DNA of 64,000 nt from Cupriavidus pauculus (GTDB lineage Bacteria; Pseudomonadota; Gammaproteobacteria; Burkholderiales; Burkholderiaceae): assembly GCF_022179805.1 (NCBI RefSeq), contig NZ_BPUO01000004.1, positions 62,001 to 126,000 of the forward strand. Direction: 5' to 3'. The position numbers and the translations under genes are program-made. The notes beneath the pieces are model-generated. The model saw only the letters and a list, made by a program, of their open reading frames with translations. It ran no database searches and was not told where the DNA came from. Below, in pieces: positions 1 to 64,000 of this stretch. The number at the start of each line of letters is the position of its first letter. The first letter of the stretch is position 1.

Positions 1-65
1 GCGCACGCCCACACAGGCGCCCGATTCGGACCAGGCAGACAACACTGCGGACGAAATACCAAAGG

Positions 66-95
66 TTGACGCTGCCGCACGTTTTGCACTACGCT
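66..95 (+). promoter_or_regulatory. possible sigma-70 promoter for the leu leader and leuA
   Basis: TTGACG at 66-71 is followed 18 bp later by TACGCT at 90-95. The position suits a transcript that includes the Leu-rich leader peptide starting at 142. The -10 match is imperfect, so this is a weak call. A GTC-CGAC/GTCGGAC dyad lies just downstream (about 102-121). Confidence 0.3.
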
Positions 96-141
96 TTGGT
101 TCGTCCCGACCACAAGTCGGACGACATTTACCTTCCGTACG

Positions 142-303
142 ATGCCAGCCAACGCCCTCAACCTCCGCCACGCCGCAGATGCCTCGCGCATCGGTGCCGC
201 CGTGCGCGCGCGTGTTGATGGATCGCTGACCGGCCTGCCGTCGTACCGCGCCCTGGGCGCTTCCTCGCTACTGCTAAGCCTACTGATCGGTTGCCGCGCC
301 TAG
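142..303 (+). CDS. leuL: leu leader peptide (transcription attenuation)
   Basis: This is a 53-codon frame (ATG 142, TAG 301-303) upstream of leuA and in the same direction. Near its end, between 268 and 285, five of six consecutive codons are leucine (CTA CTG CTA AGC CTA CTG). Three of these are CTA, a rare codon in this high-GC genome. A run of rare Leu codons just before RNA hairpins is the hallmark of leucine-responsive attenuators: ribosome stalling at low leucyl-tRNA would change downstream folding. No good Shine-Dalgarno is visible at ATG 142, so an internal start is possible. The role is inferred from codon content, position and the hairpins at 289-326 and 372-397. Confidence 0.6.
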   Translation: MPANALNLRHAADASRIGAAVRARVDGSLTGLPSYRALGASSLLLSLLIGCRA

Positions 304-410
304 TGCCCTGTGGCCGTTCGGCAGCCCTTCGCCACCCGATTTCCGTTTCCGGTTTTTCCGTTTTCTGATTTGAAGCGCTCGCACGACGAGACGCTTCCTC
401 ATTGTTTCCT
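289..410 (+). terminator. leuA attenuator hairpins
   Basis: GGTTGCC (289-295) can pair with GGCAGCC (320-326), so this stem begins inside the end of the leader frame. A second hairpin pairs GAAGCGCTCG (372-381) with CGAG-A-CGCTTC (387-397) around a CACGA loop. It is followed by the moderately T-rich CTCATTGTTTCCTT, as in an intrinsic terminator. A further small stem (TTCCT 406-410 with AGGAA 415-419) reaches the leuA Shine-Dalgarno. Alternative pairing between these elements was not computed; the attenuator role is inferred. Confidence 0.45.
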
Positions 411-430
411 TAGCGAGGAAGGAGATTCCC

Positions 431-2125
431 ATGCCGATGTTGCACAACCCCGCCACCAAATACCACCCCGCCACCGTCGTCGACTTGCCTGACCGCACCT
501 GGCCGTCGCGCCAGATCACGCGCGCACCGCGCTGGATGAGCACCGACCTGCGCGACGGCAACCAGGCGCTGATCGAACCGATGAACAGCGCGCGCAAGCT
601 GCGCTTCTTCGAACAGCTCATCAAGGTGGGCCTCAAGGAAATCGAGGTCGCCTTTCCGTCGGCGTCGCAGACCGATTTCGATTTCGTGCGCATGCTGATC
701 GAGGAAGATCGCATTCCCGACGACGTGACCATCGTCGTACTGACCCAGGCGCGTGAAGACCTGATCCGGCGCACCGTCGATTCCGTGCGCGGCGCCAAAC
801 GCGCCACCGTGCACCTGTACAACCCTATTGCGCCGGCCTGGCGCCGCATCGTGTTCAATGCCTCGCGCGACGAGATCAAGGAAGTGGCCGTGGCCGGCAC
901 GCGCCTGATCCGCGAATTGACCGACGCGATGCCGGAAGCCGCCTGGTCCTACGAATATTCGCCCGAGACCTTCAGCCTGGCCGAGCTCGATTTCTCGCTG
1001 GAAGTGTCCGACGCCGTGTCGGCCGTCTGGCAGCCCGATGCTAAGCGTCCGATGATTCTGAACCTGCCCACCACGGTGGAATGCAGCACGCCCAACATCT
1101 TCGCGGACCAGGTGGAATGGATGCATCGCCGTCTGGCACGGCGCGAACATATCGTGCTGTCCGTGCATCCCCATAACGACCGTGGCACGGCCGTGGCCGC
1201 CGCCGAATTGGCTGTGATGGCCGGCGCGGACCGCGTGGAAGGCTGCCTGTTCGGCAACGGTGAGCGCACCGGCAACGTCGACCTGGTCACGCTGGCGCTG
1301 AACCTCTACACGCAGGGCGTGAATCCCGAACTCGATTTCTCCGATATCGACGAGGTACGCCAATGCGTGGAGCACTGCAACCAGTTGCCCGTGCATCCGC
1401 GCCATCCGTACGTCGGCGATCTCGTGTTCACGGCGTTTTCCGGATCGCACCAGGACGCCATCCGCAAGGGCTTTGCCCAGCAAAAGTCCGACGCCATCTG
1501 GGAAGTGCCCTACCTGCCGATCGACCCGGCGGACCTTGGCCGCAGCTACGACGCCGTCATCCGCGTGAACAGTCAGTCGGGCAAGGGCGGCATGGCCTAC
1601 CTGCTGGAACAGGCGCACGGCATCTATATGCCGCGCCGCCTGCAGATCGAGTTCAGCCGCGCGGTGCAGGTGATGACCGACGAAACCGGGCTCGAAGCCA
1701 GCGCGGAAGACCTCTACGCACTGTTCCGCCGCGAGTACCTGGATGTGGATGCGCCGCTGCGCTACGTCTCGCACCGCATGGTGTCTACCGGTGACAGCGC
1801 CGTGGAAATCGAGATGGACATGCTGCGCGATGGTCAGCCGGTGCGCGTACGCGGTGCGGGCAACGGCCCCATCGACGCGACGGTCGATGCGTTCTCGCGC
1901 GGCCTGGGCATTGCGGTGCGTGTGATGGACTACCACGAGCACGCCATGACCACCGGCGCCGATGCCAATGCGGCCTGCTATGTGGAAGTACGCGTCGGCG
2001 ATTCGCCCACTGGCTTTGGCGCGGGCGTCGATACAAGCATCGTCACGGCGTCGCTGAAAGCCATGGTGTCCGGCGTCAACCGCCATCTGGCGGTGCGCGA
2101 CGAGGCCGAGGCCAAGGCGGCCTGA
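431..2125 (+). CDS. leuA: 2-isopropylmalate synthase, type 2
   Basis: This enzyme condenses acetyl-CoA with 2-ketoisovalerate, the committed step of leucine biosynthesis in the cytosol. The 564-residue protein is the long type 2 form known from Actinobacteria and many Betaproteobacteria. The DLRDGNQAL motif (about residues 39-47) and the metal-binding HPHND motif (about 247-251) mark the HMGL-like TIM barrel. The C-terminal ~130 residues match the LeuA allosteric (leucine-feedback) domain. AAGGAG at 419-424 lies 6 bp before ATG 431. The gene stands alone behind a Leu-codon leader peptide, so control by both attenuation and feedback is likely. No leuB or true leuCD adjoins it. Confidence 0.96.
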
Positions 2126-2164
2126 TTGCGGTCTGACTGCGGCTTGACCGCAGCCTGAAAAACG

Positions 2165-2190
2165 GTGTGCCCTCCCCCCAGAGGGCACAC
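2165..2190 (+). terminator. terminator-like hairpin after leuA
   Basis: GTGTGCCCTC (2165-2174) and GAGGGCACAC (2181-2190) form a perfect 10-bp stem with a 6-nt loop, 39 bp after the leuA stop. There is no T-run, and a second small dyad (GACGTCC/GGACGTC) follows. It probably ends or stabilises the leuA transcript. Confidence 0.5.
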
Positions 2191-2401
2191 CTGAAAAGAC
2201 GTCCTGGCGGACGTCCACGACATGCGCGGTGCACAACCACGAGCCCACAGCGTAAGGGGCGCGATGCGCGGGCGCCACGAATAAAACCGCATGTCCATAG
2301 AAGCATCGGCACTACGGCGCAAGCCCCCATCACGGCGTTTCAAGCGTGGTGTCGCGCGTTGACGACGCTGTCGCAGTCAAATAGTGTCGGCTGCGCTTCA
2401 C

Positions 2402-2415
2402 TTGTTCTGCATCAA
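2402..2415 (+). promoter_or_regulatory. FNR/Anr-like box upstream of ompW
   Basis: TTGTT-CTGC-ATCAA matches the FNR consensus TTGAT-N4-ATCAA at nine of ten positions. It is centred at 2408.5, about 70 bp before the ompW start. A class II site at -41.5 would place the transcript start near 2450. ompW genes are FNR-responsive in other proteobacteria. No convincing -10 hexamer was found, so the site is a candidate only. Confidence 0.45.
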
Positions 2416-2478
2416 GGTTTGGGACGTTGCCACGGCACACACTGGTCGCACTTTTTCGATGTTTCGTGCTTGACCAAC

Positions 2479-3135
2479 ATGACCACTGCAACCACTCCCC
2501 GCCGCAAGACCCTCGTTTCCTCCCTCTGCATGGCGCTCGCCGCCGCCACCATCGGCACCCTTTCCGCGCCGGCATTCGCCGCCGACGAGGCCCAGAGCAA
2601 CTGGATGATCCGCCTGCGTGGCACCTACCTCGACATGTCCAACAAGTCCGACCCGGTGGGCGGCGTTGGCGCATCGGATCGCATCCATGTCAACAACAAG
2701 TGGATTCCGGAAGTCGATATCACCTACTTCATCGTGCCGCATATCGCGGCCGAGCTGGTGCTGACCTATCCGCAGAAGCAGGACGTGAGCCTGGATGGCA
2801 AGAACATCGGATCGTTCAAGCACCTGCCGCCCAGCCTGCTGCTGCAATACCACTTCCTGCCGAATGGCACGTTCCGTCCGTACGTGGGGGCTGGCGTGAA
2901 TGCCACGCGCGTCTATGGCGTGGACCTGGCCGGTGGCACGCTGGGCCTGGACAAGTGGAGCGTGGGTCCGGCCCTGCAGATCGGCATGGACTACAAGATC
3001 AACAAGAACTGGTTCCTGAACGTCGATGCCAAGAAGGTCTGGATTTCGAGCAACGTCTATGCGAACGGCGTCAAGGTGTCCACGGTGAACCTGGACCCGT
3101 GGCTGTTCAGCGCCGGCGTCGGCTACCGGTTCTGA
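2479..3135 (+). CDS. ompW: OmpW family outer membrane protein
   Basis: This is a 218-residue protein with an N-terminal signal peptide ending near residue 36 (AFA before ADEA). The mature part follows the OmpW eight-stranded barrel pattern: an amphipathic first strand (NWMIRLRGTYL), a conserved SLLLQYHF segment in the middle, YVGAGVNATRVY, and a terminal aromatic (GVGYRF) for outer-membrane insertion. OmpW proteins form a narrow hydrophobic channel. The frame stays open upstream, but ATG 2479 gives the expected signal peptide; no strong Shine-Dalgarno helps the choice. An FNR-like box lies about 70 bp upstream and a strong intrinsic terminator follows. Confidence 0.9.
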   Translation: MTTATTPRRKTLVSSLCMALAAATIGTLSAPAFAADEAQSNWMIRLRGTYLDMSNKSDPVGGVGASDRIHVNNKWIPEVDITYFIVPHIAAELVLTYPQKQDVSLDGKNIGSFKHLPPSLLLQYHFLPNGTFRPYVGAGVNATRVYGVDLAGGTLGLDKWSVGPALQIGMDYKINKNWFLNVDAKKVWISSNVYANGVKVSTVNLDPWLFSAGVGYRF

Positions 3136-3186
3136 CCGGGCAATCCTCGAGGAAGGGCTAACTATCCAACGCCCTTCCGCCTCACA

Positions 3187-3213
3187 GCGCGCGGTGATCC
3201 CGCGCGCTTTTTT
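3187..3213 (+). terminator. intrinsic terminator of ompW
   Basis: GCGCGCGG (3187-3194) pairs with CCGCGCGC (3200-3207) around a 5-nt loop and runs straight into TTTTTT (3208-3213). It also separates ompW from the convergent amn gene. Confidence 0.9.
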
Positions 3214-3236
3214 ACGTGAGGCGGCCGGGTTGCCGG

Positions 3237-4715
3237 CTAGCGGAATGCCGGTTCGTCGAAGCTGCGCAGCTTGCGCGAGTGCAGTTGCTCCACGCCGTTT
3301 TCGCGAAGGATGCGGATGGCCTCCAGGCCGATGGTCATATGCTGGCTGACGCGCTGGCGGTAGAACGCATTGGCCATGCCGCGCAGCTTCAGTTCGCCGT
3401 GCAGCGGCTTGTCCGATACGCACAGCAACGTGCCATACGGCACGCGGAGCCGGAAGCCGTTGGCCGCCACTGCCGCGCTCTCCATATCGATCGCAATCGC
3501 GCGCGACTGGTTGAAGCGCGCATACAGCGCCTTCGACTTCAGTTCCCAGTTGCGGTCATCGGTGGACACCACCGTGCCCGTGCGCATGCGCGTCTTCATC
3601 TCGTTGCCCGACAAACCCGTGATGCGCGCCACGGCTTCCTGCAACGCCACCTGGATTTCAGCGATAGGCGGCACCGGCACCCACGGCGGCAGATCGTGGT
3701 CCAGCACGTGGTCATCGCGCACATAGGCGTGCGCCAGCACGTAGTCGCCCAGCTGCTGCGAGCGGCGCAGTCCCCCGCAATGCCCCACCATCAGCCAGCA
3801 ATGCGGCCGCAGCACCGCGAGGTGGTCGGTCATGGTCTTGGCGTTGGACGGACCCACACCGATATTTACCAGCGTCACGCCCAGGCCATCTTCGCGCACC
3901 AGGTGGTAGGCCGGCATCTGCGGCAGCGCCTTGGGACGCAATGCCTCGTCAGGCTCGGCGCCATCCAGTTCCTGCACGATGTCGCCCGGCTCCACGAACC
4001 GCACGTAGCCGTCGCCACCACCGCTGCTCATCAGGCCTCGACCCAACGTCACGAACTCATCAACATAACGCTGGTAGTTCGTGAACAACACAAAGCGCTG
4101 GAAATGCTGGGGCGCGGTGCCCGTGTAGTGGTAGAGCCGCTGCAGCGCCAGGTCCACGCGTTCGGCCGAGAACAGCGACAGCGGCCAGGCTTCGCCGGGC
4201 GTGGGCTCATAGGTGCCGTTTGCAATCGAATCGTCGATGCGGCTCAGTTCCGGCAGCACGAACGACGCCTCAAGCTCGCGGGCCTGCGTGAAGCTGATGT
4301 CGGTGGTGGATGCCTCGATCACGAACGGCAGCGGAATCGGCCGTCGGGACAGGCCCACCACCACCGGCACGCGGTGATAGCGCATCAGCCGCTCTATCTG
4401 GTCGCGGTAGTAGTCGCACAGCAGGTCCGGCCGGGTGACCGTGGTGCCGTAGACGCCGGGGTAGGCCACCGTGCCCCACGACGGGCGACTGTCGGTGACC
4501 ATGGTTTCCAGATTGACGGAGATGCCGAGATACGGGTAGCACGCGTGCGCCGCCGAGGGCAGCGGCTTGCCTTTGGCGAACGCGTCGAAACGCGCACGCA
4601 CGGCCGCCACGGAGCTTTCGTAGATCTCGCGGATGCGCGCCATCGCGCTATCGGCATCGCTGAACTCGGCCAGTTGATCGGCCGGGTGGGCGGAGGAGAA
4701 GATCGGGGCGTTCAT
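3237..4715 (-). CDS. amn: AMP nucleosidase
   Basis: This enzyme hydrolyses AMP to adenine and ribose 5-phosphate and helps set the adenylate pool. The 492-residue protein aligns along its length with E. coli Amn as remembered. An N-terminal Amn-specific domain carries HYTGT and FVLFTNYQRYVDEF. A C-terminal phosphorylase-like domain carries NIGVGPSNAKT (about residue 280), VGHCGGLR, STDDRNWEL and IDMESAA (about 411), and the protein ends in RKLRSFDEPAFR. ATG 4715 was chosen; in-frame ATGs at 4724 and 4727 would add three or four residues and have a weak GGCGG upstream. The gene converges on ompW and is divergent from the GNAT gene. Confidence 0.95.
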   Translation of the reverse strand: MNAPIFSSAHPADQLAEFSDADSAMARIREIYESSVAAVRARFDAFAKGKPLPSAAHACYPYLGISVNLETMVTDSRPSWGTVAYPGVYGTTVTRPDLLCDYYRDQIERLMRYHRVPVVVGLSRRPIPLPFVIEASTTDISFTQARELEASFVLPELSRIDDSIANGTYEPTPGEAWPLSLFSAERVDLALQRLYHYTGTAPQHFQRFVLFTNYQRYVDEFVTLGRGLMSSGGGDGYVRFVEPGDIVQELDGAEPDEALRPKALPQMPAYHLVREDGLGVTLVNIGVGPSNAKTMTDHLAVLRPHCWLMVGHCGGLRRSQQLGDYVLAHAYVRDDHVLDHDLPPWVPVPPIAEIQVALQEAVARITGLSGNEMKTRMRTGTVVSTDDRNWELKSKALYARFNQSRAIAIDMESAAVAANGFRLRVPYGTLLCVSDKPLHGELKLRGMANAFYRQRVSQHMTIGLEAIRILRENGVEQLHSRKLRSFDEPAFR

Positions 4716-4974
4716 GGAAGCCATCATACCGCCAGCGCGGGGGCTGTGGCAGGCCATTGCGTGCGCGGCCCAACCCGCGCGCATGCGTGCGAATGGTCGC
4801 ATTTTGCGGACGAAGGTGTTTGACGCCGCTGCATCGGCTTCGCTACACTCTGCGCCGAAATGCGCGGCATATTGCGCGACGCATTGTGCGAAAACGCGGC
4901 GCAACCGCACTGCGGCCCCCACTTCTGGAGGGTCTGCGGGCATGCGCTCCGGAATCACGCAGGAGGAATTGTCG

Positions 4975-5364
4975 ATGGAAATCCGTAATCCGTTGCCCGC
5001 GGAAATCGAGGCAGCCCGGCTGCTGCTGGCTGCCAACGGTTGGGAACAACGGGTCGGCAATCCCGAGCGCTTTGCGCAACTGATCGCCAACTCGCAGCGC
5101 GTGGCGGTGGCCGTGGAAAACGGCGAAGTCATCGGCTTTGCCCGCGCGCTCTGCGACGACATTTCCAACGGCTACATCTCGGTCGTGGCCGTCGCGCCCC
5201 AGCATCGACGCCGCGGCATCGGCCGCGCCCTGCTGCGCCACGTCATGGGCAACGATCCCGACATTACCTGGGTACTGCGCGCGGCGCGCTCTTCAGAAGC
5301 CGCGTTCTTCGGCCAACTGGGCTTTACGCCGTCGATGGTGGCCATGGAGTGGCGCCGCCGCTAG
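4975..5364 (+). CDS. GNAT family N-acetyltransferase
   Basis: This is a compact 129-residue single-domain acetyltransferase. The acetyl-CoA pyrophosphate-binding motif A is clear in VVAVAPQHRRRGIGRALL (about residues 65-82, R/Q-x-x-G-x-G/A type), followed by a typical C-terminal AAFFGQLGF segment. AGGAGG at 4961-4966, eight bases before ATG 4975, fixes the start, although the frame is open further upstream. The substrate cannot be read from sequence. The neighbours (amn divergent, a reductase convergent) give no functional hint. Confidence 0.88.
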   Translation: MEIRNPLPAEIEAARLLLAANGWEQRVGNPERFAQLIANSQRVAVAVENGEVIGFARALCDDISNGYISVVAVAPQHRRRGIGRALLRHVMGNDPDITWVLRAARSSEAAFFGQLGFTPSMVAMEWRRR

Positions 5365-5402
5365 GCCGCACCACGCTTCACCTCCCCCTGCTACTGCCCC
5401 AA

Positions 5403-6155
5403 CTACTGTTCCATCGCACGGCGGAATTCCTCGGCCGTCCCCATCTGGCGGAACAGCTTGCCCCCGGGCGCAAAACGGTCAGCCGTCGATAGCCCGCCCA
5501 CCACCACCGGTTCGAAACCCGCATCGCGCACCAGACCGGCCGCCACCTCCAGCGCGCCCGCATCGTTACCCGCCATCGGCACCGCCATTAGCGCCCCCTT
5601 GCGGTGGCTCTCACGCGTGAACTCGCCCGCGCCCGTGAAGTTGAATACCCGCACGACGCGCGCACCCGCCAGGTATTTGGCCGTGGTGGCACCGATACCG
5701 TTGGCCTTGACCTCGTCGACGATGGCACCGTCACGCGGCGCAATCGCATTGGTGGCGTCCAGCACGATCTTGCCCTGCCAGCGGTTCTGCTGGCCCACGT
5801 CGGGCACCGCGCCGTAAGGCACGGCAAGCAGGATCACATCGGCAAACGCCAGCGCCTGGGCCACCGTGCCCACCGATGCCAGAGATCCCAAGGAATCTGC
5901 CAGTGATTTCAGTTCCTCGGGATGGCGCGAAGCAAACATCACCGGGTGCCCGGCCTTGACCAGCAGGCTGCCGACCGCGCCGCCAAGGCGCCCCGAACCC
6001 ACCACGCCAATCTTCGACTTGGCGCTGTCCTTCGCCTTGCCGCGCGTGGTCTGCGCCACGGCATGCCCGGCCGGCACCGCCAGCAGCATGCTCCATCCGC
6101 CTGCAATCAGCACCCTGCGTCGCCCGTGCGACATGCCTCGATATCCGTGCGCCAT
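5403..6155 (-). CDS. exported NADPH-dependent F420-reductase-like oxidoreductase
   Basis: This 250-residue protein belongs to the NADP oxidoreductase, coenzyme F420-dependent type. The dinucleotide-binding motif VVGSGRLGG (about residues 51-59) starts the Rossmann fold, followed by FASRHPEELKSL and the ILLAVPYGA strand-turn. Unusually, it begins with a candidate Tat signal: R12-R13-R14 followed by a hydrophobic stretch and an Ala-x-Ala region near residue 34. A folded cofactor-bearing reductase would suit Tat export to the periplasm. F420 itself is not expected here, so NADPH and an unknown acceptor are more likely. An alternative start at Met8 would keep the Tat motif. Confidence 0.75.
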   Translation of the reverse strand: MAHGYRGMSHGRRRVLIAGGWSMLLAVPAGHAVAQTTRGKAKDSAKSKIGVVGSGRLGGAVGSLLVKAGHPVMFASRHPEELKSLADSLGSLASVGTVAQALAFADVILLAVPYGAVPDVGQQNRWQGKIVLDATNAIAPRDGAIVDEVKANGIGATTAKYLAGARVVRVFNFTGAGEFTRESHRKGALMAVPMAGNDAGALEVAAGLVRDAGFEPVVVGGLSTADRFAPGGKLFRQMGTAEEFRRAMEQ

Positions 6156-6356
6156 GGCTCGTCCCTTCGCTTCACGCGTCGACTAACTCAAACAGGTAAG
6201 TACTCCGCTCCGATCACTCTAGGCGAAAAATCCCCGCTCGCCCCAGGGCCAGGTTGTCACAGGACCGTCATGGCGCGTCCCTAGACTGACGCGCGGCCAC
6301 GTGCCGCCGACGGCGCACGCTGGACACGACACGAACAACGACAACGGGGAAGAAAC

Positions 6357-8444
6357 ATGGAAAACACGGCGACCAAACCTGCGCAGTGGATGCGACGTGG
6401 CGCCAGCAAGGCGGCCATGCTGATGCTGGCCACCGTGGCGATGACCGCATGCGGCGGCAGCGACGATGGCAACACCACGAACACTGGCACCAATCCGGCC
6501 GCCACGCCGGCCGAAGTCAAGCCGCTGGCAGGCGGATCGCTCTACGTGGGCTCGGTCAGCTTTGGCGACACGGTCTCGGTCCAGCTCGACCAGCCCGCCG
6601 CAGGCCAGCTTACCCTGCGCTTCCTCGATTCCCGCTTCGGCCTGGCCGGCGCGCTGGTCGGGCAGTACACGCTCGATGGCACCACCTACCGTGTGTCGAA
6701 CCTGACCGCCACGGGCACCGACGTGCCGGCTGCCCTGGCCAGCGCCGCGGCATCGATCACGTTCAGCTTCACGCTGGACGACGGCCTGCTCTCGGGCGCG
6801 CTGGGCCAGGTGCCCAACGTCAAGGCCGGCAACGGCAGCCTGCTGCAAGGCTATATTTCGGCCGCCAACAAGGGCGCCCAACTGAAGGACATCGCCGGTA
6901 CCTACAGCTACCTGCGTCAGACCAGCGATTCGGCCACCGCCGGCCAGCTGGCCATCCAGGCTGACGGCTCGGTGCGCGTCTGCGCGGGCCAGGGCTATAC
7001 CGCAAGCTGCGCAGGCGGCCAGACCGGCCAACTGAGCGCCGATGCCGACCAGTCGCGCTATCCGGGCGCCTTCGCGCTGACCATCGCCGGCACCAAGGTG
7101 GGCCGCGTGTTCGTCGGCAAGCAGCAGGGCAGCACCGCGCTGTTCGTCGACGAAACCGGCGCCAGCGCCACCGCAGCCACCGGCAACTGGGTGGTGCGCG
7201 CCGCCACGACGCTGCCCGCCACAGCCGTCGACGGCGACTGGGTCTGCGCAGAGCCAGAACTCAACGACGCCAACGCCACCACGGGCCGCACGCGCCGCAA
7301 TATCGTCTCGATTGGCAGCAACGTGCTGGCTGCCGACAATATCCCGGCCGATGTTCCCCTGATCTACAACGGCTTTGGCACCGGCGCCGCCATGGGCTTG
7401 ATCTCCGGCACGTGGCAGGAACCAATCGCCAACCAGATGCAAAGCGCCACGCTGGCCTGGCTGCCGGTCAGTAGCAAGCTTGCGTACCAGTTGCGCCAGG
7501 TTCCGGGCACGCAGCGCGTGCTGCCGGCCGTCTGCACGCCGCTGCCGGCCCCGACGCCGATCAGCACCTACCTGCAGGCCGCCGCCCAGCAGAACATCCT
7601 CGTCACCATGGCCGACCTGCGTCCCACGCAGCCCGCCATCGGCCGCGACCAGATCTATTACAAGCTGGGCCGCTACGCCGTGGATTCGGCCAAGAACTTC
7701 GACGACGCCTGCGAGAACAACGGCCAAAACAAGACCGCCAAGGACGGCATCAAGTCCGATTCGCGCATCGACAACCTAGCCTCGTTCACCTGCACCAAGG
7801 CCGTTGGCGAGAAGCCCGAGGACATGAAGACGCTGGTCGTGGGCCCCTACGGCGAGCCGTACCTGACCGACGGTCACCACGCGTTCACCACGGTCTGGGA
7901 AGCACCGACCGCCGGCCCGCAAGCCAAGATGTGGATCCGCGTGCAGGACAACCTGTCGAACCTGAACCGTGCCCAGTTCTTCCGCACCATGCGCGCCCGC
8001 AAGCTGGTCTGGCTCAAGGACGGCGACAACCGCCCCATCTACCCGGCCGACCTGCCGCGCAAGCTGGGCCTGTCGAACGGCCTGGGCAACGATCCGTATC
8101 GTTCGCTGGTCTACTTCACGCGTGACATCGGCTACAGCCAGCCCACCGGCGCCACCGAATTCACCGAGTTCTACTGGGGCGACTGGCTGCGCAAGGTCGT
8201 CGACCTGAAGACCGTGAACTTGAACGACACGGCCGACTACCTGGCCGCCGTACGCAAGGCCGCCGTAGCCATGGTGGCCCTGTCGCCCGATGCAATCGTC
8301 AGCGCCGACAAGACCGCCGCCACGCTGGGCCGTCTGGAGACCTTCAACGAAACCGAATTCACCGCGCTGTCGCAGCCGGTGACTGCAACGAAGCCGGGCA
8401 AGCTGCCGTATGCAGTGGATTACCGGTTGAAGCTGAAGCCTTGA
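6357..8444 (+). CDS. lipoprotein with C-terminal ParB-like (ParBc_2) domain
   Basis: This is a 695-residue protein with a lipobox ending at Cys32 (AMTAC), followed by a Ser/Asn/Thr-rich linker and a long beta-rich region (about residues 60-410). The last ~280 residues look like the ParB/Srx superfamily type called putative ParB-like nuclease. They include the signature YLTDGHHAF (about 502-510), preceded by VTMADLRPTQPAIGRDQI and followed by MWIRVQDNLSNL and RKLVWLKDG. The DGHH signature is usually cytoplasmic or phage-associated, so a lipid-anchored extracytoplasmic version is unusual. The substrate is unknown. GGGGAAG lies just before ATG 6357, and two hairpins follow the stop. Confidence 0.8.
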   Translation: MENTATKPAQWMRRGASKAAMLMLATVAMTACGGSDDGNTTNTGTNPAATPAEVKPLAGGSLYVGSVSFGDTVSVQLDQPAAGQLTLRFLDSRFGLAGALVGQYTLDGTTYRVSNLTATGTDVPAALASAAASITFSFTLDDGLLSGALGQVPNVKAGNGSLLQGYISAANKGAQLKDIAGTYSYLRQTSDSATAGQLAIQADGSVRVCAGQGYTASCAGGQTGQLSADADQSRYPGAFALTIAGTKVGRVFVGKQQGSTALFVDETGASATAATGNWVVRAATTLPATAVDGDWVCAEPELNDANATTGRTRRNIVSIGSNVLAADNIPADVPLIYNGFGTGAAMGLISGTWQEPIANQMQSATLAWLPVSSKLAYQLRQVPGTQRVLPAVCTPLPAPTPISTYLQAAAQQNILVTMADLRPTQPAIGRDQIYYKLGRYAVDSAKNFDDACENNGQNKTAKDGIKSDSRIDNLASFTCTKAVGEKPEDMKTLVVGPYGEPYLTDGHHAFTTVWEAPTAGPQAKMWIRVQDNLSNLNRAQFFRTMRARKLVWLKDGDNRPIYPADLPRKLGLSNGLGNDPYRSLVYFTRDIGYSQPTGATEFTEFYWGDWLRKVVDLKTVNLNDTADYLAAVRKAAVAMVALSPDAIVSADKTAATLGRLETFNETEFTALSQPVTATKPGKLPYAVDYRLKLKP

Positions 8445-8472
8445 TGGCGGTTGGTTTGGAGGTTTGATGCCA

Positions 8473-8494
8473 GAAGGCCCGAGACTGGGCCTTC
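8473..8494 (+). terminator. hairpin after the ParB-like lipoprotein gene
   Basis: GAAGGCCC (8473-8480) and GGGCCTTC (8487-8494) form a perfect 8-bp stem with loop GAGACT. It lacks a T tail and probably acts with the next terminator. Confidence 0.5.
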
Positions 8495-8512
8495 GTATTG
8501 GCTGACTGTGAG

Positions 8513-8553
8513 CACCCCAGGTTCCTGGTAACGGGACTGGGGTGTTTTGTTTT
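8513..8553 (+). terminator. intrinsic terminator
   Basis: CACCCCAG (8513-8520) pairs with CTGGGGTG (8537-8544), with partial pairing inside the loop. It is followed by the T-rich tail TTTTGTTTT. It would end the transcript of the 6357-8444 gene. Confidence 0.75.
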
Positions 8554-8634
8554 GATGGCTGCTGTCTGGGGCGTTCAATGCGGCAGGTGCGTACCCGTTT
8601 CTGCGTGGATGCTATGACGCAGCGCACCGCCGGT

Positions 8635-8675
8635 TTTTGCTCCCCTCTCCCGCACAGCGGGAGAGGGGAGCAAAA
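8635..8675. repeat. long perfect inverted repeat, intergenic
   Basis: Two 19-bp arms, TTTTGCTCCCCTCTCCCGC (8635-8653) and its exact complement (8657-8675), flank a 3-nt loop. It sits just past the 3' end of the convergent Bug gene. Neither strand has a T-run after the stem, so it is not a standard terminator. Similar CCCCTCTCCCGC palindromes recur in many proteobacterial intergenic regions and create spurious frames across them. Confidence 0.8.
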
Positions 8676-8690
8676 CAAGCTAAGCCGTCA

Positions 8691-9671
8691 TCATTCCGGC
8701 TGGATATTGGCAGCCTTGATGATGCGGCCCCATTTATCCGATTCCTGGGTCTGGAACTTGGCCAGTTCCGCAGGGGTGCTCGTGAACACCTCGGTGCCGG
8801 TCGACTTGTAGAAGTTCGACGCCGTGTCGCTCTTGGCGGCCTTCACCAGCATCTGGTTCAGCTTGGTCACCACGGCCGGCGGCGTGCCTGCCGGGGCGTA
8901 CGCGGCGAACCAGTAGCTCATTTCGTAGCCCTTCACGCCGGCCTCGTCGATGGTCGGCACGTCAGGGGCCAGCGGCGAGCGCGCCTTGCCCGATACGCCC
9001 AGCGCGCGCAGCTTGCCGGTCTTCACCTGCGGCAGGCCGGTGGCGGTGTCGGTGATCATCATCTGGATCTGGTTGCCCAGCAAGTCGGTGACGGCCAGCG
9101 GATTGCTCTTGTACGGCACGTGCAGCAGTTGCACGTGGGCCATCTGCTGGAACAGTTCGCCTGCGATGCGCGACGACGAGCTGCCGCTGCCGAAGCTGAG
9201 CTTGCCCGGTTCCTTCTTGGCCAGCGCGATGAACTCGCCGACGGTCTTGGCCGGTACTTGCGGGTTGACCACCATGATCTGGCCGCCGCGTCCCAGCGCG
9301 GACAACGGTGTGTAGTCCTTCACCGGGTCGTAGGGCAGCTTCTTGAACAGGTGTTCGTTGGCGGCGTGCGTGGTGTTGGTGGTGATCAGCACCGTGTAGC
9401 CGTCGGGCGCGGCCTTGGCCACGTCGGACGCAGCGATAAAGCCGTTGGCGCCGGGCTTGTTGTCCACCACGACGGTAGCCTTGCTGTCGACCGTCACGGC
9501 TTGTCCGATGGCCCGCGCCAGCTGGTCCGTGGCGCTGCCGGCCGCGAACGGCACGACAAAGCGGATCGGCTTGTCCGGGAACTCCGCCCAGGCGCTGCCG
9601 GCGGGCAAGGCCAGGCACGCGAACGTGGCGAGAGCGGCTGCAGCGGCCAGCGGCCAGCGAATTCCGTACAT
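8691..9671 (-). CDS. Bug-family tripartite tricarboxylate-type substrate-binding protein
   Basis: This is a 326-residue periplasmic binding protein with a signal peptide cleaved near residue 29 (AWA before EFPDKPIRFVVPF). The PDKPIRFVVPFAAG opening, VVVDNKPGANG, and PYKSNPLAVTDLLGNQI match the Bug/TctC fold, which binds small carboxylates by two ordered waters. GAGGAG seven bases before ATG 9671 sets the start. It is the last gene of an AtuA/AtuA-C/Bug unit, so it may bind the acid that this unit degrades. Many Bug receptors lack cognate membrane subunits, and none is encoded here. Confidence 0.92.
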   Translation of the reverse strand: MYGIRWPLAAAAALATFACLALPAGSAWAEFPDKPIRFVVPFAAGSATDQLARAIGQAVTVDSKATVVVDNKPGANGFIAASDVAKAAPDGYTVLITTNTTHAANEHLFKKLPYDPVKDYTPLSALGRGGQIMVVNPQVPAKTVGEFIALAKKEPGKLSFGSGSSSSRIAGELFQQMAHVQLLHVPYKSNPLAVTDLLGNQIQMMITDTATGLPQVKTGKLRALGVSGKARSPLAPDVPTIDEAGVKGYEMSYWFAAYAPAGTPPAVVTKLNQMLVKAAKSDTASNFYKSTGTEVFTSTPAELAKFQTQESDKWGRIIKAANIQPE

Positions 9672-9715
9672 CTGTGTCTCCTCGAATCGTTTTGACATAT
9701 GGGACGGCTCGGCAA

Positions 9716-10066
9716 TCATGAGGCGCCGCCGGCGAGCCGCGGCGGCAGGGGGATCGGCAGGCCCAGCAGCAGAAACGCCAGCGCCTTGCCGTGGGTATCG
9801 AGATTCAATGCATCGTTGACGCCGCCGTCCAGCACGCCGTCGATCACGAAATTCATGGCCTGGATCGACGGCACGACGTAGCGCTTCACGGCCGTGGGCC
9901 GGCGTGCCGCGAACAGTGCGCGTACGGCGTCTTCGGTGACATGCGTCACCAGGTGATCGAAATCGCGAGCGTCGTAGGCAATGACGCTGATGTTGGAGCG
10001 GTCGCCCTTGTCGCCGGTGCGGCCATGGGCGAACTGGTAGAGCGGCGCGGTTTGCAAGGCAGTCAT
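9716..10066 (-). CDS. AtuA-associated C-terminal-domain-like protein
   Basis: This 116-residue protein resembles the ferredoxin-fold domain that forms the C-terminus of AtuA in some species and a separate gene in others. It opens with the characteristic AHGRTGDKGDRSNISVIAY and contains FVIDGVLDGGVNDALNLDTHGKAL. It lies 12 bp downstream of the AtuA-like gene and was probably split from it or never fused. The pair presumably forms a complex in catabolism of a branched or acyclic terpenoid-type acid, but the reaction is not established. Confidence 0.85.
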   Translation of the reverse strand: MTALQTAPLYQFAHGRTGDKGDRSNISVIAYDARDFDHLVTHVTEDAVRALFAARRPTAVKRYVVPSIQAMNFVIDGVLDGGVNDALNLDTHGKALAFLLLGLPIPLPPRLAGGAS

Positions 10067-10078
10067 GGCGGGCTCCGG

Positions 10079-11443
10079 TCAGGCTTCGATAAACGTATGC
10101 GTGGCGACCACGACATGGCGCGGCACCAGGCACGACGTGGCGTTCAGGCGCGTGCGCAACGCAGTACGCACGCCGCCACCGCCAGCGGGGCCGCACGTGT
10201 ACAACGCGTTCACCTCGCGCAGCAGCGCCTGTGCCACGGCCTTGTCCTCGTGCGCCAGCGCCGCACGCATGCGCACATCGCGCGCCGTGGCCTCGGCCGG
10301 CGACGGATCGGCCAGCATGGTGCCGGCGTCATCGCCAAACACGCTCAGCACGCCAATCAGGTCAAAGCGGATCGGCACGTCAAAGCCCAGCCCCTGCATG
10401 CGCTTGCGCACGATATCGGCTGCCAGCCGCGCACGGGCGGCGGCGTTGGGGCCGGCGTAGGAAATCTCGCCCTCGGCGAACCAGCCGCCCTGGTGGAACA
10501 GGTTGGCCTTGAGTTCGGCCGGACGCGCATGCCCACGGATGCCACGCACGGCCACGCGGTCGGGGCCGATCTGCGACACCGCGACCTCGCCGATATCGGC
10601 CACCACGTCGGGCGTCAGGTAGGCGCACGGATCGTGCACCTCGTACAGCAGTTGTTCCTTCACGGTGCGCAGGTCCACGCAACCGCCGGTATTGGCCGCC
10701 TTGAAGATTTCGATCGCGCCATCGGCGTCGATCTGGGCAATCGGAAAGCCCACGTCATGCACGTCGGGCACGTCCTTCATGCCAGGGTCAGCAAAGTACC
10801 CGCCGCTCACCTGCGCGCCGCATTCCAGCAAATGGCCTGCCATGGTGGCGGCGGCCAGCCGGTTCCAGTCGTCCCAGGCCCAGTCGAAATGCGCCATGGC
10901 CGGGCCGACGGCCAGCGCGGGGTCGGCCACGCGGCCGCACGCCACCACCTGGGCCCCGGCGCGCAGCGCGTCGGCAATGCCCTGCGCGCCGATATAGGCG
11001 TTGGCGCAGACGAAACGCGCTTCGGGAAATGCGTCGCCGACGATGCCGCGCAGCACCGCGCGGCCCGCGTCATGCGACAGGTCGTCTCCCTCCACCACGG
11101 CCACGCGCGGTGCGGGCAGGCCCAGCTCGCCCGCCAGCGCCAGGATGCGGCGCGCGGCGGCGCGCGGGTTGGCGGCGCCAAAGTTGCCGATGATCGGAAT
11201 GCCGTTGGTCAGGCACAGCCCCAGCACCGGCGTCAGCAGATGGTCCAGCAGCGGCTCGTAGCCGTGTTCGGGATTGTCCCGGCGCGCCAGCTGGGCCAGC
11301 GCCAGCGTGCGTTCCGCCAGGGTTTCGAAGATCAGCGCGGCCGGGCCGCCATTGGCGATCAGCGTTCGCACCACGGGCAGGGCGGCGTCGGTGCGGTCAC
11401 CGGAGAATCCGGCCCCGGATCCGATCAGCAGGGGAGCAGTCAT
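10079..11443 (-). CDS. AtuA family protein (acyclic terpene utilisation, DUF1446)
   Basis: This 454-residue protein has the family N-terminus LLIGSGAGFSGDR. It also has the conserved LTNGIPIIGNFGAANP, CANAYIGAQGIADAL, VACGRVADPALAVGP and GGYFADPGMKDVPD segments. AtuA is required for citronellol/geraniol degradation in Pseudomonas, but its chemistry is unresolved, and relatives act in other branched-acid pathways. ATG 11443 was chosen; a TTG four codons upstream (11455) is also open, and neither has a clear Shine-Dalgarno. It heads a minus-strand unit with the AtuA-C and Bug genes, divergent from a LysR regulator 125 bp away. Confidence 0.88.
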   Translation of the reverse strand: MTAPLLIGSGAGFSGDRTDAALPVVRTLIANGGPAALIFETLAERTLALAQLARRDNPEHGYEPLLDHLLTPVLGLCLTNGIPIIGNFGAANPRAAARRILALAGELGLPAPRVAVVEGDDLSHDAGRAVLRGIVGDAFPEARFVCANAYIGAQGIADALRAGAQVVACGRVADPALAVGPAMAHFDWAWDDWNRLAAATMAGHLLECGAQVSGGYFADPGMKDVPDVHDVGFPIAQIDADGAIEIFKAANTGGCVDLRTVKEQLLYEVHDPCAYLTPDVVADIGEVAVSQIGPDRVAVRGIRGHARPAELKANLFHQGGWFAEGEISYAGPNAAARARLAADIVRKRMQGLGFDVPIRFDLIGVLSVFGDDAGTMLADPSPAEATARDVRMRAALAHEDKAVAQALLREVNALYTCGPAGGGGVRTALRTRLNATSCLVPRHVVVATHTFIEA

Positions 11444-11512
11444 GGGCGTGGGCAACGTCAGGGTAAAAGGGCAGCCACTTCATTCTAGAGCCGCCCGGTG
11501 TCACGCGAAAAC

Positions 11513-11552
11513 GGATTATTTGGATTAATCTATCGGCTTCCTGGATGAATCC
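11513..11552. promoter_or_regulatory. candidate LysR operator in the divergent promoter
   Basis: The AT-rich intergenic segment holds GGATTA (11513-11518), GGATTAATC (11522-11530, containing the palindrome GATTAATC) and GGATGAATCC (11543-11552). It lies between the divergent atuA-like and lysR-like genes, where LysR proteins commonly bind. This is inferred from position and repetition only. Confidence 0.4.
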
Positions 11553-11568
11553 ACGGTCCTGACCCGCC

Positions 11569-12471
11569 ATGCTGTCGAACCTCTCGGTAAAGCACTTGCG
11601 CGCCTTCGTGGCGCTGGCCTCGCATCGTAACTTCACGCGGGCGGCGCAGGCCTGCCACCTGTCGCAATCGGCGTTCAGCACGCTGATCCAGACGCTGGAA
11701 GACCAGGCCGGCAGCCGCCTGTTCGAGCGCACCACGCGCCATGTGGACCTGAGCGCCGACGGCAAGCGTTTCGAGGAAGTGGCGCGGCGCCTGCTGGCCG
11801 ATTTCGAGACCGCGTTCGAAGACCTGCGCGACCATGCCGAACGCCGCAAGGGCCGCGTGGCCATCGCGGCGCTGCCCTCGCTGGCGGGCGGCGACCTGCC
11901 GCCGCTGCTGGCCGATTTCCATCGACGCTACCCCGGCATCTCGCTGGAACTGTTCGACCAGTTGGCAGATGGCTGCATCGACATGGTCCGGCGCGGGCAA
12001 GCCGACTTTGCGCTGGCCCCGGCGCCCGCCCAGGACGGCGACCTGCGCGTGGAATCACTGGTGCACGACACCTTTCACCTGGTGTGTCCCGCCGACCATC
12101 CGCTGGCGGCCAAGCGCCGTATCGCACCGCAGGCGCTGGCGGGGCTGCCGTTCATCCAGTTGTCGCGTACCAGCAGCGTGCGCCAGCATCTGGACGCAGC
12201 GATGCATCCGCTCAAGCTGCATGGGGTGATGGAAGTGGAGCACCTGGCCACGGTGGCGGCGCTGGTGGAAGCGGGGCTAGGCGTATCGGTGGTGCCGGCG
12301 CTGGCGCTGTTCCAGTTCCGCCGCGAGGGGCTGGCCGTGCGGCCGATGCAGATGCCGTCGCTGGTACGCGAGATCTGCCTGGTGCGGCTCAAGGACCGCA
12401 GCGATTCCGCCGCCGCCAGCGCCATGATCGACTGCCTGCGCGCGCATTACGGCACGGGCAGGCGCATCTGA
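11569..12471 (+). CDS. LysR family transcriptional regulator
   Basis: This 300-residue protein has the standard LysR layout. The N-terminal winged HTH (about residues 5-65; KHLRAFVALASHRNFTRAAQACHLSQSAFS) is followed by a periplasmic-binding-protein-like effector domain from about residue 90 (GRVAIAALPSLAGGDLPPLL) to the end. It is transcribed divergently from the AtuA/AtuA-C/Bug unit and most likely controls that unit in response to its substrate or an acyl-CoA derivative. It converges with the SDR gene, with only 11 bp between the stops. Confidence 0.93.
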   Translation: MLSNLSVKHLRAFVALASHRNFTRAAQACHLSQSAFSTLIQTLEDQAGSRLFERTTRHVDLSADGKRFEEVARRLLADFETAFEDLRDHAERRKGRVAIAALPSLAGGDLPPLLADFHRRYPGISLELFDQLADGCIDMVRRGQADFALAPAPAQDGDLRVESLVHDTFHLVCPADHPLAAKRRIAPQALAGLPFIQLSRTSSVRQHLDAAMHPLKLHGVMEVEHLATVAALVEAGLGVSVVPALALFQFRREGLAVRPMQMPSLVREICLVRLKDRSDSAAASAMIDCLRAHYGTGRRI

Positions 12472-12482
12472 TATCGGGATGT

Positions 12483-13262
12483 CTAGAAGTGGCCCAGGTA
12501 GCCGCCGTCGACGGCCAGCACCTGGCCCGTGATGTACGACGCGGCCGGCGATGCCAGGAACACCACGGCGCCCGCCACTTCGGCCGGCTGGCCCCAGCGG
12601 CCCAGCGACGTGCGGTCGCGCAGCCATTGCGCCACGGTGGCGTCGTCGACCATGGCCTGGTTCGGCTCGGTCGCGAAGTAGCCGGGTGCCACCGCGTTGA
12701 CGGTAATGCCCGCTCGCCCCAGGTCGGCGGCCATCGCGCGCGTCAGTGCATCGAGTCCGCCCTTGGTGGCGGGATAGAGCACGTCGTTGGCGCGTGCCAC
12801 CTGACCGGCAATGGACGTCACGTTGACAATGCGGCCGTACTGCCCTTGCTGCATCAGTCGGGCCGCATGGCGGCACAGCGCGTAGGGGGCCACGAGGTTG
12901 GTTTCCAGCATCGCGCGCAGGTCGCCGGCATCGAGCTGGGTCATGCCATTGCGATTGCGTGCGCCGGCATTGTTCACGAGGATATCGAGCCGGCCATGCC
13001 GGGTCGCGATGGTCTCGAACGCCTGCGTCACGGCTGCATCGTCGGTGATGTCGAGCACCAGCGCCTCGGCACTGCCGCCGCGCGCGTGGATCTGCGCCAC
13101 GGCGTCGGCCACGCGCTGCGCATTGCGCGCGCAGACCAGCACATGGGCTCCGGCATCGGCCAGCGCCTCGGCCATCGCCAGGCCAAGGCCCTGCGCGCCG
13201 CCCGTGATCAGGGCCACGCGTCCAGCCAGCGAGAAAGGATGAACTGCGGGGGAAGTCGCCAT
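12483..13262 (-). CDS. short-chain dehydrogenase/reductase
   Basis: This is a 259-residue classical SDR. The cofactor motif TGGAQGLGLA lies at about residues 20-29, NNAGA near 95, the catalytic Ser in VTSIAG and the Tyr-x3-Lys in YPATKGG near 160. It ends in a typical YITGQVLAVDGG. The pattern resembles gluconate 5-dehydrogenase/3-oxoacyl-ACP reductase-like SDRs, but the substrate is not readable. It may belong functionally with the AtuA unit or stand alone; it is 48 bp upstream of the end of the binding-protein gene on the same strand. Confidence 0.9.
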   Translation of the reverse strand: MATSPAVHPFSLAGRVALITGGAQGLGLAMAEALADAGAHVLVCARNAQRVADAVAQIHARGGSAEALVLDITDDAAVTQAFETIATRHGRLDILVNNAGARNRNGMTQLDAGDLRAMLETNLVAPYALCRHAARLMQQGQYGRIVNVTSIAGQVARANDVLYPATKGGLDALTRAMAADLGRAGITVNAVAPGYFATEPNQAMVDDATVAQWLRDRTSLGRWGQPAEVAGAVVFLASPAASYITGQVLAVDGGYLGHF

Positions 13263-13309
13263 GGCGGCAACTATACCGCAGCCATCCGGCCGCGTTTCCT
13301 GCCCTCGGC

Positions 13310-14464
13310 CTAGCGGATCAGCTTGCCGGTCGACGAGACGATCGACATCTCGACGAACGACGAACCCGTGTGCCGCGTGGGGCTGTAGCTGATCAGGATG
13401 CCGCCCAGGTCGTAGTCGCGCAGGCCCTCCAGCGCGCCAATCAGCTTCTCGCGCGTGGGTTCCGGCCCGGCGCGGCGCAGCCCTTCCACCAGCACCTTGG
13501 CCGACATGAAGCCCTCCATGCCCGCGTTGCTGGCTTCCTGCTTCTGCGCCTTGGCCATGCCACGATATTCGCTGGCGATGCTCATCTGGCTCGAATTCAT
13601 GCCCGGCACCACCTGCGTGATGATCAGGCCCTTGCCGTCGTCGCCCAGTTCCTTGATGAACGAATCGGCCGCGTTGTTCGACAACGTCACGAACTGCGCC
13701 TGGCTGCCGGCCTTCTTCATCTCGCGGATGATCCGGGCGGCCTCCGAGCCCGAACCGATCACCATCACCGCCTGCGGGTTGGCCTTGTTGACGTTGGCCA
13801 CACCCTGCGCGATATCGCCCATTGGCCGGTTGAACGATGCCGATGCCGCTGGCTGCACGCCACGCGCCTGCAGCGCCGTGTTGAAGCCTTCGAACACGTC
13901 CTGCCCGAAGCCGTCGTTGGCGTAGAAGATGGCGATGCGGCTCATGCCGGACGTGGCCAGGTGGTTGATCGCGCGCGCCACTTCGTCCTGGTACTTGGCG
14001 CGGACGTTGAACACGTAGCGGTTCACGGGCCGATGCAGCGTAATGGCCCCGGTCAGCGGCGCGATCAGCGGCACTTTCTCGGCCCCGATGATCGGCAGGA
14101 TGCTTTCGTTCTGCGGCGTGCCGCGCACCATGAACAGCGCGAACACCTTGTCGTCGCCAATCAGCTTGCGCACGTTGTCGGGCGTGCGCTTGGCGTCGAA
14201 TCCATCGTCATAGGTCAGCAGTTCGATGCGCCGGCCTGCCACACCGCCATTGGCGTTCACGTGGTTCAGGTACACCTGGGCACCGGCAATCTGTTCCTTG
14301 ACCGATCCGGCCACGGGTCCGCTGACACCGGCCGACTGGCCGATGCGGATGGCGGACTTGGTGATGCCGGGCTCCGCGTGCGCCGCGGTGGGCGTGACGA
14401 TGGGCGTGACAAACCCGAGCGTGGCGGCAAGGACGCCGCACGCAACGTATCGTGCGTTCTTCAT
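13310..14464 (-). CDS. ABC transporter substrate-binding protein, branched-chain amino acid type
   Basis: This is a 384-residue periplasmic protein with a signal peptide cleaved near residue 30 (AHA before EPGITK). The opening ITKSAIRIGQSAGVSGPV, YLNHVNANGGVAGRRIELLTYDDGF and the HTGSSFVEMSIV ending are typical of LivK-type (Peripla_BP_6) receptors. GGAGGGG upstream of ATG 14464 supports the start. No permease or ATPase genes are adjacent, so it is an orphan receptor. The ligand may be an aromatic or branched acid rather than an amino acid, as for many betaproteobacterial members. Confidence 0.92.
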   Translation of the reverse strand: MKNARYVACGVLAATLGFVTPIVTPTAAHAEPGITKSAIRIGQSAGVSGPVAGSVKEQIAGAQVYLNHVNANGGVAGRRIELLTYDDGFDAKRTPDNVRKLIGDDKVFALFMVRGTPQNESILPIIGAEKVPLIAPLTGAITLHRPVNRYVFNVRAKYQDEVARAINHLATSGMSRIAIFYANDGFGQDVFEGFNTALQARGVQPAASASFNRPMGDIAQGVANVNKANPQAVMVIGSGSEAARIIREMKKAGSQAQFVTLSNNAADSFIKELGDDGKGLIITQVVPGMNSSQMSIASEYRGMAKAQKQEASNAGMEGFMSAKVLVEGLRRAGPEPTREKLIGALEGLRDYDLGGILISYSPTRHTGSSFVEMSIVSSTGKLIR

Positions 14465-14569
14465 TTTTTGACCCCTCCAGAAGCGCTGGCTTTATAAATG
14501 TTTTGCAGCTGCCTGCCGTTGCGGCCTTGTCGCGTTTGAAACGACACGTCGCATGGCGTTTGCGAAAAG

Positions 14570-14585
14570 TACCTCAACCGAGGTA
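14570..14585. promoter_or_regulatory. 16-bp palindrome upstream of the binding-protein gene
   Basis: TACCTC-aacc-GAGGTA is a perfect dyad about 105 bp upstream of the minus-strand start at 14464. It could be an operator. The remaining ~300 bp between 14465 and 14765 shows no convincing gene; a second small dyad (GGCGCATG/CATGCGCC, 14683-14704) is also present. Confidence 0.3.
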
Positions 14586-14765
14586 ATTGTTCAAACTTGG
14601 GGACAATGGCGGGCGGGGAACTGTTGCTGCGGCATCACACCGACACCTGTTTGGTCCAGTGCGGGCCGGTGTGGCCGCAGCGGGCGCATGATGGAACATG
14701 CGCCAGAGGCGCGCCACGCGGGCGCGCTGGGTAAAGCTGACCGGCGGCGGTTGCCGCCCCGGGCT

Positions 14766-15278
14766 TCAGGGGAAAGCCGGTACTGCCGGATCGAGTCCTG
14801 CGAAGCGGGCTTCCGGATGGGCGTTCTGCAGCAGCGTTTCGATTTCTTCCACGCGGCCGCGCGGCACGTCCACCATCAGCAACAGCTTGCCGGCCTCGAT
14901 GTCCTTCTCGAACGCGCGCAAACGGCTGTTGGGCGCCGAACTGCCGATCATGCTGGATGCCCACGCGCCAAACACGGCGCCAAGCACGGCCAGCACGCCA
15001 ACCAGGCCCCATTGCGGCGTATCGCTGACGATCGGGAACATGGCCACCACCACCCCGGCCACGATACCCACGCCGCCACCCACCATCAGGCCCATTTCCG
15101 CCGCGTGCACGATGTCCGAAGTCTGGAACAAATTCGCTTCGTGCAGCCCGGTCATGTCCGCGCCGTCGCGGCCCACAAAGTGGATGTGGCCGTTTTCGAT
15201 GCGAGCCAGCAGCAGGTCGTCCATGGTACGGCGGGCGCTTGCCAGGTCGGGCAACAACCAGAAGATCCGTTTGCGCAT
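14766..15278 (-). CDS. DUF1269-like membrane protein
   Basis: This is a 170-residue protein with two adjacent hydrophobic segments in the middle (about residues 62-85 and 90-110). They are rich in Gly (MVGGGVGIVAGVVV; VLAVLGAVFGAW) and flanked by soluble ends. This fits the DUF1269/glycine-zipper type, whose function is unknown. AGAGGAGG six bases before ATG 15278 gives a strong start and excludes the longer open frame. It lies downstream of the fap-like genes on the same strand but 170 bp away, so membership of that operon is uncertain. Confidence 0.75.
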   Translation of the reverse strand: MRKRIFWLLPDLASARRTMDDLLLARIENGHIHFVGRDGADMTGLHEANLFQTSDIVHAAEMGLMVGGGVGIVAGVVVAMFPIVSDTPQWGLVGVLAVLGAVFGAWASSMIGSSAPNSRLRAFEKDIEAGKLLLMVDVPRGRVEEIETLLQNAHPEARFAGLDPAVPAFP

Positions 15279-15449
15279 GTTTGCCTCCTCTGTCAGGCCG
15301 CCCCATGCATAGATCGTTGGGTCTCCGTCAGGGACGGTTTCGTTCCGTTCTACTCTCTCCGCAGTGACAGTGCAAGGCACCGAAAGGCTGACTGCGGGAT
15401 GACGCGCACGGTATGGATTCCGGGCGTCACCTCGCGGTGCATCATGCGG

Positions 15450-16886
15450 TCAGAATGTGATCGGCAGGCGTACCGTGACCGTCAGGTCTGGCGTGTCGCG
15501 CGTCAGGCCGGCACCCACCGAAAGGTTCAGCGTGTAGCGGTTGTTGAAGCGATACGAATAGCCCACCAGCAGCGTGCCCTGCGTGATGCGTACCGAGCCC
15601 GGTATGGTCTGTCCGTTCTGCTTGGTCGGCCAGATGATGCTCTGGTCGTAGCCGATACTGAACGACGCATGCTCGTTCAGCGACAGGCCCATGCCGAAGT
15701 TGAACTGGAAGATATCGCCCGGTGCGATCTTGCCCAGCGATTCCTTCTCGCCATTGAGCACGGTGCGGCTGATGTTGTCGCGCGCAAAGTTGTGCAGGTA
15801 GCTGAAGGTACCGAAGAACACGGCCGGATCGGTCGGCAGCAGCCACGTCACGCCCGGCTGAATCGCCTGGAAACCCGTGCCGGTAGGCATGCCCAGGGGC
15901 AGGCCGGTACCGGTGGTATTGCTCACGCAGCGCGTAATACAGTCGGTCACCACCTCGAACGGATCGCGGCCCGTGTTCGACTTGTAGCGCAGCCAGCCGA
16001 TGAAGAACGGCATCTTCTCGTTGCCGTAGTTGAGCTGGTAGCGCAGCGTCGCTTCCACGTCGCCCAGGCCGCTGCCGCTGGCATTGAACACGCTATCCAC
16101 GGCGGTGCCGGTGAAGATCTCGCGGCTCACCGTGTCGGCGCTCGTATGCACGTACGGGATCTTGGCTTCGATTTCGAGCCGCTTGGTCAGGCCGTAGCGG
16201 AATGCCACCGCGCCAATGTACGTGGACGTCTTCACCTGCCGCACATCGACCAGGCCGATCAGGATGGCCGGGATCACCGAATAGCCCACCAGCGCCACGC
16301 GGTCACTCGACGAATAGCCGTACTGCAGGCTGGGTTCCACCACAAGCTTCTGGGCCGGCGTGAGCACGCCAGGCTGGTCGAAGATCGGCGCGATCTCGGG
16401 CGGGCGCGTTTCGCGTTCGGGCGGCTTGCCCACAGGCTCCTCGATGCCGGCAGCCGATTCGCCAGGCTGCGCGGCCTGGCCCTGCGGCGGCGCGTCGGGC
16501 GGCGCTGCAACTGGCGCCTGCTGCGCCTGCACGCCCTGCTGCGCGGTGTTGTTGATCTGGGTGGCGCTGGCGGCGGCGCCGGCGGCTGCCGCGTTGGTCG
16601 CCGTGTTGCCGGGCGTCACGCCCGCGCCCTGACCGCCGCGCTTGCGCGCCAGCGCATCGTTGTCCACCGTGCTGCGCAGCTCGCGTATCGTGGCCTGTTG
16701 CTCGGCCAACGCGCGTTTCATGTCGTCAAGCTGTCTGGCTTGATCGGCGAGCTCCTTCTGCAACGACTCCAGCCGGGCGGCGGCTGGCGGCCCCGCATCC
16801 GGCGGTGTCTGTGCCTGGGCCATTCCCCCAAGCAAAAGCATCGAGCATCCGGCATAGCCGATGCCCTGCAGCGAACGCTTCTTCAT
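15450..16886 (-). CDS. FapF-like outer-membrane secretion pore
   Basis: This is a 478-residue exported protein. A signal peptide ends near residue 26 (AQA). A heptad-rich coiled coil follows (about 35-75: LESLQKELADQARQLDDMKR...), then an Ala/Gln/Pro-rich linker (about 80-160), then a beta-barrel with alternating aromatic strands to the terminal VRLPITF. In Pseudomonas, FapF has the same order (signal, coiled coil, linker, barrel) and exports the amyloid subunits. It is the last gene of a minus-strand set that also encodes a C39 peptidase and three secreted Ala/Gly/Asn-rich proteins. GGAGGAAG lies 8 bp before ATG 16886. The barrel and coiled coil are visible; the FapF role is inferred from gene order. 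Confidence 0.7.
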   Translation of the reverse strand: MKKRSLQGIGYAGCSMLLLGGMAQAQTPPDAGPPAAARLESLQKELADQARQLDDMKRALAEQQATIRELRSTVDNDALARKRGGQGAGVTPGNTATNAAAAGAAASATQINNTAQQGVQAQQAPVAAPPDAPPQGQAAQPGESAAGIEEPVGKPPERETRPPEIAPIFDQPGVLTPAQKLVVEPSLQYGYSSSDRVALVGYSVIPAILIGLVDVRQVKTSTYIGAVAFRYGLTKRLEIEAKIPYVHTSADTVSREIFTGTAVDSVFNASGSGLGDVEATLRYQLNYGNEKMPFFIGWLRYKSNTGRDPFEVVTDCITRCVSNTTGTGLPLGMPTGTGFQAIQPGVTWLLPTDPAVFFGTFSYLHNFARDNISRTVLNGEKESLGKIAPGDIFQFNFGMGLSLNEHASFSIGYDQSIIWPTKQNGQTIPGSVRITQGTLLVGYSYRFNNRYTLNLSVGAGLTRDTPDLTVTVRLPITF

Positions 16887-16957
16887 GACGTCTTCCTCCC
16901 CCGGGACGGCGGGCATACTGCAGGGCCCGCACCTGTTCGTTCGTGACTACACGCGAT

Positions 16958-18151
16958 TTACCTCATTGCTGCTGACCTTTGGAGAACGCTGTTCAACGCC
17001 GTGTTGGCCATCTGTGCGCGGAACGCGGCCAGGGAATTCACGCTTGCGTTGAGCGTCATCAGGCTCTGTATGTTTTGGTTATTGAGATTATTCTGGATCA
17101 CAGTACCGGGCATGTTCGATACCGCACCGAGATTGGCGACATTGCCGGCGCCGTTCTGGATTACCGTCAGCAGCCCGTTGGTCACGACCGTGCCGGCCGC
17201 ATTGGCCACGGCCTGCTGCGCCACGCCTGCCGCGCCCGCTGCCATGCCGGCGGCACCGGCGGCCGCCGCACTGGCTGTGCTGCTGGCTGCACCTGCGGCG
17301 CCTTGCGCCGACGCGGCGGCACCATTGGCCGTGGCGGTAGCCGCCTGCCCTGCCTGACCCGCCTGGCCTTGCGCCGCGGCTGCCGCCGCTTGCGCGGCCG
17401 CCACGGCGGCACTGGCCGCACTGTTTGCCGCAGTCACGGCCACCGTGACCTGCCCCAAGGCTTGCGCCAGCTGATTGGCCTGCGCGGCCGTAATGGCGCT
17501 GATATCGGGAATGGTGATGCTGGTGGACACCGCCAGCGCGCCGTTGACGAACACGGCGCGGTCGATGCCAAAGCCCACCTGCAGCCCGCCGGCGCTGAAC
17601 CCGCCGCGGGATTCATCAAGCCGCGCCTGCGCGACCGGCTTCCACTTGGCCATTTGCTTGCGTGCCGTGGACACCTCCGCATCGGGGTCGCGCGTGGCCA
17701 GTGTCATGGCAACCGCGAGCGGATCTCCGGTGGTCGGGTGTCGGGCCACGCTGGCCTTGTCGACCGGAACCACTCGCGCAGGCGCTTCGGCAACGGATTC
17801 GATGGCAACGGGTTGTGTAACGGATTCAACTGCCCTGGCGGCGCTTTCCGGCGCGACAGCCACGGCAGGCAATTCGGGTAACTGGGGCGATGCGACCGAT
17901 GCGGAAGGCGGATCCGGCGCGTGCGTGGCGAGCGCCGTCAGTTCGGTGGCGGCCGGCAGTGCGGGCAAATCGATGGCAGTGGCAATGGCAACGGCCACGC
18001 CGCTTTCCGCGGTTTCGGTGTTCTCAGTGGCCAGTGCCTCGGCGCTGGCGTGCGCATTGCCAGCGCATGCCAGGCCCGCGCCAAGCAGCACGGCGGCGGT
18101 AGCATGACCGGCCGTGCGTCTGGGCGCGTTGGAACCGCTTGTCTGGGCCAT
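16958..18151 (-). CDS. secreted Ala-rich protein, Fap-type subunit or accessory (FapE-like position)
   Basis: This is a 397-residue protein with a signal peptide cleaved near AHA/SAEA (about residue 36). It has a Pro/Val/Ala-rich region and a short conserved block with ITIPDISAITAAQANQLAQ. A long Ala/Gly/Gln low-complexity stretch follows, and it ends with GTVIQNNLNNQNIQSLMTLN and a terminal helix containing AFRAQMANTALNSVL. The VIQN-N-NNQ motif is shared with the small protein at 18860-19318 (VIQNSGNNVLIQN), so both probably use the same export or assembly path. GAGGAA before ATG 18151 sets the start, 13 bp after the C39 gene. It occupies the fapE position, between peptidase and pore. Confidence 0.65.
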   Translation of the reverse strand: MAQTSGSNAPRRTAGHATAAVLLGAGLACAGNAHASAEALATENTETAESGVAVAIATAIDLPALPAATELTALATHAPDPPSASVASPQLPELPAVAVAPESAARAVESVTQPVAIESVAEAPARVVPVDKASVARHPTTGDPLAVAMTLATRDPDAEVSTARKQMAKWKPVAQARLDESRGGFSAGGLQVGFGIDRAVFVNGALAVSTSITIPDISAITAAQANQLAQALGQVTVAVTAANSAASAAVAAAQAAAAAAQGQAGQAGQAATATANGAAASAQGAAGAASSTASAAAAGAAGMAAGAAGVAQQAVANAAGTVVTNGLLTVIQNGAGNVANLGAVSNMPGTVIQNNLNNQNIQSLMTLNASVNSLAAFRAQMANTALNSVLQRSAAMR

Positions 18152-18164
18152 GACGTTCCTCAAC

Positions 18165-18863
18165 TCAGAAATCGGAAATGCCATGCTTGGGCATGACGGT
18201 GAAAAACAGACTGTCTCGCGGTACTCCCATTGAGTAAGGGCCGGTCGGCGCGACACGCCAGTCCGCGGCCACGTTGAAACGGGCTTGATCCGTACGGTTA
18301 TGGATCACGAACAGCAGGCTGCTGTCCCAGATCCGCTCGAAATGTTCGCGCTCCAGTGCGCGGGTGCCGCGTGCCGGGTCGCCAATCAGGACACGGTTGC
18401 CCTTGACGCCCTTGACCACGACGAAATGGTGGTAGCCGTTCTCGATGATCAGCACGATGGCCGGAACCTGCGCTTCCTCCAGCTTCGACAGCGGCAGTTC
18501 GTAGCCATCGGCCTCGAAGCCGCGCGACTCCAGGAACCGCTTCATGTCGAGCAGCGAAAAGCCCTCGGCCCGGATCTTGGCCTGGTCGCCGTTGACGTAC
18601 ATGTTGGCGAAGACCGTCTGCTCCGATGTCGGGACGTTGTACTGGTACGTCAGCAGCGTGGCCACCGCCGCCGATCCGCAACTGAAGTCGTATTGCTGGC
18701 GGATCGTGGTGCGAAAGCGGGCCTCGCGCAGGCTCGTGACCGGCACGTAGAAGGTGTTGCCCTGGTCGCCGGGAACGCGGATCGTATCGGCCTGGGCGGC
18801 CGTCACGCCGCCCAGCACCGCCGCCACGCAGGCGACCTTACAGAGCAGGCTGCGCATGATCAT
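18165..18863 (-). CDS. C39 family cysteine peptidase (FapD-like)
   Basis: This is a 232-residue protein with an N-terminal hydrophobic export signal (about residues 5-25), then one papain-like C39 domain. All catalytic elements are visible: the oxyanion Gln and nucleophile in QQYDFSCGSAA (Q57, C62), the His in HHFVVVKG (H146) and the Asp in IGDPARG (D162). C39 enzymes cleave leader peptides at double-Gly sites. In the Pseudomonas fap operon, FapD is a C39-type peptidase needed for amyloid assembly. Its start overlaps the stop of the upstream gene as ATGA (18860-18863), so the two are translationally coupled. Confidence 0.85.
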   Translation of the reverse strand: MIMRSLLCKVACVAAVLGGVTAAQADTIRVPGDQGNTFYVPVTSLREARFRTTIRQQYDFSCGSAAVATLLTYQYNVPTSEQTVFANMYVNGDQAKIRAEGFSLLDMKRFLESRGFEADGYELPLSKLEEAQVPAIVLIIENGYHHFVVVKGVKGNRVLIGDPARGTRALEREHFERIWDSSLLFVIHNRTDQARFNVAADWRVAPTGPYSMGVPRDSLFFTVMPKHGISDF

Positions 18864-19318
18864 TTGAACTGGACGTTGAGAATGGTCGCGTTCTGGATCA
18901 GTACGTTGTTGCCCGAATTCTGGATCACGGTGGGCAATCCCGCAGCGTTCGAGAACGATCCGTCCGACACGATGTTGCTGCCGGAGAATGTGTTGACGGC
19001 CGCGTTGTCGCCAACCGTGCCATGCAGGCGCATGTCGTTGACCACCAGCTCGGCGCCACCGCGTACCCCGTCGAGCTTCTCGGCCGCCACGGCCCTTGCT
19101 GCCGTGCCGAAGATATCTGGTTTGCGGCTCGCGTCCGGCGTTGCCGACACGCTGGCCACCGCGCCCGCCACTGCCGTGGCCGCGCCTGTGTCACTGCTTG
19201 CGACCGCGACTGCCGTGGCGGATGCCTCGGCGCTGGGCGGCCCTGCGTTGGCCTGCATGAACGGCCAGACCAGTAAGGCTGTCGACAATACGGCGACAGC
19301 TGGGCGATGCGATCGCAT
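18860..19318 (-). CDS. small secreted protein with VIQN motif (Fap minor-subunit-like)
   Basis: This is a 152-residue protein with a signal peptide (about residues 1-25, ending ANA) and an Ala/Ser/Val-rich middle. The Asn-rich C-terminus is NTFSGSNIVSDGSFSNA followed by LPTVIQNSGNNVLIQNATILNV. The Gln-Asn repeats are typical of amyloidogenic or curlin-like strands. It is coupled by a 4-bp ATGA overlap to the C39 peptidase gene. GGGGAGA upstream of ATG 19318 favours this start over the longer open frame. It lies between the large Gly-rich protein and the peptidase, the place of a fap subunit gene. No function is proven. Confidence 0.65.
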   Translation of the reverse strand: MRSHRPAVAVLSTALLVWPFMQANAGPPSAEASATAVAVASSDTGAATAVAGAVASVSATPDASRKPDIFGTAARAVAAEKLDGVRGGAELVVNDMRLHGTVGDNAAVNTFSGSNIVSDGSFSNAAGLPTVIQNSGNNVLIQNATILNVQFK

Positions 19319-19454
19319 GGTGCGTCTCCCCTCGTGCTCCGCGGTGTGGCACCCCATCCGGGCCACGGTACGCGAACCTGCAAGCATCTGACATGGCAGC
19401 GCAGGGGTCAGACCTCGGCCCCATGCGCTGTCGTGTCCATTCAAACCCAACGGC

Positions 19455-19479
19455 TCTGTTCCGCTCCGTGCGGAACAGA
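19455..19479 (-). terminator. intercistronic hairpin inside the fap-like operon
   Basis: TCTGTTCCG and CGGAACAGA form a perfect 9-bp stem with a 7-nt loop, 18 bp past the stop of the Gly-rich gene. On the minus strand only a short T-containing stretch (GTTGGGTTTG) follows. It could partially terminate transcription or protect the upstream mRNA, so that the large protein is made in excess over the proteins downstream. Confidence 0.5.
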
Positions 19480-19497
19480 ACAGAGCACGCCAGGTGC

Positions 19498-21057
19498 TTA
19501 CTTGCCAACGTTCATGTTGGCTTGCACATTGACGCTTTGCTGCACCAGCGATGCCATGCCGCTGTTCTGGTTGGCGATCATGATGCCTGCGGCGGACTGG
19601 CCGACGCTGGTCATGGCATTGGACATGTTGAAGGTGCCGGCATCCACATAGTTCGTGCCACCGTTACCACCAGCGCCACCGACCGCACCGTTGCCGGTAC
19701 CGCCCGTGCCGCCATTGCCCACACCACCGGCGCCACCTGCACCGCCGGTACCCGAGGCCGCACCCACCGCACCGTTGCCGGCCGTGGCGCTGCCATTGGA
19801 GGCCGTGCTCGAAGCGCTGCCATTGGTAGCATTGCCGCCAGCACCACCAGCACCGGCTACGCTGTTTTGCGCGCCGCCGTTGCCGCCGGTACCCGAGCCT
19901 GCACCACCAGTAGCTGCACCCGAGGTGGACGTAGCTGCACCGCCGGCGCCGCCCGTGCCCGAACCAGCGCCAGCCGTTGCCGTGGCCGTAGCCGATCCGC
20001 CTGCAGCGCCTGCACCGCCAGTGCCGGTGCCGGACGCGCCAGTACCGGTGCCGGTTCCAGTGCCCGAACCCGTGCCGGTGCCGCTGCCTGCGCCGCCAGC
20101 GCCAGCCGTTGCCGTGCCCGTGCCACCGGCACCTGGACCACGCTCGTTGGACGAGTTGGTGGCACCGCTGCTGCCGCCAGCGCCAAGGCCGCCGCCCAGG
20201 CCTGCGCCCAGACCGCCGCCCAGGCCGGAGCCGCCGCTGCCCTTGGCCCAGCCGCCGTCGCCGCCGGAGCCACCCTTCGACACATTGCCAGCGCTACCGC
20301 CAGCACCCAGGGCCGAACCACCCTTGCCGCCAGCGCCCAGGCTTGCCGACAGTGCATCGCCGCCATAGCCCTTGCCGCCGCTGCCGTCACCGCCCCAGCC
20401 AATGGCCTTGCCACCGTTGCCGCCGTCACCAGCCGAAGCGCTGCCGTTCACGGCATAGCCTGCGCTGGCGCTGCCGTTGGTGGCGTTGCCGCCGCTGCCG
20501 CCGCCGCCGCCATTGCCGCTGTTGCCGCCATTGCCGCCATTGCCGCCCGAGCCGCCTTGGCCCGTGCCGCCATAGCCCTTGCCGCCAGCACCGCCGGACG
20601 CGCCATTGGCGTTGCCGCTATTGGTCGCGTAGTTGCCGATGTTGCTGACCGAGACGCCCGACACCGTGCCATTCAGCTTGCTGATCGCCAGCGCCTTGCT
20701 GCTGTTGAACGAATTGCTGAAGTTCGCGGTAGCAGTGCTGCCGTTGGCGGCTGCTGCGTTACCGTAGCCGGCCATGTCTTGGTCGGTGTAGTTGTGCGAA
20801 TTGGTGGAGGTCGTTGTCCTGGTCGACGTCTTGTTCGACGTCAGCGTTGCGGTCTTGGTGGATGTGGAAGTGCTACGGTCGGAGTTGTCCTGAGTCGCAG
20901 TGGAGTTTTCGTTGGCGTTGTTTCCCTTCCCCTGAGTTGAAGTCGCGGTGGCCGTCTGCTCGTTCCCGCCTCCGGTAGTGTTGTTGTTCGTCGGGTTAGC
21001 CCAAGCTGTGCCTGCAAAAACCAGGGTAATCGCCGACGCGAGTAAAGTCTTTTTCAT
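19498..21057 (-). CDS. large Gly-rich secreted protein, probable major Fap-like fibre subunit
   Basis: This is a 519-residue protein with a clean signal peptide (about 1-20, ending AWA). Next come an Asn/Thr/Ser-rich region (about 21-95) and a short block with FNSSKALAISKLNGTVSGVSVSN. A very long Gly/Ala/Ser/Thr low-complexity domain follows (about 150-470; GGxGG, GTGTG and NATNGSAS units). A non-repetitive C-terminal ~45 residues contains SAAGIMIANQNSGMASLVQQ. The Asn/Gln-Gly end is like that of amyloid fibre subunits. It is the first and largest gene of the locus and follows a sigma-54-like promoter. GGGAGC precedes ATG 21057. A structural role is inferred; a Gly-rich adhesin is the alternative. 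Confidence 0.7.
   Translation of the reverse strand: MKKTLLASAITLVFAGTAWANPTNNNTTGGGNEQTATATSTQGKGNNANENSTATQDNSDRSTSTSTKTATLTSNKTSTRTTTSTNSHNYTDQDMAGYGNAAAANGSTATANFSNSFNSSKALAISKLNGTVSGVSVSNIGNYATNSGNANGASGGAGGKGYGGTGQGGSGGNGGNGGNSGNGGGGGSGGNATNGSASAGYAVNGSASAGDGGNGGKAIGWGGDGSGGKGYGGDALSASLGAGGKGGSALGAGGSAGNVSKGGSGGDGGWAKGSGGSGLGGGLGAGLGGGLGAGGSSGATNSSNERGPGAGGTGTATAGAGGAGSGTGTGSGTGTGTGTGASGTGTGGAGAAGGSATATATAGAGSGTGGAGGAATSTSGAATGGAGSGTGGNGGAQNSVAGAGGAGGNATNGSASSTASNGSATAGNGAVGAASGTGGAGGAGGVGNGGTGGTGNGAVGGAGGNGGTNYVDAGTFNMSNAMTSVGQSAAGIMIANQNSGMASLVQQSVNVQANMNVGK
19640..20610. repeat. Gly-codon low-complexity tract
   Basis: About 970 bp of imperfect GGC/GCC triplet-based repetition encode the Gly/Ala-rich domain of the fibre-like protein. 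The reverse strand reads as Pro/Ala repeats, which are not a gene. Such DNA is prone to length change by slippage or recombination. Confidence 0.8.
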
Positions 21058-21166
21058 ACGAAGCTCCCAGGAAGTTTGTACTGCGGCTCAGCCTCCGGCC
21101 GGCGCTCTCGAGAACATCGGCTGGAGGTTTAGGTCCGGCACGGTTGCCAGTCCAGCCTCCCCTTGC

Positions 21167-21181
21167 GCATATTCAGTGCCA
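21167..21181 (-). promoter_or_regulatory. sigma-54-type promoter for the fap-like operon
   Basis: Read on the minus strand, TGGCAC (21181-21176) is followed by five bases and ATGC (21170-21167). This gives the invariant GG-N10-GC spacing of sigma-54 promoters with a full TGGCAC -24 box. The start would fall near 21155, leaving a leader of about 98 nt before ATG 21057. The -12 box ATGC has one mismatch to TTGC. Confidence 0.6.
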
Positions 21182-21300
21182 GCCCGCATGGCTCAAGCGG
21201 AATTCCGTTGAAATACAACGGCTGCCGGAACATTTCGAGGGAACTTTCAGACAGGTTTTTGGCTCGGCCGCGGGCGCGGGCCTGTGCTTGGGAGTAGACA

Positions 21301-21318
21301 TGTCACAGGGCTGTGACA
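21301..21318. promoter_or_regulatory. perfect 18-bp palindrome, candidate enhancer site
   Basis: TGTCACAG-GG-CTGTGACA is perfectly symmetric. It is centred at 21309.5, about 155 bp upstream of the predicted sigma-54 start, the usual distance for a bacterial enhancer-binding protein. TGT-N12-ACA symmetry fits that class. It could instead be an operator of the GntR gene 415 bp away. Confidence 0.5.
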
Positions 21319-21732
21319 CAGGTTCCGGCCGGTTGTCGGCCAACAGCCAACACTCCCCCGAAAAAGGGCTTGCATTCAATGAGTTAGCGCGCACCTACAC
21401 GCAAACCCGCATGGCTACGCGGCGTAACGGCCATGAAACAAGGGTCATTCGGGATTCACATGGCGCTGGCGGTGTGCGGATGACCGGAGGCACGACGGCC
21501 GACGCGTGGGCCGCTTGGTGGCAAGTCATGCGTGTGCGCCACTGCACAGCGCAAATCGCGCGGTTCGGGCAGGGTTTCTTGCGAAACCGGATACAGCGGG
21601 GGCCCGCCGCGATTAAACGCGCCGTAATACAGTGGCCCGGGCGTCGCAACGATGTTTCATGCTAGGCTCTATGTCTGATTTAACGTACATTAGTCGCGTC
21701 AACACTTGTTAGCGCATTTGCCAGGGCAAACC

Positions 21733-22515
21733 ATGAGTGAAGCCGTCGTCCCCCTGTATCACCAGATTTACGTGGTGCTCCGCCAGCAGATCGTGGAAGG
21801 CCGTTTCGGCCAGGGCCCGCTGCCGGGCGAAATTGACCTTGCCAAGCAGTTCCACGCCTCGCGCGTGACGATGCGACGCGTTTTCGACCGCCTGGTGCAG
21901 GAAGGTCTGGTCCGCCGTCATCGCGGCCTGGGCACCTTCGTGAACCCCCATCCGGTCAAGCCGCAATCGGCCGACGAGCGTGCCACCAGCCTGCTCGGCA
22001 CCATCATCGACATGGGCGAGAAGACGTCCGTCAAGGTCGTCTCCATCGACGAGGTGCACGCCACCCCCGACGTGGCCGAGTCGCTGAAGATCCAGGTGGG
22101 CGACCCCGTCATCAAGATCGTGCGGGTGCGCCACTACAAGAGCCGGCCGCTTTCCCATATCACCACCTACCTGCCCGCCGACCTGGGCCGGCCGCTGGCA
22201 CGCAAGGACCTGGAAACCACGCCGATGCTGCGCCTGCTGGAAGCCGCTGGCGTGGAGCTGGGACGCGCGTCGCAGGTGCTGACCGCGCGCCTGGCCGATG
22301 TGGTCGTGGCTCCGCTGCTGGATGTGCCGGTGGGCGGTGCGCTGCTGGCCGTGCGCCGCGTGGTGCTGGACAAGGCCGGACGTCCGGTACAGCTGCTGAT
22401 GGGACAGTATCGGCCCGACCGCTACGAGTACCGCATGGAACTGTCGCCGATGGGCGGTGGTGATAGCGCCAACGTGTGGGTGGAAAACGAAACCCGCACC
22501 GGTCTGCGCGACTGA
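21733..22515 (+). CDS. GntR/HutC family transcriptional regulator (UTRA domain)
   Basis: This 260-residue protein has an N-terminal GntR winged HTH (about residues 8-75: YHQIYVVLRQQIVEGRF ... LAKQFHASRVTMRRVFDRLVQEGLV). It is followed by a UTRA effector domain with IKIVRVRHYKSRPLSHITTYLP and MGQYRPDRYEYRMEL. HutC-type regulators usually repress catabolic genes and respond to the pathway substrate. It is followed at 127 bp by a Bug receptor and two aconitase-family subunits on the same strand, its likely targets. ATG 21733 was chosen; upstream in-frame codons lack a Shine-Dalgarno. Confidence 0.92.
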   Translation: MSEAVVPLYHQIYVVLRQQIVEGRFGQGPLPGEIDLAKQFHASRVTMRRVFDRLVQEGLVRRHRGLGTFVNPHPVKPQSADERATSLLGTIIDMGEKTSVKVVSIDEVHATPDVAESLKIQVGDPVIKIVRVRHYKSRPLSHITTYLPADLGRPLARKDLETTPMLRLLEAAGVELGRASQVLTARLADVVVAPLLDVPVGGALLAVRRVVLDKAGRPVQLLMGQYRPDRYEYRMELSPMGGGDSANVWVENETRTGLRD

Positions 22516-22642
22516 CCCGCCTGACACACTGAATCGACCGGATGCCGGTGCAGGGATTTCCCTGCGCCGCTCCGGCGTTTCCACACCACGCTTTTCGGGC
22601 CATACTGCGCACTCCAGATCACACTGACGAGGAGCCCAAGTC

Positions 22643-23659
22643 ATGCCAGTCGTTCGCCCGGGCGTGCATTCGCCTGCCCGACCCTCCACCCGACCCGGCC
22701 GTCGCCGCGCGCTGGCGCTGCTGGCGCTGGCTTCTGTCCTGGCCATGCCGGCCGCGCACGCAACCATTGCTGGCGGCAAGCCGATCCGCATCCTGGTGGG
22801 TGCGCCCGCAGGCGGCACCACAGACACCCTGGCGCGCACCATCGCGCAGGAAATCTCGCAGACGCTGGACCAGCCTGTGGTGGTCGAGAACCGTCCCGGC
22901 GCCGGCGGCAACATCGCGGCCGACATGGTGGCCAAGAGCCCGCCCGACGGCACCACGCTGCTGATGAGTTTCACCAGCCATACCATCAACGCCACGCTCT
23001 ACAAGAAGCTGCCGTTCGATCCGATCGCGGACTTCACGCCGATCACGCTGGTGGCCAACGTGCCAAGCGTGCTGGTTGCCACGCCCAAGCTGCCCGCCAA
23101 CAACATTCCCGAACTGATCAAGCTGGCTCGCGCCGAGCCCGGCAAGCTCAATTTCGGTATCGGCTCGGTGGGTTCGTCGGTGCATCTGGCTGGCGACATG
23201 TTCAAGATGATGACGGGCACGTACATCGTCAACATTCCGTACAAAGGCACCACGCCCGCCATCACCGACCTGCTGGCGGGACAGGTGGACCTGATGTTCG
23301 CCAGCACCATCAACGTGGCGCAGCACGTGAAGGCCGGCAAGCTCAAGGTGCTAGGCGTGACCAGCCCGGCACCGCTGCCGCAGTTTCCGGGTGCGCAGCC
23401 GATTGGCGCGACCGTGAAGGGCTTTGAGTCGAGCGCGTGGTTTGGCCTGTTCGGTCCTGCCGGGCTGCCGCCCGAGATCACGCAGGCGCTGTACCAGGCC
23501 GCACGTCGTGGCCTCGAGCAGCCTGCCGTGCGCAAGCGGCTGGAGAACGACGGCGTGCAGCCCAGTGGCATGCCGCCGGCCGAGTTCGCCAACTTCGTGA
23601 AACAGGACGTCAAGCGCTGGGCCACCGTGGTGAAGTACTCGGGAGCCCAGCCGGAATGA
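22643..23659 (+). CDS. Bug-family tripartite tricarboxylate-type substrate-binding protein
   Basis: This is a 338-residue periplasmic receptor. The N-terminus has an Arg-rich region (RRR at 20-22), then a hydrophobic stretch ending AHA near residue 40. The mature protein opens GGKPIRILVGAPAGGTTDTLAR and has VVVENRPGAGGN, FGIGSVGSS and PYKGTTPAITDLLAGQVDL, all Bug-type. AGGAG precedes ATG 22643. Its stop overlaps the next start (ATGA, 23656-23659), so it is translationally coupled to an aconitase-family enzyme. The ligand is therefore probably the hydroxy-di- or tricarboxylate handled by that enzyme. Confidence 0.93.
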   Translation: MPVVRPGVHSPARPSTRPGRRRALALLALASVLAMPAAHATIAGGKPIRILVGAPAGGTTDTLARTIAQEISQTLDQPVVVENRPGAGGNIAADMVAKSPPDGTTLLMSFTSHTINATLYKKLPFDPIADFTPITLVANVPSVLVATPKLPANNIPELIKLARAEPGKLNFGIGSVGSSVHLAGDMFKMMTGTYIVNIPYKGTTPAITDLLAGQVDLMFASTINVAQHVKAGKLKVLGVTSPAPLPQFPGAQPIGATVKGFESSAWFGLFGPAGLPPEITQALYQAARRGLEQPAVRKRLENDGVQPSGMPPAEFANFVKQDVKRWATVVKYSGAQPE

Positions 23660-24975
23660 CCCTGTCCAGCGGCAACGCCGTCGACCCTGTTCATTTGCCC
23701 GCCACGCTCGCGCAAAAGCTCGTCGCACGCGCGGCAGGCGTGGCGCACGTGGTGCCGGGCAGCATCGTGATGTGCAAGGTCGACCTGGCGATGTCGCACG
23801 ACTCCAGCGGCCCGCGCCGCGTGGCGCCGCTGCTGCGCGAGCTGGGCGCGCGGGTGTGGGATCCATCGCGCTATGTCGTGGTGACCGACCACTTCCTGCC
23901 GGTATCGGACCCCGATGCGGATTCCATCGTGCGCTTCACGCGCGACTGGGTACGCGATACCGGCATCACCAACTTCATCGACGGCCAGGGCATCTGCCAC
24001 GTGGTGCTGCCCGAGCGCGGCTTTGTGCTGCCGGGGCGCTTCATCGTGGGCGGCGACAGCCACAGCCCCACGGGCGGGGCCTTCGGCGCGTACATGTTCG
24101 GCGTGGGCGCCACGGAAATGGCTGGCGTGCTGGCCACCGGCGAAATCTGGCTGCGCGTGCCGCAGACCATCCGCATCGACTGGCAGGGCGCGCTGAGCGA
24201 CGGCGTCTGCGCCAAGGACATCATGCTGTTCCTGTGTGCCACGCTGGGGCTTGGCGGCGGCCGCTACGAGGCCATCGAGTTCACCGGCCCGGCAGTGGCC
24301 GCGCTGCCGATGCAGGAACGCATGACGCTGACGAACATGTGTACCGAACTGGGTGCGCAGACGGGACTGATCGCACCCGATGCCACCACCATGGAATGGC
24401 TGGCGGCGGCGGGCGTCGATGCGCCAACGCTGGCCGCGCTGGACCCACGCCACTGGCGCAGCGACGCCGATGCCCCGACGCTGCTCACGCATCGCTTCGA
24501 TGCCACGACGCTGGCGCCCCACGTGGCGGCGCCGCACACACCGGCCAACAGCGCACCCGTGACGCAAGCCGCGGGCGAGCCAATGGACATCGCCTATATC
24601 GGCGCCTGCACCGGGGCCAAGCTCGAAGACCTGCGCATGGCGGCGCGCGTGCTGCGTGGTCGCAAGGTAGCTCCGGGCATATTGCTACGCGTGGCGCCTG
24701 CCTCGGTACGCGACCAGCAGATCGCGCAGCAGGAAGGCACGCTCGGCGTGTTGCTCGATGCCGGCGCCGAACTGCTGCCCAACGCATGCAATGCCTGCGC
24801 CGGCTATGGCGCCAGCCGCTTTCCGGCCGGCAGCCGCGCGATTGCCTCGACCGCGCGCAATTTCGCCGGGCGCATGGGCGATGAAGGCAGCGCGGTCTGG
24901 CTGGCATCGCCGCTGACCGTGGCAGCCACCGCCGTGACCGGCCGTATCGCCGACCCCCGCACGCTGCTGGCATGA
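23656..24975 (+). CDS. aconitase-family hydro-lyase large subunit (LeuC/HacA-like)
   Basis: This 439-residue protein carries the [4Fe-4S] ligands of aconitase-superfamily large subunits: C318 in IGACTG, and C378 and C381 in NACNAC. It also has VVTDHFLP, the DGQGICHVVLPE active-site segment and GGDSHSPTGGAFG. It is shorter than enterobacterial LeuC and resembles the archaeal LeuC/homoaconitase type, which includes 2,3-dimethylmalate dehydratase. ATG 23656 overlaps the Bug stop, and its own stop overlaps the small-subunit start (ATGA). Coupling to GntR and Bug genes argues for a catabolic dehydratase rather than leucine synthesis. The substrate is unknown. Confidence 0.88.
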   Translation: MTLSSGNAVDPVHLPATLAQKLVARAAGVAHVVPGSIVMCKVDLAMSHDSSGPRRVAPLLRELGARVWDPSRYVVVTDHFLPVSDPDADSIVRFTRDWVRDTGITNFIDGQGICHVVLPERGFVLPGRFIVGGDSHSPTGGAFGAYMFGVGATEMAGVLATGEIWLRVPQTIRIDWQGALSDGVCAKDIMLFLCATLGLGGGRYEAIEFTGPAVAALPMQERMTLTNMCTELGAQTGLIAPDATTMEWLAAAGVDAPTLAALDPRHWRSDADAPTLLTHRFDATTLAPHVAAPHTPANSAPVTQAAGEPMDIAYIGACTGAKLEDLRMAARVLRGRKVAPGILLRVAPASVRDQQIAQQEGTLGVLLDAGAELLPNACNACAGYGASRFPAGSRAIASTARNFAGRMGDEGSAVWLASPLTVAATAVTGRIADPRTLLA

Positions 24976-25484
24976 CTCCCGCCCCCGATTTTCCGCATCC
25001 ACCCGCTGGCCGGGTCTGGCGCTTCGGCAACGATGTCGATACCGATGCCATGGCGCCGGGCCGCTATATGAAGTCGAGCCTCGACGAACTGGCACGGCAT
25101 TGCCTGGCAACCTTGCGACCGGAATTTCCCGGCGGCGTCCGTCCCGGCGACATCGTCGTGGCGGGCGCCAACTTCGGCATGGGTTCGTCGCGCGAGCAGG
25201 CGGCCCAGGCGCTCAAGCATCTGGGCGTGGCAGCAGTGCTGGCGCCATCGTTCGCGGGGCTGTTCTATCGCAATGCCATCAACCTGGGCCTGCCCGTGCT
25301 GGTGTGCCCGCGCACGGACGCGCTGACGGATGGCATCCATGCCACCTTCGATCTCGATGGCGCGCGGGTGACGCTGGACGACGGCACCCACGTGCCTTGC
25401 GAGCCCGTGCCGGAATTCCTGCGCGCGCTACTGCGCGCCGGCGGCCTGATTCCGCACCTGAAGGTGCGTCTTGGCACGCCCTAG
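24972..25484 (+). CDS. aconitase-family hydro-lyase small subunit (LeuD-like)
   Basis: This 170-residue swivel-domain subunit is the partner of the preceding large subunit. VWRFGNDVDTDAMAPGRYM, the conserved GANFGMGSSREQA loop and APSFAGLFYRNAINLGLPV identify it as a LeuD/aconitase C-terminal-domain protein. The start overlaps the large-subunit stop as ATGA (24972-24975), which fits the equal amounts needed for a heterodimer. Its 3' end overlaps the convergent phosphoribosyltransferase gene by 4 bp. Confidence 0.88.
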   Translation: MTPAPDFPHPPAGRVWRFGNDVDTDAMAPGRYMKSSLDELARHCLATLRPEFPGGVRPGDIVVAGANFGMGSSREQAAQALKHLGVAAVLAPSFAGLFYRNAINLGLPVLVCPRTDALTDGIHATFDLDGARVTLDDGTHVPCEPVPEFLRALLRAGGLIPHLKVRLGTP

Positions 25485-26236
25485 CGCGCCAGCGGATTTG
25501 CTGTGAACGGCGGCTCACCGCGCCGCCACGCCGCATGGGGCGGCAGCATCGACGCGCAATGGGCTTCGCGCAGCAGCGACATGGCCTCGTCGTCGGTGGT
25601 TTGCGTGAAATCGAGATAGAACGCACCGACCGCGCCAAAGCTGACCGGCGTGTTGAGACACACCACGTCGTCGGCCACTTCGCGCAGCGTGTCAAGCCCC
25701 TCGGCGGACCCCACCGGCACGGCGGCCACGACCCGCGACGCGGTAGCCGTGCGCGCGGCATCCAGCGCGGCACGCATCGTGGCACCGGTGGCCACGCCGT
25801 CATCCACCACGATCACGCAACGGCCGGCCATGGCCACCACGGGCCGGCCCTGCCGATAGCGCTGCTGCCGACGGCAAATCTCGCCGAGCTGCCGGCCGCG
25901 CTCGGCATCGAACGCACCCGATTCCACCGCGCGCTGTACCCACGGCCCCTCGTTGATCACGGTATGCGGACCATTGCCGCTGGCATCGGCCTCCACCACG
26001 GCTCCGAGCGCCAGCTCGGGATAGCCCGGTGCGCCGATTTTGCGGACCAGCAGGATATCGAGCGTGCCATCGATGGCACGCGCCACCTCATGCGCTACGG
26101 GCACGCCGCCACGCGGCAAGGCCAGTACCAGCGGCGGATTGGCATCGGCCGGACGCGCATAGCCAAGTTCGACCAGGCGCTGGCCAAGATACTGGCCAGC
26201 CTCACGGCGGTCAGCAAAGCAGGGCGGCAGACTCAT
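25481..26236 (-). CDS. phosphoribosyltransferase family protein
   Basis: This is a 251-residue type I PRTase-fold protein. The PRPP-binding motif is clear in VIVVDDGVATGATM (about residues 140-153), and VLALPRGGVPVAHEVARAI forms the N-terminal strand-loop. Members of this long family, often near stress or phosphatase genes, have no assigned purine or pyrimidine substrate, so the true reaction is uncertain. GGGAG lies upstream of ATG 26236. The gene converges with the leuD-like gene, overlapping by 4 bp. Confidence 0.85.
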   Translation of the reverse strand: MSLPPCFADRREAGQYLGQRLVELGYARPADANPPLVLALPRGGVPVAHEVARAIDGTLDILLVRKIGAPGYPELALGAVVEADASGNGPHTVINEGPWVQRAVESGAFDAERGRQLGEICRRQQRYRQGRPVVAMAGRCVIVVDDGVATGATMRAALDAARTATASRVVAAVPVGSAEGLDTLREVADDVVCLNTPVSFGAVGAFYLDFTQTTDDEAMSLLREAHCASMLPPHAAWRRGEPPFTANPLAR

Positions 26237-26550
26237 GGCGGGCTCCCGCGTCAGGTGGGGGGGAAGTGAACAACCGCTTGCATGTTCCACAGCCACTATA
26301 GTCCCACGCCACACCGGTGGCGGGCTTTATTCCCGGTTTCCCGCAACGGGCGCCGACGCAGCCGCTTTGTTGCGCTCTCGCCGCTATGAGCCCGATAGCC
26401 AACCGCGATTGATCCCCGAAATGGAACAGTCTTTTCAGCGTTAACCCGATGATCAATAGCGCGCGATTACGTAGGATTGCTGCGTGGCGACAATTTGCGC
26501 CCGACCAACCCCCGTGCAACGCGGCGCCTGACAGGCCCGCCTTCGATTGA
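26237..26550. other. intergenic region between divergent genes
   Basis: This stretch of about 310 bp presumably holds the promoter of the minus-strand phosphoribosyltransferase gene and that of the small plus-strand gene at 26551. A CCACGCC/GGTGGCGG dyad near 26317 is visible. No further gene was seen. Confidence 0.4.
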
Positions 26551-26727
26551 GTGAGTGTTACCGTGAATCCCCAGCACATCTCCCGCACCGACGAAGTGGC
26601 CGAGCACCCCGAGGCCGATCTCGACATCCCCTTTGGCTCGCTGGAAGCAGCCGCCATGGCCGAACTGCCGTACACGTTCCGCCAGACCGGCACCTGCGCG
26701 CGCTACTACCAGGAATATTTCGGCTGA
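26551..26727 (+). CDS. small conserved-looking hypothetical protein
   Basis: This 58-codon frame begins at GTG 26551 (or GTG 26563) and ends TGA 26727. The case for coding is its third-position GC, which is very high throughout, as in neighbouring genes, while the overlapping frame lacks that bias. The product is acidic in its first half (DEVAEHPEADLDIPFG) and ends with an aromatic segment (CARYYQEYFG). No Shine-Dalgarno is obvious at either GTG. The function is unknown. It converges with cyanase. Confidence 0.5.
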   Translation: MSVTVNPQHISRTDEVAEHPEADLDIPFGSLEAAAMAELPYTFRQTGTCARYYQEYFG

Positions 26728-26806
26728 CACGCCGCCGCGTGCAGAAGAAAAGCCGGGACGACCGCACCCGCGGCCGTCCCGGCGCCCGCAATGCTGCTGA
26801 ACGTCT

Positions 26807-27250
26807 TCAGTACGTCTTGTAGGGCAGGAACTTTCCGGACATCTCGATGCGTACCCGGTCGCCATTCGGATCGGCCTCGCGCTGCAGGTCCATCCGGAAG
26901 TCGATGGCACTCATGATGCCGTCGCCAAACTCCTCGTGGATCAGCGCCTTGAACGTGGTGCCATACACGCTGACCAGTTCGTAGAACCGGTAGATCAGCG
27001 GGTCAGTGGGTACTTGCGTCGGCAGCGAGCCTTTATAGGGCACGGTGCGCAGCCACGGCTCGGCCTCGGCTGGCAGGTCGAAGATCTCCATCACGGCGCG
27101 TGCGCCGGCCTCGTCGAACGTCATCTGCCCCAGGCAGGCGGCGGTCGTCCATTCCTTGCTCTTGCCCACCCGTTCGGCCACATGGGCCCACGAGATGCCG
27201 CGTTTTACCTTGGCTTCGATGATGAGGTCGGTCACGTCGTCGCGATTCAT
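26807..27250 (-). CDS. cynS: cyanate hydratase (cyanase)
   Basis: This enzyme converts cyanate and bicarbonate to ammonia and two CO2, for cyanate detoxification or nitrogen supply. The 147-residue protein has an N-terminal helical (POU-like) domain and the C-terminal cyanase domain, ending GKFLPYKTY. R88, E91 and S114 (in RFYELVSVYG and GIMSAIDF) match the catalytic Arg96, Glu99 and Ser122 of the E. coli enzyme. Its Shine-Dalgarno GGAGAG lies within one arm of a perfect inverted repeat, which could limit translation. A 46-codon gene lies just upstream on the same strand. No cynT or transporter is adjacent. Confidence 0.96.
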   Translation of the reverse strand: MNRDDVTDLIIEAKVKRGISWAHVAERVGKSKEWTTAACLGQMTFDEAGARAVMEIFDLPAEAEPWLRTVPYKGSLPTQVPTDPLIYRFYELVSVYGTTFKALIHEEFGDGIMSAIDFRMDLQREADPNGDRVRIEMSGKFLPYKTY

Positions 27251-27254
27251 GTTG

Positions 27255-27294
27255 GTCTCTCCGGTCTGGTTTGGATGGCCTTTTCCGGAGAGAC
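27255..27294 (-). promoter_or_regulatory. inverted repeat covering the cynS ribosome-binding site
   Basis: GTCTCTCCGG and CCGGAGAGAC are perfect 10-bp arms separated by 20 nt, between the upstream small gene and cynS. The arm next to cynS contains its Shine-Dalgarno (GGAGAG), five bases before the start codon. Folding would hide the site, or the hairpin may act as a partial terminator. Confidence 0.55.
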
Positions 27295-27311
27295 GTCGCG
27301 CCGCCGCGTGG

Positions 27312-27452
27312 CTACGGTGACTGCGTGCGCTCGATCAACGCCACGGCATCGACGACGCCGCCGTCCAGATGCGCGCGTGCGAACTGCGGCACGGTGAGCG
27401 GGCTCAGACCCTCCAGGGCCTGCAGAACCAGCACGATGAACATGACCGGCAT
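27312..27452 (-). CDS. small protein upstream of cynS
   Basis: This 46-residue frame has a strong Shine-Dalgarno (GGAGGGAGG) six bases before ATG 27452 and near-uniform GC at third positions, so it is probably translated. The N-terminus is hydrophobic (VMFIVLVLQALEGL) and could be a short membrane segment or an amphipathic helix. It lies 61 bp before cynS on the same strand and may be co-transcribed. The function is unknown; a regulatory or leader role is possible. Confidence 0.55.
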   Translation of the reverse strand: MPVMFIVLVLQALEGLSPLTVPQFARAHLDGGVVDAVALIERTQSP

Positions 27453-27994
27453 GACGTCCTCCCTCCGGGAATACGGCGAAATGACTGGCGCAAGCTTCGT
27501 GCCATCGCGACAGCACGCTTTCTGCAAGGCATGGCATGCCGCGATGACGCATCGTGGGGCGTGCCACCACCCGCCATTGCCCCGCCGAGACCGGTTTTCG
27601 CACCGTCACGGGGACACGGGAAGAAGCACGACACGCCTGAAGCGTACCCGTTTCTGCGCACAACGGGGCAAACGCCGAATGCGATGACGCGCCCTCCAGG
27701 CCGTCCGGACATCGTCGGGACATCGCCGGGACATCGCCAAATCTTTGCGTAACTCATTTCCGATGTAACGCCACATTACCGGCCGCTGACCCGTCAGAGA
27801 TCTTTCCAGCGCATTCGTCACATTGCCCCAAACCCTTGCCTGGCAAGGCCTGGCGGGCGATGCCGTAAGCCTTCCGGAAGGGCCGCCGCAGGGTCGACCC
27901 ATGTGAGACAGCCTTACAAGTGCAACCGCGATTGCGCCGACCCCGCCGCTAGAGTGAAGCCGTGTTCAACGCCACCCGGCAACGGAGTTTCCAA
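27453..27994. other. intergenic region with no convincing gene
   Basis: About 540 bp separate the divergent minus-strand small gene and plus-strand lipoprotein gene. Several short frames cross it without a Shine-Dalgarno or good codon bias. AT-richer sequence around 27735-27780 may hold promoters. The 17-mer GCGTACCCGTTTCTGCG (27642-27658) also occurs at 8589-8605. Confidence 0.4.
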
Positions 27995-28120
27995 ATGAAG
28001 CGCGCAATCGCACTGGCCATCCTGCTCACCACCACCAGCGCCCTGCTGTCCGCCTGCATCGTGGTGCCGCCGCGTGGCCCGCACTACCACCATGACTACT
28101 ATCGCGGCGGCCGCTACTAA
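27995..28120 (+). CDS. small lipoprotein
   Basis: This 41-residue protein has a full lipoprotein signal, with a lipobox ending LLSAC at Cys21 that leaves a mature peptide of only ~21 residues. The mature part is Pro/His/Tyr/Arg-rich (PPRGPHYHHDYYRGGRY). GGAG lies eight bases before ATG 27995. It sits 44 bp before another secreted Tyr/Trp/His/Pro-rich protein on the same strand, and both may act together in the envelope. The function is unknown. Confidence 0.7.
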   Translation: MKRAIALAILLTTTSALLSACIVVPPRGPHYHHDYYRGGRY

Positions 28121-28164
28121 GCCGAGACGCACCTGACGACCGCCACGTCTCCAAGGAGAAAACC

Positions 28165-28470
28165 ATGAAACGCCAGATCCTACTTGCTGCCACTGTCCTC
28201 GCCACCGGCGGTGTCTTCGGATTGCTCTCGCCTGCCGCGCAAGCCCACGGCTACTACAAGAGCCCGCCGCCGCCCCCGCATCATGAAGTGCGACCCGGCC
28301 CGCGTCCCGGCCAGGTATGGGTGCCAGGCCACTACGACCGGGCGCGCGGCAACTACGCCTGGCGCGGTGGCTACTACCAGGCCGCCCGCCCCGGCCAGCG
28401 CTACGTGCCGGAACGCTGGGTGCATGGTCCCCATGGCTGGTACCAGCGCCCGGGCTACTGGGCCCGCTGA
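28165..28470 (+). CDS. secreted YXWGXW-repeat-type protein
   Basis: This is a 101-residue protein with a signal peptide ending AQA/HGYYK (about residue 27). The mature part is Pro-rich, then carries Trp/Tyr repeats: GQVWVPGHYDRARGNYAWRGGYYQ, then RYVPERWVHGPHGWYQRPGYW. This pattern belongs to small periplasmic or surface YXWGXW-repeat proteins of unknown role. AAGGAG before ATG 28165 supports the start. A terminator follows at 28542. Confidence 0.8.
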   Translation: MKRQILLAATVLATGGVFGLLSPAAQAHGYYKSPPPPPHHEVRPGPRPGQVWVPGHYDRARGNYAWRGGYYQAARPGQRYVPERWVHGPHGWYQRPGYWAR

Positions 28471-28541
28471 GCGGCAGCCGGGTTAAATCGACCAGTTAGT
28501 CAGCGCACGCTAATGCTGAAACGCTGACATGTTGGAAACAG

Positions 28542-28583
28542 CGGGCCGGATCCACGGGCATGTGGTCCGGCCCGTTGCGTTTT
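28542..28583 (+). terminator. intrinsic terminator
   Basis: CGGGCCGGA (28542-28550) pairs with TCCGGCCCG (28566-28574), extended by CCAC/GTGG with one bulged T, and is followed by TTGCGTTTT. It ends the small secreted-protein transcript and separates it from the AT-richer region before the EPS locus. Confidence 0.8.
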
Positions 28584-29279
28584 ACAGGGGCGTCGCATCA
28601 TCCATTCAGGGAGGTTGCAGACCGGGCGACGGCCACGCAACAACGCATTTTTCTTTCCTGCCAAGGCACGATCCGCGCTTCATCCTTTTGCACTAGATCC
28701 ACAGGCTCCCCACCGGCCGCGCAACCGTAAAAACTCACATCCGGAACATTTTCATGGCGTTTCATTAATGCGCCACCACACACTATTTCCGTTAATGCCA
28801 CACCCCCCATGCGGGTTACTTTTTGATATTAATCCGGCCATTTTCATTCGAATCGGTTGCATGCGTGAAACACCCGCCGGAGGTGATGTATCAACGGTGA
28901 AACGCCAATGACAGGCCCGTCTGGATGACTTTGCAAATACTTCTCCAACCAAATGCACGAGCCCGGCAATGGATTATGAGGTTGAGCGCATTACATACCC
29001 GCATCAACCACAACCACTACGCTTGCATTCGTTCGGACCAGCCCATAAGATGAATTTAAGTTTCGATTTAGGAGCGAGAGTTTCTTTCGGGTACGGGTAC
29101 GGGTCATACTTCCGGTCGCGCGGACAAGCCCATCTTACAAGCGGGCATCGACAGACACGGAAGCACGGGGTTACAGCTGACACAGGCGCCATCGCTCAAG
29201 GTGTGCGCGCAGGCCAGCGGTGTACCTCCCTCACGCAAAGCGCCCCGCATCTCACCCATAAAACGGGGAGTCAAGAAAA
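28584..29279. other. AT-richer non-coding region before the EPS locus
   Basis: About 700 bp of visibly lower GC than its surroundings contain no frame with good codon bias. Inverted copies of TGGCGTTTCA occur at 28755-28764 and 28898-28907. A short tandem GGGTAC repeat lies near 29090-29105. It probably holds the promoter and operators of the regulator at 29280; it could also mark an acquired-DNA junction. Confidence 0.5.
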
Positions 29280-30230
29280 ATGAATGCGTTGCTGATTGAG
29301 GAGCATCCACTGCTCCGACTTGGGTTGCTGCAGATGCTCGAAACCGTCCAGGAATCCGGACATGTCCTGGCGCTGGCGCCGGCAGACATCAACCGCCTGG
29401 AAATCCCTCACCGAAACGCCGACCTGCTGGTCTTCGGCATGCCTGCCGACGAAGCCACGGGCTGGGAACAGCTCGAACAGGCGCGCGAGCGGCTGGCGCC
29501 GCAGCGCATCCTGGTGCTGGCCGATACGTTGCCCCTGCACGTGCCGTCGTCCGACGCCGCGCGCGGCATCTGTGGCTGCCTGCCCAAGTCGGCGTCGCTT
29601 GCCGTCATCGAAGCCGCCATCCGGCTGGCCATCTCTAGCGTGCAAGGGCTGATGTTCGCGGGCGATGCCGTGGCAACGCCGGTGGCGTCGCGCTCGGCCA
29701 TGCCCGCCGCCACGTCGCTGGCGTCGGCCGCACCGTTGCCGCTTTCCGCCGCCATGCCGCAGGACCCGGCATCGCCGTTCGCGTGTGCCAGCGCGATGCG
29801 TGCCGCCGTGGCCGTGCGCGACCTGACCAGCCTGCGCCCGGGCCAGCCGATTGCGTCGTCGTCAGCCGTGTCCGCGCAGCCGATGCCGATCGCCGAGGAC
29901 GGACCCAGCTACAACGAAGCGGAAATGCTCAAGATCACCCCACGCCAGTACGAGGTGCTGGTGCTGCTGGCGCGTGGCTACCCAATCAAGACGGTCAGCC
30001 GCATGCTCAATATCTCCGTGGCCACCGTCAAGAGCCATGCGTGCACGCTGTACCAGCGGCTCAAGGTGCGCAACAAGGGCGAGGCGGTTTACGCGGCCTT
30101 GCAGCGCGGCGCCACGCTGGAATGGGTGAGCGGCGATGAGCATATGACACGCGGCAGCAGCGCGCTGTCGGCAGTGACGCCCCGCACCAGCGGCGAATCC
30201 ACCTACCAGGCGACGAGCCCGACGATCTGA
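29280..30230 (+). CDS. LuxR/NarL-type response regulator with degenerate receiver
   Basis: This 316-residue protein has an N-terminal receiver-like domain (about 1-120), an Ala/Ser/Pro-rich linker (about 125-205) and a C-terminal LuxR-type HTH. The HTH (about 215-275; ITPRQYEVLVLLARGYPIKTVSRML and VATVKSHACTLYQRL) looks intact. In the receiver, acidic residues follow the first strand (LLIEEH) and the late Lys is present (CLPKS). The position of the phospho-acceptor Asp reads DLLVFGMPAD, with no Asp at the strand end. Control by classical phosphorylation is therefore doubtful. It borders the EPS locus and is a candidate EPS regulator. GGGGAG precedes ATG 29280. Confidence 0.8.
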   Translation: MNALLIEEHPLLRLGLLQMLETVQESGHVLALAPADINRLEIPHRNADLLVFGMPADEATGWEQLEQARERLAPQRILVLADTLPLHVPSSDAARGICGCLPKSASLAVIEAAIRLAISSVQGLMFAGDAVATPVASRSAMPAATSLASAAPLPLSAAMPQDPASPFACASAMRAAVAVRDLTSLRPGQPIASSSAVSAQPMPIAEDGPSYNEAEMLKITPRQYEVLVLLARGYPIKTVSRMLNISVATVKSHACTLYQRLKVRNKGEAVYAALQRGATLEWVSGDEHMTRGSSALSAVTPRTSGESTYQATSPTI

Positions 30231-30288
30231 GGGTTCGCCCGCGCCCGCATCCGCGACAAGCGAAGCGGTTCCGCCAACGGCGCCAGGA

Positions 30289-31365
30289 TCATTCCGAAAG
30301 GATCTCCTGGCGCCGGTACGCCGGAAAATATCCGTCCAGATCGCACCCTGGCTCGTGGGCGTTGGCACCGGCGCAGAGCGCCGCATACCGCTGGGGGTTG
30401 ACGATCACCCGCTGTGTCTTGAAGACGTGGATGTCCGGCGAGAATCTACGCTTGAAGGTCAGGAGCGAATCCTCCGACTGCCCACCGCAGCTCCGCCCCC
30501 CGCCCAGGATCAAATGCTTGTAGCCGTGCTCGCGGCCCCATGCACGCTGGGTATGGATCACCAGCTTCTGCGGCTCGCGATGGAGAAACCGTGCATCGGC
30601 GCCAAACAGATGGCTCTGCAGGATGCCCATGGACCTCGCCACCGATAGCAGCCCCACACCGATGATCTCCTCATTCTCCTCCGCCACGAACAACTGCAGG
30701 CTGCTACCGAGCTCCTTCCGCAGGGTGATGTAATACCGCTCGTCGAAATAGTAGTACGCCTGGGCGTGAAGGCGGCACATCGACTGGTTGTAGATGTCGA
30801 CGAATCTGGACATGGCCTTCCGGCTGTTGTCGATCCTGACGCTGACACCGGCCTGCGTGGCCTTGGCGATCGCGCGACGATGGCCGTGCCCGGTCTCATG
30901 CCAGTGCTGGTCCTCGGTCTTGGTCAGGTCGATCGCGACGATCGGTCCCTGCTCGATGACCGCGCCGACCGAACTTTCCCAGCCGGCGTTGATGAGCGGA
31001 TGAAGGCGAATGAACCAGGACACGCAGCCTGCTTCACGCAGCACGTCAACGGCCTGGCGCAGTGCCGCATCCGTGAAGGCCCGCGATGCGCCGTCGCTGA
31101 CGATCGGACCGCCGTAGCCATAGGGCGAGACCGCATCCCACTCGCCGCCCGGCAGCTCGCGCCGTATGAAGGGCACCAGCAGGTGTGCGTCGCCGTCTGT
31201 CGCATGCACGGCGTGCGCCTTGCCGCGATCCCCGTATTCGGCGGCGCGAAGCCAGCCGGGCGTGTGGCAGCAGTCGTGCCTGCAGCATGCAAGCATGGCT
31301 CTCCATTGGGAACTGGACGTATCCAGTATGGAGATTTCCATCAGATTCCGCTGTCTGACGTTCAA
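30289..31365 (-). CDS. GNAT/FemAB-like acyltransferase of the EPS locus
   Basis: This 358-residue protein has a two-lobed GNAT/FemAB look: VSPYGYGGPIVSDGA, WHETGHGHRRAIAKATQAGV, and a second half with LFVAEENEEIIGVGLLSVARSMGILQSHLFG and HLILGGGRS. Such proteins often acylate glycans or attach amino acids in capsule and EPS clusters. GGGAGAG lies eight bases before TTG 31365, which was chosen; ATG 31341 (eight codons later) is the alternative. It is the last gene of a DegT-PAP2-GNAT minus-strand unit driven from the conserved promoter element at 33459-33510. Confidence 0.75.
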   Translation of the reverse strand: MNVRQRNLMEISILDTSSSQWRAMLACCRHDCCHTPGWLRAAEYGDRGKAHAVHATDGDAHLLVPFIRRELPGGEWDAVSPYGYGGPIVSDGASRAFTDAALRQAVDVLREAGCVSWFIRLHPLINAGWESSVGAVIEQGPIVAIDLTKTEDQHWHETGHGHRRAIAKATQAGVSVRIDNSRKAMSRFVDIYNQSMCRLHAQAYYYFDERYYITLRKELGSSLQLFVAEENEEIIGVGLLSVARSMGILQSHLFGADARFLHREPQKLVIHTQRAWGREHGYKHLILGGGRSCGGQSEDSLLTFKRRFSPDIHVFKTQRVIVNPQRYAALCAGANAHEPGCDLDGYFPAYRRQEILSE

Positions 31366-31398
31366 GGTGTCTCTCCCGTTCCGTCGTCACTCCCGCAT

Positions 31399-32109
31399 TC
31401 AGCTGGGACCACCCTCCTTGACACCAGGAACGTGTTGCCGTCGCTCCTTCTCCATTGCATCCCGAAGGGGAAGAAGGACCTGTACCTGTGAGCGCCCGGT
31501 AACGGGATCGGCTGTAATGAGCCGATCGTAGCGTTGGTCGTCGTCGAGCCACTTGCCGGGCAGCGCGACCACGGTCCCGCGAAGGGCACGGACAACCGTA
31601 CGCGGATCGAGGGTCACCGAGACCAGGCACACGATCGACAATGCCGTGACAACGGCCGCCCGCCCCACGACTTGCCCGCGCGCATTCATCAGCGCGATGC
31701 CCAGCCCGATCGCCGCACCCAGCAGGGTTTCCGTGAAGGTATGGTAGTGGCCAACCACCAGGGCAATCGCCACCATCAACGCCAGGACAAGCCCCGCGAC
31801 AAGCCCAACTCTTGCCGCGCGTGGACTCACGGCGGCCCCTAGCAGCATGAACAGAACGGGATACGCGGCGGTTGTCAGCATGGCATGTCCGCTGACACTG
31901 TATATACCCAGTGCTGGCGCGTACCAGCCGTTAACTTCAAACGCCAGCTTGCAGACAAGAATCAGCGCGGCGCCCGCGCAAAACGAAACCAGCCAGCGAG
32001 AGGCGCGTGCCCAGTGTCCCGCGCAGACAAGGATCAGCGCACTGAGCATGGCGATGGCCAGCGCTCTTCCCGCTTCCCCGAAAAAGAGCAGCGATTCCAG
32101 AAATGCCAT
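31399..32109 (-). CDS. PAP2-type membrane phosphatase
   Basis: This is a 236-residue integral membrane protein with five or six hydrophobic segments. The PAP2 core is visible as SVSGHAM (PSGH motif) and VVGHYHTFTETLLG (His of motif 3, with Glu where Asp is usual). The motif 1 Lys is in CKLAFEVNGW, but the usual RP is missing. It may dephosphorylate undecaprenyl pyrophosphate or a lipid-linked EPS intermediate. It starts 2 bp after the DegT stop. A paralogue lies at 56226-56939 with the same atypical motifs. Confidence 0.85.
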   Translation of the reverse strand: MAFLESLLFFGEAGRALAIAMLSALILVCAGHWARASRWLVSFCAGAALILVCKLAFEVNGWYAPALGIYSVSGHAMLTTAAYPVLFMLLGAAVSPRAARVGLVAGLVLALMVAIALVVGHYHTFTETLLGAAIGLGIALMNARGQVVGRAAVVTALSIVCLVSVTLDPRTVVRALRGTVVALPGKWLDDDQRYDRLITADPVTGRSQVQVLLPLRDAMEKERRQHVPGVKEGGPS

Positions 32110-32111
32110 CC

Positions 32112-33350
32112 TCAGGCATCTCCACTCATCAGTCCTGCCGACAGGGAGGCGCCGGCAGCTGCCTGGACGGGCACGCGGGCGGTGGCCCGCGTGATGACCT
32201 CCTCGGCGACGCGTGCCGTTTTCCTGATTTCCGCATCGCTCAGGGTCGGGTGCACCAGGAACATCAGGCTGGCTTCACCCAGCAACTTCGCATTGGGCAA
32301 GCGCCGTGCCGGGCGCCAGCCAGTGCCGTCGAACGCCTTCTCGCGATAGGCCTCGGTGCAGCCGCCTGGATAGCACGGCACGCCCTGTGCCTGGATCTCG
32401 GCCACGATACGATCGCGGCTCCAGCCATCGGCCAGCAATCCCGGGCGGAGGAATGCATAGAACTTGTACCAGGCGGGCTGTGCGTGTGCCGGACACGACG
32501 GCAATCGCACGGCGTCGCACAATCGAAGCGCTTCGGCAATGACGTCTGCGTTGGCCGCGCGCTGCGCCGTCCATTGCGTCATGCGTGCCAACTGTATCCG
32601 CCCGATGACGGCCTGCATTTCCAGCATGCGCCAGTTCGTCCCGAAGGATTCATGCAACCACCGGAAGCCCGGAGGGTGCTCGCGTCCATAGACGGCGTCC
32701 CAGCTCTTGCCATGGTCCTTGTACGACCACATGCGGGACCATAGCGCCTTCGAGTTGGTCGTCACCATGCCGCCCTCGCCGCCGGTGGTCATGATCTTGT
32801 CCTGGCAGAAGGACCATGCACCGATGTCGCCGATCGCGCCGACCGACCGGCCCTTGTACCGTGCACCATGCGCCTGGGCGCAATCCTCGATCACCTTGAT
32901 CCCGCGCTCACCCGCCAGCGCCATGATCGGGTCCATGTCACACGGTATGCCGGCCAGGTGTACGCACAGGATCGCCCGCGTCCTTGGCGTCAGGACCTTG
33001 CGGATCGTCGCCGCCGAAAGATTGCCGCTGGCAAGCTCGACGTCCGCGAATACCGGCGTCGCTCCCGCATTCACCACGCTGGAAATGCTGGCGATGAAGG
33101 TACGCGGCGTCACCACGACCTCGTCGCCCGGTCCAATGTCCAGGGCCTTCAGCGCGATGTCCAGCGCGAGCGTCCCGTTTGCCAGCGCGACCGCATGCGC
33201 CGTCCCCACCCAGGTGGCGAACTCCTCCTCGAACTTCCGGCATTCCGCGCCCGTCCAGTAGTTCACCCGGTTCGAGAGCAAGACCTGTTGCACGGCTGCG
33301 GCCTCGTCGGCGGAGAAGCTCGGCCAGGGAGAGAATCCGGTATCCAGCAT
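32112..33350 (-). CDS. DegT/DnrJ/EryC1/StrS family sugar aminotransferase
   Basis: This is a 412-residue PLP enzyme of the sugar aminotransferase family. It has ALANGTLALDIALKALDIGPGDEVVV, the IEDCAQAHGARYKG substrate/PLP loop, and the PLP Lys in SFCQDKIMTTGGEGG. Together with the 4,6-dehydratase gene on the other side of the divergent promoter (33842) it could form UDP-4-amino-4,6-dideoxy-GlcNAc, as PglE does. Start 33350 has GAGG nine bases upstream; ATG 33356 is too close to it. The C-terminal ~30 residues are an Ala-rich tail. Confidence 0.88.
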   Translation of the reverse strand: MLDTGFSPWPSFSADEAAAVQQVLLSNRVNYWTGAECRKFEEEFATWVGTAHAVALANGTLALDIALKALDIGPGDEVVVTPRTFIASISSVVNAGATPVFADVELASGNLSAATIRKVLTPRTRAILCVHLAGIPCDMDPIMALAGERGIKVIEDCAQAHGARYKGRSVGAIGDIGAWSFCQDKIMTTGGEGGMVTTNSKALWSRMWSYKDHGKSWDAVYGREHPPGFRWLHESFGTNWRMLEMQAVIGRIQLARMTQWTAQRAANADVIAEALRLCDAVRLPSCPAHAQPAWYKFYAFLRPGLLADGWSRDRIVAEIQAQGVPCYPGGCTEAYREKAFDGTGWRPARRLPNAKLLGEASLMFLVHPTLSDAEIRKTARVAEEVITRATARVPVQAAAGASLSAGLMSGDA

Positions 33351-33841
33351 GGTCATCCACCTCGGAAATCGTTGTCAGGGTAAGTGCTGCCAATCGGGCC
33401 GTTCACGACGCGCCCCAATCCGCGCGACGCGACACACCCCGTCCGACGGAATGCGTTCATCTAATCAAACTTGCATAGGCAAGTGAAGGCCGTCATGTGG
33501 CCTAGACCACTCAGTTGAGGTGGAAGCGCGCTGGCGTGCAGGCGCCGCTACGTACGCGAGCACACGTAGTCGTGTTGCATGTCCCGAAGCAACATCAATA
33601 CTTCCTTCCATCGGGTCGTGCGTCGACGAAATCGGTCACGCTGCCGGCGTGAAGGAAATCGGGAGCCACGCTCAAGCCAGCATGACCCTTGAAGGCCACC
33701 AGCCGGTGGACCTTCCCATGAAAAGAACAACCATCGAGCCATGCAGAACCGCTTGCACCCAATCCTTTGTCCCTCGGGGTATCCGGACGCCTGTCCGGTA
33801 GTCGTCGGACGTCGTCCCATCACGGCATGGGGTAGCGGCAA
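33351..33841. other. divergent EPS promoter region
   Basis: These 490 bp separate the minus-strand DegT unit from the plus-strand 4,6-dehydratase unit. They hold the conserved EPS element (33459-33510, minus), an ACTTGC-atag-GCAAGT dyad inside its spacer (33469-33484), and a GAAGGCCACC/GGTGGACCTTC hairpin (about 33691-33715). No gene was identified. Confidence 0.6.
33459..33510 (-). promoter_or_regulatory. conserved EPS promoter element, copy 1
   Basis: On the minus strand, GTGGTC-TA-GGCCAC (33510-33497) is followed after exactly 29 bp by TGATTAGAT (33467-33459). The 29-bp spacing equals that in the copies at 44085, 49784 and 61464. TGnTTAGAT resembles an extended -10 box; the palindrome would then be centred near -52. 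It faces the DegT-PAP2-GNAT unit, whose start is 108 bp further on. Confidence 0.75.
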
Positions 33842-35857
33842 ATGATCAAATGGTTCTCGCAATGGCTGACCGCCCTGCCAAGACGCCGCAAGACCGCGAT
33901 CATGATTTCAGCCGATCTGCTCGCCTTGCCCCTGTGTTTCGGCTTTGCACTGTTCCTGCGCGCCGGCAACTTCGAACTGCTCGAGCGGTACGGCGTCACG
34001 CCACCGCTGATCATCGCCGCCTGCACGATTCCCGTGTTCTCCTTGAGCGGGCTGTACCGGACAGTCGTCAGGTACTTTGACCTGAAGGTCCTGTGGACGA
34101 CCGGCGCCAGCCTGGCCTGTCTGGTCGGGCTGACCTATGGGCTGTCGTTCCTCATACATCTGGACAGTCTGCCCCGCACCGGCTTGCTGATCTACTGGTT
34201 CATCGCCTTTGCCTATGTAGTGATCTCGCGCTTTGTCGCACGGGCGTTGCTGACACGCTCGCAGCAGGTCCGGAGTGCGCAGCCCGGGCCCTCGGCCTCG
34301 CGCGTGGGCATCTTCGGCGCCGGCGAAGCGGGCTTCCAGCTCGCCATTGCCATGCGTGCCAGCCTAGGCCACAAGGCCGTCTGCTTCTTTGACGACGACT
34401 TCACGCTCGACGGCAAGGTCTTTGCCGACCTGCGCGTCTATCACAGCAACCAGATGCGCGAGCAGATCCGACTGCACGCCATCAATGAAGTCGTGCTGGC
34501 CGTTCCAAGCCTGCCGGTCGAGCGTCGCCGCCAGATCGTTGACAAGCTGCACCGCTATTCGGTCAGCGTTCGCATGCTGCCGACCTTGCTCGAACTCGTG
34601 GACCGCAAGATCACCGTGCAGTCCATCCGCGACGTCCGGGTGGAGGATCTGCTGGGCCGCGACATCGTCCCGCCGCGAGAAGACCTGTTCGCCAAATGCA
34701 CGCAACGCAAGACGGTCATGGTCACCGGCGCGGGTGGCTCCATCGGGAATGAGCTGTGCCGGCAGATCGCCACGCAGGAGCCGCAGCGCCTCATCCTGTT
34801 CGACCACTCCGAATACGCGCTCTATACGATCGAACAGGAACTGCGCCAACGCTATCCTGAACTGCCGATCACGGCCCGGATCGGCTCGGTGTGCGACGCC
34901 GAAGCTGTCTCGGCCGCATTGCGCGGCCAGCAGGTGGACACCATCTATCACGCGGCGGCCTACAAGCATGTGCCGTTGGTGGAAGGGAACATGTCCGAGG
35001 GCATCCGCAACAATGTGCTGGGCTCTCTGACCATTGCCGACCTGGCGGACCACTTCGGCGTCGAGACCTGCGTGCTGATCTCCACCGACAAGGCGGTCCG
35101 CCCCACCAATGTCATGGGTGCAAGCAAACGGACTGCGGAACTGATCTTTCAAGCCGCTGCCGCCCGTCCCAATACCAGAACCACGTTCTCGATGGTGCGT
35201 TTTGGCAATGTCCTGGGCTCGTCCGGGTCGGTGGTGCCACTGTTCCGCAAGCAGATCCGTGCGGGCGGGCCCATCACCATCACGCATCCCGATGTCATCC
35301 GCTTCTTCATGCTGATCCCGGAAGCTGCCCAGTTGGTAATCCAGGCCGGCGCGATGGCGAAAGGCGGGGAGGTCTTCGTGCTGGACATGGGGCAGCCGGT
35401 GCGCATCATCGACCTTGCCCGCACGATGATCGAGATGTCCGGGCTGGTGGAAAAGACACGCAAGAACCCCGCCGGCGACATCGAAATCAAGGTCGTGGGG
35501 TTGCGTCCGGGCGAGAAGCTTTTCGAAGAGCTCCTGATCGGTGGCGAGGTGACGCCCAGTAGGCACGAGCGCATCCTGTGCTCGAACGAACCGTTCCTCG
35601 AAGCCTCCGTGTTGCATGCCAAGCTCGATCGCCTGTTCGCGGCCTGCGAGACCCGCGACGAACTGGAGATCCAGATCGCGATACAGAGTCTGGTCTACGA
35701 ATACACCCCCTACAGCTCCCTGGATTCGCCCGCCCGCAAGGCCGTGGCAACGACTCCGCCGTCGTCGCGCGCCCCGGCATCGCGCTGGCACCCGCCCTCG
35801 GAAGCCGACGTGGACCTGCCGCAGGCCACGTTGTCCAATCCGAGCGAGGCTGGCTGA
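33842..35857 (+). CDS. membrane-bound UDP-GlcNAc 4,6-dehydratase (WbpM/PglF/CapD family)
   Basis: This 671-residue protein is of full WbpM length. It has four predicted membrane helices (about residues 15-130), a CoA-binding-like domain (GIFGAGEAGFQLA, about 155), and a C-terminal extended SDR domain. The NAD motif TGAGGSIG lies near 294, with YHAAAYKHVPLVE, STDKAVRPTNVMGASKR (the family's M-x3-K in place of Y-x3-K) and RFGNVLGSSGSVVP. It makes UDP-4-keto-6-deoxy-GlcNAc, the precursor of diamino-trideoxy sugars. It is the first gene of a plus-strand EPS unit and is divergent from a DegT aminotransferase. The C-terminal ~60 residues are Ala/Pro-rich. Confidence 0.93.
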   Translation: MIKWFSQWLTALPRRRKTAIMISADLLALPLCFGFALFLRAGNFELLERYGVTPPLIIAACTIPVFSLSGLYRTVVRYFDLKVLWTTGASLACLVGLTYGLSFLIHLDSLPRTGLLIYWFIAFAYVVISRFVARALLTRSQQVRSAQPGPSASRVGIFGAGEAGFQLAIAMRASLGHKAVCFFDDDFTLDGKVFADLRVYHSNQMREQIRLHAINEVVLAVPSLPVERRRQIVDKLHRYSVSVRMLPTLLELVDRKITVQSIRDVRVEDLLGRDIVPPREDLFAKCTQRKTVMVTGAGGSIGNELCRQIATQEPQRLILFDHSEYALYTIEQELRQRYPELPITARIGSVCDAEAVSAALRGQQVDTIYHAAAYKHVPLVEGNMSEGIRNNVLGSLTIADLADHFGVETCVLISTDKAVRPTNVMGASKRTAELIFQAAAARPNTRTTFSMVRFGNVLGSSGSVVPLFRKQIRAGGPITITHPDVIRFFMLIPEAAQLVIQAGAMAKGGEVFVLDMGQPVRIIDLARTMIEMSGLVEKTRKNPAGDIEIKVVGLRPGEKLFEELLIGGEVTPSRHERILCSNEPFLEASVLHAKLDRLFAACETRDELEIQIAIQSLVYEYTPYSSLDSPARKAVATTPPSSRAPASRWHPPSEADVDLPQATLSNPSEAG

Positions 35858-35903
35858 AGGTTGCCGTGGACGCATCCGCCGGCGAACGGCATGAGAGGAA
35901 TCG

Positions 35904-37025
35904 ATGAACAGTGCGAATGTGATCGCCAATGCCGCGACGGACGTGGCCCCACCGACTTTCGACCCCCGCCCGCAAGGGGATACCGGCCACCGCCCCGAAC
36001 TCGCGCCCGTGGCAAGCACGGCCACTGCGGCCACCAGGGACGTCGCCGGGACCGAGGTAGCGGCCGAGACCGCACAAGCGCGCTACCGCCAGCACTGCAA
36101 TACGGCTGCGAACATTCCGCTATTCAGCCAGGCGTGGTGGCTGGACGCCACCGCCGGCCCCGGCAACTGGAGCGCCACGCTGGTCGAACGTGGTGGCCAG
36201 ATCGTGGCAAGCATGCCCTACGCGACCCGGCACATGTACGGGTTTAACGTCATTGCCCAGCCGGCACTGGCCAAGATGCACGGCCCGTGGCTGGCACCCA
36301 TGGATGGCAAGCCGGCAAGGGTGCTGGGCCAGCAGAAGGAGTTGATGGACGACCTGATCGCGCAGCTGCCACGGTTCGACCATTTCCAGCAGCACTGGGC
36401 CCCCAACCATACCAACTGGCTGCCCTTTTGCTGGAAGGGGTTCCGTCAGACCACCAAGTACACCTACGTACTCGATGATCTGTCGGACCAGGACGCGCTC
36501 TGGAACGGCTTGCAGCCCAACATCCGCGCCGAGATCCGCAAGGCGTCCTCGCGCCATGGCCTCGAGGTTCGCGACGACCTGGGCATCGACGAATTCATCA
36601 AGCTGAACAAACAGGTCTTCTTGCGGCAGGGCATGGCGCAACCCTACACGGAGGATTACGTCCGCCGCCTTGACGCCGCGTGCGCGGAACGCGGCGCACG
36701 CAGGATCCTCATCGCCGTGGACAAGGAAGGCCGTCGTCATTCCGGTGTCTATCTGGTCTGGGATGGGCGTGTTGCCTATTACCTGATGGGCGGCTCGGAC
36801 CCCGTGCTGCGGACCAGTGGCGCGGCCAGCCTGTGCATGTGGGAAGCGATCCGCTACGCGTCCGGCGTGACACGTAGCTTTGACTTCGAAGGGTCGATGC
36901 TGGAACCGGTCGAGCGCTTTTTCCGGGCATTCGGGGCCAGACAGCAGCCTTACTTCTTCATTCAAAAGACTCCCTCTCGCATCCTGCAGGCTTACCTGTT
37001 CGTGCGTTCGCTCCGTCAATCCTGA
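35904..37025 (+). CDS. GNAT/FemAB-like acyltransferase (EPS copy A)
   Basis: This is a 373-residue protein. The first ~58 residues are Ala/Thr/Pro-rich and absent from its paralogue. The rest is closely similar to the protein at 45558-46523, with shared VLGQQKELM, LPRFDHF, HTNWLPFCWKGFRQTTKYTYV, NIRAEIRKAS and SFDFEGSMLEPVERFFRAFGA. This is the Acetyltransf_6 (CelD/BcsL-like) type seen in EPS loci, probably modifying a repeat-unit sugar. AGAGGAA precedes ATG 35904. The N-terminal extension is odd and could be a linker to a partner or the membrane. Confidence 0.78.
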   Translation: MNSANVIANAATDVAPPTFDPRPQGDTGHRPELAPVASTATAATRDVAGTEVAAETAQARYRQHCNTAANIPLFSQAWWLDATAGPGNWSATLVERGGQIVASMPYATRHMYGFNVIAQPALAKMHGPWLAPMDGKPARVLGQQKELMDDLIAQLPRFDHFQQHWAPNHTNWLPFCWKGFRQTTKYTYVLDDLSDQDALWNGLQPNIRAEIRKASSRHGLEVRDDLGIDEFIKLNKQVFLRQGMAQPYTEDYVRRLDAACAERGARRILIAVDKEGRRHSGVYLVWDGRVAYYLMGGSDPVLRTSGAASLCMWEAIRYASGVTRSFDFEGSMLEPVERFFRAFGARQQPYFFIQKTPSRILQAYLFVRSLRQS

Positions 37026-37335
37026 TGCATTGGCTGGCGTGACGATGCCTGGTGCGTCGACGTGCCTTGCAATCGCGTCGTCGATGCATCGTGCTGCGCA
37101 GGGATGCGCGGTCACCCCCCCTCTGTTCGGATGCTGGGCATACCACCTGGCCCGCGTCCGTGCGGCCGCGCACATTGCCGGCGCGCCGCAACGTTGTGTG
37201 CGGGCGACAACAATGCCCGCATCTCTGCAGGACCGGAAGTTTCTAGAATCCAAGCACGGCTGATCAATCCAGCGCTGTCAGCTTGCACGCCAGTCCGACT
37301 CAAGCGAGTTCAACCACAAATCTTCTGATTCCATT
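37026..37335. other. intergenic gap with no identified gene
   Basis: This is a 310-bp gap inside the plus-strand EPS genes. Short frames on both strands have no Shine-Dalgarno. A TTGTGTG/CGACAA partial dyad (37194-37210) and TTCTAGAAT (37241-37249) may be part of a promoter for the following wbp genes; they do not match the four-copy EPS element. Confidence 0.35.
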
Positions 37336-38652
37336 ATGTCGAGCCCAATTGCCAAAGAACTCATCGAACGGATCAAGAACAGGGAGTCCATTATCGGCAT
37401 CGTCGGCCTGGGTTATGTCGGGCTGCCCTTGATGCTGCGCTACTGCGCAATCGGGTTTCGTGTGTTGGGTATCGACATCGACGAGAGCAAGGTTGCCAAG
37501 CTGAATGCCGGGCAAAGCTACATCGAGCATATCCCCGCGAGCAGCATCGGCCGTGCCCGCGAGACCGGATTCGAGGCCACCACGGATTTCGAGCGCGCCA
37601 GCGAGTGCGATGCCATCATCCTGTGTGTGCCGACGCCGCTCAACAAGCATCGCGAACCGGACATGAGCTTCGTCATCAACACGGCGGACGCCATCAAGAA
37701 GCACTTGCGCGCCGGACAGGTGGTGTCGCTGGAAAGCACCACGTACCCCGGCACCACCGAGGAAGAACTGCTGCCTCGCATGCAGGAAGGTGGCCTGGAG
37801 GTCGGCAGCAACATCTTCCTCGTGTACTCGCCGGAGCGCGAGGACCCGGGCAATGGAAAATTCGAAACGCGCAGCATTCCCAAGATCGTCGGTGGCCAGA
37901 CGCCGGTCTGCCGCGAGGTCGGTATGGCGCTGTACGAAGTGGCGATCGATCGCGTGGTGCCGGTGAGCTCGACCAAGGCCGCCGAGATGACCAAGCTGCT
38001 CGAGAACATTCATCGTGCCGTGAACATCGGCCTGGTCAACGAAATGAAGATCGTGGCCACGCGGATGGGCATCGATATCTTCGAAGTGGTCGACGCCGCC
38101 TCGACCAAGCCCTTCGGCTTCACCGCCTACTATCCTGGACCCGGCCTCGGCGGGCATTGCATTCCCATCGATCCGTTCTACCTGACCTGGAAGGCCCGCG
38201 AGTACGGCTTGCACACCCGCTTCATCGAGCTGTCCGGTGAAGTCAACAAGGCCATGCCGGAGTACGTGGTCAGCCGGCTGGTGGAGGGGCTGAACCAGCA
38301 GGGCAAGGCGCTCAAGGGCTGCCGGGTGCTGATGCTGGGCATCGCGTACAAGAAGAACGTCGATGACATGCGCGAATCGCCGTCAGTAGAGATCATGGAA
38401 CAGATTCGCGCACGCGGCGCGACGATCGCCTACAGCGATCCGCACGTCCCGGTGTTTCCAAAGATGCGTGAGCATCAATTCGATCTGTCGAGCGTGCCGC
38501 TCGATGGCGAAACGCTCCGCGACTTCGACGCCGTGGTGCTGGCCACCGATCACGATGCCTTCGACTATCTCCTGATCCGCCAGCACGCGAAGCTCCTCAT
38601 TGACAGCCGCGGCAAGTACCGCGCGTCGTACGCAAACGTCATCAAGGCCTGA
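37336..38652 (+). CDS. wbpA: UDP-N-acetylglucosamine 6-dehydrogenase-like nucleotide sugar dehydrogenase
   Basis: This 438-residue enzyme oxidises C6 of a UDP-hexosamine to the uronic acid with NAD. The NAD-binding motif is [13 protein letters not shown] (about residues 21-33), [13 protein letters not shown] follows, and the catalytic Cys is C275 in [14 protein letters not shown]. The best fit is WbpA (UDP-GlcNAc to UDP-GlcNAcA), supported by the following wbpB-, wbpD- and wbpE-like genes. It is probably the first gene of that synthesis block. Confidence 0.88.
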
Positions 38653-39621
<969 letters not shown>

Positions 39622-39628
39622 GGCTGTG

Positions 39629-40210
39629 ATGACGAACCAAGTACATACGTCGGCCATCGTCGACGAAGGCGCCCAGATCGGCGAAGGCTCGCGCGTCTGG
39701 CACTTTGTGCATGTCTGCGGCGGCGCGCGCATCGGCCGCCATTGCTCGCTCGGCCAGAACGTGTTCGTAGGCAACCGTGTCGTCATCGGTGACCACGTCA
39801 AGATCCAGAACAACGTCTCGGTCTACGACAACGTCACGCTGGAGGACGGCGTCTTCTGCGGCCCCAGCATGGTGTTCACCAATGTCTACAACCCGCGCTC
39901 GCTGATCGAGCGCAAGGGCGAGTACCGTGACACGCTGGTGAAGCGGGGGGCCACCCTCGGCGCGAATTGCACCATCGTCTGCGGTGTCGTGATCGGCGAA
40001 TATGCATTCGTCGGCGCAGGCGCCGTGGTCAACAAGAACGTGCCTGCCTATGCGCTGATGGTCGGCGTTCCTGCCCGGCAGATCGGGTGGATGAGCGAAT
40101 TCGGCGAACAGCTTGACCTGCCCGTGCGCGGCGAGGGCGAGGCCGTCTGCCCAAATAGCGGGCAGCGCTACGTCCTGGATGGCACAACACTGCACAAGGC
40201 CGCAGCCTGA
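39629..40210 (+). CDS. wbpD: UDP-2-acetamido-3-amino-uronate N-acetyltransferase (WbpD-like)
   Basis: This 193-residue left-handed beta-helix enzyme has hexapeptide repeats ([21 protein letters not shown] to [14 protein letters not shown]). It is very like WbpD/WlbB, with [15 protein letters not shown] and [20 protein letters not shown]. It acetylates the 3-amino group to give UDP-GlcNAc(3NAc)A. ATG 39629 starts 7 bp after the wbpB-like stop, with GAGG upstream. The longer open frame upstream lies within wbpB and is not used. Confidence 0.9.
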
Positions 40211-40257
40211 GCCGGTGCCCAAATCCCCTCCGCATGCCCCCGCACAGGACATCCGCC

Positions 40258-41370
40258 ATGATCGAATTCATCGACCTCAAAGTACAGCAAGCCCGCCTCA
40301 AGCACGAGATCGACGCCGCCATCCAGCGCGTACTGGCGCACGGCCAGTACATTCTCGGGCCGGAAGTGGATGAGCTGGAGCGGCGGCTTGCGGAAGCGAC
40401 CGGCGCCCGGTACTGCATCAGTTGTGCCAATGGCACGGACGCGCTGCAGATCGCCCTGATGGCCCTGGGCATCGGGCCCGGCGACGAGGTCATCATGCCC
40501 GGATTCACCTATATCGCCACCGCCGAGACCGTCGCGCTGCTGGGCGCCAAGCCCGTCTATGTGGACGTGGATCCGCGCACCTGCAACCTGGACCCGGCAG
40601 TGCTCGAAGCGGCGATCACCGATTGCACCGCAGCCATCATCCCGGTCAACCTGTATGGACAGTGCGCCGATTTCGACGCCATCAATGACATCGCCGCACG
40701 CCACGCGTTGCCGGTGATCGAGGACGCCGCGCAGAGCTATGGTGCCACCTACAAGGGCCGCAGCAGCGGCAAACTGTCGACGATCGCCTGTACCAGCTTC
40801 TTTCCCAGCAAGCCGCTGGGCTGCTATGGAGACGGCGGCGCGCTCTTCACCGACGACGAGGAATTGGCCAAAGTGATGCGCCAGATCGCCCGTCATGGCC
40901 AGGACCGGCGCTACCACCACATCCGCATCGGCGTGAACAGCCGCCTGGATACATTGCAGGCCGCAATCCTGCTGGCAAAGCTGACGATCTTCGACGAGGA
41001 AGTTGAACTTCGCCAGCAGGTTGCGGCGCGCTACTGCGATCTGCTGCGTCAAGGGGGGTTCGATGCCGCGCCGCATGTCGAGCCCCACAATCGCAGCGTA
41101 TGGGCCCAGTACACGATCCGCGTGCAGGATCGCGAGGCCTTGCAGGACGTGCTGAAGGCCGCGGGCATTCCCACTGTCGTGCACTATCCGTCGCCGCTGA
41201 ACCGGCAGCCGGCGGTCGCCACCAGCCAGTCCCTGCCGGTCGGCGATGCGCTGGCGCGAGAGGTGTTGAGCCTGCCGATGCATCCGTACCTCGACCTGGC
41301 CAGCCAGCAGGCGATCTGTTCGGTCATTCTGCAGCACGCCAAGTGCCAGCCAGAGCGAGTGATGCCTTGA
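40258..41370 (+). CDS. wbpE: UDP-3-keto-GlcNAcA aminotransferase (WbpE/WlbC-like)
   Basis: This 370-residue DegT-family PLP enzyme adds the 3-amino group to the keto sugar made by the WbpB-like enzyme. It opens MIEFIDLKVQQARLKHEID with FTYIATAE, and has IEDAAQSYGATYKG and the PLP Lys in SFFPSKPLGCYGDGGA. A C-terminal YPSPLNRQPA and LSLPMHPYL are typical of WbpE. Its stop overlaps the start of the flippase gene. No WbpI-type epimerase follows, so the product may remain the gluco isomer unless the epimerase is encoded elsewhere. Confidence 0.88.
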   Translation: MIEFIDLKVQQARLKHEIDAAIQRVLAHGQYILGPEVDELERRLAEATGARYCISCANGTDALQIALMALGIGPGDEVIMPGFTYIATAETVALLGAKPVYVDVDPRTCNLDPAVLEAAITDCTAAIIPVNLYGQCADFDAINDIAARHALPVIEDAAQSYGATYKGRSSGKLSTIACTSFFPSKPLGCYGDGGALFTDDEELAKVMRQIARHGQDRRYHHIRIGVNSRLDTLQAAILLAKLTIFDEEVELRQQVAARYCDLLRQGGFDAAPHVEPHNRSVWAQYTIRVQDREALQDVLKAAGIPTVVHYPSPLNRQPAVATSQSLPVGDALAREVLSLPMHPYLDLASQQAICSVILQHAKCQPERVMP

Positions 41371-42827
41371 ACAAGCAAGCGCTTGCCGCGGACCCGGGCA
41401 CGGTGGAGAAACCCCGTGTGGGCCGAAGCATTGGCGTGCTGGTCAGCGGGCAGGCCGCCGCGCAGGTTCTGACGCTGGCGGTATCGCCCATTCTGACGCG
41501 CCTCTATTCGCCGCAGGATTTTGGTGCCGTGGCGGTCTTCGCGGGCCTGCTCGCGTTCGTCGGTGTTGTGGCCTGCCTGCGCTACGACCTCTCGATCAAC
41601 CTGCCCGCCAGTGATCGCGCTGCCGAGAACCTGGTGGCCTTGTGCTTGTTGTGTGTGACAGCAACCAGCGCGCTTTGCGCGCTCGGCGTGCTGCTCTTTG
41701 GCGATTCGCTGATCCTGGCCCTGAACTGGTCGATCGACGCCGGCGTGCTCTGGCTGCTGCCTTTTGGCGTGGCCGCGACGGGCCTCTATACCGTGATGGA
41801 ACGGTGGATGGTCCGGAAGCAGAAATTTGGCCCGCTGGCGCAAACCCGGCTGGTGCGGTCCGTGATCGCAAACCTGGTGCAACTGGGCGGTTATGGATTC
41901 GGCGTACTGGCCTTGATGGGCGGCACGGTGATTGGCCAAGGCGCTGGCGGACTGGTCTACGCGATCCGGGAAATCCGCCGCAGAGGGACCCGCAACGTGA
42001 AGCGGATCCGCATCGTTGCCCTGGCGCGCCGCTACAAGGACTTTCCGCTGTACTCCACCTGGACGGCCATGTTCAATGTGGCGGGCGTGCACCTGGTGCC
42101 GCTGATCTTCTCGGCGTTGTTCGGCGCGGCCGTGGTCGGCTACTTTGCCTTTGCGTTGCGGATGATATCGGCACCAATCTCCCTGATCGGTGCGGCAATC
42201 GGCAGTGTCTTTTTCGCCCAGGCCCCCGCTGCCCTGCGTGCCGGCCATCTACCCGAGCTGGCCGAGTCGCTGCGCCGGAAGCTGGCCAATGCTGGCATCC
42301 CGGCACTGGTGCTGCTGATATGCGCCGGGCCGGACCTGTTCGCCGTCGTGTTTGGCGAACGGTGGCGCATGGCCGGCCACTATGCACGCTGGATGGCGCC
42401 CTGGATCTACTTCCAGTTCCAGTTTTCGCCGCTCTCGTGCCTCCCTGATGTGATGGAACAGCAGAGGATGGAACTGTTCGCGCAGTTCAGCACCTTTGCA
42501 GTGCGTCTTGCCACGCTGGCGGCGTGTTACGGATTCAGTGTCGCTGCGGACTCCAGCGTTGCCGTGTTTTCCGCGGTGAGCGCCGTTGCCTATCTCGGGA
42601 TGCTGACCCTGTTCATGTCGCGGGTGGGCATTGGACTCCGGGCAATGGTGACGCACGATGCCAGGCGCCTGCTGATCTTCTGCGCCTGGGCAATGCCTTC
42701 CATCCTGCTGTTCAGTGGCGAATCCCACTGGCGGTCCCTGGTGGCCGCCGCATATTTCCTGGCCCTGTCGGCATTCTGGATGCAGCGTACGTTGCGTCCG
42801 GCGCCGGCTGGTGGTGAACGATCGTAG
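41367..42827 (+). CDS. wzx: Wzx-type polysaccharide flippase
   Basis: This is a 486-residue polytopic membrane protein with about 12-14 hydrophobic helices (e.g. VLVSGQAAAQVLTLAVSPIL and LIFSALFGAAVVGYFAFAL). It has the MATE/Wzx-like opening LTRLYSPQDFGAVAVFAGL. It would flip undecaprenyl-PP-linked repeat units across the inner membrane for Wzy polymerisation. The start appears to be TTG 41367, overlapping the wbpE stop (TTGA); no ATG occurs for about 130 codons. Downstream sit a glycosyltransferase and the polymerase. Confidence 0.85.
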   Translation: MNKQALAADPGTVEKPRVGRSIGVLVSGQAAAQVLTLAVSPILTRLYSPQDFGAVAVFAGLLAFVGVVACLRYDLSINLPASDRAAENLVALCLLCVTATSALCALGVLLFGDSLILALNWSIDAGVLWLLPFGVAATGLYTVMERWMVRKQKFGPLAQTRLVRSVIANLVQLGGYGFGVLALMGGTVIGQGAGGLVYAIREIRRRGTRNVKRIRIVALARRYKDFPLYSTWTAMFNVAGVHLVPLIFSALFGAAVVGYFAFALRMISAPISLIGAAIGSVFFAQAPAALRAGHLPELAESLRRKLANAGIPALVLLICAGPDLFAVVFGERWRMAGHYARWMAPWIYFQFQFSPLSCLPDVMEQQRMELFAQFSTFAVRLATLAACYGFSVAADSSVAVFSAVSAVAYLGMLTLFMSRVGIGLRAMVTHDARRLLIFCAWAMPSILLFSGESHWRSLVAAAYFLALSAFWMQRTLRPAPAGGERS

Positions 42828-42897
42828 CCTCGATCCGCAAGCGGACCAGGCGTACCTGTCCCGGATGCCTGTCGTGGCGTTGTAGAGGGAGTTTCAA

Positions 42898-44010
42898 GTG
42901 CAAGTACCTAACGTAGCCCACCTCACCTCGGTTCATCCGCGCTACGATGACCGCATCTTCCTCAAGCATTGCCGTAGCCTGGCGGCCAACGGCTATCGGG
43001 TCTCGCTGGTGGTGGCCGACGGCGAAGGCGATGAAAGCCAGGACGGCGTGTTCATCACCGACGTCGGCGGCTCCGCAGGACGCTTGAACCGCGTTCTCCG
43101 GACCACGACACGCGTGCTGCGCCGGGCGCTCTCGCTGAATGCGGACGTCTACCACTTGCACGACCCCGAGTTGATTCCCGTCGGCCTGAAGCTGAAGAAG
43201 ATGGGCAAGCGCGTCATCTATGACTCGCATGAGGATGTGCCCCGGCAGTTGCTCAGCAAACCCTACCTTGGACCAAGGCGGTTGCGCGCGCTGGCGGGTG
43301 CCTTTGCCATGTACGAGCGGCGCGCCTGTCGCCAGTTCGACGGCATCGTGGCGGCCACGCCCTTTATCCGGGACAAGTTCCTGCCGATCAATTCTCACAC
43401 CGTCGACATCAACAATTACCCGATTCTCGGCGAACTCGGCGGCCCGGTGCACTGGGAAACCAAGCGCGCCGAAGTTTGCTATGTCGGCGGCATCAGTTCC
43501 ACGCGTGGCATCCGCGAGACGGTCATGGCGCTCGAGCAGGTGCAATCCCCGGCGCGGCTGAATCTGGCTGGCCGGTTTGGCGACGAGGCGCTGGAGTCGG
43601 AGGTGAAGGCGGCCAGCGGCTGGTCCCGCGTCAACGAGTTCGGGTTCCTGGACCGGGCCGGGGTGCGGGGCGTGCTGGAGCGGTCGGTAGCCGGCCTGGT
43701 GACGCTGCACCCACTCATCAACTTCCTCGATGCACTACCGGTGAAGATGTTCGAGTACATGGCGGCGGGCATCCCGCCCATTGCCTCCAACTTTCCGCTT
43801 TGGCGCGAGATCGTCGAGGAAAGCGACAGCGGCCTGTGTGTGGATCCGCTGGATCCGAAGGCCATCGCCGATGCCGTCGACTACCTGGTGACGCATCCTG
43901 ACGCCGCCCGCCGCATGGGAGAAAACGGGCGCCGCACCGTCATCAGGAAATACAACTGGGCGAACGAGCAGGACAAGCTGCTGCACTTCTACGAACGGAT
44001 CCTGGCGTGA
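42898..44010 (+). CDS. GT4-family glycosyltransferase
   Basis: This is a 370-residue GT-B fold glycosyltransferase. The N-terminal VAHLTSVHPRYDDRIFLKHCRSL, DVYHLHDPELIP and YDSHEDVPRQLL belong to the donor/acceptor lobe. The C-terminal YVGGISSTRGIRE and KMFEYMAAGIPPIASNFPLWREIVEE (E-x7-E) are the retaining GT4 signature. GAGGGAG precedes GTG 42898. It probably adds one repeat-unit sugar, perhaps the diacetamido uronate made by the preceding enzymes. Confidence 0.9.
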   Translation: MQVPNVAHLTSVHPRYDDRIFLKHCRSLAANGYRVSLVVADGEGDESQDGVFITDVGGSAGRLNRVLRTTTRVLRRALSLNADVYHLHDPELIPVGLKLKKMGKRVIYDSHEDVPRQLLSKPYLGPRRLRALAGAFAMYERRACRQFDGIVAATPFIRDKFLPINSHTVDINNYPILGELGGPVHWETKRAEVCYVGGISSTRGIRETVMALEQVQSPARLNLAGRFGDEALESEVKAASGWSRVNEFGFLDRAGVRGVLERSVAGLVTLHPLINFLDALPVKMFEYMAAGIPPIASNFPLWREIVEESDSGLCVDPLDPKAIADAVDYLVTHPDAARRMGENGRRTVIRKYNWANEQDKLLHFYERILA

Positions 44011-44084
44011 GTGCATGACCGGCGCACCGCTTCATGGCGCCGTCCGGGCGATGGATTCGGGCCCCGATTGTCGCCTTGCCGGAT

Positions 44085-44136
44085 GTGGGCTGGCCCACGC
44101 ATCCGCCTACCCAAGTCGCGGCGGATTTGGTTAGAT
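44085..44136 (+). promoter_or_regulatory. conserved EPS promoter element, copy 2
   Basis: GTGGGC-TG-GCCCAC (44085-44098) is followed after exactly 29 bp by TGGTTAGAT (44128-44136). It has the same layout as the copies at 33459 (minus), 49784 and 61464. It starts the polymerase unit; the leader would be about 150 nt. Confidence 0.75.
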
Positions 44137-44290
44137 GGATGGGGCGCGAGCGGGTATCCGGGGCCGGGCCTTGCATGCTCGAAGACCGCTTGCCCTGGGG
44201 GCGGCCTTTCACTGGCTGTTGGCCTGCAAGCAGGCGCTTTTCCGGCATTTCGCCTGCAATGACGACTAACAGGGATGCGGCAGGGCAATC

Positions 44291-45520
44291 ATGAAGCACG
44301 GCAAACTCTCGCTGTTTGGCAGCGTCGTCTTCCTCACACTCTTTCCGGGCTATTTCTACTACCACAGCGCGGTCGCCGCCGGCGTGATATCGCCCGTGCT
44401 GGGGGGCTTCTTCGGTCCGATGTCGGTCTACCTTGGCGTCCCGATGGTGGTCTTCGGCTTCGGTACGCTGGCACGCGGGCGCGAGCCAATCCTGTTTATC
44501 GATCGGGCGTTCGTGCTCTACGTGATCTTCATCATGGTCTGGATCACGCTGCACTACGTGCTCGGTTCCGGTGAGCAGAAGTCCGCCGACTTCTATTCGT
44601 ATAACGTGAGCACGGTTTTCATGTGGATGGCGGTCTACATGGCGGTCAGGAATCTGGATCTGAACAGAAAGTGGATACGCTGGGCGCTCTCCATTTCACT
44701 GCTTCTGTTCCTTGCCATCGCCGCGTGGTCCTCGAACGGGCAGTTCTACGATACCGCGCAGATTGCCGGTGATGCCGTGCGGGTCTCCGGCTATCAGGGC
44801 CTGGCCCGTTCTGCCGTGGTCGTCGCGCTTGCCGCGATGGCATTCCACCGCGGCCTGCGTGCCGTACTGGTGATCCTGATCACCGTACCGCTGCTATTCC
44901 TGCTCGGGGCACGAAGCGAGTTCGTGGCATTTCTCGTCGTGGCCGCGGCGCTCTTCGCGCTTCGGGACGGCGTATCGCCGACCACGCTGATCTGGGTGCC
45001 GTTGGGCGTTGCCGGACTCGTCTATCTGGCTGTCAGCTTCCATATCTTCGAAGGCGGTTCGCGCATCCTGCAGCTTCTGGAAATCCGGGAATCGAGTTCC
45101 TATCAGGCCCGACAGGAATTGCAGCAGTTCGCCGTCAGGGCCATCGTGGAGCATCCGGTGCTCGGCAGTTACGCGTCCCAGCTTGAGCTCGGCGAGATGG
45201 GGGACTACGCGCACAACGCCCTCTCCGCATGGGTCAGCTTCGGGCTGGCCGGCTTTCTGGGCTTCGTATTCCTGCTTGGCTATGCCTTGGTGCAATCGGT
45301 TCGGCTAGCCCGCAAGGGCTACGCGGCGGAACCGGAAGTGGCGCTCGCGCTGGCCTTCAGCATCTATACCGTGACCTTGGCGGCCACCGCCAAATCCGTC
45401 AACGACCCGATTTTCGCCTTGGCATGGGGCGCAATCGCCTGCGCACTGCGCAAGCGCAGGCGAGCGGCCACCCGGCCTGTGCTCGTGCCGTACGCAGGTC
45501 AGGAAGCTGCACGGTCCTGA
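44291..45520 (+). CDS. wzy: O-antigen/EPS polymerase (Wzy-like)
   Basis: This is a 409-residue integral membrane protein with about ten hydrophobic helices and a long loop before the last ones. The loop has SSYQARQELQQFAVRAIVEHPVLGSY and YAHNALSAWVSFGLAGFLGF, the H-N and P-x-G-x pattern of Wzy_C/O-antigen ligase-type polymerases. It would join lipid-linked repeats in the periplasm. It is the first gene after the conserved element at 44085. Sequence alone cannot separate polymerase from ligase, but its place in a Wzx/Wza/Wzc locus favours polymerase. Confidence 0.8.
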   Translation: MKHGKLSLFGSVVFLTLFPGYFYYHSAVAAGVISPVLGGFFGPMSVYLGVPMVVFGFGTLARGREPILFIDRAFVLYVIFIMVWITLHYVLGSGEQKSADFYSYNVSTVFMWMAVYMAVRNLDLNRKWIRWALSISLLLFLAIAAWSSNGQFYDTAQIAGDAVRVSGYQGLARSAVVVALAAMAFHRGLRAVLVILITVPLLFLLGARSEFVAFLVVAAALFALRDGVSPTTLIWVPLGVAGLVYLAVSFHIFEGGSRILQLLEIRESSSYQARQELQQFAVRAIVEHPVLGSYASQLELGEMGDYAHNALSAWVSFGLAGFLGFVFLLGYALVQSVRLARKGYAAEPEVALALAFSIYTVTLAATAKSVNDPIFALAWGAIACALRKRRRAATRPVLVPYAGQEAARS

Positions 45521-45557
45521 CGGCCCGCGGCCAGCTTGCGACAACCGTCATTCATTG

Positions 45558-46523
45558 ATGATTGAGCATATGGACATCAAGCAAAGGAAATACAGGGAGC
45601 TCTGCGAGAGCGAACGTTCCATCCCGCTGTCCAGCCGGGCCTGGTGGCTGGACGCGACGGTTGGGGCCGACCGCTGGAGCGTCGCCCTGGTGGAGCGCGG
45701 CGGCAAGGTGATTGCCGCGATGCCCTATGTCAAGAAGAAGAGGTATGGCTTTGTCATCCTTACCCAGCCTCGCTCCGGACACGGATTGGGTCCATGGCTG
45801 GCATGCGAGGATGCAAAGCCGGCGAGAGTGCTGGGCCAGCAGAAGGAACTGATGACGGACCTGATCGAGCAACTGCCGAGGTTCGACCATTTCGTGCAGG
45901 CCTGGGACTACAACCATACCAACTGGCTGCCCTTTTGCTGGAAGGGGTTCCGTCAGACCACCAAGTACACCTATGTGCTCGATGACCTGTCGGATTCGGA
46001 TGCGATCTGGAACGGCATGCAGCCCAACATCCGCGCCGAGATCCGCAAGGCGTCCACGCGCCATGGCCTCGAGGTTCGAGACGACCTGGATATCGAAGAG
46101 TTCATCACGCTGAACAAGCAGGTCTTCGAGCGGCAGGGCATGGCGCTGCCCTATACGGAGGATTACGTCCGCCGCCTTGACGCCGCATGCGTGGCACGCG
46201 GCGCGCGCAAGATCTTCATTGCCGTGGACAAGGAAGGCCGTCGCCATTCCGGTGTCTATCTGGTCTGGGATGGGCAGGTTGCCTACTACCTGATGGGCGG
46301 CTCGGACCCCGCGCTTCGGACCAGCGGCGCGGCCAGCCTGTGCATGTGGGAAGCGATCCGCTTCGCCTCGGGCGTGGCACGCACCTTTGACTTCGAAGGA
46401 TCGATGCTGGAACCGGTCGAGCGCTTCTTCCGGGCGTTCGGTGCCGAGCAGAAGCCGTATTTCCTCATCACGAAGACACCATCCAAGGCGATCTCGCTGT
46501 ATCAGCACATACGTTCCCGATAG
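45558..46523 (+). CDS. GNAT/FemAB-like acyltransferase (EPS copy B)
   Basis: This 321-residue protein is the paralogue of the 35904-37025 protein and lacks its N-terminal extension. Long identical segments exist even at DNA level (around 45915-45975 versus 36405-36465). Shared motifs include HTNWLPFCWKGFRQTTKYTYV, EIRKAS-RHGLEVRDDL and FDFEGSMLEPVERFFRAFGA. It probably acylates a different position or sugar of the polymer. ATG 45558 was chosen; TTG 45555 and ATG 45570 are alternatives without clear Shine-Dalgarno support. It is 37 bp downstream of wzy. Confidence 0.78.
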   Translation: MIEHMDIKQRKYRELCESERSIPLSSRAWWLDATVGADRWSVALVERGGKVIAAMPYVKKKRYGFVILTQPRSGHGLGPWLACEDAKPARVLGQQKELMTDLIEQLPRFDHFVQAWDYNHTNWLPFCWKGFRQTTKYTYVLDDLSDSDAIWNGMQPNIRAEIRKASTRHGLEVRDDLDIEEFITLNKQVFERQGMALPYTEDYVRRLDAACVARGARKIFIAVDKEGRRHSGVYLVWDGQVAYYLMGGSDPALRTSGAASLCMWEAIRFASGVARTFDFEGSMLEPVERFFRAFGAEQKPYFLITKTPSKAISLYQHIRSR

Positions 46524-46574
46524 CCATGCCGCCGGGAAGGCAGAGCGCCCAAGCATTGACAAGGAGATGCGGCA

Positions 46575-48167
46575 ATGACCCAGCACAACGGAAGCGCCCG
46601 TCGCCCTCTTGCGCCCCGTCTTGCGCGCGCGCTGCTGCGCGCCGGTAGCCTGGCTGTACTGCTGGCCTGTACCGTGCCGTCGGCGCAGGCGCAAGTGCAG
46701 TCAGGCGGGTTGATGCCAGCCGCACTGGACTGCGGCGGCCCTGTCGAAGACCTGGTCTGGCGCCGCTGGGATGGGGATCCCAGGCGAAATGGAGAAGGCG
46801 GCGCGCGCGTTTTCGTGGAACAGCAGCTGATCGCGGACCGCTTGCTGAAGCAGGGCGACACCTATGCGCTCTATCACTTCGAGATCTATTTCCACAACTT
46901 GCTGGCCATGGCGCAACGTTGCCAGCGCACCGATCGGCAGGCAGAGTTGGCCCACCTGGTTGCGAGTACCTATGCCAAGCTCGAACCCGCGCCCGGTGAT
47001 CAGCCAGGGCGGGCCTGGATCTGCCGTGGTGGTCCGGAATGCACCCACACGCCCCGGCTGCGCGATAAGGAGCTGATGCTCAACAGCACCCAGTTCATGG
47101 CCTTCGCGAGCAGCCTTGCCAACGGCATCAGCCGCGAAAATCGGAAGGGGGCTCGCAACGACTTCGTCGAACAGACGGCAACCATCGCGCGCGAGCACCT
47201 GGAGCGCTGGAACACACCTGCGGCGCAGGATACGTTGCGCAAGCAGATCGCCGCCCGGCCGGAGGATGTGAAAAATACCTCGTCCGCATTGTTCCTGACC
47301 GACAAGGAGCTTTGGCAAATTTCCATCTACGCGGATCTGGCCGGCATGCTGGTCGCACGCCCGCCGCTTGCCCAGTCGGCGGAGCTGAACGCCGCGAGAC
47401 TTGCCGCCATGAAAACGCACCTGGAATTATTGCTGCAACTGGTTGCGGCGCGCACGACCGTGCAGGAGATTCCCGCCCCAAATGACAAGAGCGGCAAGAC
47501 CATCAAGGTGGCCGATCTGGATGCGGGCTTCTGGCGGCTCTATGACACCAACCGGTATGCTGCCTACACCGGACGCGACAAGCCCGTGGTGTGCAAGCGC
47601 GATCCGGTCACGCAGCAGGTCACGGCGCAGACCGTGATCCCTGCCGATCGCTTCGCGCCGGTGGCCAACATCAGCTGGGACATCAGCCACGCACGACGGC
47701 TGGTGCATTTCTTTGATGCCATCGAACGCAATCGCGCGGCGATGGTCCAGGTCTACGGCCTGGACCCCGCGATGTTGCCCTCGCAAGACACCATGGCTGC
47801 CTTCGTGCGCCAGTTCAGTCTTCACGTCTGGAATCGGGATCGGGTTCGCCCGCTATTCACAAACTACTACAGCGGCACCAACGGCTGGTATCGGGTGAAT
47901 TACGACAACGGTACCGGCAGTTGCGCGGAAGGCTATCCACCGTATGGCATCTCGGACTCCTTTCCCACCGGAGGCTATGCGGTATGGCCGTCCATGCACG
48001 AGCAGGGCGTGCGCTTGTTCGATATCACCCAGTCGTTGCGCCTGGAAGACCAGGCCTTCGTCGCGGCCTACTACCCCAACTTTGCGAGGTCGCGCAGCGC
48101 CAGCTCCCGCATGACTGACGAGATGATGTTCTGGCCCACACTGGTGCGGCGCGGCGGCAAGCGCTGA
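46575..48167 (+). CDS. exported protein of unknown function, possibly polysaccharide-active
   Basis: This is a 530-residue protein with an Arg-rich N-terminus, a hydrophobic stretch and a cleavage site AQA/QVQ (about residue 40). A Cys within LLAC could alternatively make it a lipoprotein. The mature protein is helix-rich with repeated Trp/Tyr/His segments (YALYHFEIYFHNLLAM, NISWDISHARRLVHFFDAI, FTNYYSGTNGWYRVNYDNG, GYAVWPSMHEQG). This suggests an alpha-toroid hydrolase or lyase, but I do not recognise the family. Its place between an acyltransferase and a deacetylase in the EPS locus fits a periplasmic polymer-trimming enzyme. The function is inferred only. Confidence 0.65.
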   Translation: MTQHNGSARRPLAPRLARALLRAGSLAVLLACTVPSAQAQVQSGGLMPAALDCGGPVEDLVWRRWDGDPRRNGEGGARVFVEQQLIADRLLKQGDTYALYHFEIYFHNLLAMAQRCQRTDRQAELAHLVASTYAKLEPAPGDQPGRAWICRGGPECTHTPRLRDKELMLNSTQFMAFASSLANGISRENRKGARNDFVEQTATIAREHLERWNTPAAQDTLRKQIAARPEDVKNTSSALFLTDKELWQISIYADLAGMLVARPPLAQSAELNAARLAAMKTHLELLLQLVAARTTVQEIPAPNDKSGKTIKVADLDAGFWRLYDTNRYAAYTGRDKPVVCKRDPVTQQVTAQTVIPADRFAPVANISWDISHARRLVHFFDAIERNRAAMVQVYGLDPAMLPSQDTMAAFVRQFSLHVWNRDRVRPLFTNYYSGTNGWYRVNYDNGTGSCAEGYPPYGISDSFPTGGYAVWPSMHEQGVRLFDITQSLRLEDQAFVAAYYPNFARSRSASSRMTDEMMFWPTLVRRGGKR

Positions 48168-48176
48168 CCGGATGGC

Positions 48177-48195
48177 GGCGCGCCCGTGGCGCGCC
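48177..48195. terminator. hairpin between convergent genes
   Basis: GGCGCGCC-CGT-GGCGCGCC forms a perfect 8-bp stem with a 3-nt loop between the convergent 46575 and 48210 genes. It has no T-run; it may serve as a bidirectional transcription barrier. Confidence 0.45.
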
Positions 48196-48209
48196 GACGC
48201 CACGGCTTG

Positions 48210-49562
48210 TCAGTGGGCGACCACGGCCTGGTACAGCTCGCGCTCACCGGCGTTGCCGAGCGACGAGTTGTGCCACAGCATGGTGAAGCAGCCGTTCACC
48301 GCATTGCACGTTTCCTTCAGTTCGCGGAATTTCTTCCAGGCCGCCTCGCCCGCGCCAAGTCCCATATAGCCCATGACAGTGCCTTCCATGGCGATGAGCG
48401 GGCGAATGCGCAAGTTCAGGGCCTTGCCCGCGACCGGATCGAAGGCCGGATATTCGAAGCAGGTGCCGCAGCGGAAACCGGCGTGATCGGCATAGCTGAG
48501 CGTACTGTCGTAGGTCATGCCAGCCTGCTCCCAACCGAGCATCGTGGTCGGGTGCTCCCAGCGCAGATAGTGCATGCGCCCGCCCCAGACCGCCTGCTCG
48601 ATCTTCTCCTGCTCGCATATCTTCCGCAGCCGATTCGCCTCCGCCTGCACCTCGCAAGGGTCCTGATAGGTATTGAAGCTCGGGTGCAGGCCGATCTCGT
48701 GACCACGGGCGTGGATATGCTTCATCAACCCGCGTATCGCGGGATGCTCCGGCTCGTAGTCCGCATCCTTGCTGGCCTCGGTGCGGCCGCAGATGAAGTA
48801 GAAGGCGCTGACCAGCCCGTGGCGCTCCGAAACATCCATGATCCAGTCGAAGGTGTTGACCCGATCGCTCGGATGCAGCGCGTTGCGCGTTTTCATCCTG
48901 ATGACCGGCGCCTGCAGCACGCTGCGGATGTCACGGCGAATCAGGATATCGCCGGCCATGCGGCGGAGCATCCGCGACGCGGAGCCAAAGCCATAACGAC
49001 TGGGCACATCGACGTCATGCGACACCTTCATGCTGGACTGAAGTTGCTTGAGCGTCAGGGCTGGCCATTGGCGTCCAATCACCTGCCCGAGGATATGCAA
49101 CCACTCGTCCACCACCGGCCGCTCCAGATAGCCGAACTTGTGGGCATGCGAGCCGCTGGCCGGGAAGCGCCCGAAGTTATCCAGGTCGGTGCGTCCAACC
49201 TCCTCCTGGCGCGACAGCATCCAGTAGCAAAGACCCAGGATGTCATAGTGGATTCGATAGCCACCGGGGGTCGTCTCGGTCAGCGGCGAGGGCGCGCGTG
49301 CCAGGCCTGGCGCCGGCAACGGCCCAGGCAGGACCGGCTGCCAGCCCTCCGCACGCGCATCCCAGGTGGTGAAGGCGAGCGCCGAGTCCGCGCGCTGGAA
49401 GGTGACGGGGTCCGCCGCAATCTCGATCGATCCCTCGCTGGAACCGGCAAGGCTCAGGCGGACGGTGCCCGCGTCGGTACCCTGCAACCGAAAGCCATGG
49501 CCAAAGCGCTCCGCAAGAATTTGCTGCAGCCAGGAGAGGATTTCCTCGGTCATTTGCCTCAT
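48210..49562 (-). CDS. polysaccharide deacetylase family protein
   Basis: This is a 450-residue protein with an N-terminal domain of the type found before some NodB domains (about residues 1-190). The NodB-like core has motif 1 as SHDVDVP, motif 2 as GHEIGLHPSFN (His-x3-His) and a late MLWHNSS. Such proteins remove N- or O-acetyl groups from glycans. The lack of a clear signal peptide suggests a cytoplasmic or uncertain location. Start MRQMTEE (49562) was chosen; ATG 49553, with GAGG four bases upstream, is the alternative. It is the only minus-strand gene between 33.8 and 56 kb. Confidence 0.82.
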   Translation of the reverse strand: MRQMTEEILSWLQQILAERFGHGFRLQGTDAGTVRLSLAGSSEGSIEIAADPVTFQRADSALAFTTWDARAEGWQPVLPGPLPAPGLARAPSPLTETTPGGYRIHYDILGLCYWMLSRQEEVGRTDLDNFGRFPASGSHAHKFGYLERPVVDEWLHILGQVIGRQWPALTLKQLQSSMKVSHDVDVPSRYGFGSASRMLRRMAGDILIRRDIRSVLQAPVIRMKTRNALHPSDRVNTFDWIMDVSERHGLVSAFYFICGRTEASKDADYEPEHPAIRGLMKHIHARGHEIGLHPSFNTYQDPCEVQAEANRLRKICEQEKIEQAVWGGRMHYLRWEHPTTMLGWEQAGMTYDSTLSYADHAGFRCGTCFEYPAFDPVAGKALNLRIRPLIAMEGTVMGYMGLGAGEAAWKKFRELKETCNAVNGCFTMLWHNSSLGNAGERELYQAVVAH

Positions 49563-50045
49563 TGGGGAGTTCCAGAGTGAGAAGGCGGGCGCCCTGATGG
49601 ACGACGGCTGTCCACGGCCCGAGCCTGGCATGGACGGTGAAACCGAATGGTCTTACCTCAACCGATGACGCTGATAAGGCGGATTATCGGGACTTGCCAA
49701 CGTGCCCGCAATCAAGCTGGGTGTGACACCGAACGCAAGGCGCGCGCACTTTTCCCGGCCGGGCGCGGGTGCATGCCGGCAGTGTGGCCTGGGCCACACT
49801 AACCGCTTCCACGAGGCTTCTGACTCTGGTTAGATGTTCGCGTGCGGATGAAAAGCCGTTGCTGCGGCAAGGTGTTCCATCCTCCGGCCCCGACCATGGC
49901 TCTGCGCGCCCACATGCGATCGCGGCAAGACCCGCTTTTGTCGGGCCCGCGTCTGCTCCGGTGACCCACCGGGCAGCCCGGGCCGGGCATCCGGGCGACG
50001 TCCAACCATGACACGCGCGCCAGCATCCAACAAACCTGTCCCTCC
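49563..50045. other. divergent promoter region before the export genes
   Basis: About 480 bp with no convincing gene. It contains the conserved EPS element at 49781-49835, leaving a leader of about 205 nt before the glycosyltransferase start at 50046. The long leader may carry further control. Confidence 0.55.
49781..49835 (+). promoter_or_regulatory. conserved EPS promoter element, copy 3
   Basis: AGTGTGGCC-TG-GGCCACACT (49781-49800) is the longest dyad of the set, with 9-bp arms. From its core GTGGCC..GGCCAC (ending 49797) a 29-bp spacer leads to TGGTTAGAT (49827-49835). It faces the glycosyltransferase-wza-wzb-wzc unit. Confidence 0.78.
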
Positions 50046-51317
50046 ATGAAGCACGTCTGGATTCTCAACCACTATGCCCAGGAACCCGGTAGCGGCCCCG
50101 GCGGCACGAGACACTACCACCTGGCCGAGCACCTGAGCGCGTCCGGCTGGCAGGCAACCGTTATCGCGGCCAACTCGGTCGGCACAAGGGAACGACAACA
50201 GGTGACAGGCAAGTTGTCGCAACTCGAGCGCATTCGCGATGTCGCGTTCCTGTGGGTACGTACGCCCCAATACGAAGGCAATGGCGTCGGCCGTATCCTC
50301 AACATGCTGACTTACAGTTGGCGCGCCTTGCGGCGGCAGACCACGCGCGACTTGCCGCGTCCCGACGTGGTGGTCGGCTCCAGCGTGCACCCGTTTGCCG
50401 CGGCGGCGGGCGCGCTGCTGGCACACCGCTTCAAGGTTCCGTTCGTGTTCGAGGTGCGTGACCTGTGGCCTCAGACGCTGGTGGACATGGGTCGCCTGCG
50501 CGAAGGCGATTTCCTGACCTGGGCGCTGCGCAAGCTCGAGCTTTGGCTATACCGGCGCGCCACCCGCATCGTCGTGCTGCTGCCGCATGCGTGGGAGTAC
50601 ATCGCACCGCTGGGCATCCCGAAGGCGCACATTGCCTGGATTCCCAACGGGGTGGACCTGTCGCTATTCCCGCCGCCCACGCCCGCACGCGCCGTGGCCC
50701 CGACCGAGCCCTTCACGCTGATGTATTTCGGTGCGCACGGGCAGGCCAACGGCCTGGAGAACGTGCTGCACGCAATGAAGCTGGTACAGGATCGGCCCGA
50801 GGGGCAGCACATAATCCTACGCATGGTCGGCGATGGCGGCCTCAAGCCTGCGCTGATGGCGCAGGCACAGCAACTCGGCCTGAGCAATGTCATCTTTGAG
50901 CCGCCCGTACCGAAAACCCACATTCCGACGGTGGCAATGGAGGCCGATGCCTTCGTGATCGCCGTGCGTGACCTGCCACAGCTGTACCGGTACGGCATCA
51001 GCATGAACAAGCTGTTCGACTACCTGGCTGCAGGCCGGCCCATCGTCATGGCCTCCAGTGCCGCCAACAATCCGGTGGCCGACGCGGCGGCCGGGTTGAC
51101 GGTAGCTGCGGAGCAGCCCGAGGCCCTGGCCGACGCCATCATCCGTATCGCCTCGACGCCGCTCGAGGCGCGCCAGCGCATGGGACGCGCCGGGCGCGAG
51201 TACGTCGAGCGCCACCACAGCTTCCAGCTGCTGGCACAGCACCTGGCAGGGGTGCTGGACGAAGCATGCAGAGCCCAGGAAGACCCGGTCCCTCATCAGC
51301 ATGAACAGGCGGTTTGA
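50046..51317 (+). CDS. GT4-family glycosyltransferase (WbuB-like)
   Basis: This is a 423-residue GT-B glycosyltransferase. It opens with WILNHYAQEPGSGPGGTRHYHLAEHL, as in WbuB-type N-acetyl-aminosugar transferases. It has FVFEVRDLWPQTLVDMG, WIPNGVDL, and a C-terminal YRYGISMNKLFDYLAAGRPIV carrying the nucleotide-ribose contact. The start ATG 50046 begins a unit that continues into wza, wzb and wzc. It likely transfers a deoxy-amino sugar such as FucNAc or QuiNAc. Confidence 0.9.
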   Translation: MKHVWILNHYAQEPGSGPGGTRHYHLAEHLSASGWQATVIAANSVGTRERQQVTGKLSQLERIRDVAFLWVRTPQYEGNGVGRILNMLTYSWRALRRQTTRDLPRPDVVVGSSVHPFAAAAGALLAHRFKVPFVFEVRDLWPQTLVDMGRLREGDFLTWALRKLELWLYRRATRIVVLLPHAWEYIAPLGIPKAHIAWIPNGVDLSLFPPPTPARAVAPTEPFTLMYFGAHGQANGLENVLHAMKLVQDRPEGQHIILRMVGDGGLKPALMAQAQQLGLSNVIFEPPVPKTHIPTVAMEADAFVIAVRDLPQLYRYGISMNKLFDYLAAGRPIVMASSAANNPVADAAAGLTVAAEQPEALADAIIRIASTPLEARQRMGRAGREYVERHHSFQLLAQHLAGVLDEACRAQEDPVPHQHEQAV

Positions 51318-51575
51318 CCGCCTGTCCACTTGCCCCCCCACGTCACGGCCGCGCCGCGCCTGTCCAGGCCGGGCGCCGGCCGCTGACAGGTTGAGCGCAA
51401 CCGGCGCATCCAGCCGCCGGCAAGGGTTGGAAGGACCTGTACCGGCCCGCGCACCTTCGCCAAAACCCAACGTGCGACAACGCACCGATGCATGGTACGG
51501 CCCCTCCTACGATACGAACCATCGGGGCATCGCCTATGCGGTGCGATGTCCACTGCCTTCAGTAAGGAGACCACC

Positions 51576-52748
51576 GTGAGACCAGTCAATTGGGGCATGC
51601 ATTTCCGGAGCATCCTTGCTACCCATCGCCGCGACATCGCTTCCCGCCTGTTCATGCTCGCCGCCACCGGTCTGCTGGCCGCCTGCTCGGCATCGCCGGG
51701 CATGTACTTTGACAACAAGGCAGTGGTGAGCGCCATCGGTCCCGATGTCGTGCCCAAGGTGACACCGATCACCCTCGACCTGGTGAATGCCCAGCGCGGC
51801 AAGCCCCGTATGGACAACCTGCGCGTCGACGAACTGTTCGCCACGCCGCAGCCGTATCTGATCGGCCCTGGCGACATCATTTCGGTCGTCGTATGGGACC
51901 ACCCCGAACTGGTGTTTCCCACGCAGACCTACAGCATCGGCGCCGCCTTCGAGATGCCGACGTCCAGCGGCGGCTCCAACGTACCGGGCTATGTGGTCAG
52001 CGCACAGGGCGATGTGCAGTTTCCCTACGCTGGCGTCATGAAGGTGGGCGGAAAGACCGCCAACGAGGTGCGCGACCAGATGGCGCGTGTCCTGTCGCGC
52101 GTCGTCAGGAACCCGCAGATGACGGTGCGGGTGCTCGGCTTCCGTAGCCAGCGTGTCTACGTGGACGGCGAGGTCAAGACGCCCGGCATGCAGGCGATCG
52201 ATGACGCGCCGATGACGCTGGTGGAAGCGCTGAATCGCGCCGGCGGCGTGCTGAACCTGACCGGCGACAACAGCCGCATCCGCGTGACGCGCGGCGAGCG
52301 CAGCTGGTACGTCAACATCCCAGCGCTGCTGTCCAAGGGCATTGACCCGTCCCGCATCCTGCTGCGCTCGGGCGACATCGTCCGCGTGGAACAGCGCGAG
52401 GACAACAAGATCTTCGTGACGGGCGAAGTCGTGCGCCCGGCATCCCTGCTCATGCGCAACGGCAAGATGACGCTGAACGAGGCACTGGGCGATGCCGGTG
52501 GCGTCAATCCGAGTTCGGCCAATGCGGAGCAGATCTACGTGATTCGCAAGGCGCCCGATGGCGAGCCGAACATCTTCCACCTGGACGGCAACTCGCCGGC
52601 GGCGCTGGCGATTGCCGAGGGATTCGAGCTGGAACCGAAGGACGTGGTGTATGTGGACGCACGCGAAGTGGTCCGCTGGAGCCGCGTGATCAACCAGTTG
52701 TTACCGAGCACGCAGCCTGTGTTCAGTACTGCCACGGCATTCAAGTAG
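51576..52748 (+). CDS. wza: outer-membrane polysaccharide export lipoprotein (Wza/EpsA-like)
   Basis: This 390-residue protein has a lipobox LLAAC, about 30 residues after GTG 51576. It is followed by the Poly_export domain (YLIGPGDIISVVVWDHPEL; GDVQFPYAGVMKVGGKT) and two SLBB domains (VYVDGEVKTPGMQAI; IFVTGEVVRPASLLMRNG). It forms the octameric outer-membrane channel for the polymer. AAGGAG six bases before GTG 51576 decides the start over the longer frame and over ATG 51597. Wzb and Wzc follow immediately. Confidence 0.93.
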   Translation: MRPVNWGMHFRSILATHRRDIASRLFMLAATGLLAACSASPGMYFDNKAVVSAIGPDVVPKVTPITLDLVNAQRGKPRMDNLRVDELFATPQPYLIGPGDIISVVVWDHPELVFPTQTYSIGAAFEMPTSSGGSNVPGYVVSAQGDVQFPYAGVMKVGGKTANEVRDQMARVLSRVVRNPQMTVRVLGFRSQRVYVDGEVKTPGMQAIDDAPMTLVEALNRAGGVLNLTGDNSRIRVTRGERSWYVNIPALLSKGIDPSRILLRSGDIVRVEQREDNKIFVTGEVVRPASLLMRNGKMTLNEALGDAGGVNPSSANAEQIYVIRKAPDGEPNIFHLDGNSPAALAIAEGFELEPKDVVYVDAREVVRWSRVINQLLPSTQPVFSTATAFK

Positions 52749-52752
52749 CCGG

Positions 52753-53226
52753 ATGCGAAATATGACGCGCTCAATCCTGGTGATTTGTATCGGCAACGTT
52801 TGTCGCAGCCCTATGGCGGCTGGCCTGCTGAGCCGTCACATGCCCGCATGCGAAGTGACTTCGGCCGGACTGGCCCCGCCGGTTGGCGCCCCCGCCGATC
52901 CCAGCGCCGTCAAGCTGCTTGCGCGCGAGGGCCTGGATATCGGCAGTCACCGCGCCCGTGCAGTCGATGGCGCACTCGTGGCGGCGGCAGACCTGATTCT
53001 TGTGATGGACAGCGAGCAACGCGAAGAAATCGAGCGCGCTTTCCCCATCGCACGCGGAAAAACCCATCGGATTTGCGAATCCACATCTACTGACGTGCCG
53101 GATCCGTACGGGTGCTCGCCGACCATGTTCTACATCGTTTTAGAACTAATCAAACAGGGCATCGCATCATGGTCTGCAAGGCTCGGAGAGGTTGCACCAA
53201 CTAAGGGTCGAGGAGAGGCATCATGA
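52753..53226 (+). CDS. wzb: low-molecular-weight protein-tyrosine phosphatase (Wzb-like)
   Basis: This is a 157-residue LMW-PTP. The P-loop CIGNVCRSP (nucleophile C12, R18) and the general-acid Asp in DVPDPYG are both present. It would dephosphorylate the Tyr-rich tail of the adjacent Wzc kinase and so cycle polymer assembly. It starts 4 bp after the wza stop, and its own stop overlaps the wzc start as ATGA (53223-53226). ATG 52762 is a possible alternative start. Confidence 0.94.
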   Translation: MRNMTRSILVICIGNVCRSPMAAGLLSRHMPACEVTSAGLAPPVGAPADPSAVKLLAREGLDIGSHRARAVDGALVAAADLILVMDSEQREEIERAFPIARGKTHRICESTSTDVPDPYGCSPTMFYIVLELIKQGIASWSARLGEVAPTKGRGEAS

Positions 53227-55445
53227 GAACGGTCAGCACCCGGGATCCGGGCCCGGCAAGCGTCGACGAACAGCAGAGCACGGTGGACTTTACCGCCTAC
53301 ATCGATCTGCTGGCCCGCTATCGAAAGACCTTCCTGCTCGTCATAGGCATCGCCATCGTGATCGGCATCACCTATGCCATGCTCGCGAAGCCCGTCTACC
53401 GCACGAACATGACGGTGCAGGTGGAGGAATTGGGCGGCAACCACGTCAGCAAGCTCATCGCCGCCTTCTCGCAGGGCCCCGAAACCAAGCCCGCCGCTTC
53501 CGCGGAGATCGAACTCCTGCGCTCGCGCATGGTGGTCGGCAAGGCGTTCGACAACCTGCAGCTGTACATCGATGCCTCACCGCGCTACTTCCCCGTGATT
53601 GGCGCGTCGATCGCCGGCTTCAATCATGAGCTGTCGCACCCCGGGTTGTTTGGATGGGGTGGCTTTGCGTGGGGCCATGAGTCGATTACCGTGTCCCAGC
53701 TTGACGTGCCCGCGTCCATGGAGGAGCGCAAGATCCTGCTGACCGCACAGGCTGACAACACCTACAAGGTCCGGTTCGCCAGCGACGATGCCGAGGCGAC
53801 CGGCAAAGTGGGATCGCCATTGACGATCAAGACGGCCCACGGCGCCGTCACCATCCTGGTCAGCCAGATGGATGGACGCCCCGGTACGCAGTTTGTGCTG
53901 CGTCGCCTGGCCCGTGCCGCGGGCATCGCGCGCTTGCAGGAGAAGCTGTCGATCAGCGAGCGCGGCAAGGATAGCGGCGTGCTTGGCGTATCACTGGAAG
54001 GCACTTCGCCGGACATGACGGCGGCCATCCTCAATGAAATCGGCAATGCCTACGTTGACCAGAACATCCGCCGCAAAGCCGCCGAAGCCGAAAAGTCACT
54101 CGCCTTTCTCGAACAACAGTTGCCGCTGCTCAGGCAGCAGGTCGACACGTCCGAGACCAAGTACAACGCGATGCGCAATCAACGCGGCACGGTCGACCTT
54201 GGCGAGGAATCCAAGCTGATCCTGGGCCAGTCGGTACAGATTCAGACCAAGCTGCAGGAGTTGCAGCAAAAGCGGCAGGAACTGGCGGCGCGATTCACGC
54301 CAACGCACCCTGCGATCTCACTCGTCGACGGTCAGATCTCCAGCCTCACCGCCCAGTTGAACGGTGTCACCGGACGGATCCAGAAGCTGCCGGAGGTGGA
54401 ACAGAACGTGGTGCGCCTGATGCGCGACGTCAAGGTCAGCACCGAGATGCTGCAGTCCCTGCTCAACGACGTCCAGCAGCTCAAGCTGATCAAGGCGAGC
54501 AAGGTGGGAACGGCGCGGATCGTCGACCCGGCAGACCCGCCGCTCAGGCCCGTCCGGCCGGATCGGGTGCTCATCGTCGGGCTATCGCTGGCGCTGGGCG
54601 TGGTGGCTGGCCTGCTGGTGATCTTCGTGCGCCATACGCTCGAAGGCGGCGTGGCCGACCCGGACGAGATCGAGCGGCAGACGGGGATGACGGTCTACTC
54701 GACGATCCCCTTCAGCAAGCAACAGTCGCATCTGTCACCGGGCGCCGGCCTCCTGGCACTCCAGCAGCCGGACGATCCCGCCGTGGAGAGTTTGCGCAGC
54801 TTCCGTACCGCATTGCGTTTCGCTATGGCAGGGAGCAAGAACCGGACCGTGGTGATCACCGGGCCTGCCCCGGGCGTCGGCAAGTCCTTTATCTGTACCA
54901 ACTTTGCCGCGATCGCCGCCACCGGACTCCGCGTGGTGCTAGTCGATGCCGACCTGCGCCGTGGCAGTCTGCAGAGTTCCTTCGATACCAGGCGTGGTCC
55001 CGGCTTGACCGAACTGCTGATGGGCGCGCCCCTGGAACAGGTGTTGCAGCGGCAGGTGGCGCCCGGTCTGGATTTCATACCGACCGGCTCCCAACCCCCG
55101 CACTCGACGGATCTGCTACTGAGCCCCACCATGGACTCCCTGCTCGAGCAGCTCAAGGCGCGCTATGACGTCGTGCTGATCGACACACCGCCCGTGCTGG
55201 TGGCTGCCGACGCAGGCATTCTGGCAGGCAAGGCTGGCGCCGTGTTTCTCGTGGCGCGTGCCGAAAAGACCACGACCGCCGAACTGCTGGCGTCGCAACG
55301 CGCCATCCTGCAGGCCGGCGCCGATGTCAAGGGCGTACTGTTCAACGGGCTTCTGATCGAGGGACGCTGGTACCGCGCCCACAGCTACTTTGGCAAGTAC
55401 CGCTATCTCGCCGACTACGGCAACGGGCAGACCAAGCGGGCTTAG
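53223..55445 (+). CDS. wzc: tyrosine-protein kinase / chain-length regulator (Wzc-like)
   Basis: This is a 740-residue inner-membrane bacterial tyrosine kinase fused to a Wzz domain. It has TM1 near residues 36-55, a large periplasmic region with coiled coil (about 280-400), and TM2 near 440-460. The cytoplasmic kinase follows, with Walker A GPAPGVGKSF, A' VVLVDADLRR and Walker B VVLIDTPPV. The C-terminus holds a Tyr cluster (WYRAHSYFGKYRYLADYG), the autophosphorylation site. It pairs with Wza and Wzb. A second kinase-domain protein begins at the far right of the window, without such a cluster. Confidence 0.95.
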   Translation: MRTVSTRDPGPASVDEQQSTVDFTAYIDLLARYRKTFLLVIGIAIVIGITYAMLAKPVYRTNMTVQVEELGGNHVSKLIAAFSQGPETKPAASAEIELLRSRMVVGKAFDNLQLYIDASPRYFPVIGASIAGFNHELSHPGLFGWGGFAWGHESITVSQLDVPASMEERKILLTAQADNTYKVRFASDDAEATGKVGSPLTIKTAHGAVTILVSQMDGRPGTQFVLRRLARAAGIARLQEKLSISERGKDSGVLGVSLEGTSPDMTAAILNEIGNAYVDQNIRRKAAEAEKSLAFLEQQLPLLRQQVDTSETKYNAMRNQRGTVDLGEESKLILGQSVQIQTKLQELQQKRQELAARFTPTHPAISLVDGQISSLTAQLNGVTGRIQKLPEVEQNVVRLMRDVKVSTEMLQSLLNDVQQLKLIKASKVGTARIVDPADPPLRPVRPDRVLIVGLSLALGVVAGLLVIFVRHTLEGGVADPDEIERQTGMTVYSTIPFSKQQSHLSPGAGLLALQQPDDPAVESLRSFRTALRFAMAGSKNRTVVITGPAPGVGKSFICTNFAAIAATGLRVVLVDADLRRGSLQSSFDTRRGPGLTELLMGAPLEQVLQRQVAPGLDFIPTGSQPPHSTDLLLSPTMDSLLEQLKARYDVVLIDTPPVLVAADAGILAGKAGAVFLVARAEKTTTAELLASQRAILQAGADVKGVLFNGLLIEGRWYRAHSYFGKYRYLADYGNGQTKRA

Positions 55446-55528
55446 CCAGGCGACGGCGGCTGGGGTTTTCGTCCAGCCGTCGTCAGCTGCCGAACTGGAA
55501 CGCCGCTTCGCCTCAGTACCAACACGTC

Positions 55529-56197
55529 ATGCCACTCATTCAAGCAAATGCCGTCTCATCCGTTGTCATCGCCGGTTCAGGCGGTCTCGGGCTGGAGCTC
55601 TACGATTATTTGCAGGTCGAAGCACACCGCGGCGGACCATCGGTGGCAGGCTTTATCGATGACACACCGGACAAGGTGCCGGACGGCATAGACCTGCCAA
55701 ATCTGGGCCCGATCCGGCAGTTTCGACCAGCGCCGCACCAGGCCGTGCTGGTGGCGATCGCCGCCACCCAGGTACGGCAAGACGTGCTGTCGTGGCTCCT
55801 GGAAATCGGGGTCGAGGTGCCCAGCTACGTCCATGACACGGCCGTCGTATCGCCCTGCTCCCGTCTGGGCATCGGCGCATTGATCTTTCCGTTCACGGTC
55901 ATCAGCCGGGACGCGGTGGTGGAGGATGGCGTGGTGGCCAATGCCGGCTGCGGAATCGGGCATGGTGCCCGGGTGGGTGCGTGCTCCGTGCTGTCTCCGC
56001 ACGCCGTGCTCAACGGCAACTCCGCCATCGGACCGCGGTGCTTTCTGGGGACGCGTGCGACGCTATTCCCTGGCACCAGCATCGGCGCGGACTGCGTGGT
56101 CGATTCCCATACCTGCGTGTCGACCAGCGCCAAGGACCGGAAATTCATCACGACTCGCGCGGTCCAGATGACTTCGCGAGTGATTCGCGATCAGTGA
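55529..56197 (+). CDS. NeuD/PglD-family sugar O- or N-acetyltransferase
   Basis: This 222-residue protein has an N-terminal Rossmann-like nucleotide-sugar-binding domain (VVIAGSGGLGLELYDYL) and a C-terminal left-handed beta-helix of hexapeptide repeats (about residues 105-210). This two-domain order is that of PglD, which N-acetylates UDP-4-amino-sugar, and of NeuD. With the 4,6-dehydratase (33842) and the DegT aminotransferase (32112) it could complete UDP-N,N'-diacetylbacillosamine synthesis. It is 83 bp after wzc on the same strand. Confidence 0.82.
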   Translation: MPLIQANAVSSVVIAGSGGLGLELYDYLQVEAHRGGPSVAGFIDDTPDKVPDGIDLPNLGPIRQFRPAPHQAVLVAIAATQVRQDVLSWLLEIGVEVPSYVHDTAVVSPCSRLGIGALIFPFTVISRDAVVEDGVVANAGCGIGHGARVGACSVLSPHAVLNGNSAIGPRCFLGTRATLFPGTSIGADCVVDSHTCVSTSAKDRKFITTRAVQMTSRVIRDQ

Positions 56198-56225
56198 TGC
56201 ACGGCGCGGAGCCGCGGCTCGGTAC

Positions 56226-56939
56226 TCAGTAGGTCTCGGAGCAGACGCGATACGCCGCCACCTGGCATTTCACGACGGTCACCACGACTTGGCCCGAGAC
56301 CGGATCGGTGTCGATGTATCGGGAATAGCGCTCGGTAATACCGAACCAATCCAGTCCGCGTGACCACAATCGGTTTTTCACCGGACTGGTCCCTGCCAGC
56401 GCAAAAACGAAGAGGAATCCGCAAAGCGCCAGCCTCGCAAGCACCGACACTCGACTGGTGTGCGCGGGCCGACGAACGGGCTGGGGATCGGGCCGACGAA
56501 GGTGACGCAGGTTGATCCACGCCACGGCGGAGCCGACCGTCATGCCGATCAGGGTTTCGGCGGGCGTGTGATAGTGCCCGACCACCAGGGCAACCGCCAC
56601 CACGAGGGCCATGCATATGCCGGCGGACAGGCCGATCCTGGCCATTCGCTGGCTCCAGGCCGATCCCAGTACGGCACCGAGCATCGGATAGACCGATGCC
56701 GTGAGCATGGCGTGCCCGCTCACGCTGTACACGTTCACCGATGGCATGGACCAGCCATTGAACTCGAACGCCAGCTTCCCTGCAAGAATGAGGGCTGCGC
56801 CGCCCACCAGCGACATGATCCAATAGCACGCGCGCTTCCACAAACCAAGGTAGGCCAGGCGGAGCGCAACCAGGCCCGCAAGGGGAATCGTCAGTGAAGC
56901 GCCTCCACTATGAACAACCAGTGTCCAGGATAGCTGCAT
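56226..56939 (-). CDS. PAP2-type membrane phosphatase, paralogue of the 31399 gene
   Basis: This is a 237-residue membrane protein whose core matches the first PAP2 gene: KLAFEFNGW, VYSVSGHAMLTASVYPML and VVGHYHTPAETLIG. It shares that gene's missing RP of motif 1 and its Glu in motif 3. GAGGG precedes ATG 56939, and the longer open frame overlaps the sugar transferase. It lies 8 bp after the initiating sugar transferase gene, which fits a role in recycling or releasing lipid-linked intermediates. Confidence 0.83.
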   Translation of the reverse strand: MQLSWTLVVHSGGASLTIPLAGLVALRLAYLGLWKRACYWIMSLVGGAALILAGKLAFEFNGWSMPSVNVYSVSGHAMLTASVYPMLGAVLGSAWSQRMARIGLSAGICMALVVAVALVVGHYHTPAETLIGMTVGSAVAWINLRHLRRPDPQPVRRPAHTSRVSVLARLALCGFLFVFALAGTSPVKNRLWSRGLDWFGITERYSRYIDTDPVSGQVVVTVVKCQVAAYRVCSETY

Positions 56940-56947
56940 CGGGACCC

Positions 56948-57625
56948 TCAACCTGCCGATTGGCCGCTTACCTGTACGTCCCGGCGGTCGCCCCCGGTTT
57001 CCGGCGCGCGTGCGGCATCGGGGTCGGCGACGCTCCGTTTGCTGCCCATGAAGCGCGGGGCGGAGAACTCTCCCACGGCGCTGATACCCTCGCGCGCGAC
57101 GACCTTGATGACGGTCTTCCACAGGATCACGATATCCAGCCACACCGATACATGATCGACGTACCAGACGTCGAGCCGGAACTTCTCCTCCCAGCTGATC
57201 GTGTTGCGCCCGCTGATCTGTGCGAGCCCTGTAATGCCGGGACGGACCAGGTGGCGGCGCATCTGCTCAGGAGAGTAGCGCGGCAGGTATTCCATCAACA
57301 GCGGCCGTGGCCCCACCAGACTCATGTCACCCTTGAGGACGTTCCAGAGTTCAGGCAGCTCATCGAGACTGGTCGAGCGCAGAAACGCTCCAAACCTGGT
57401 CAGCCGCTCCGGATCCGGCAAGAGTTCGCCATCGGGTCCGCGCGCATCGGTCATCGTACGGAACTTGAGGATATGGAATGGCTTGCCATGAAGTCCCGGC
57501 CGCAACTGCCGGAAGAAAACCGGTTTGCCCAACCGCACGCGCACGAGGACAATCAGCAGCAGCAGCGGAATGGCAAGCAGCAACATACCCAGCAAGGCCA
57601 GGACAATATCAAAAACGCGCTTCAT
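56948..57625 (-). CDS. initiating sugar phosphate transferase (WcaJ/PglC family), copy A
   Basis: This 225-residue protein has one N-terminal membrane hairpin (about residues 8-32) and the polyprenyl-phosphate phosphoglycosyltransferase core. The core includes [59 protein letters not shown] and [21 protein letters not shown]. It transfers a sugar-1-phosphate to undecaprenyl phosphate, the first repeat-unit step. The short form lacks the WcaJ multi-helix N-terminus, like PglC. A GGAG about 11 bases before ATG 57625 supports this start. Copy B is at 61594. Confidence 0.9.
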
Positions 57626-57902
57626 CACAATGACTCCGAGAAACCGCACCCGATTTGGCATGGCGCGGCAAACGCGCAGCCGACAGGCGATGGCCTCTGT
57701 TTGAACAGCCGATCCTCGGCCAGGAAAAGGTGAGCCTTGGGTGCAAAGGGGTTGCGTGCCGGCGCGGCGCCGCACGGGACCCGATACGGACCATGCGGGC
57801 AGCCAGGCGCGGCTTGACACCTCGCTGGATCAATATAGCCCACGAGGCGAGCAGGCTTTGCCGTGTTGTGTGGCGCTGGACACGGAATGCACACCGTCCG
57901 CG

Positions 57903-58976
57903 CTATGCACTCCGGTCCAGGGCCGCCGACCGCGTCAATACCCTCCGGCGCAACGCCCGCATCTTTACGTCGATTCTTCGCTCGACAACCCTGTAGACAA
58001 TCATCGACACCACGATCGTGGCGCTCACGATCAACAGGCAGGCGACATCGCCCGGCAAGATCCTGTGTTTGTCGATCCCGGAAAAAAGGCGAGCAAAGCC
58101 CGGGATGGTGAACGCCTGCATCAGGTACAGCGAGTATGAGGAATCGCCGACGATCGGCAGCCAGCTCCCGCCTGCCCAGCCGCCGGCACTCTCCCAGAGC
58201 ACCGCCCCGGATACGAGCAGCGCCGCCGGAATGCCCGCCGTGAGCACCCGGTAGTCCATCGAAGCGCTGGGCGTCAGGACAAAAAACCCGATGACGCCGA
58301 TGGCGATCAACGCGGCGAAGCCCGGTTTGGAGAGTCGGTAGCCAGATCTGTAGACCCAGGCAAACATGCAACCAAACACGAATTCCAGCAGCAACGGGGA
58401 CGTCAGAAATCGGTAGATGTATGGCGTGGGCCGGGTCAGTGACAGGACCGAAAGCACCACGAAGAATGCGGGCAAGGCCCAACGCGCGGCTCGCTCGGGG
58501 AAACAGATCGAGATGGCAAAGACCAGATAGAAGAACATTTCATAGATCAGCGTCCAGCCCACATAGAGCACCGGGTAGACATTGCCCTCGCCCTCGACCT
58601 CATAGGGGACAAAGAGGTAAGAGTCCAGGATCTCCGTCGCTGTGAACTCGAAGTGCTTGAGGTTCGGTACTACCCACAGCATGGCGAGCATCAGGCTGGT
58701 GAGAATCCAGTACATCGGCACGATGCGCGCGAGCCTGGCGACCATGAAATCCTTGGCTGCCAGCGGTCCGCGACTGTGGCCCGACGTCGCGATCACCATC
58801 ACGAATCCGGATATGAAGAAGAAGATATCAACGCCCGCCCATCCCCATTGGCTGGCATTGCTGAAGACACCTGGCGTCCATCCGAAATTCCGGATCGTGG
58901 CGGCGGAATGATAGGCGACCACGGCGATCGCCGCGACGGCACGCAGCGACTGCACGGCAAACAAGTCTTGCTTCAT
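57903..58976 (-). CDS. acyltransferase 3 family membrane protein
   Basis: This is a 357-residue polytopic protein with about ten membrane helices. The opening LFAVQSLRAVAAIAVVAYHS contains the family R and catalytic-region His. GVDIFFFISGFVMV and YSLYLMQAF are also typical of the OafA/ExoZ type. Such proteins O-acetylate or succinylate surface polysaccharides from the cytoplasmic side. It is one of several modification enzymes in the minus-strand block 61247-56226. Confidence 0.9.
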   Translation of the reverse strand: MKQDLFAVQSLRAVAAIAVVAYHSAATIRNFGWTPGVFSNASQWGWAGVDIFFFISGFVMVIATSGHSRGPLAAKDFMVARLARIVPMYWILTSLMLAMLWVVPNLKHFEFTATEILDSYLFVPYEVEGEGNVYPVLYVGWTLIYEMFFYLVFAISICFPERAARWALPAFFVVLSVLSLTRPTPYIYRFLTSPLLLEFVFGCMFAWVYRSGYRLSKPGFAALIAIGVIGFFVLTPSASMDYRVLTAGIPAALLVSGAVLWESAGGWAGGSWLPIVGDSSYSLYLMQAFTIPGFARLFSGIDKHRILPGDVACLLIVSATIVVSMIVYRVVERRIDVKMRALRRRVLTRSAALDRSA

Positions 58977-59072
58977 GTCCTGGCTCCGGTGCTTTGCCCA
59001 CGGCCCACGATCCGGTCACGGGCATTCACCGCGGAGGATTGCCTGTCGGTGTCATCCCGGTCCTGGCACGGG

Positions 59073-59870
59073 TCAGCCATGGTTGTCCCGCGCCAGTTCG
59101 TACGCCGTGGTACGAATGACGCCTCCGCTGTCCTTCACCTCGCAGAGCAGCCGCGTCGACAAGACCTTGAGGTTGAACGGCGGCGCGGTCAGCTCGATCG
59201 CGCTCGGCTTCTCGCCCCAGAGTCGGAGCGCGGAGCCGATGGGCTTGTCGAGGTTTGGTGTGAAGCCGGGTGTCGCTGGCGAGTACTCCGTCAGGATCAG
59301 TATCCTGTACGGCGTCAGGCGGGCCAGTACTTCGGCGATGAGCGCGTTATCCAGGTGATCCAGTACCTGGCGCAGGAACACGACGTCGCCTGCCGGCAAG
59401 GGCTCGCTGGTAATGTCGACGCACCGGAAGTCCACATCCAGGCCCGCGAACCGGGTGCGGTTCGACCGGACGACCGGCTCCACCACGTCGCACGCGATAT
59501 AGCGCGCGCAAGCGGGTCGAATGCGCTTGCCGATATTGAAATCACCGCACCCAAGATCCACGACGTCAGGCCGACTCGGCATCGATGCCAGGTAGGCCGT
59601 CACGGCCTTGACATAGGTGTCGACGATCGTCGGGTCATGGGAGCTGCTTCCGCTGTAGAACTCCGCGGGGTCCTCCGCCACGCCCCAGGCGCCGGTTTCA
59701 TAGACATTGGAAAACACCTCGCGCAGCGTCTTGCCTTGATATCTCGCCCCGTCCTTGCGGATGATCCGGTTGTGGTGGTAGTTCAGCAGCCACGTGGGCG
59801 CGTATGGCTTCACCCACTGCTTGAGCTTTGTCGTCAACACACTACGCATGGGCCTGCTCAGCGAATTCAT
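59073..59870 (-). CDS. class I SAM-dependent methyltransferase
   Basis: This 265-residue protein has the SAM-binding motif I VVDLGCGDFNIG (about residue 105), an acidic strand end ACDVVEP, DITSEPLPAGDVVFLRQVLDHLDN as motifs II/III, and a long N-terminal cap. Its place among EPS modification genes suggests O-methylation of a sugar or polymer end, but the acceptor is unknown. It starts 45 bp after the flavoprotein gene on the same strand. Confidence 0.85.
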   Translation of the reverse strand: MNSLSRPMRSVLTTKLKQWVKPYAPTWLLNYHHNRIIRKDGARYQGKTLREVFSNVYETGAWGVAEDPAEFYSGSSSHDPTIVDTYVKAVTAYLASMPSRPDVVDLGCGDFNIGKRIRPACARYIACDVVEPVVRSNRTRFAGLDVDFRCVDITSEPLPAGDVVFLRQVLDHLDNALIAEVLARLTPYRILILTEYSPATPGFTPNLDKPIGSALRLWGEKPSAIELTAPPFNLKVLSTRLLCEVKDSGGVIRTTAYELARDNHG

Positions 59871-59915
59871 GGTGTCTCCTACTGTTCTTGCGGGAATGTT
59901 GAGAACCCTGCCAGC

Positions 59916-61247
59916 CTAGTTTTCCGGGGCCTGAAGAATGCCTTGCCCATGCAGAACGCTTCCGCTCTTTGCCTCTACCGGCTCCACGGGAGCCGCCTGA
60001 GGTTTGATGATGTGATTGCCGGCTTCCTTCCTGAAGCATCGACCGATGTGCCCTGCGAGGTGTGGGGCCGCATACTTGGCGCCATAGATGAAACGCAGGG
60101 CGGGACCAAAGCTCGGCGCGGCCGCCGGACCCACGACATACAGGCCGGGCACATTGGTTTCGAAGTTGCGGGTCAGGCCTGGCGAGCCACCGTCGAGCGA
60201 GAGCGCATCCCGAAGCTCCTCCGAAAGAAAGGCGTGCTTCGCCATATCGGTCTTGAACCCCGTGGCGAGTACCACATGATCCGCGCGGATACTGGACGGC
60301 TTGCTCCCTGTCGCCACCTGCAGAACGATCTGCTCGTTCTTGAGTTCGGCGTGCGTGATCTCGGTCTGCGTGGAGATGTCGACCTTGCCTTCCACCCGGC
60401 TACGCAGCCACCAGGCACCCGACGCTGCCCAGCCGGTCTCCATGATCTTCTTGCGCCTTGAGGCATCCATCATGTGGAAGACCACCGGGTATTCGGACAG
60501 CAGGAATGACATCAGCAGCGAACCCGGACTATTGGAATTCCAGCCGCGCCCCAGGCCAACGCGCCCTCTAAGAAGCCTCGTCACGCCCCTGCGGACGCTG
60601 CGCTGCTCGCCACTCCAATTCACCTCATCGCGCACGAGCAGGCGAACGCGGGCGCCGAGCTCGCTGAACAGTGCCGCCAGCCCGATCGCCGACTGCCCGC
60701 CGCCGACGACGACGATATCCTTGCCTTCCGCCCAGGCGAGGTTCCCGATTTCACTGGAGTGCACCACATAGGGTCGCGGCAAGCCCTGCAGGGCGAGAGG
60801 CCTTTGCGCGAATCCCTTCAGGCCCAGGGCGATGACCGCACGCCGCGCCACCAGGGAACCGCCACCGGCCAGGGCCAGCTGAAAGCCGCCATCCGCGCGA
60901 TGCATGTCGACGACTTCCACCGGGCGCGCATGGTCAACCACCTGCGACTGAAACCAAAGCCCGTAGTCCACGAAGAGTTCCAGCGGCATGCGGATGCCCA
61001 CTGCCTTGTAGGCGATACGATGGCGACGACAGTACGCTTCCATCGTGTAGCCCCGCCATGGCGCATAGAGACTGGAGGCGAACGGCTCCGAGCGCAGGAG
61101 CATCCCGGGGGGCATGAAGTCTCTCCACGCATGCATGGGTTTCCCGAGAATTTGATGGGGGACACCGGACCTGGACAGATGAGCCGAAATCGATAAGCCA
61201 TATGGGCCGGCGCCGATAATCACCGTATCCGTCGACGCGATCGTCAT
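59916..61247 (-). CDS. flavin-containing NAD(P)H oxidoreductase/monooxygenase-like protein
   Basis: This 443-residue protein has two dinucleotide-binding sites: the FAD motif VIIGAGPYGLS (about residues 9-19) and the NADPH motif IVVVGGGQSAIG (about 180). It also has the ATGF motif (VVLATGFKTDM) of flavin monooxygenases and lysine/ornithine hydroxylase-like enzymes. The end is Pro/Val-rich. GGGAG before ATG 61247 sets the start. It may oxidise an EPS substituent or a co-located secondary metabolite; the substrate is unknown. It is divergent from the 61594 unit. Confidence 0.82.
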   Translation of the reverse strand: MTIASTDTVIIGAGPYGLSISAHLSRSGVPHQILGKPMHAWRDFMPPGMLLRSEPFASSLYAPWRGYTMEAYCRRHRIAYKAVGIRMPLELFVDYGLWFQSQVVDHARPVEVVDMHRADGGFQLALAGGGSLVARRAVIALGLKGFAQRPLALQGLPRPYVVHSSEIGNLAWAEGKDIVVVGGGQSAIGLAALFSELGARVRLLVRDEVNWSGEQRSVRRGVTRLLRGRVGLGRGWNSNSPGSLLMSFLLSEYPVVFHMMDASRRKKIMETGWAASGAWWLRSRVEGKVDISTQTEITHAELKNEQIVLQVATGSKPSSIRADHVVLATGFKTDMAKHAFLSEELRDALSLDGGSPGLTRNFETNVPGLYVVGPAAAPSFGPALRFIYGAKYAAPHLAGHIGRCFRKEAGNHIIKPQAAPVEPVEAKSGSVLHGQGILQAPEN

Positions 61248-61593
61248 TGCTTCTCCCATTGAACTTGCGCGTCGGCCCTTGCGGGTCTGCGCAGTACAAG
61301 ATGCCTTGATCGCTGGCATCAGCGCCTGGCCAGTCATGTCACGTCAATCTAGAGGCAGCCGCCCCTGTCATCCGTGCGGGCGCCCACACATGACCGATCT
61401 CGCGTCGCAATCTTCAATGTTGAGCGGTCCACCGTTCTTGCACGATCCGCCGCACGGCAGTACGTGGCCTCGGCCACATTTCCGCGCTTCACGCAGCAGC
61501 CCGGCATGGTTAGATTGACTCCGGAGCGGATATCCGTTGTCTGTCCAGGGACGACTGCGAGCATCGCTCCTGGACAAACCAGACAGATCGATC
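61248..61593. other. divergent promoter region of the right EPS module
   Basis: These 345 bp lie between the minus-strand flavoprotein gene and the plus-strand sugar transferase gene. They contain the conserved EPS element (61464-61515, plus) and a GTGCGGGC/GCCCACAC dyad (61374-61389) that could serve the minus gene. No gene was identified. Confidence 0.55.
61464..61515 (+). promoter_or_regulatory. conserved EPS promoter element, copy 4
   Basis: GTGGCC-TC-GGCCAC (61464-61477) is followed after exactly 29 bp by TGGTTAGAT (61507-61515), as in the other three copies. It faces the sugar transferase/ATP-grasp unit; the leader would be about 70 nt. Confidence 0.77.
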
Positions 61594-62253
61594 ATGAAGC
61601 GCTCTTTCGACATCGTTTTCGCCGCCGTGGCATTACTTGCCTTGGCCTTGCCGTTGCTGGTCCTGGCTGGCGTGGTGCGCTGGAAGCTCGGCAGTCCCGT
61701 GTTCTTCCGTACGACACGCGCAGGACTTGGCGCCAAGCCATTCAAGTTCATCAAGTTCCGCAGCATGACGGAGGCGCGAGGCCCCGATGGCGAACTCTTG
61801 CCGGATGAAGACCGGCTCACGCCGTTTGGTGCCTTCCTTCGCCGATCGAGCCTCGATGAGCTGCCCCAGTTCTGGTGCGTACTGGTAGGAGACATGAGTG
61901 TCGTTGGCCCGCGGCCCTTGCCAATGAAATACGTACCGTGCTACTCGGCCGACCAGGCACGGCGTCATCTTGTCCGTCCCGGAATAACTGGCTGGGCGCA
62001 GATCAACGGGCGCAACGCGCTCACCTGGGAAGAAAAGTTTCGCTTCGACACCTGGTACGTGGATCACCAATCCTTCTGGCTGGATTTGAGGATCCTCTGG
62101 CTCACGCCGGGCGTGGTCATGCGCCACCGTGGCATCAATGCCGCGGGGGACGTGACCGTGCCGACGTTCACAGGCAGTCCGGCGGTCGTCCAGCCCGCCC
62201 CCAGCGCGCCCTCGTGCATACCGGAGGAAGAGATGCCGGTTCGCTCAACGTGA
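61594..62253 (+). CDS. initiating sugar phosphate transferase (PglC family), copy B
   Basis: This 219-residue protein is the paralogue of the 56948-57625 protein. It has the same single N-terminal hairpin and core motifs: [58 protein letters not shown] and GITGWAQINGRNALTWEEKF. PglC itself uses UDP-diacetylbacillosamine, so one of the two copies could use the product of the 33842/32112/55529 enzymes. It starts about 80 bp after the conserved EPS promoter element and is followed by an ATP-grasp gene. Confidence 0.9.
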   Translation: MKRSFDIVFAAVALLALALPLLVLAGVVRWKLGSPVFFRTTRAGLGAKPFKFIKFRSMTEARGPDGELLPDEDRLTPFGAFLRRSSLDELPQFWCVLVGDMSVVGPRPLPMKYVPCYSADQARRHLVRPGITGWAQINGRNALTWEEKFRFDTWYVDHQSFWLDLRILWLTPGVVMRHRGINAAGDVTVPTFTGSPAVVQPAPSAPSCIPEEEMPVRST

Positions 62254-62330
62254 TGCGTCTTCATGCGGTATGTCGCATTTTCCCGTGACGTTCTGGCGGA
62301 TACATCAGACTGGATGCAATCGGAGTGCAC

Positions 62331-63404
62331 ATGAATGTCCTGCTGACATGCGTAGGTAGAAGGCGCTATCTGGTCGAGTATTTCAAGTCGGAGCTGAATG
62401 GCGCCGGCAAGGTACTCGGCGTGGACATGCAAGCCAATACGACAGCCGCGAGTGCGTGCGATGTATTCCTGACCGCGCCAAGCCTCCATGCCGAGCACTA
62501 CATCGACTTCCTGCTCGACGTATGCAGGGAGCATCGGGTTTCGGCCATCCTGTCGCTGAATGACCTCGAACTGCCGCTCATCGCGGCGCACGCACAACGG
62601 TTTCGCGAGATAGGTACGATACCCGTCATCTCGTCCAGCGAGGTCATCCGCCTATGCGCGGACAAGTTCCTGACAGCGCAGTTCGCCGAATCGATTGGGC
62701 TGTCCACGCCGCGCAGCTATGCGACGCTGGACAGCGCGGAGTCTGCCATTGCGGCGGGCTCGGTGAATTTCCCCCTCGTGGTCAAACCCCGCTGGGGCAG
62801 CGCAAGCTTTGGCATCTTCTTCGTCGAGGACCGAAACGAGCTTCGCTTTGCCCATGCCTACTGCCAGCGGATCTGGCAGCAATCGATCTTCGGAATGTTG
62901 GGCCAGCCAGGTGAACAGGTGCTGATCCAGGAAATGATTTCGGGCCAGGAATACGGGATCGATATCTTCAATGATCTCCACGCGAACCTGGTCGGATTCG
63001 CGGTGCGCAAGAAACTGAGGATGCGGGCGGGAGAGACGGACCAGGCCATCACTGTCGAAGGCACGCCATTCCGCGAACTGGCCGCACGCATCAGCCGGGA
63101 GTTGCGACATATCGGCAACGTCGACTGCGATATGATCGAACGCGACGGACGCCACTACCTGCTGGAAATGAATCCAAGATTCGGCGGCGGCTATCCCTTT
63201 ACCCATATGGCCGGCGCCAACCTCGTACGGGTGCTGCTGAACTGCTTGCGTGGTGGGCAGCCAGCGCAGGAAGTCCGGTACCAGGCCGGTGTCGAACTGG
63301 CCAAGTGTGACTACCTGGTCAGGATGAATACGCCGAACGAGGCAGAAGCAACGCTGGCCGCGCCGCTCCAGTCGTTGATGGAAGGCGTGGCGGAAGGCCA
63401 GTGA
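62331..63404 (+). CDS. ATP-grasp (carbamoyl-phosphate-synthase-like) protein
   Basis: This is a 357-residue ATP-grasp ligase. It opens NVLLTCVGRRRYLVEYFK, has the central nucleotide-binding VVKPRWGSASFGIFFV (about residues 145-160) and VLIQEMISGQEYGID, and the metal-binding EMNPRFGGGYPF. Genes of this type often sit beside PglC-like transferases in EPS loci and may attach an amino acid or similar group to a sugar. GGAG lies five bases before ATG 62331, so this was preferred to GTG 62325. Its stop codon lies in the first unit of a 20-bp tandem repeat. Confidence 0.82.
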   Translation: MNVLLTCVGRRRYLVEYFKSELNGAGKVLGVDMQANTTAASACDVFLTAPSLHAEHYIDFLLDVCREHRVSAILSLNDLELPLIAAHAQRFREIGTIPVISSSEVIRLCADKFLTAQFAESIGLSTPRSYATLDSAESAIAAGSVNFPLVVKPRWGSASFGIFFVEDRNELRFAHAYCQRIWQQSIFGMLGQPGEQVLIQEMISGQEYGIDIFNDLHANLVGFAVRKKLRMRAGETDQAITVEGTPFRELAARISRELRHIGNVDCDMIERDGRHYLLEMNPRFGGGYPFTHMAGANLVRVLLNCLRGGQPAQEVRYQAGVELAKCDYLVRMNTPNEAEATLAAPLQSLMEGVAEGQ

Positions 63405-63459
63405 ACCGCCCCTGCCCCCAGTGATCCACCCCTCCCCCCACTGAATCGCCCCGCCCGCG
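63400..63459. repeat. three tandem 20-bp imperfect repeats
   Basis: Units start at 63400, 63420 and 63440 and share the pattern A-STGA-yC-CCCC-CCCC. The first contains the TGA stop of the ATP-grasp gene. The period is exactly 20 bp. It is probably a slippage-prone element of no coding value. Confidence 0.7.
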
Positions 63460-63477
63460 TTGCCGGGCGGCAACGCG
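63456..63477. terminator. hairpin between convergent EPS genes
   Basis: CGCGTTGCC (63456-63464) pairs perfectly with GGCAACGCG (63469-63477) around GGGC. A second short dyad (GCCGGC/GCCGGC) follows. It has no T-run. It lies between the ATP-grasp gene and the convergent kinase gene, so it may act in both directions. Confidence 0.5.
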
Positions 63478-63503
63478 TACGCCGGCGGGCCGCCGGCTGT
63501 GCT

Positions 63504-64000
63504 TCAGGCCGCCTCGCCGGACCCGGTGCGCACGTGGGCGATCTGTCTGACTGACGTCGCCACCAAGGGCATGCCCAGGTAGGGATTCATGGTGCCGAAC
63601 TCCGCCTGGTTGCTGCGCTTCGGTGTGACGCCATTGAGGATGCCACCCGACAGATTGGCGTGCGCACGTGCCAGCCGCTTGAGCGATTCATCGACCTGGT
63701 CGGGCAACGTCGACCCTGCGCGCAGCACCATCAACGTGCCGCCGACCACGTTCGCGACGAGCGCGGCGTCGGCCACGGCCAGCACGGGCGGCGTATCGAT
63801 CAGTACCAGGTCAAAGCGGTCCGCGCAGGCCCGCACGCATTCCGCGAACGCCGGATGCATCAGCAGCTCCGACGGGTTCACCGGAGGCAGGCCAGCCGGC
63901 AGCACGGACAGGCCGTTGATCACGGTGCGCTGAACGGCCTCCGGCAACGCCACGCGACCGGCGAGCAGGTCGGCGAGGCCCACGTCGGTGGGCAGGTCGA
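63504..64000 (-). CDS. tyrosine-kinase-domain protein (Wzc/EpsG-like), C-terminal part, truncated by window edge
   Basis: This is the C-terminal ~165 residues of a protein whose frame continues past the window end; no start was seen. It has VGLADLLAGR, FDLVLIDTPPVLAVADAALVANVVGGTLMVLRAGS (Walker B and following strand) and ILNGV. These match the P-loop kinase domain of Wzc. The tail (NPYLGMPLVATSV...) lacks the usual Tyr cluster. It may be an inactive or differently regulated partner of the Wzc at 53223, perhaps belonging to a second EPS module that continues to the right. Confidence 0.85.
   Translation of the reverse strand, partial: DLPTDVGLADLLAGRVALPEAVQRTVINGLSVLPAGLPPVNPSELLMHPAFAECVRACADRFDLVLIDTPPVLAVADAALVANVVGGTLMVLRAGSTLPDQVDESLKRLARAHANLSGGILNGVTPKRSNQAEFGTMNPYLGMPLVATSVRQIAHVRTGSGEAA

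Follow-up and report, generated by a model that had tools for sequence, protein, structure and literature searches.

Organisation of the exopolysaccharide locus

The window, the 64-kb stretch of Cupriavidus pauculus DNA analysed here, contains an exopolysaccharide (EPS) gene cluster in which four transcription units are preceded by one common arrangement, which we call type A. It consists of a 14-base palindrome of the GTG-N8-CAC type, followed by exactly 29 bp and then by TGRTTAGAT. Element 1 (33459..33510, minus strand) has its palindrome at 33497-33510, a -35-like TTCACT at 33482-33487 and the box TGATTAGAT at 33459-33467. It precedes the unit 30289..33356 on the minus strand, with DegT (32112-33356), PAP2 (31399-32109) and GNAT/FemAB-like (30289-31365) genes. 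The other three elements are on the plus strand and carry the box TGGTTAGAT. Element 2 (44085..44136; palindrome 44085-44098, box 44128-44136) precedes the plus-strand unit 44291..49580, which encodes a Wzy_C-like protein, a GNAT protein and two proteins without a Pfam match. Element 3 (49784..49835; palindrome 49784-49797, box 49827-49835) lies before the plus-strand unit 50046..56197 with a glycosyltransferase, Wza, Wzb, Wzc and a hexapeptide transferase. Element 4 (61464..61515; palindrome 61464-61477, box 61507-61515) lies before the plus-strand unit 61594..63404 with a bacterial sugar transferase, likely starting at the ATG at 61594, and an ATP-grasp protein.

All four copies match without mismatch and are intergenic, against 0.00 expected and with none of 100 shuffles reaching this number. 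The initial annotation had placed them exactly, and its claim that they are restricted to EPS genes holds for type A in this genome. Pfam also bears out the transcription units it named, except that wzy is only a sub-threshold match (Pfam: PF04932, 23.7 versus 31.7 bits). It had further described the spacer as little conserved. Most spacer positions indeed vary among the four window copies, whereas the palindrome, the -35-like element (CTTCAC) and the box are constant and an AT/GC flank is conserved as well.

Across 17 type-A sites the GTG and CAC columns of the palindrome are invariant, and so is the C in column 6; a few additional sites deviate from these columns. The base following GTG is G in 13 of the 17, departing from the consensus TGTGA-N6-TCACA, and type A is therefore no standard E. 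coli CRP site.

Predicted core promoter

The spacer holds the -35-like CTTCAC 17 bp ahead of TTAGAT, displaced by 1 bp in element 4. When gaps of 8-27 were scored for likeness to TTGACA, the maximum fell at gap 9 (mean 3.0 of 6), which corresponds to the 17-bp spacer. The -35 and -10 hexamers of type A thus show the 16-18 bp distance of sigma70 promoters, in a TTAGAT register that is partly given by construction. Selection of the sites for the TTAGAT box likewise accounts in part for the -10 peak at gap 32. In 11 of 23 sites an alternative -10-like hexamer of the TTTGAT type, at gap 27, also passes, and TTAGAT agrees with TATAAT at just three of six positions. The palindromic operator near -52 and the extended -10-like box of the initial annotation are supported, and the -35-like element is added to them; in a sigma70-like promoter the palindrome would be centred near -51.5.

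JUMPstart/ops is an element of EPS leaders, and its consensus as used here (GGCGGTAG-type) was matched nine times at up to one mismatch, compared with 5.22 expected; 9 of 100 shuffles reached nine, and the single exact match (18095) is outside the EPS units, so this candidate was rejected. A sigma54 reading of TGG...GC was dropped too, as columns 19-22 are not conserved.

Distribution of type-A elements

Every TTAGAT word of the window lies in a type-A element. In the 6.8-Mb genome, a gapped search of the kind that the initial annotation had suggested, in which palindrome and TTAGAT could stand 20-40 bp apart, returned exactly these four elements (all at 32 bp), and the reversed pattern returned none. 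The many copies at the same spacing in unrelated coding DNA, named there as an argument against the module, are absent genome-wide for the exact motif. Allowing up to three mismatches at the fixed spacing adds one poor match. Taken singly, GTGGNCNNGNCCAC has 63 sites in the genome (22 for the reversed-pattern control), and TGRTTAGAT has 11, of which four are the type-A boxes and the remaining seven have no GTG-N8-CAC within 80 bp upstream. The dyad GTGG-N6-CCAC is just 2.1-fold enriched in intergenic DNA (28 intergenic, 53 coding), counts that are approximate as intergenic regions were called with our own codon-score gene-calling script.

With fixed spacing and up to two mismatches, nine of the 398 family genomes have type A, each of them a Cupriavidus genome; the 339 genomes of other family genera gave no match, as did the reversed-pattern control. 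When the gap to TTAGAT was left free between 25 and 33, all eight matches, from 5 of 60 genus genomes, were at 32. This free-gap search and the search of other genera with its reversed control are more independent tests than the PWM scores, which carry some circularity, the found sites having served to train the matrix. Other spacings gave three matches in 12 region sets; two of these overlap a genuine element, and the third, in R15b, scores 17.1 bits. Another scan of the 60 genomes gave matches in 13, besides four reversed-pattern matches (G027, G030, G037 and G058). Matches in G003, G014, G039, G053 and G058 and one poor match each in G024, G038 and G042 were set aside as chance because their boxes differ. 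The poor G038 match falls inside the coding match to R2, a LuxR-type regulator introduced below.

The genes downstream of type A in relatives are orthologous: DegT, wzy-like, glycosyltransferase-wza and sugar transferase. Several genomes have a further site before ATP-grasp, and G032 has two identical copies 7.5 kb apart within a duplicated stretch. In titles and abstracts, searched with most subscription journals lacking, we found no description of the motif, which agrees with the initial annotation, where it was not recognised from known systems. The Ralstonia-type EPS regulators VsrC and XpsR likewise yielded nothing on the motif in titles and abstracts.

A second class of palindromes and a displaced operator

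A second class, type B, has the form GTGnG-N4-CGCAC and is positioned near -41.5 ahead of wza and other units. The predicted promoter at 51472..51513 (plus strand; GTGCGACAACGCAC, 22 bp, TACGAT at 51508-51513) precedes wza with its centre at about -41.5, and another predicted promoter at 61346..61387 (minus strand; GTGGGCGCCCGCAC, 22 bp, TAGATT) precedes an FAD oxidoreductase gene divergent from element 4. Two type-B-like palindromes have no -10-like hexamer at 22 bp: 33552..33565 (minus strand), upstream of element 1, and 37160..37173 (in neither direction; no strand assigned), upstream of a UDP-glucose/GDP-mannose dehydrogenase gene. Similar palindromes occur in the region corresponding to 33552..33565 in G015, G026, G032, G038 and G042. 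A good -10 at gap 22 was found for 31 of 58 non-redundant oriented type-B sites, and at most four were found at each other gap from 8 to 44. GTGC-N6-GCAC is the top dyad among those scored in intergenic DNA. Outside GTG and CAC the half-sites of type A and type B differ, and the right half-site CGCAC of type B is also found in some type-A sites. The region upstream of wza was compared in 11 of 19 region sets, those with a wza match.

At the orthologous sugar-transferase promoter of six sister genomes the core is kept and the palindrome is found 11 bp, or one helical turn, further up, at about -62.5. This displacement is present in all six promoters compared, which represent one orthologous promoter and include two that are nearly identical. 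Both this comparison and the one upstream of wza drew on sets other than P59, P24a and the element-bearing ones. GTG-N8-CAC, the CRP geometry, is common to type A, type B and the shifted sister palindromes.

A CRP/FNR-type regulator as candidate activator

The locus also encodes a CRP/FNR regulator, whose gene (G000:C4:129379-130194, minus strand) is 3.4 kb outside the window. The protein has both CRP/FNR domains (Pfam: PF13545 and PF00027) above cut-off, and the fold search also assigned it to CRP/FNR. A CRP-like gene is present in 21 of 31 region sets; the other ten stop short of that locus end or lie elsewhere. Six CRP/FNR recognition helices were readable (two loci did not resolve), and an R-E pair placed as expected for GTG is seen solely in that of the locus-encoded protein. 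In other Burkholderiaceae, the 20 kb surrounding CRP homologues were examined at 13 loci, taken without control loci; type-B palindromes and no R1 or R2 match were found at 10 of them, one palindrome being 22 bp from TTAAAT, and the other three have no type-B palindrome. LGVRREG[VI]TEA is present in 12 of the 13 homologues.

We give an even chance to the reading that the four 52-bp elements are one Cupriavidus module, likely an activator-dependent promoter bound by a CRP/FNR-type dimer from the same locus. The dimer would dock on the GTG-N8-CAC palindrome at a predicted position of about -51.5 and recruit RNA polymerase to TTCAC-N17-TTAGAT. The positions -41.5, -51.5 and -62.5, each about one turn apart, would reflect docking on one and the same side of polymerase. 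Activation is, like the -10 and -35 assignments, a predicted part of this model. In this way the protein may coordinate export (wza-wzb-wzc), polymerisation (wzy), priming sugar transfer and modification. The initial annotation left activator or repressor open for its dimeric binder; its palindromic operator stands, and the second class near -41.5 and the orthologous variant near -62.5 suggest an activator. That the locus protein binds the palindromes is the least certain part of the model, and co-occurrence singles out no binder because the CRP-like gene and the LuxR-type R1 are present almost throughout the genus, against nine genomes in which type A was found. More tentatively, and rather doubtful as a whole, we propose that this activator serves two operator classes at three phased positions, mainly at -51.5 with a near-invariant extended -10.

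Alternative explanations

R1 is a GerE/LuxR-type regulator at the EPS locus edge (29280..30230, plus strand), and the palindrome could be its operator or that of R2, a paralogue encoded at the opposite end of the locus. LuxR/NarL-family dimers likewise bind inverted repeats, a GerE helix-turn-helix was found in R1, and R1 adjoins the element 1 operon and is kept beside the orthologous DegT/GNAT block in G015, G026, G032, G038 and G042. We consider this reading unlikely, as copies of R1 with 54-100% identity are present in 57 of 60 genus genomes, yet type A is in nine, so the operator does not occur wherever the regulator does and adjacency loses weight as an argument for R1 as sole binder. The exceptions are G006 and G047, with partial pieces, and G058, with a weak match only. 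Furthermore, the invariant GTG/CAC columns resemble CRP sites. A better LuxR-family candidate is another palindrome of 18 bp, CTCATnC-N4-GnATGAG, found repeatedly a short way downstream of R2 and ahead of a -10-like box. Other enriched dyads (CTCA-N10-TGAG, TGAA-N6-TTCA and ATGA-N8-TCAT) were rejected, as most of their occurrences are close to R2 or R1.

A dedicated alternative sigma factor might instead recognise CTTCAC-N17-TGRTTAGAT, with an auxiliary palindrome whose fixed spacing reflects contact with that holoenzyme. It is favoured by the near-invariance of TGRTTAGAT across type-A sites together with the weak activation described for E. coli CRP near -50 at sigma70 promoters, the known case at -49.5, the aer promoter, using sigma28, with which CRP is most effective near -50 (PMC2859248, in the accessible text). 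Moreover, three of the four elements account for every copy of the core CT-N19-TGRTTAGAT in this genome, the fourth being shifted by 1 bp. The -35-like TTCAC and its spacing suit sigma70, however, and ordinary sigma70 is favoured because orthologous promoters have TTTCAT or TTACAT in place of TTAGAT while retaining palindrome and -35. No sigma factor was found above the Pfam cut-off among 30 window ORFs. We rate a dedicated sigma factor as rather unlikely.

It seems quite improbable that the palindrome is bound by another CRP/FNR-family protein or by a further regulator encoded elsewhere. Ten more genome stretches exceed the CRP helix-turn-helix cut-off, a count that includes partial ones and members of other HTH families, and a stand-alone sugar-transferase/ATP-grasp set bears the element with no regulator gene within the set, its flanks being unannotated. 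Against this, the expected R-E pair is confined to the locus-encoded protein among the readable helices. A repressor site, or conservation by recent non-functional duplication, for which the identical G032 copies speak, is highly improbable, since the location upstream of -35 and the one-turn shift suit activation and the window copies have diverged over most of the spacer but not in palindrome, -35-like element or box.

Comparison with known systems and implications

The CRP/FNR reading can be compared with four known systems. E. coli CRP class I and class II promoters share the GTG-N8-CAC core and sigma70-like -35/-10 elements at 17 bp, and have their sites near -41.5 and -61.5. Judged by predicted starts, type B at -41.5 and the sister promoters at -62.5 would fit these positions, while type A differs in its main position of -51.5, in the G rather than A that mostly follows GTG and in the near-invariant TGRTTAGAT. 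Like type A, the aer promoter carries one CRP-type site, placed intermediate to those of class I and class II (PMC2859248, accessible text); it differs in its sigma28, whereas type A has sigma70-like spacing and belongs to a multi-operon EPS module. BerA (Bcam1349), a c-di-GMP-responsive CRP/FNR regulator of a related genus, controls an exopolysaccharide cluster as our candidate might, and the accessible parts of the two papers give no binding motif for it (PMC5552954, PMC3584217). The locus protein has the CRP/FNR fold and domains of this class, a likeness taken from the description of BerA and not from its sequence. GlxR of Corynebacterium glutamicum is the best fold match of the locus protein; their R-E pairs align, and GlxR has a GTG...CAC operator, binding TGTGANNTANNTCACA (PMC4254451, accessible text). 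It differs in having about 18% identity and in being a cAMP regulator of other genes.

As classical CRP barely works with sigma70 at the main position of type A, the -51.5 class with its near-invariant extended -10 would point to a new mode of activator-polymerase contact. Should a CRP-family protein work together with sigma70 at -51.5, a further case would have to be added to the class I/class II scheme. Orthologous promoters whose activator sites differ by one turn would document, in nature, how helical phasing constrains promoter evolution. Cupriavidus finds use in metal and polymer biotechnology, and the type-A and type-B sites offer a testable promoter code for the control of its exopolysaccharide.

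Fixed-spacing elements in the genome and the genus

The initial annotation had described four copies of a palindrome, GTGGbC-TN-GvCCAC, followed by 29 bp and a TGRTTAGAT box, here called type-A elements. A pattern search of the window recovers all four exactly as described, at 33459-33510 (minus strand) and at 44085-44136, 49784-49835 and 61464-61515 (plus strand), with 0 expected in shuffled sequence. Every TTAGAT word in the 64-kb window falls inside one of them. The 6.8 Mb genome, in which the window is contig 4, 62001-126000, holds just these four when the gap between palindrome and TTAGAT is left free at 20-40 bp, all with a gap of 32 bp, and the reversed-pattern control of this whole-genome search gave 0 matches. 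Allowing up to three mismatches adds a single, poor match. Of the genome's 11 TGRTTAGAT boxes, four have the palindrome at the identical offset, and the 80 bp upstream of the other seven contain no GTG-N8-CAC.

Element 1 precedes genes for DegT, PAP2 and a GNAT/FemAB-like protein, element 2 a Wzy-like protein, element 3 a glycosyltransferase and then wza-wzb-wzc, and element 4 a sugar transferase and ATP-grasp. The transcription units originally named thus stand, except that the Pfam match of wzy is sub-threshold. Orthologous genes are preceded by type-A elements in G026, G038, G032 and G015 (tblastn), and several genomes have an additional element ahead of ATP-grasp. G032 also carries an identical pair 7.5 kb apart (contig C2, 1685395 and 1692939) in duplicated wzy-region genes. 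A set of FAD oxidoreductase, sugar transferase and ATP-grasp is also found apart from the main EPS locus in G015, G024, G033, G042 and G059, in surroundings largely common to the five genomes (G015 partly), with no regulator gene within the set itself. This stand-alone set has its own type-A elements and palindromes of a second class, type B.

An exact search of 60 genus genomes with gaps of 25-33 bp before TTAGAT gave eight matches in five genomes, all eight with gap 32 (29 before TGR). At fixed spacing with up to three mismatches 13 of the 60 match, and the reversed pattern has four matches in four genomes; judged by the box, eight of the 13 were taken as real, and a ninth (G033) came from the family search. 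That search covered 398 genomes, 59 of the same genus and 339 from 24 other genera; nine match, all of the same genus, with no type-A element in the 339 others and zero reversed-pattern matches. In fifteen 20-kb stretches plus the window, a matrix trained on 17 of the type-A sites themselves scores sites at 38-65 bits, with 12-38 bits empty and background below. Wider scans add a few decayed copies (27.8-39.8 bits), in which the left half-site is gone, the palindrome worn or the box altered. One of these scans lists 31 elements across 12 region sets from nine genomes.

Anatomy of the probable promoters

Columns 1-3 (GTG), 6 (C) and 12-14 (CAC) are invariant in 17 sites. With all offsets scored, the -10-like hexamer is best at gap 32 in 22 of 23 sites. 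Choosing the sites by their TTAGAT accounts for part of this peak, and a second register, of TTTGAT type, passes at gap 27 in 11 of the 23. TTGACA-likeness over gaps 8-27, for which most sites were not selected, is highest at gap 9 (mean 3.0 of 6), giving a 17-bp spacer to TTAGAT. The initial annotation had proposed an operator near -52 and a spacer of little conservation. The first part agrees with the palindrome centre of -51.5 predicted from the sequence if TTAGAT is -12 to -7, but the spacer does have conserved positions: CTTCAC in columns 23-28 and, following the palindrome, an A/G-T/C flank.

Across 14 region sets from 13 other genus genomes, the parts fetched contain no type-A element above 13 bits. 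Six of these genomes (G019, G020, G037, G039, G043 and G050) keep a TTCACAG -35-like sequence, or a close variant, and a 17-bp spacer in the orthologous sugar-transferase promoter, with TTAGAT, TTTCAT or TTACAT as the box. GTGG-N6-CCAC (0-1 mismatches) here lies 40 bp before the box, compared with 29 bp in type A, so that its centre would be at -62.5, an 11-bp displacement equal to one helical turn. A scan of spacings from 8 to 79 bp, limited to boxes that have a -35-like hexamer and no T in front, gave 40 six times and 47 once. All six are copies of a single orthologous promoter, two being almost the same in sequence, so they amount to one event observed six times.

A second class of probable operators

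Type-B palindromes read GTGnG-N4-CGCAC. The wza promoters of 11 aligned loci all share GTG-N8-CAC, with GTGyG-N4-CGCAC in 10 of 11 (G017 deviating), and a -10-like hexamer, often TACGAT, follows 22 bp past the palindrome (23 in G017). The acyl-carrier/acyl-CoA dehydrogenase operon has a type-B palindrome in most of 11 aligned loci. Oriented matches in the fetched genus regions number 101 intergenic versus 17 coding, counts that include many orthologues and symmetric sites scored in both directions; intergenic DNA makes up 0.25 of the 1.26 Mb fetched. Among palindromic 4-mer dyads (spacers 2-14, at least 12 intergenic matches), GTGC-N6-GCAC has the top enrichment score (44 intergenic, 46 coding) and GTGG-N6-CCAC ranks lower (28 and 53). 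Removing redundancy from 71 oriented type-B sites near a gene start leaves 58. A good -10 follows at gap 22 in 31 of them and at any other gap between 8 and 44 in no more than four, which places type B at a predicted position near -41.5. An exact search of the whole genome with the strict pattern matches just twice, in the wza and oxidoreductase promoters of the window; one mismatch adds two more (control 1).

Candidate regulators

A CRP/FNR gene lies 3.4 kb beyond the window, at contig 4, 129379-130194 (PF13545 search, eleven stretches above cut-off). Of 31 fetched region sets, 21 contain its orthologue and 10 stop short of that locus end or lie elsewhere. At least 39 of 60 genus genomes carry the gene, including 22 same-genus positives listed; no genus genome without it was seen among the matches listed. 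At 13 loci of other Burkholderiaceae the CRP homologues are 48-69% identical, 12 with LGVRREG[VI]TEA, and type-B palindromes, coding and intergenic counted together, occur within the 20-kb stretch at 10; Cupriavidus coding DNA has about 0.34 per 20 kb. Type-B palindromes are also present at a further locus, in G141 of another genus (stretch L197, contig C12), where a CRP-like gene 90% identical to that of Cupriavidus has similar neighbours, which suggests transfer.

The predicted CRP/FNR protein structure (mean pLDDT 79.8) matches CRP-family structures, GlxR best. In a profile alignment its R-E pair falls on that of GlxR, and R and E at these recognition positions presumably read GTG. The GlxR target is given as TGTGANNTANNTCACA in the accessible text of PMC4254451.

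In the Cupriavidus loci covered, two LuxR/NarL-type regulators, R1 (window 29280-30230) and R2 (contig 4, 138448-139266), stand on either side of the variable EPS region, an arrangement like that of a capsule locus with fixed ends. No R1 or R2 homologue matched in the 14 other-Burkholderiaceae stretches, G141 included. The receiver-like half of R1 is without the usual aspartate context (DLLVFGMP). A possible LuxR-type operator lies downstream of R2 (contig 4, 138372-138389, in stretch L066): the recurrent 18-bp palindrome CTCATnC-N4-GnATGAG, which in G050 has a TACGTT hexamer about 21 bp past it. About 280 bp upstream of R1, several genomes have an ATGAC-N6-GTCAT dyad and then AATCCTTTAAG (e.g. 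G032, contig C2, 37269).

Since R1 and the CRP gene are both near-universal, the limited spread of type A names no binder. At sigma70 promoters, E. coli CRP acts weakly from near -50, and at the sigma28 aer promoter -49.5 is its optimum, according to the accessible text of PMC2859248. Either the Cupriavidus protein therefore makes a different polymerase contact, or a different sigma factor or regulator takes part. The closest functional precedent for the candidate, likened by function and not by sequence, is BerA, a c-di-GMP regulator of the CRP/FNR family that acts on exopolysaccharide genes in Burkholderia; the accessible text of PMC5552954 and PMC3584217 gives no binding motif for it. The CRP protein encoded at the locus is the leading but unproven candidate binder of the palindromes. 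The type-A architecture is real and conserved and is likely an activator-dependent promoter, whose unusual feature is the -51.5 position together with a near-invariant box.
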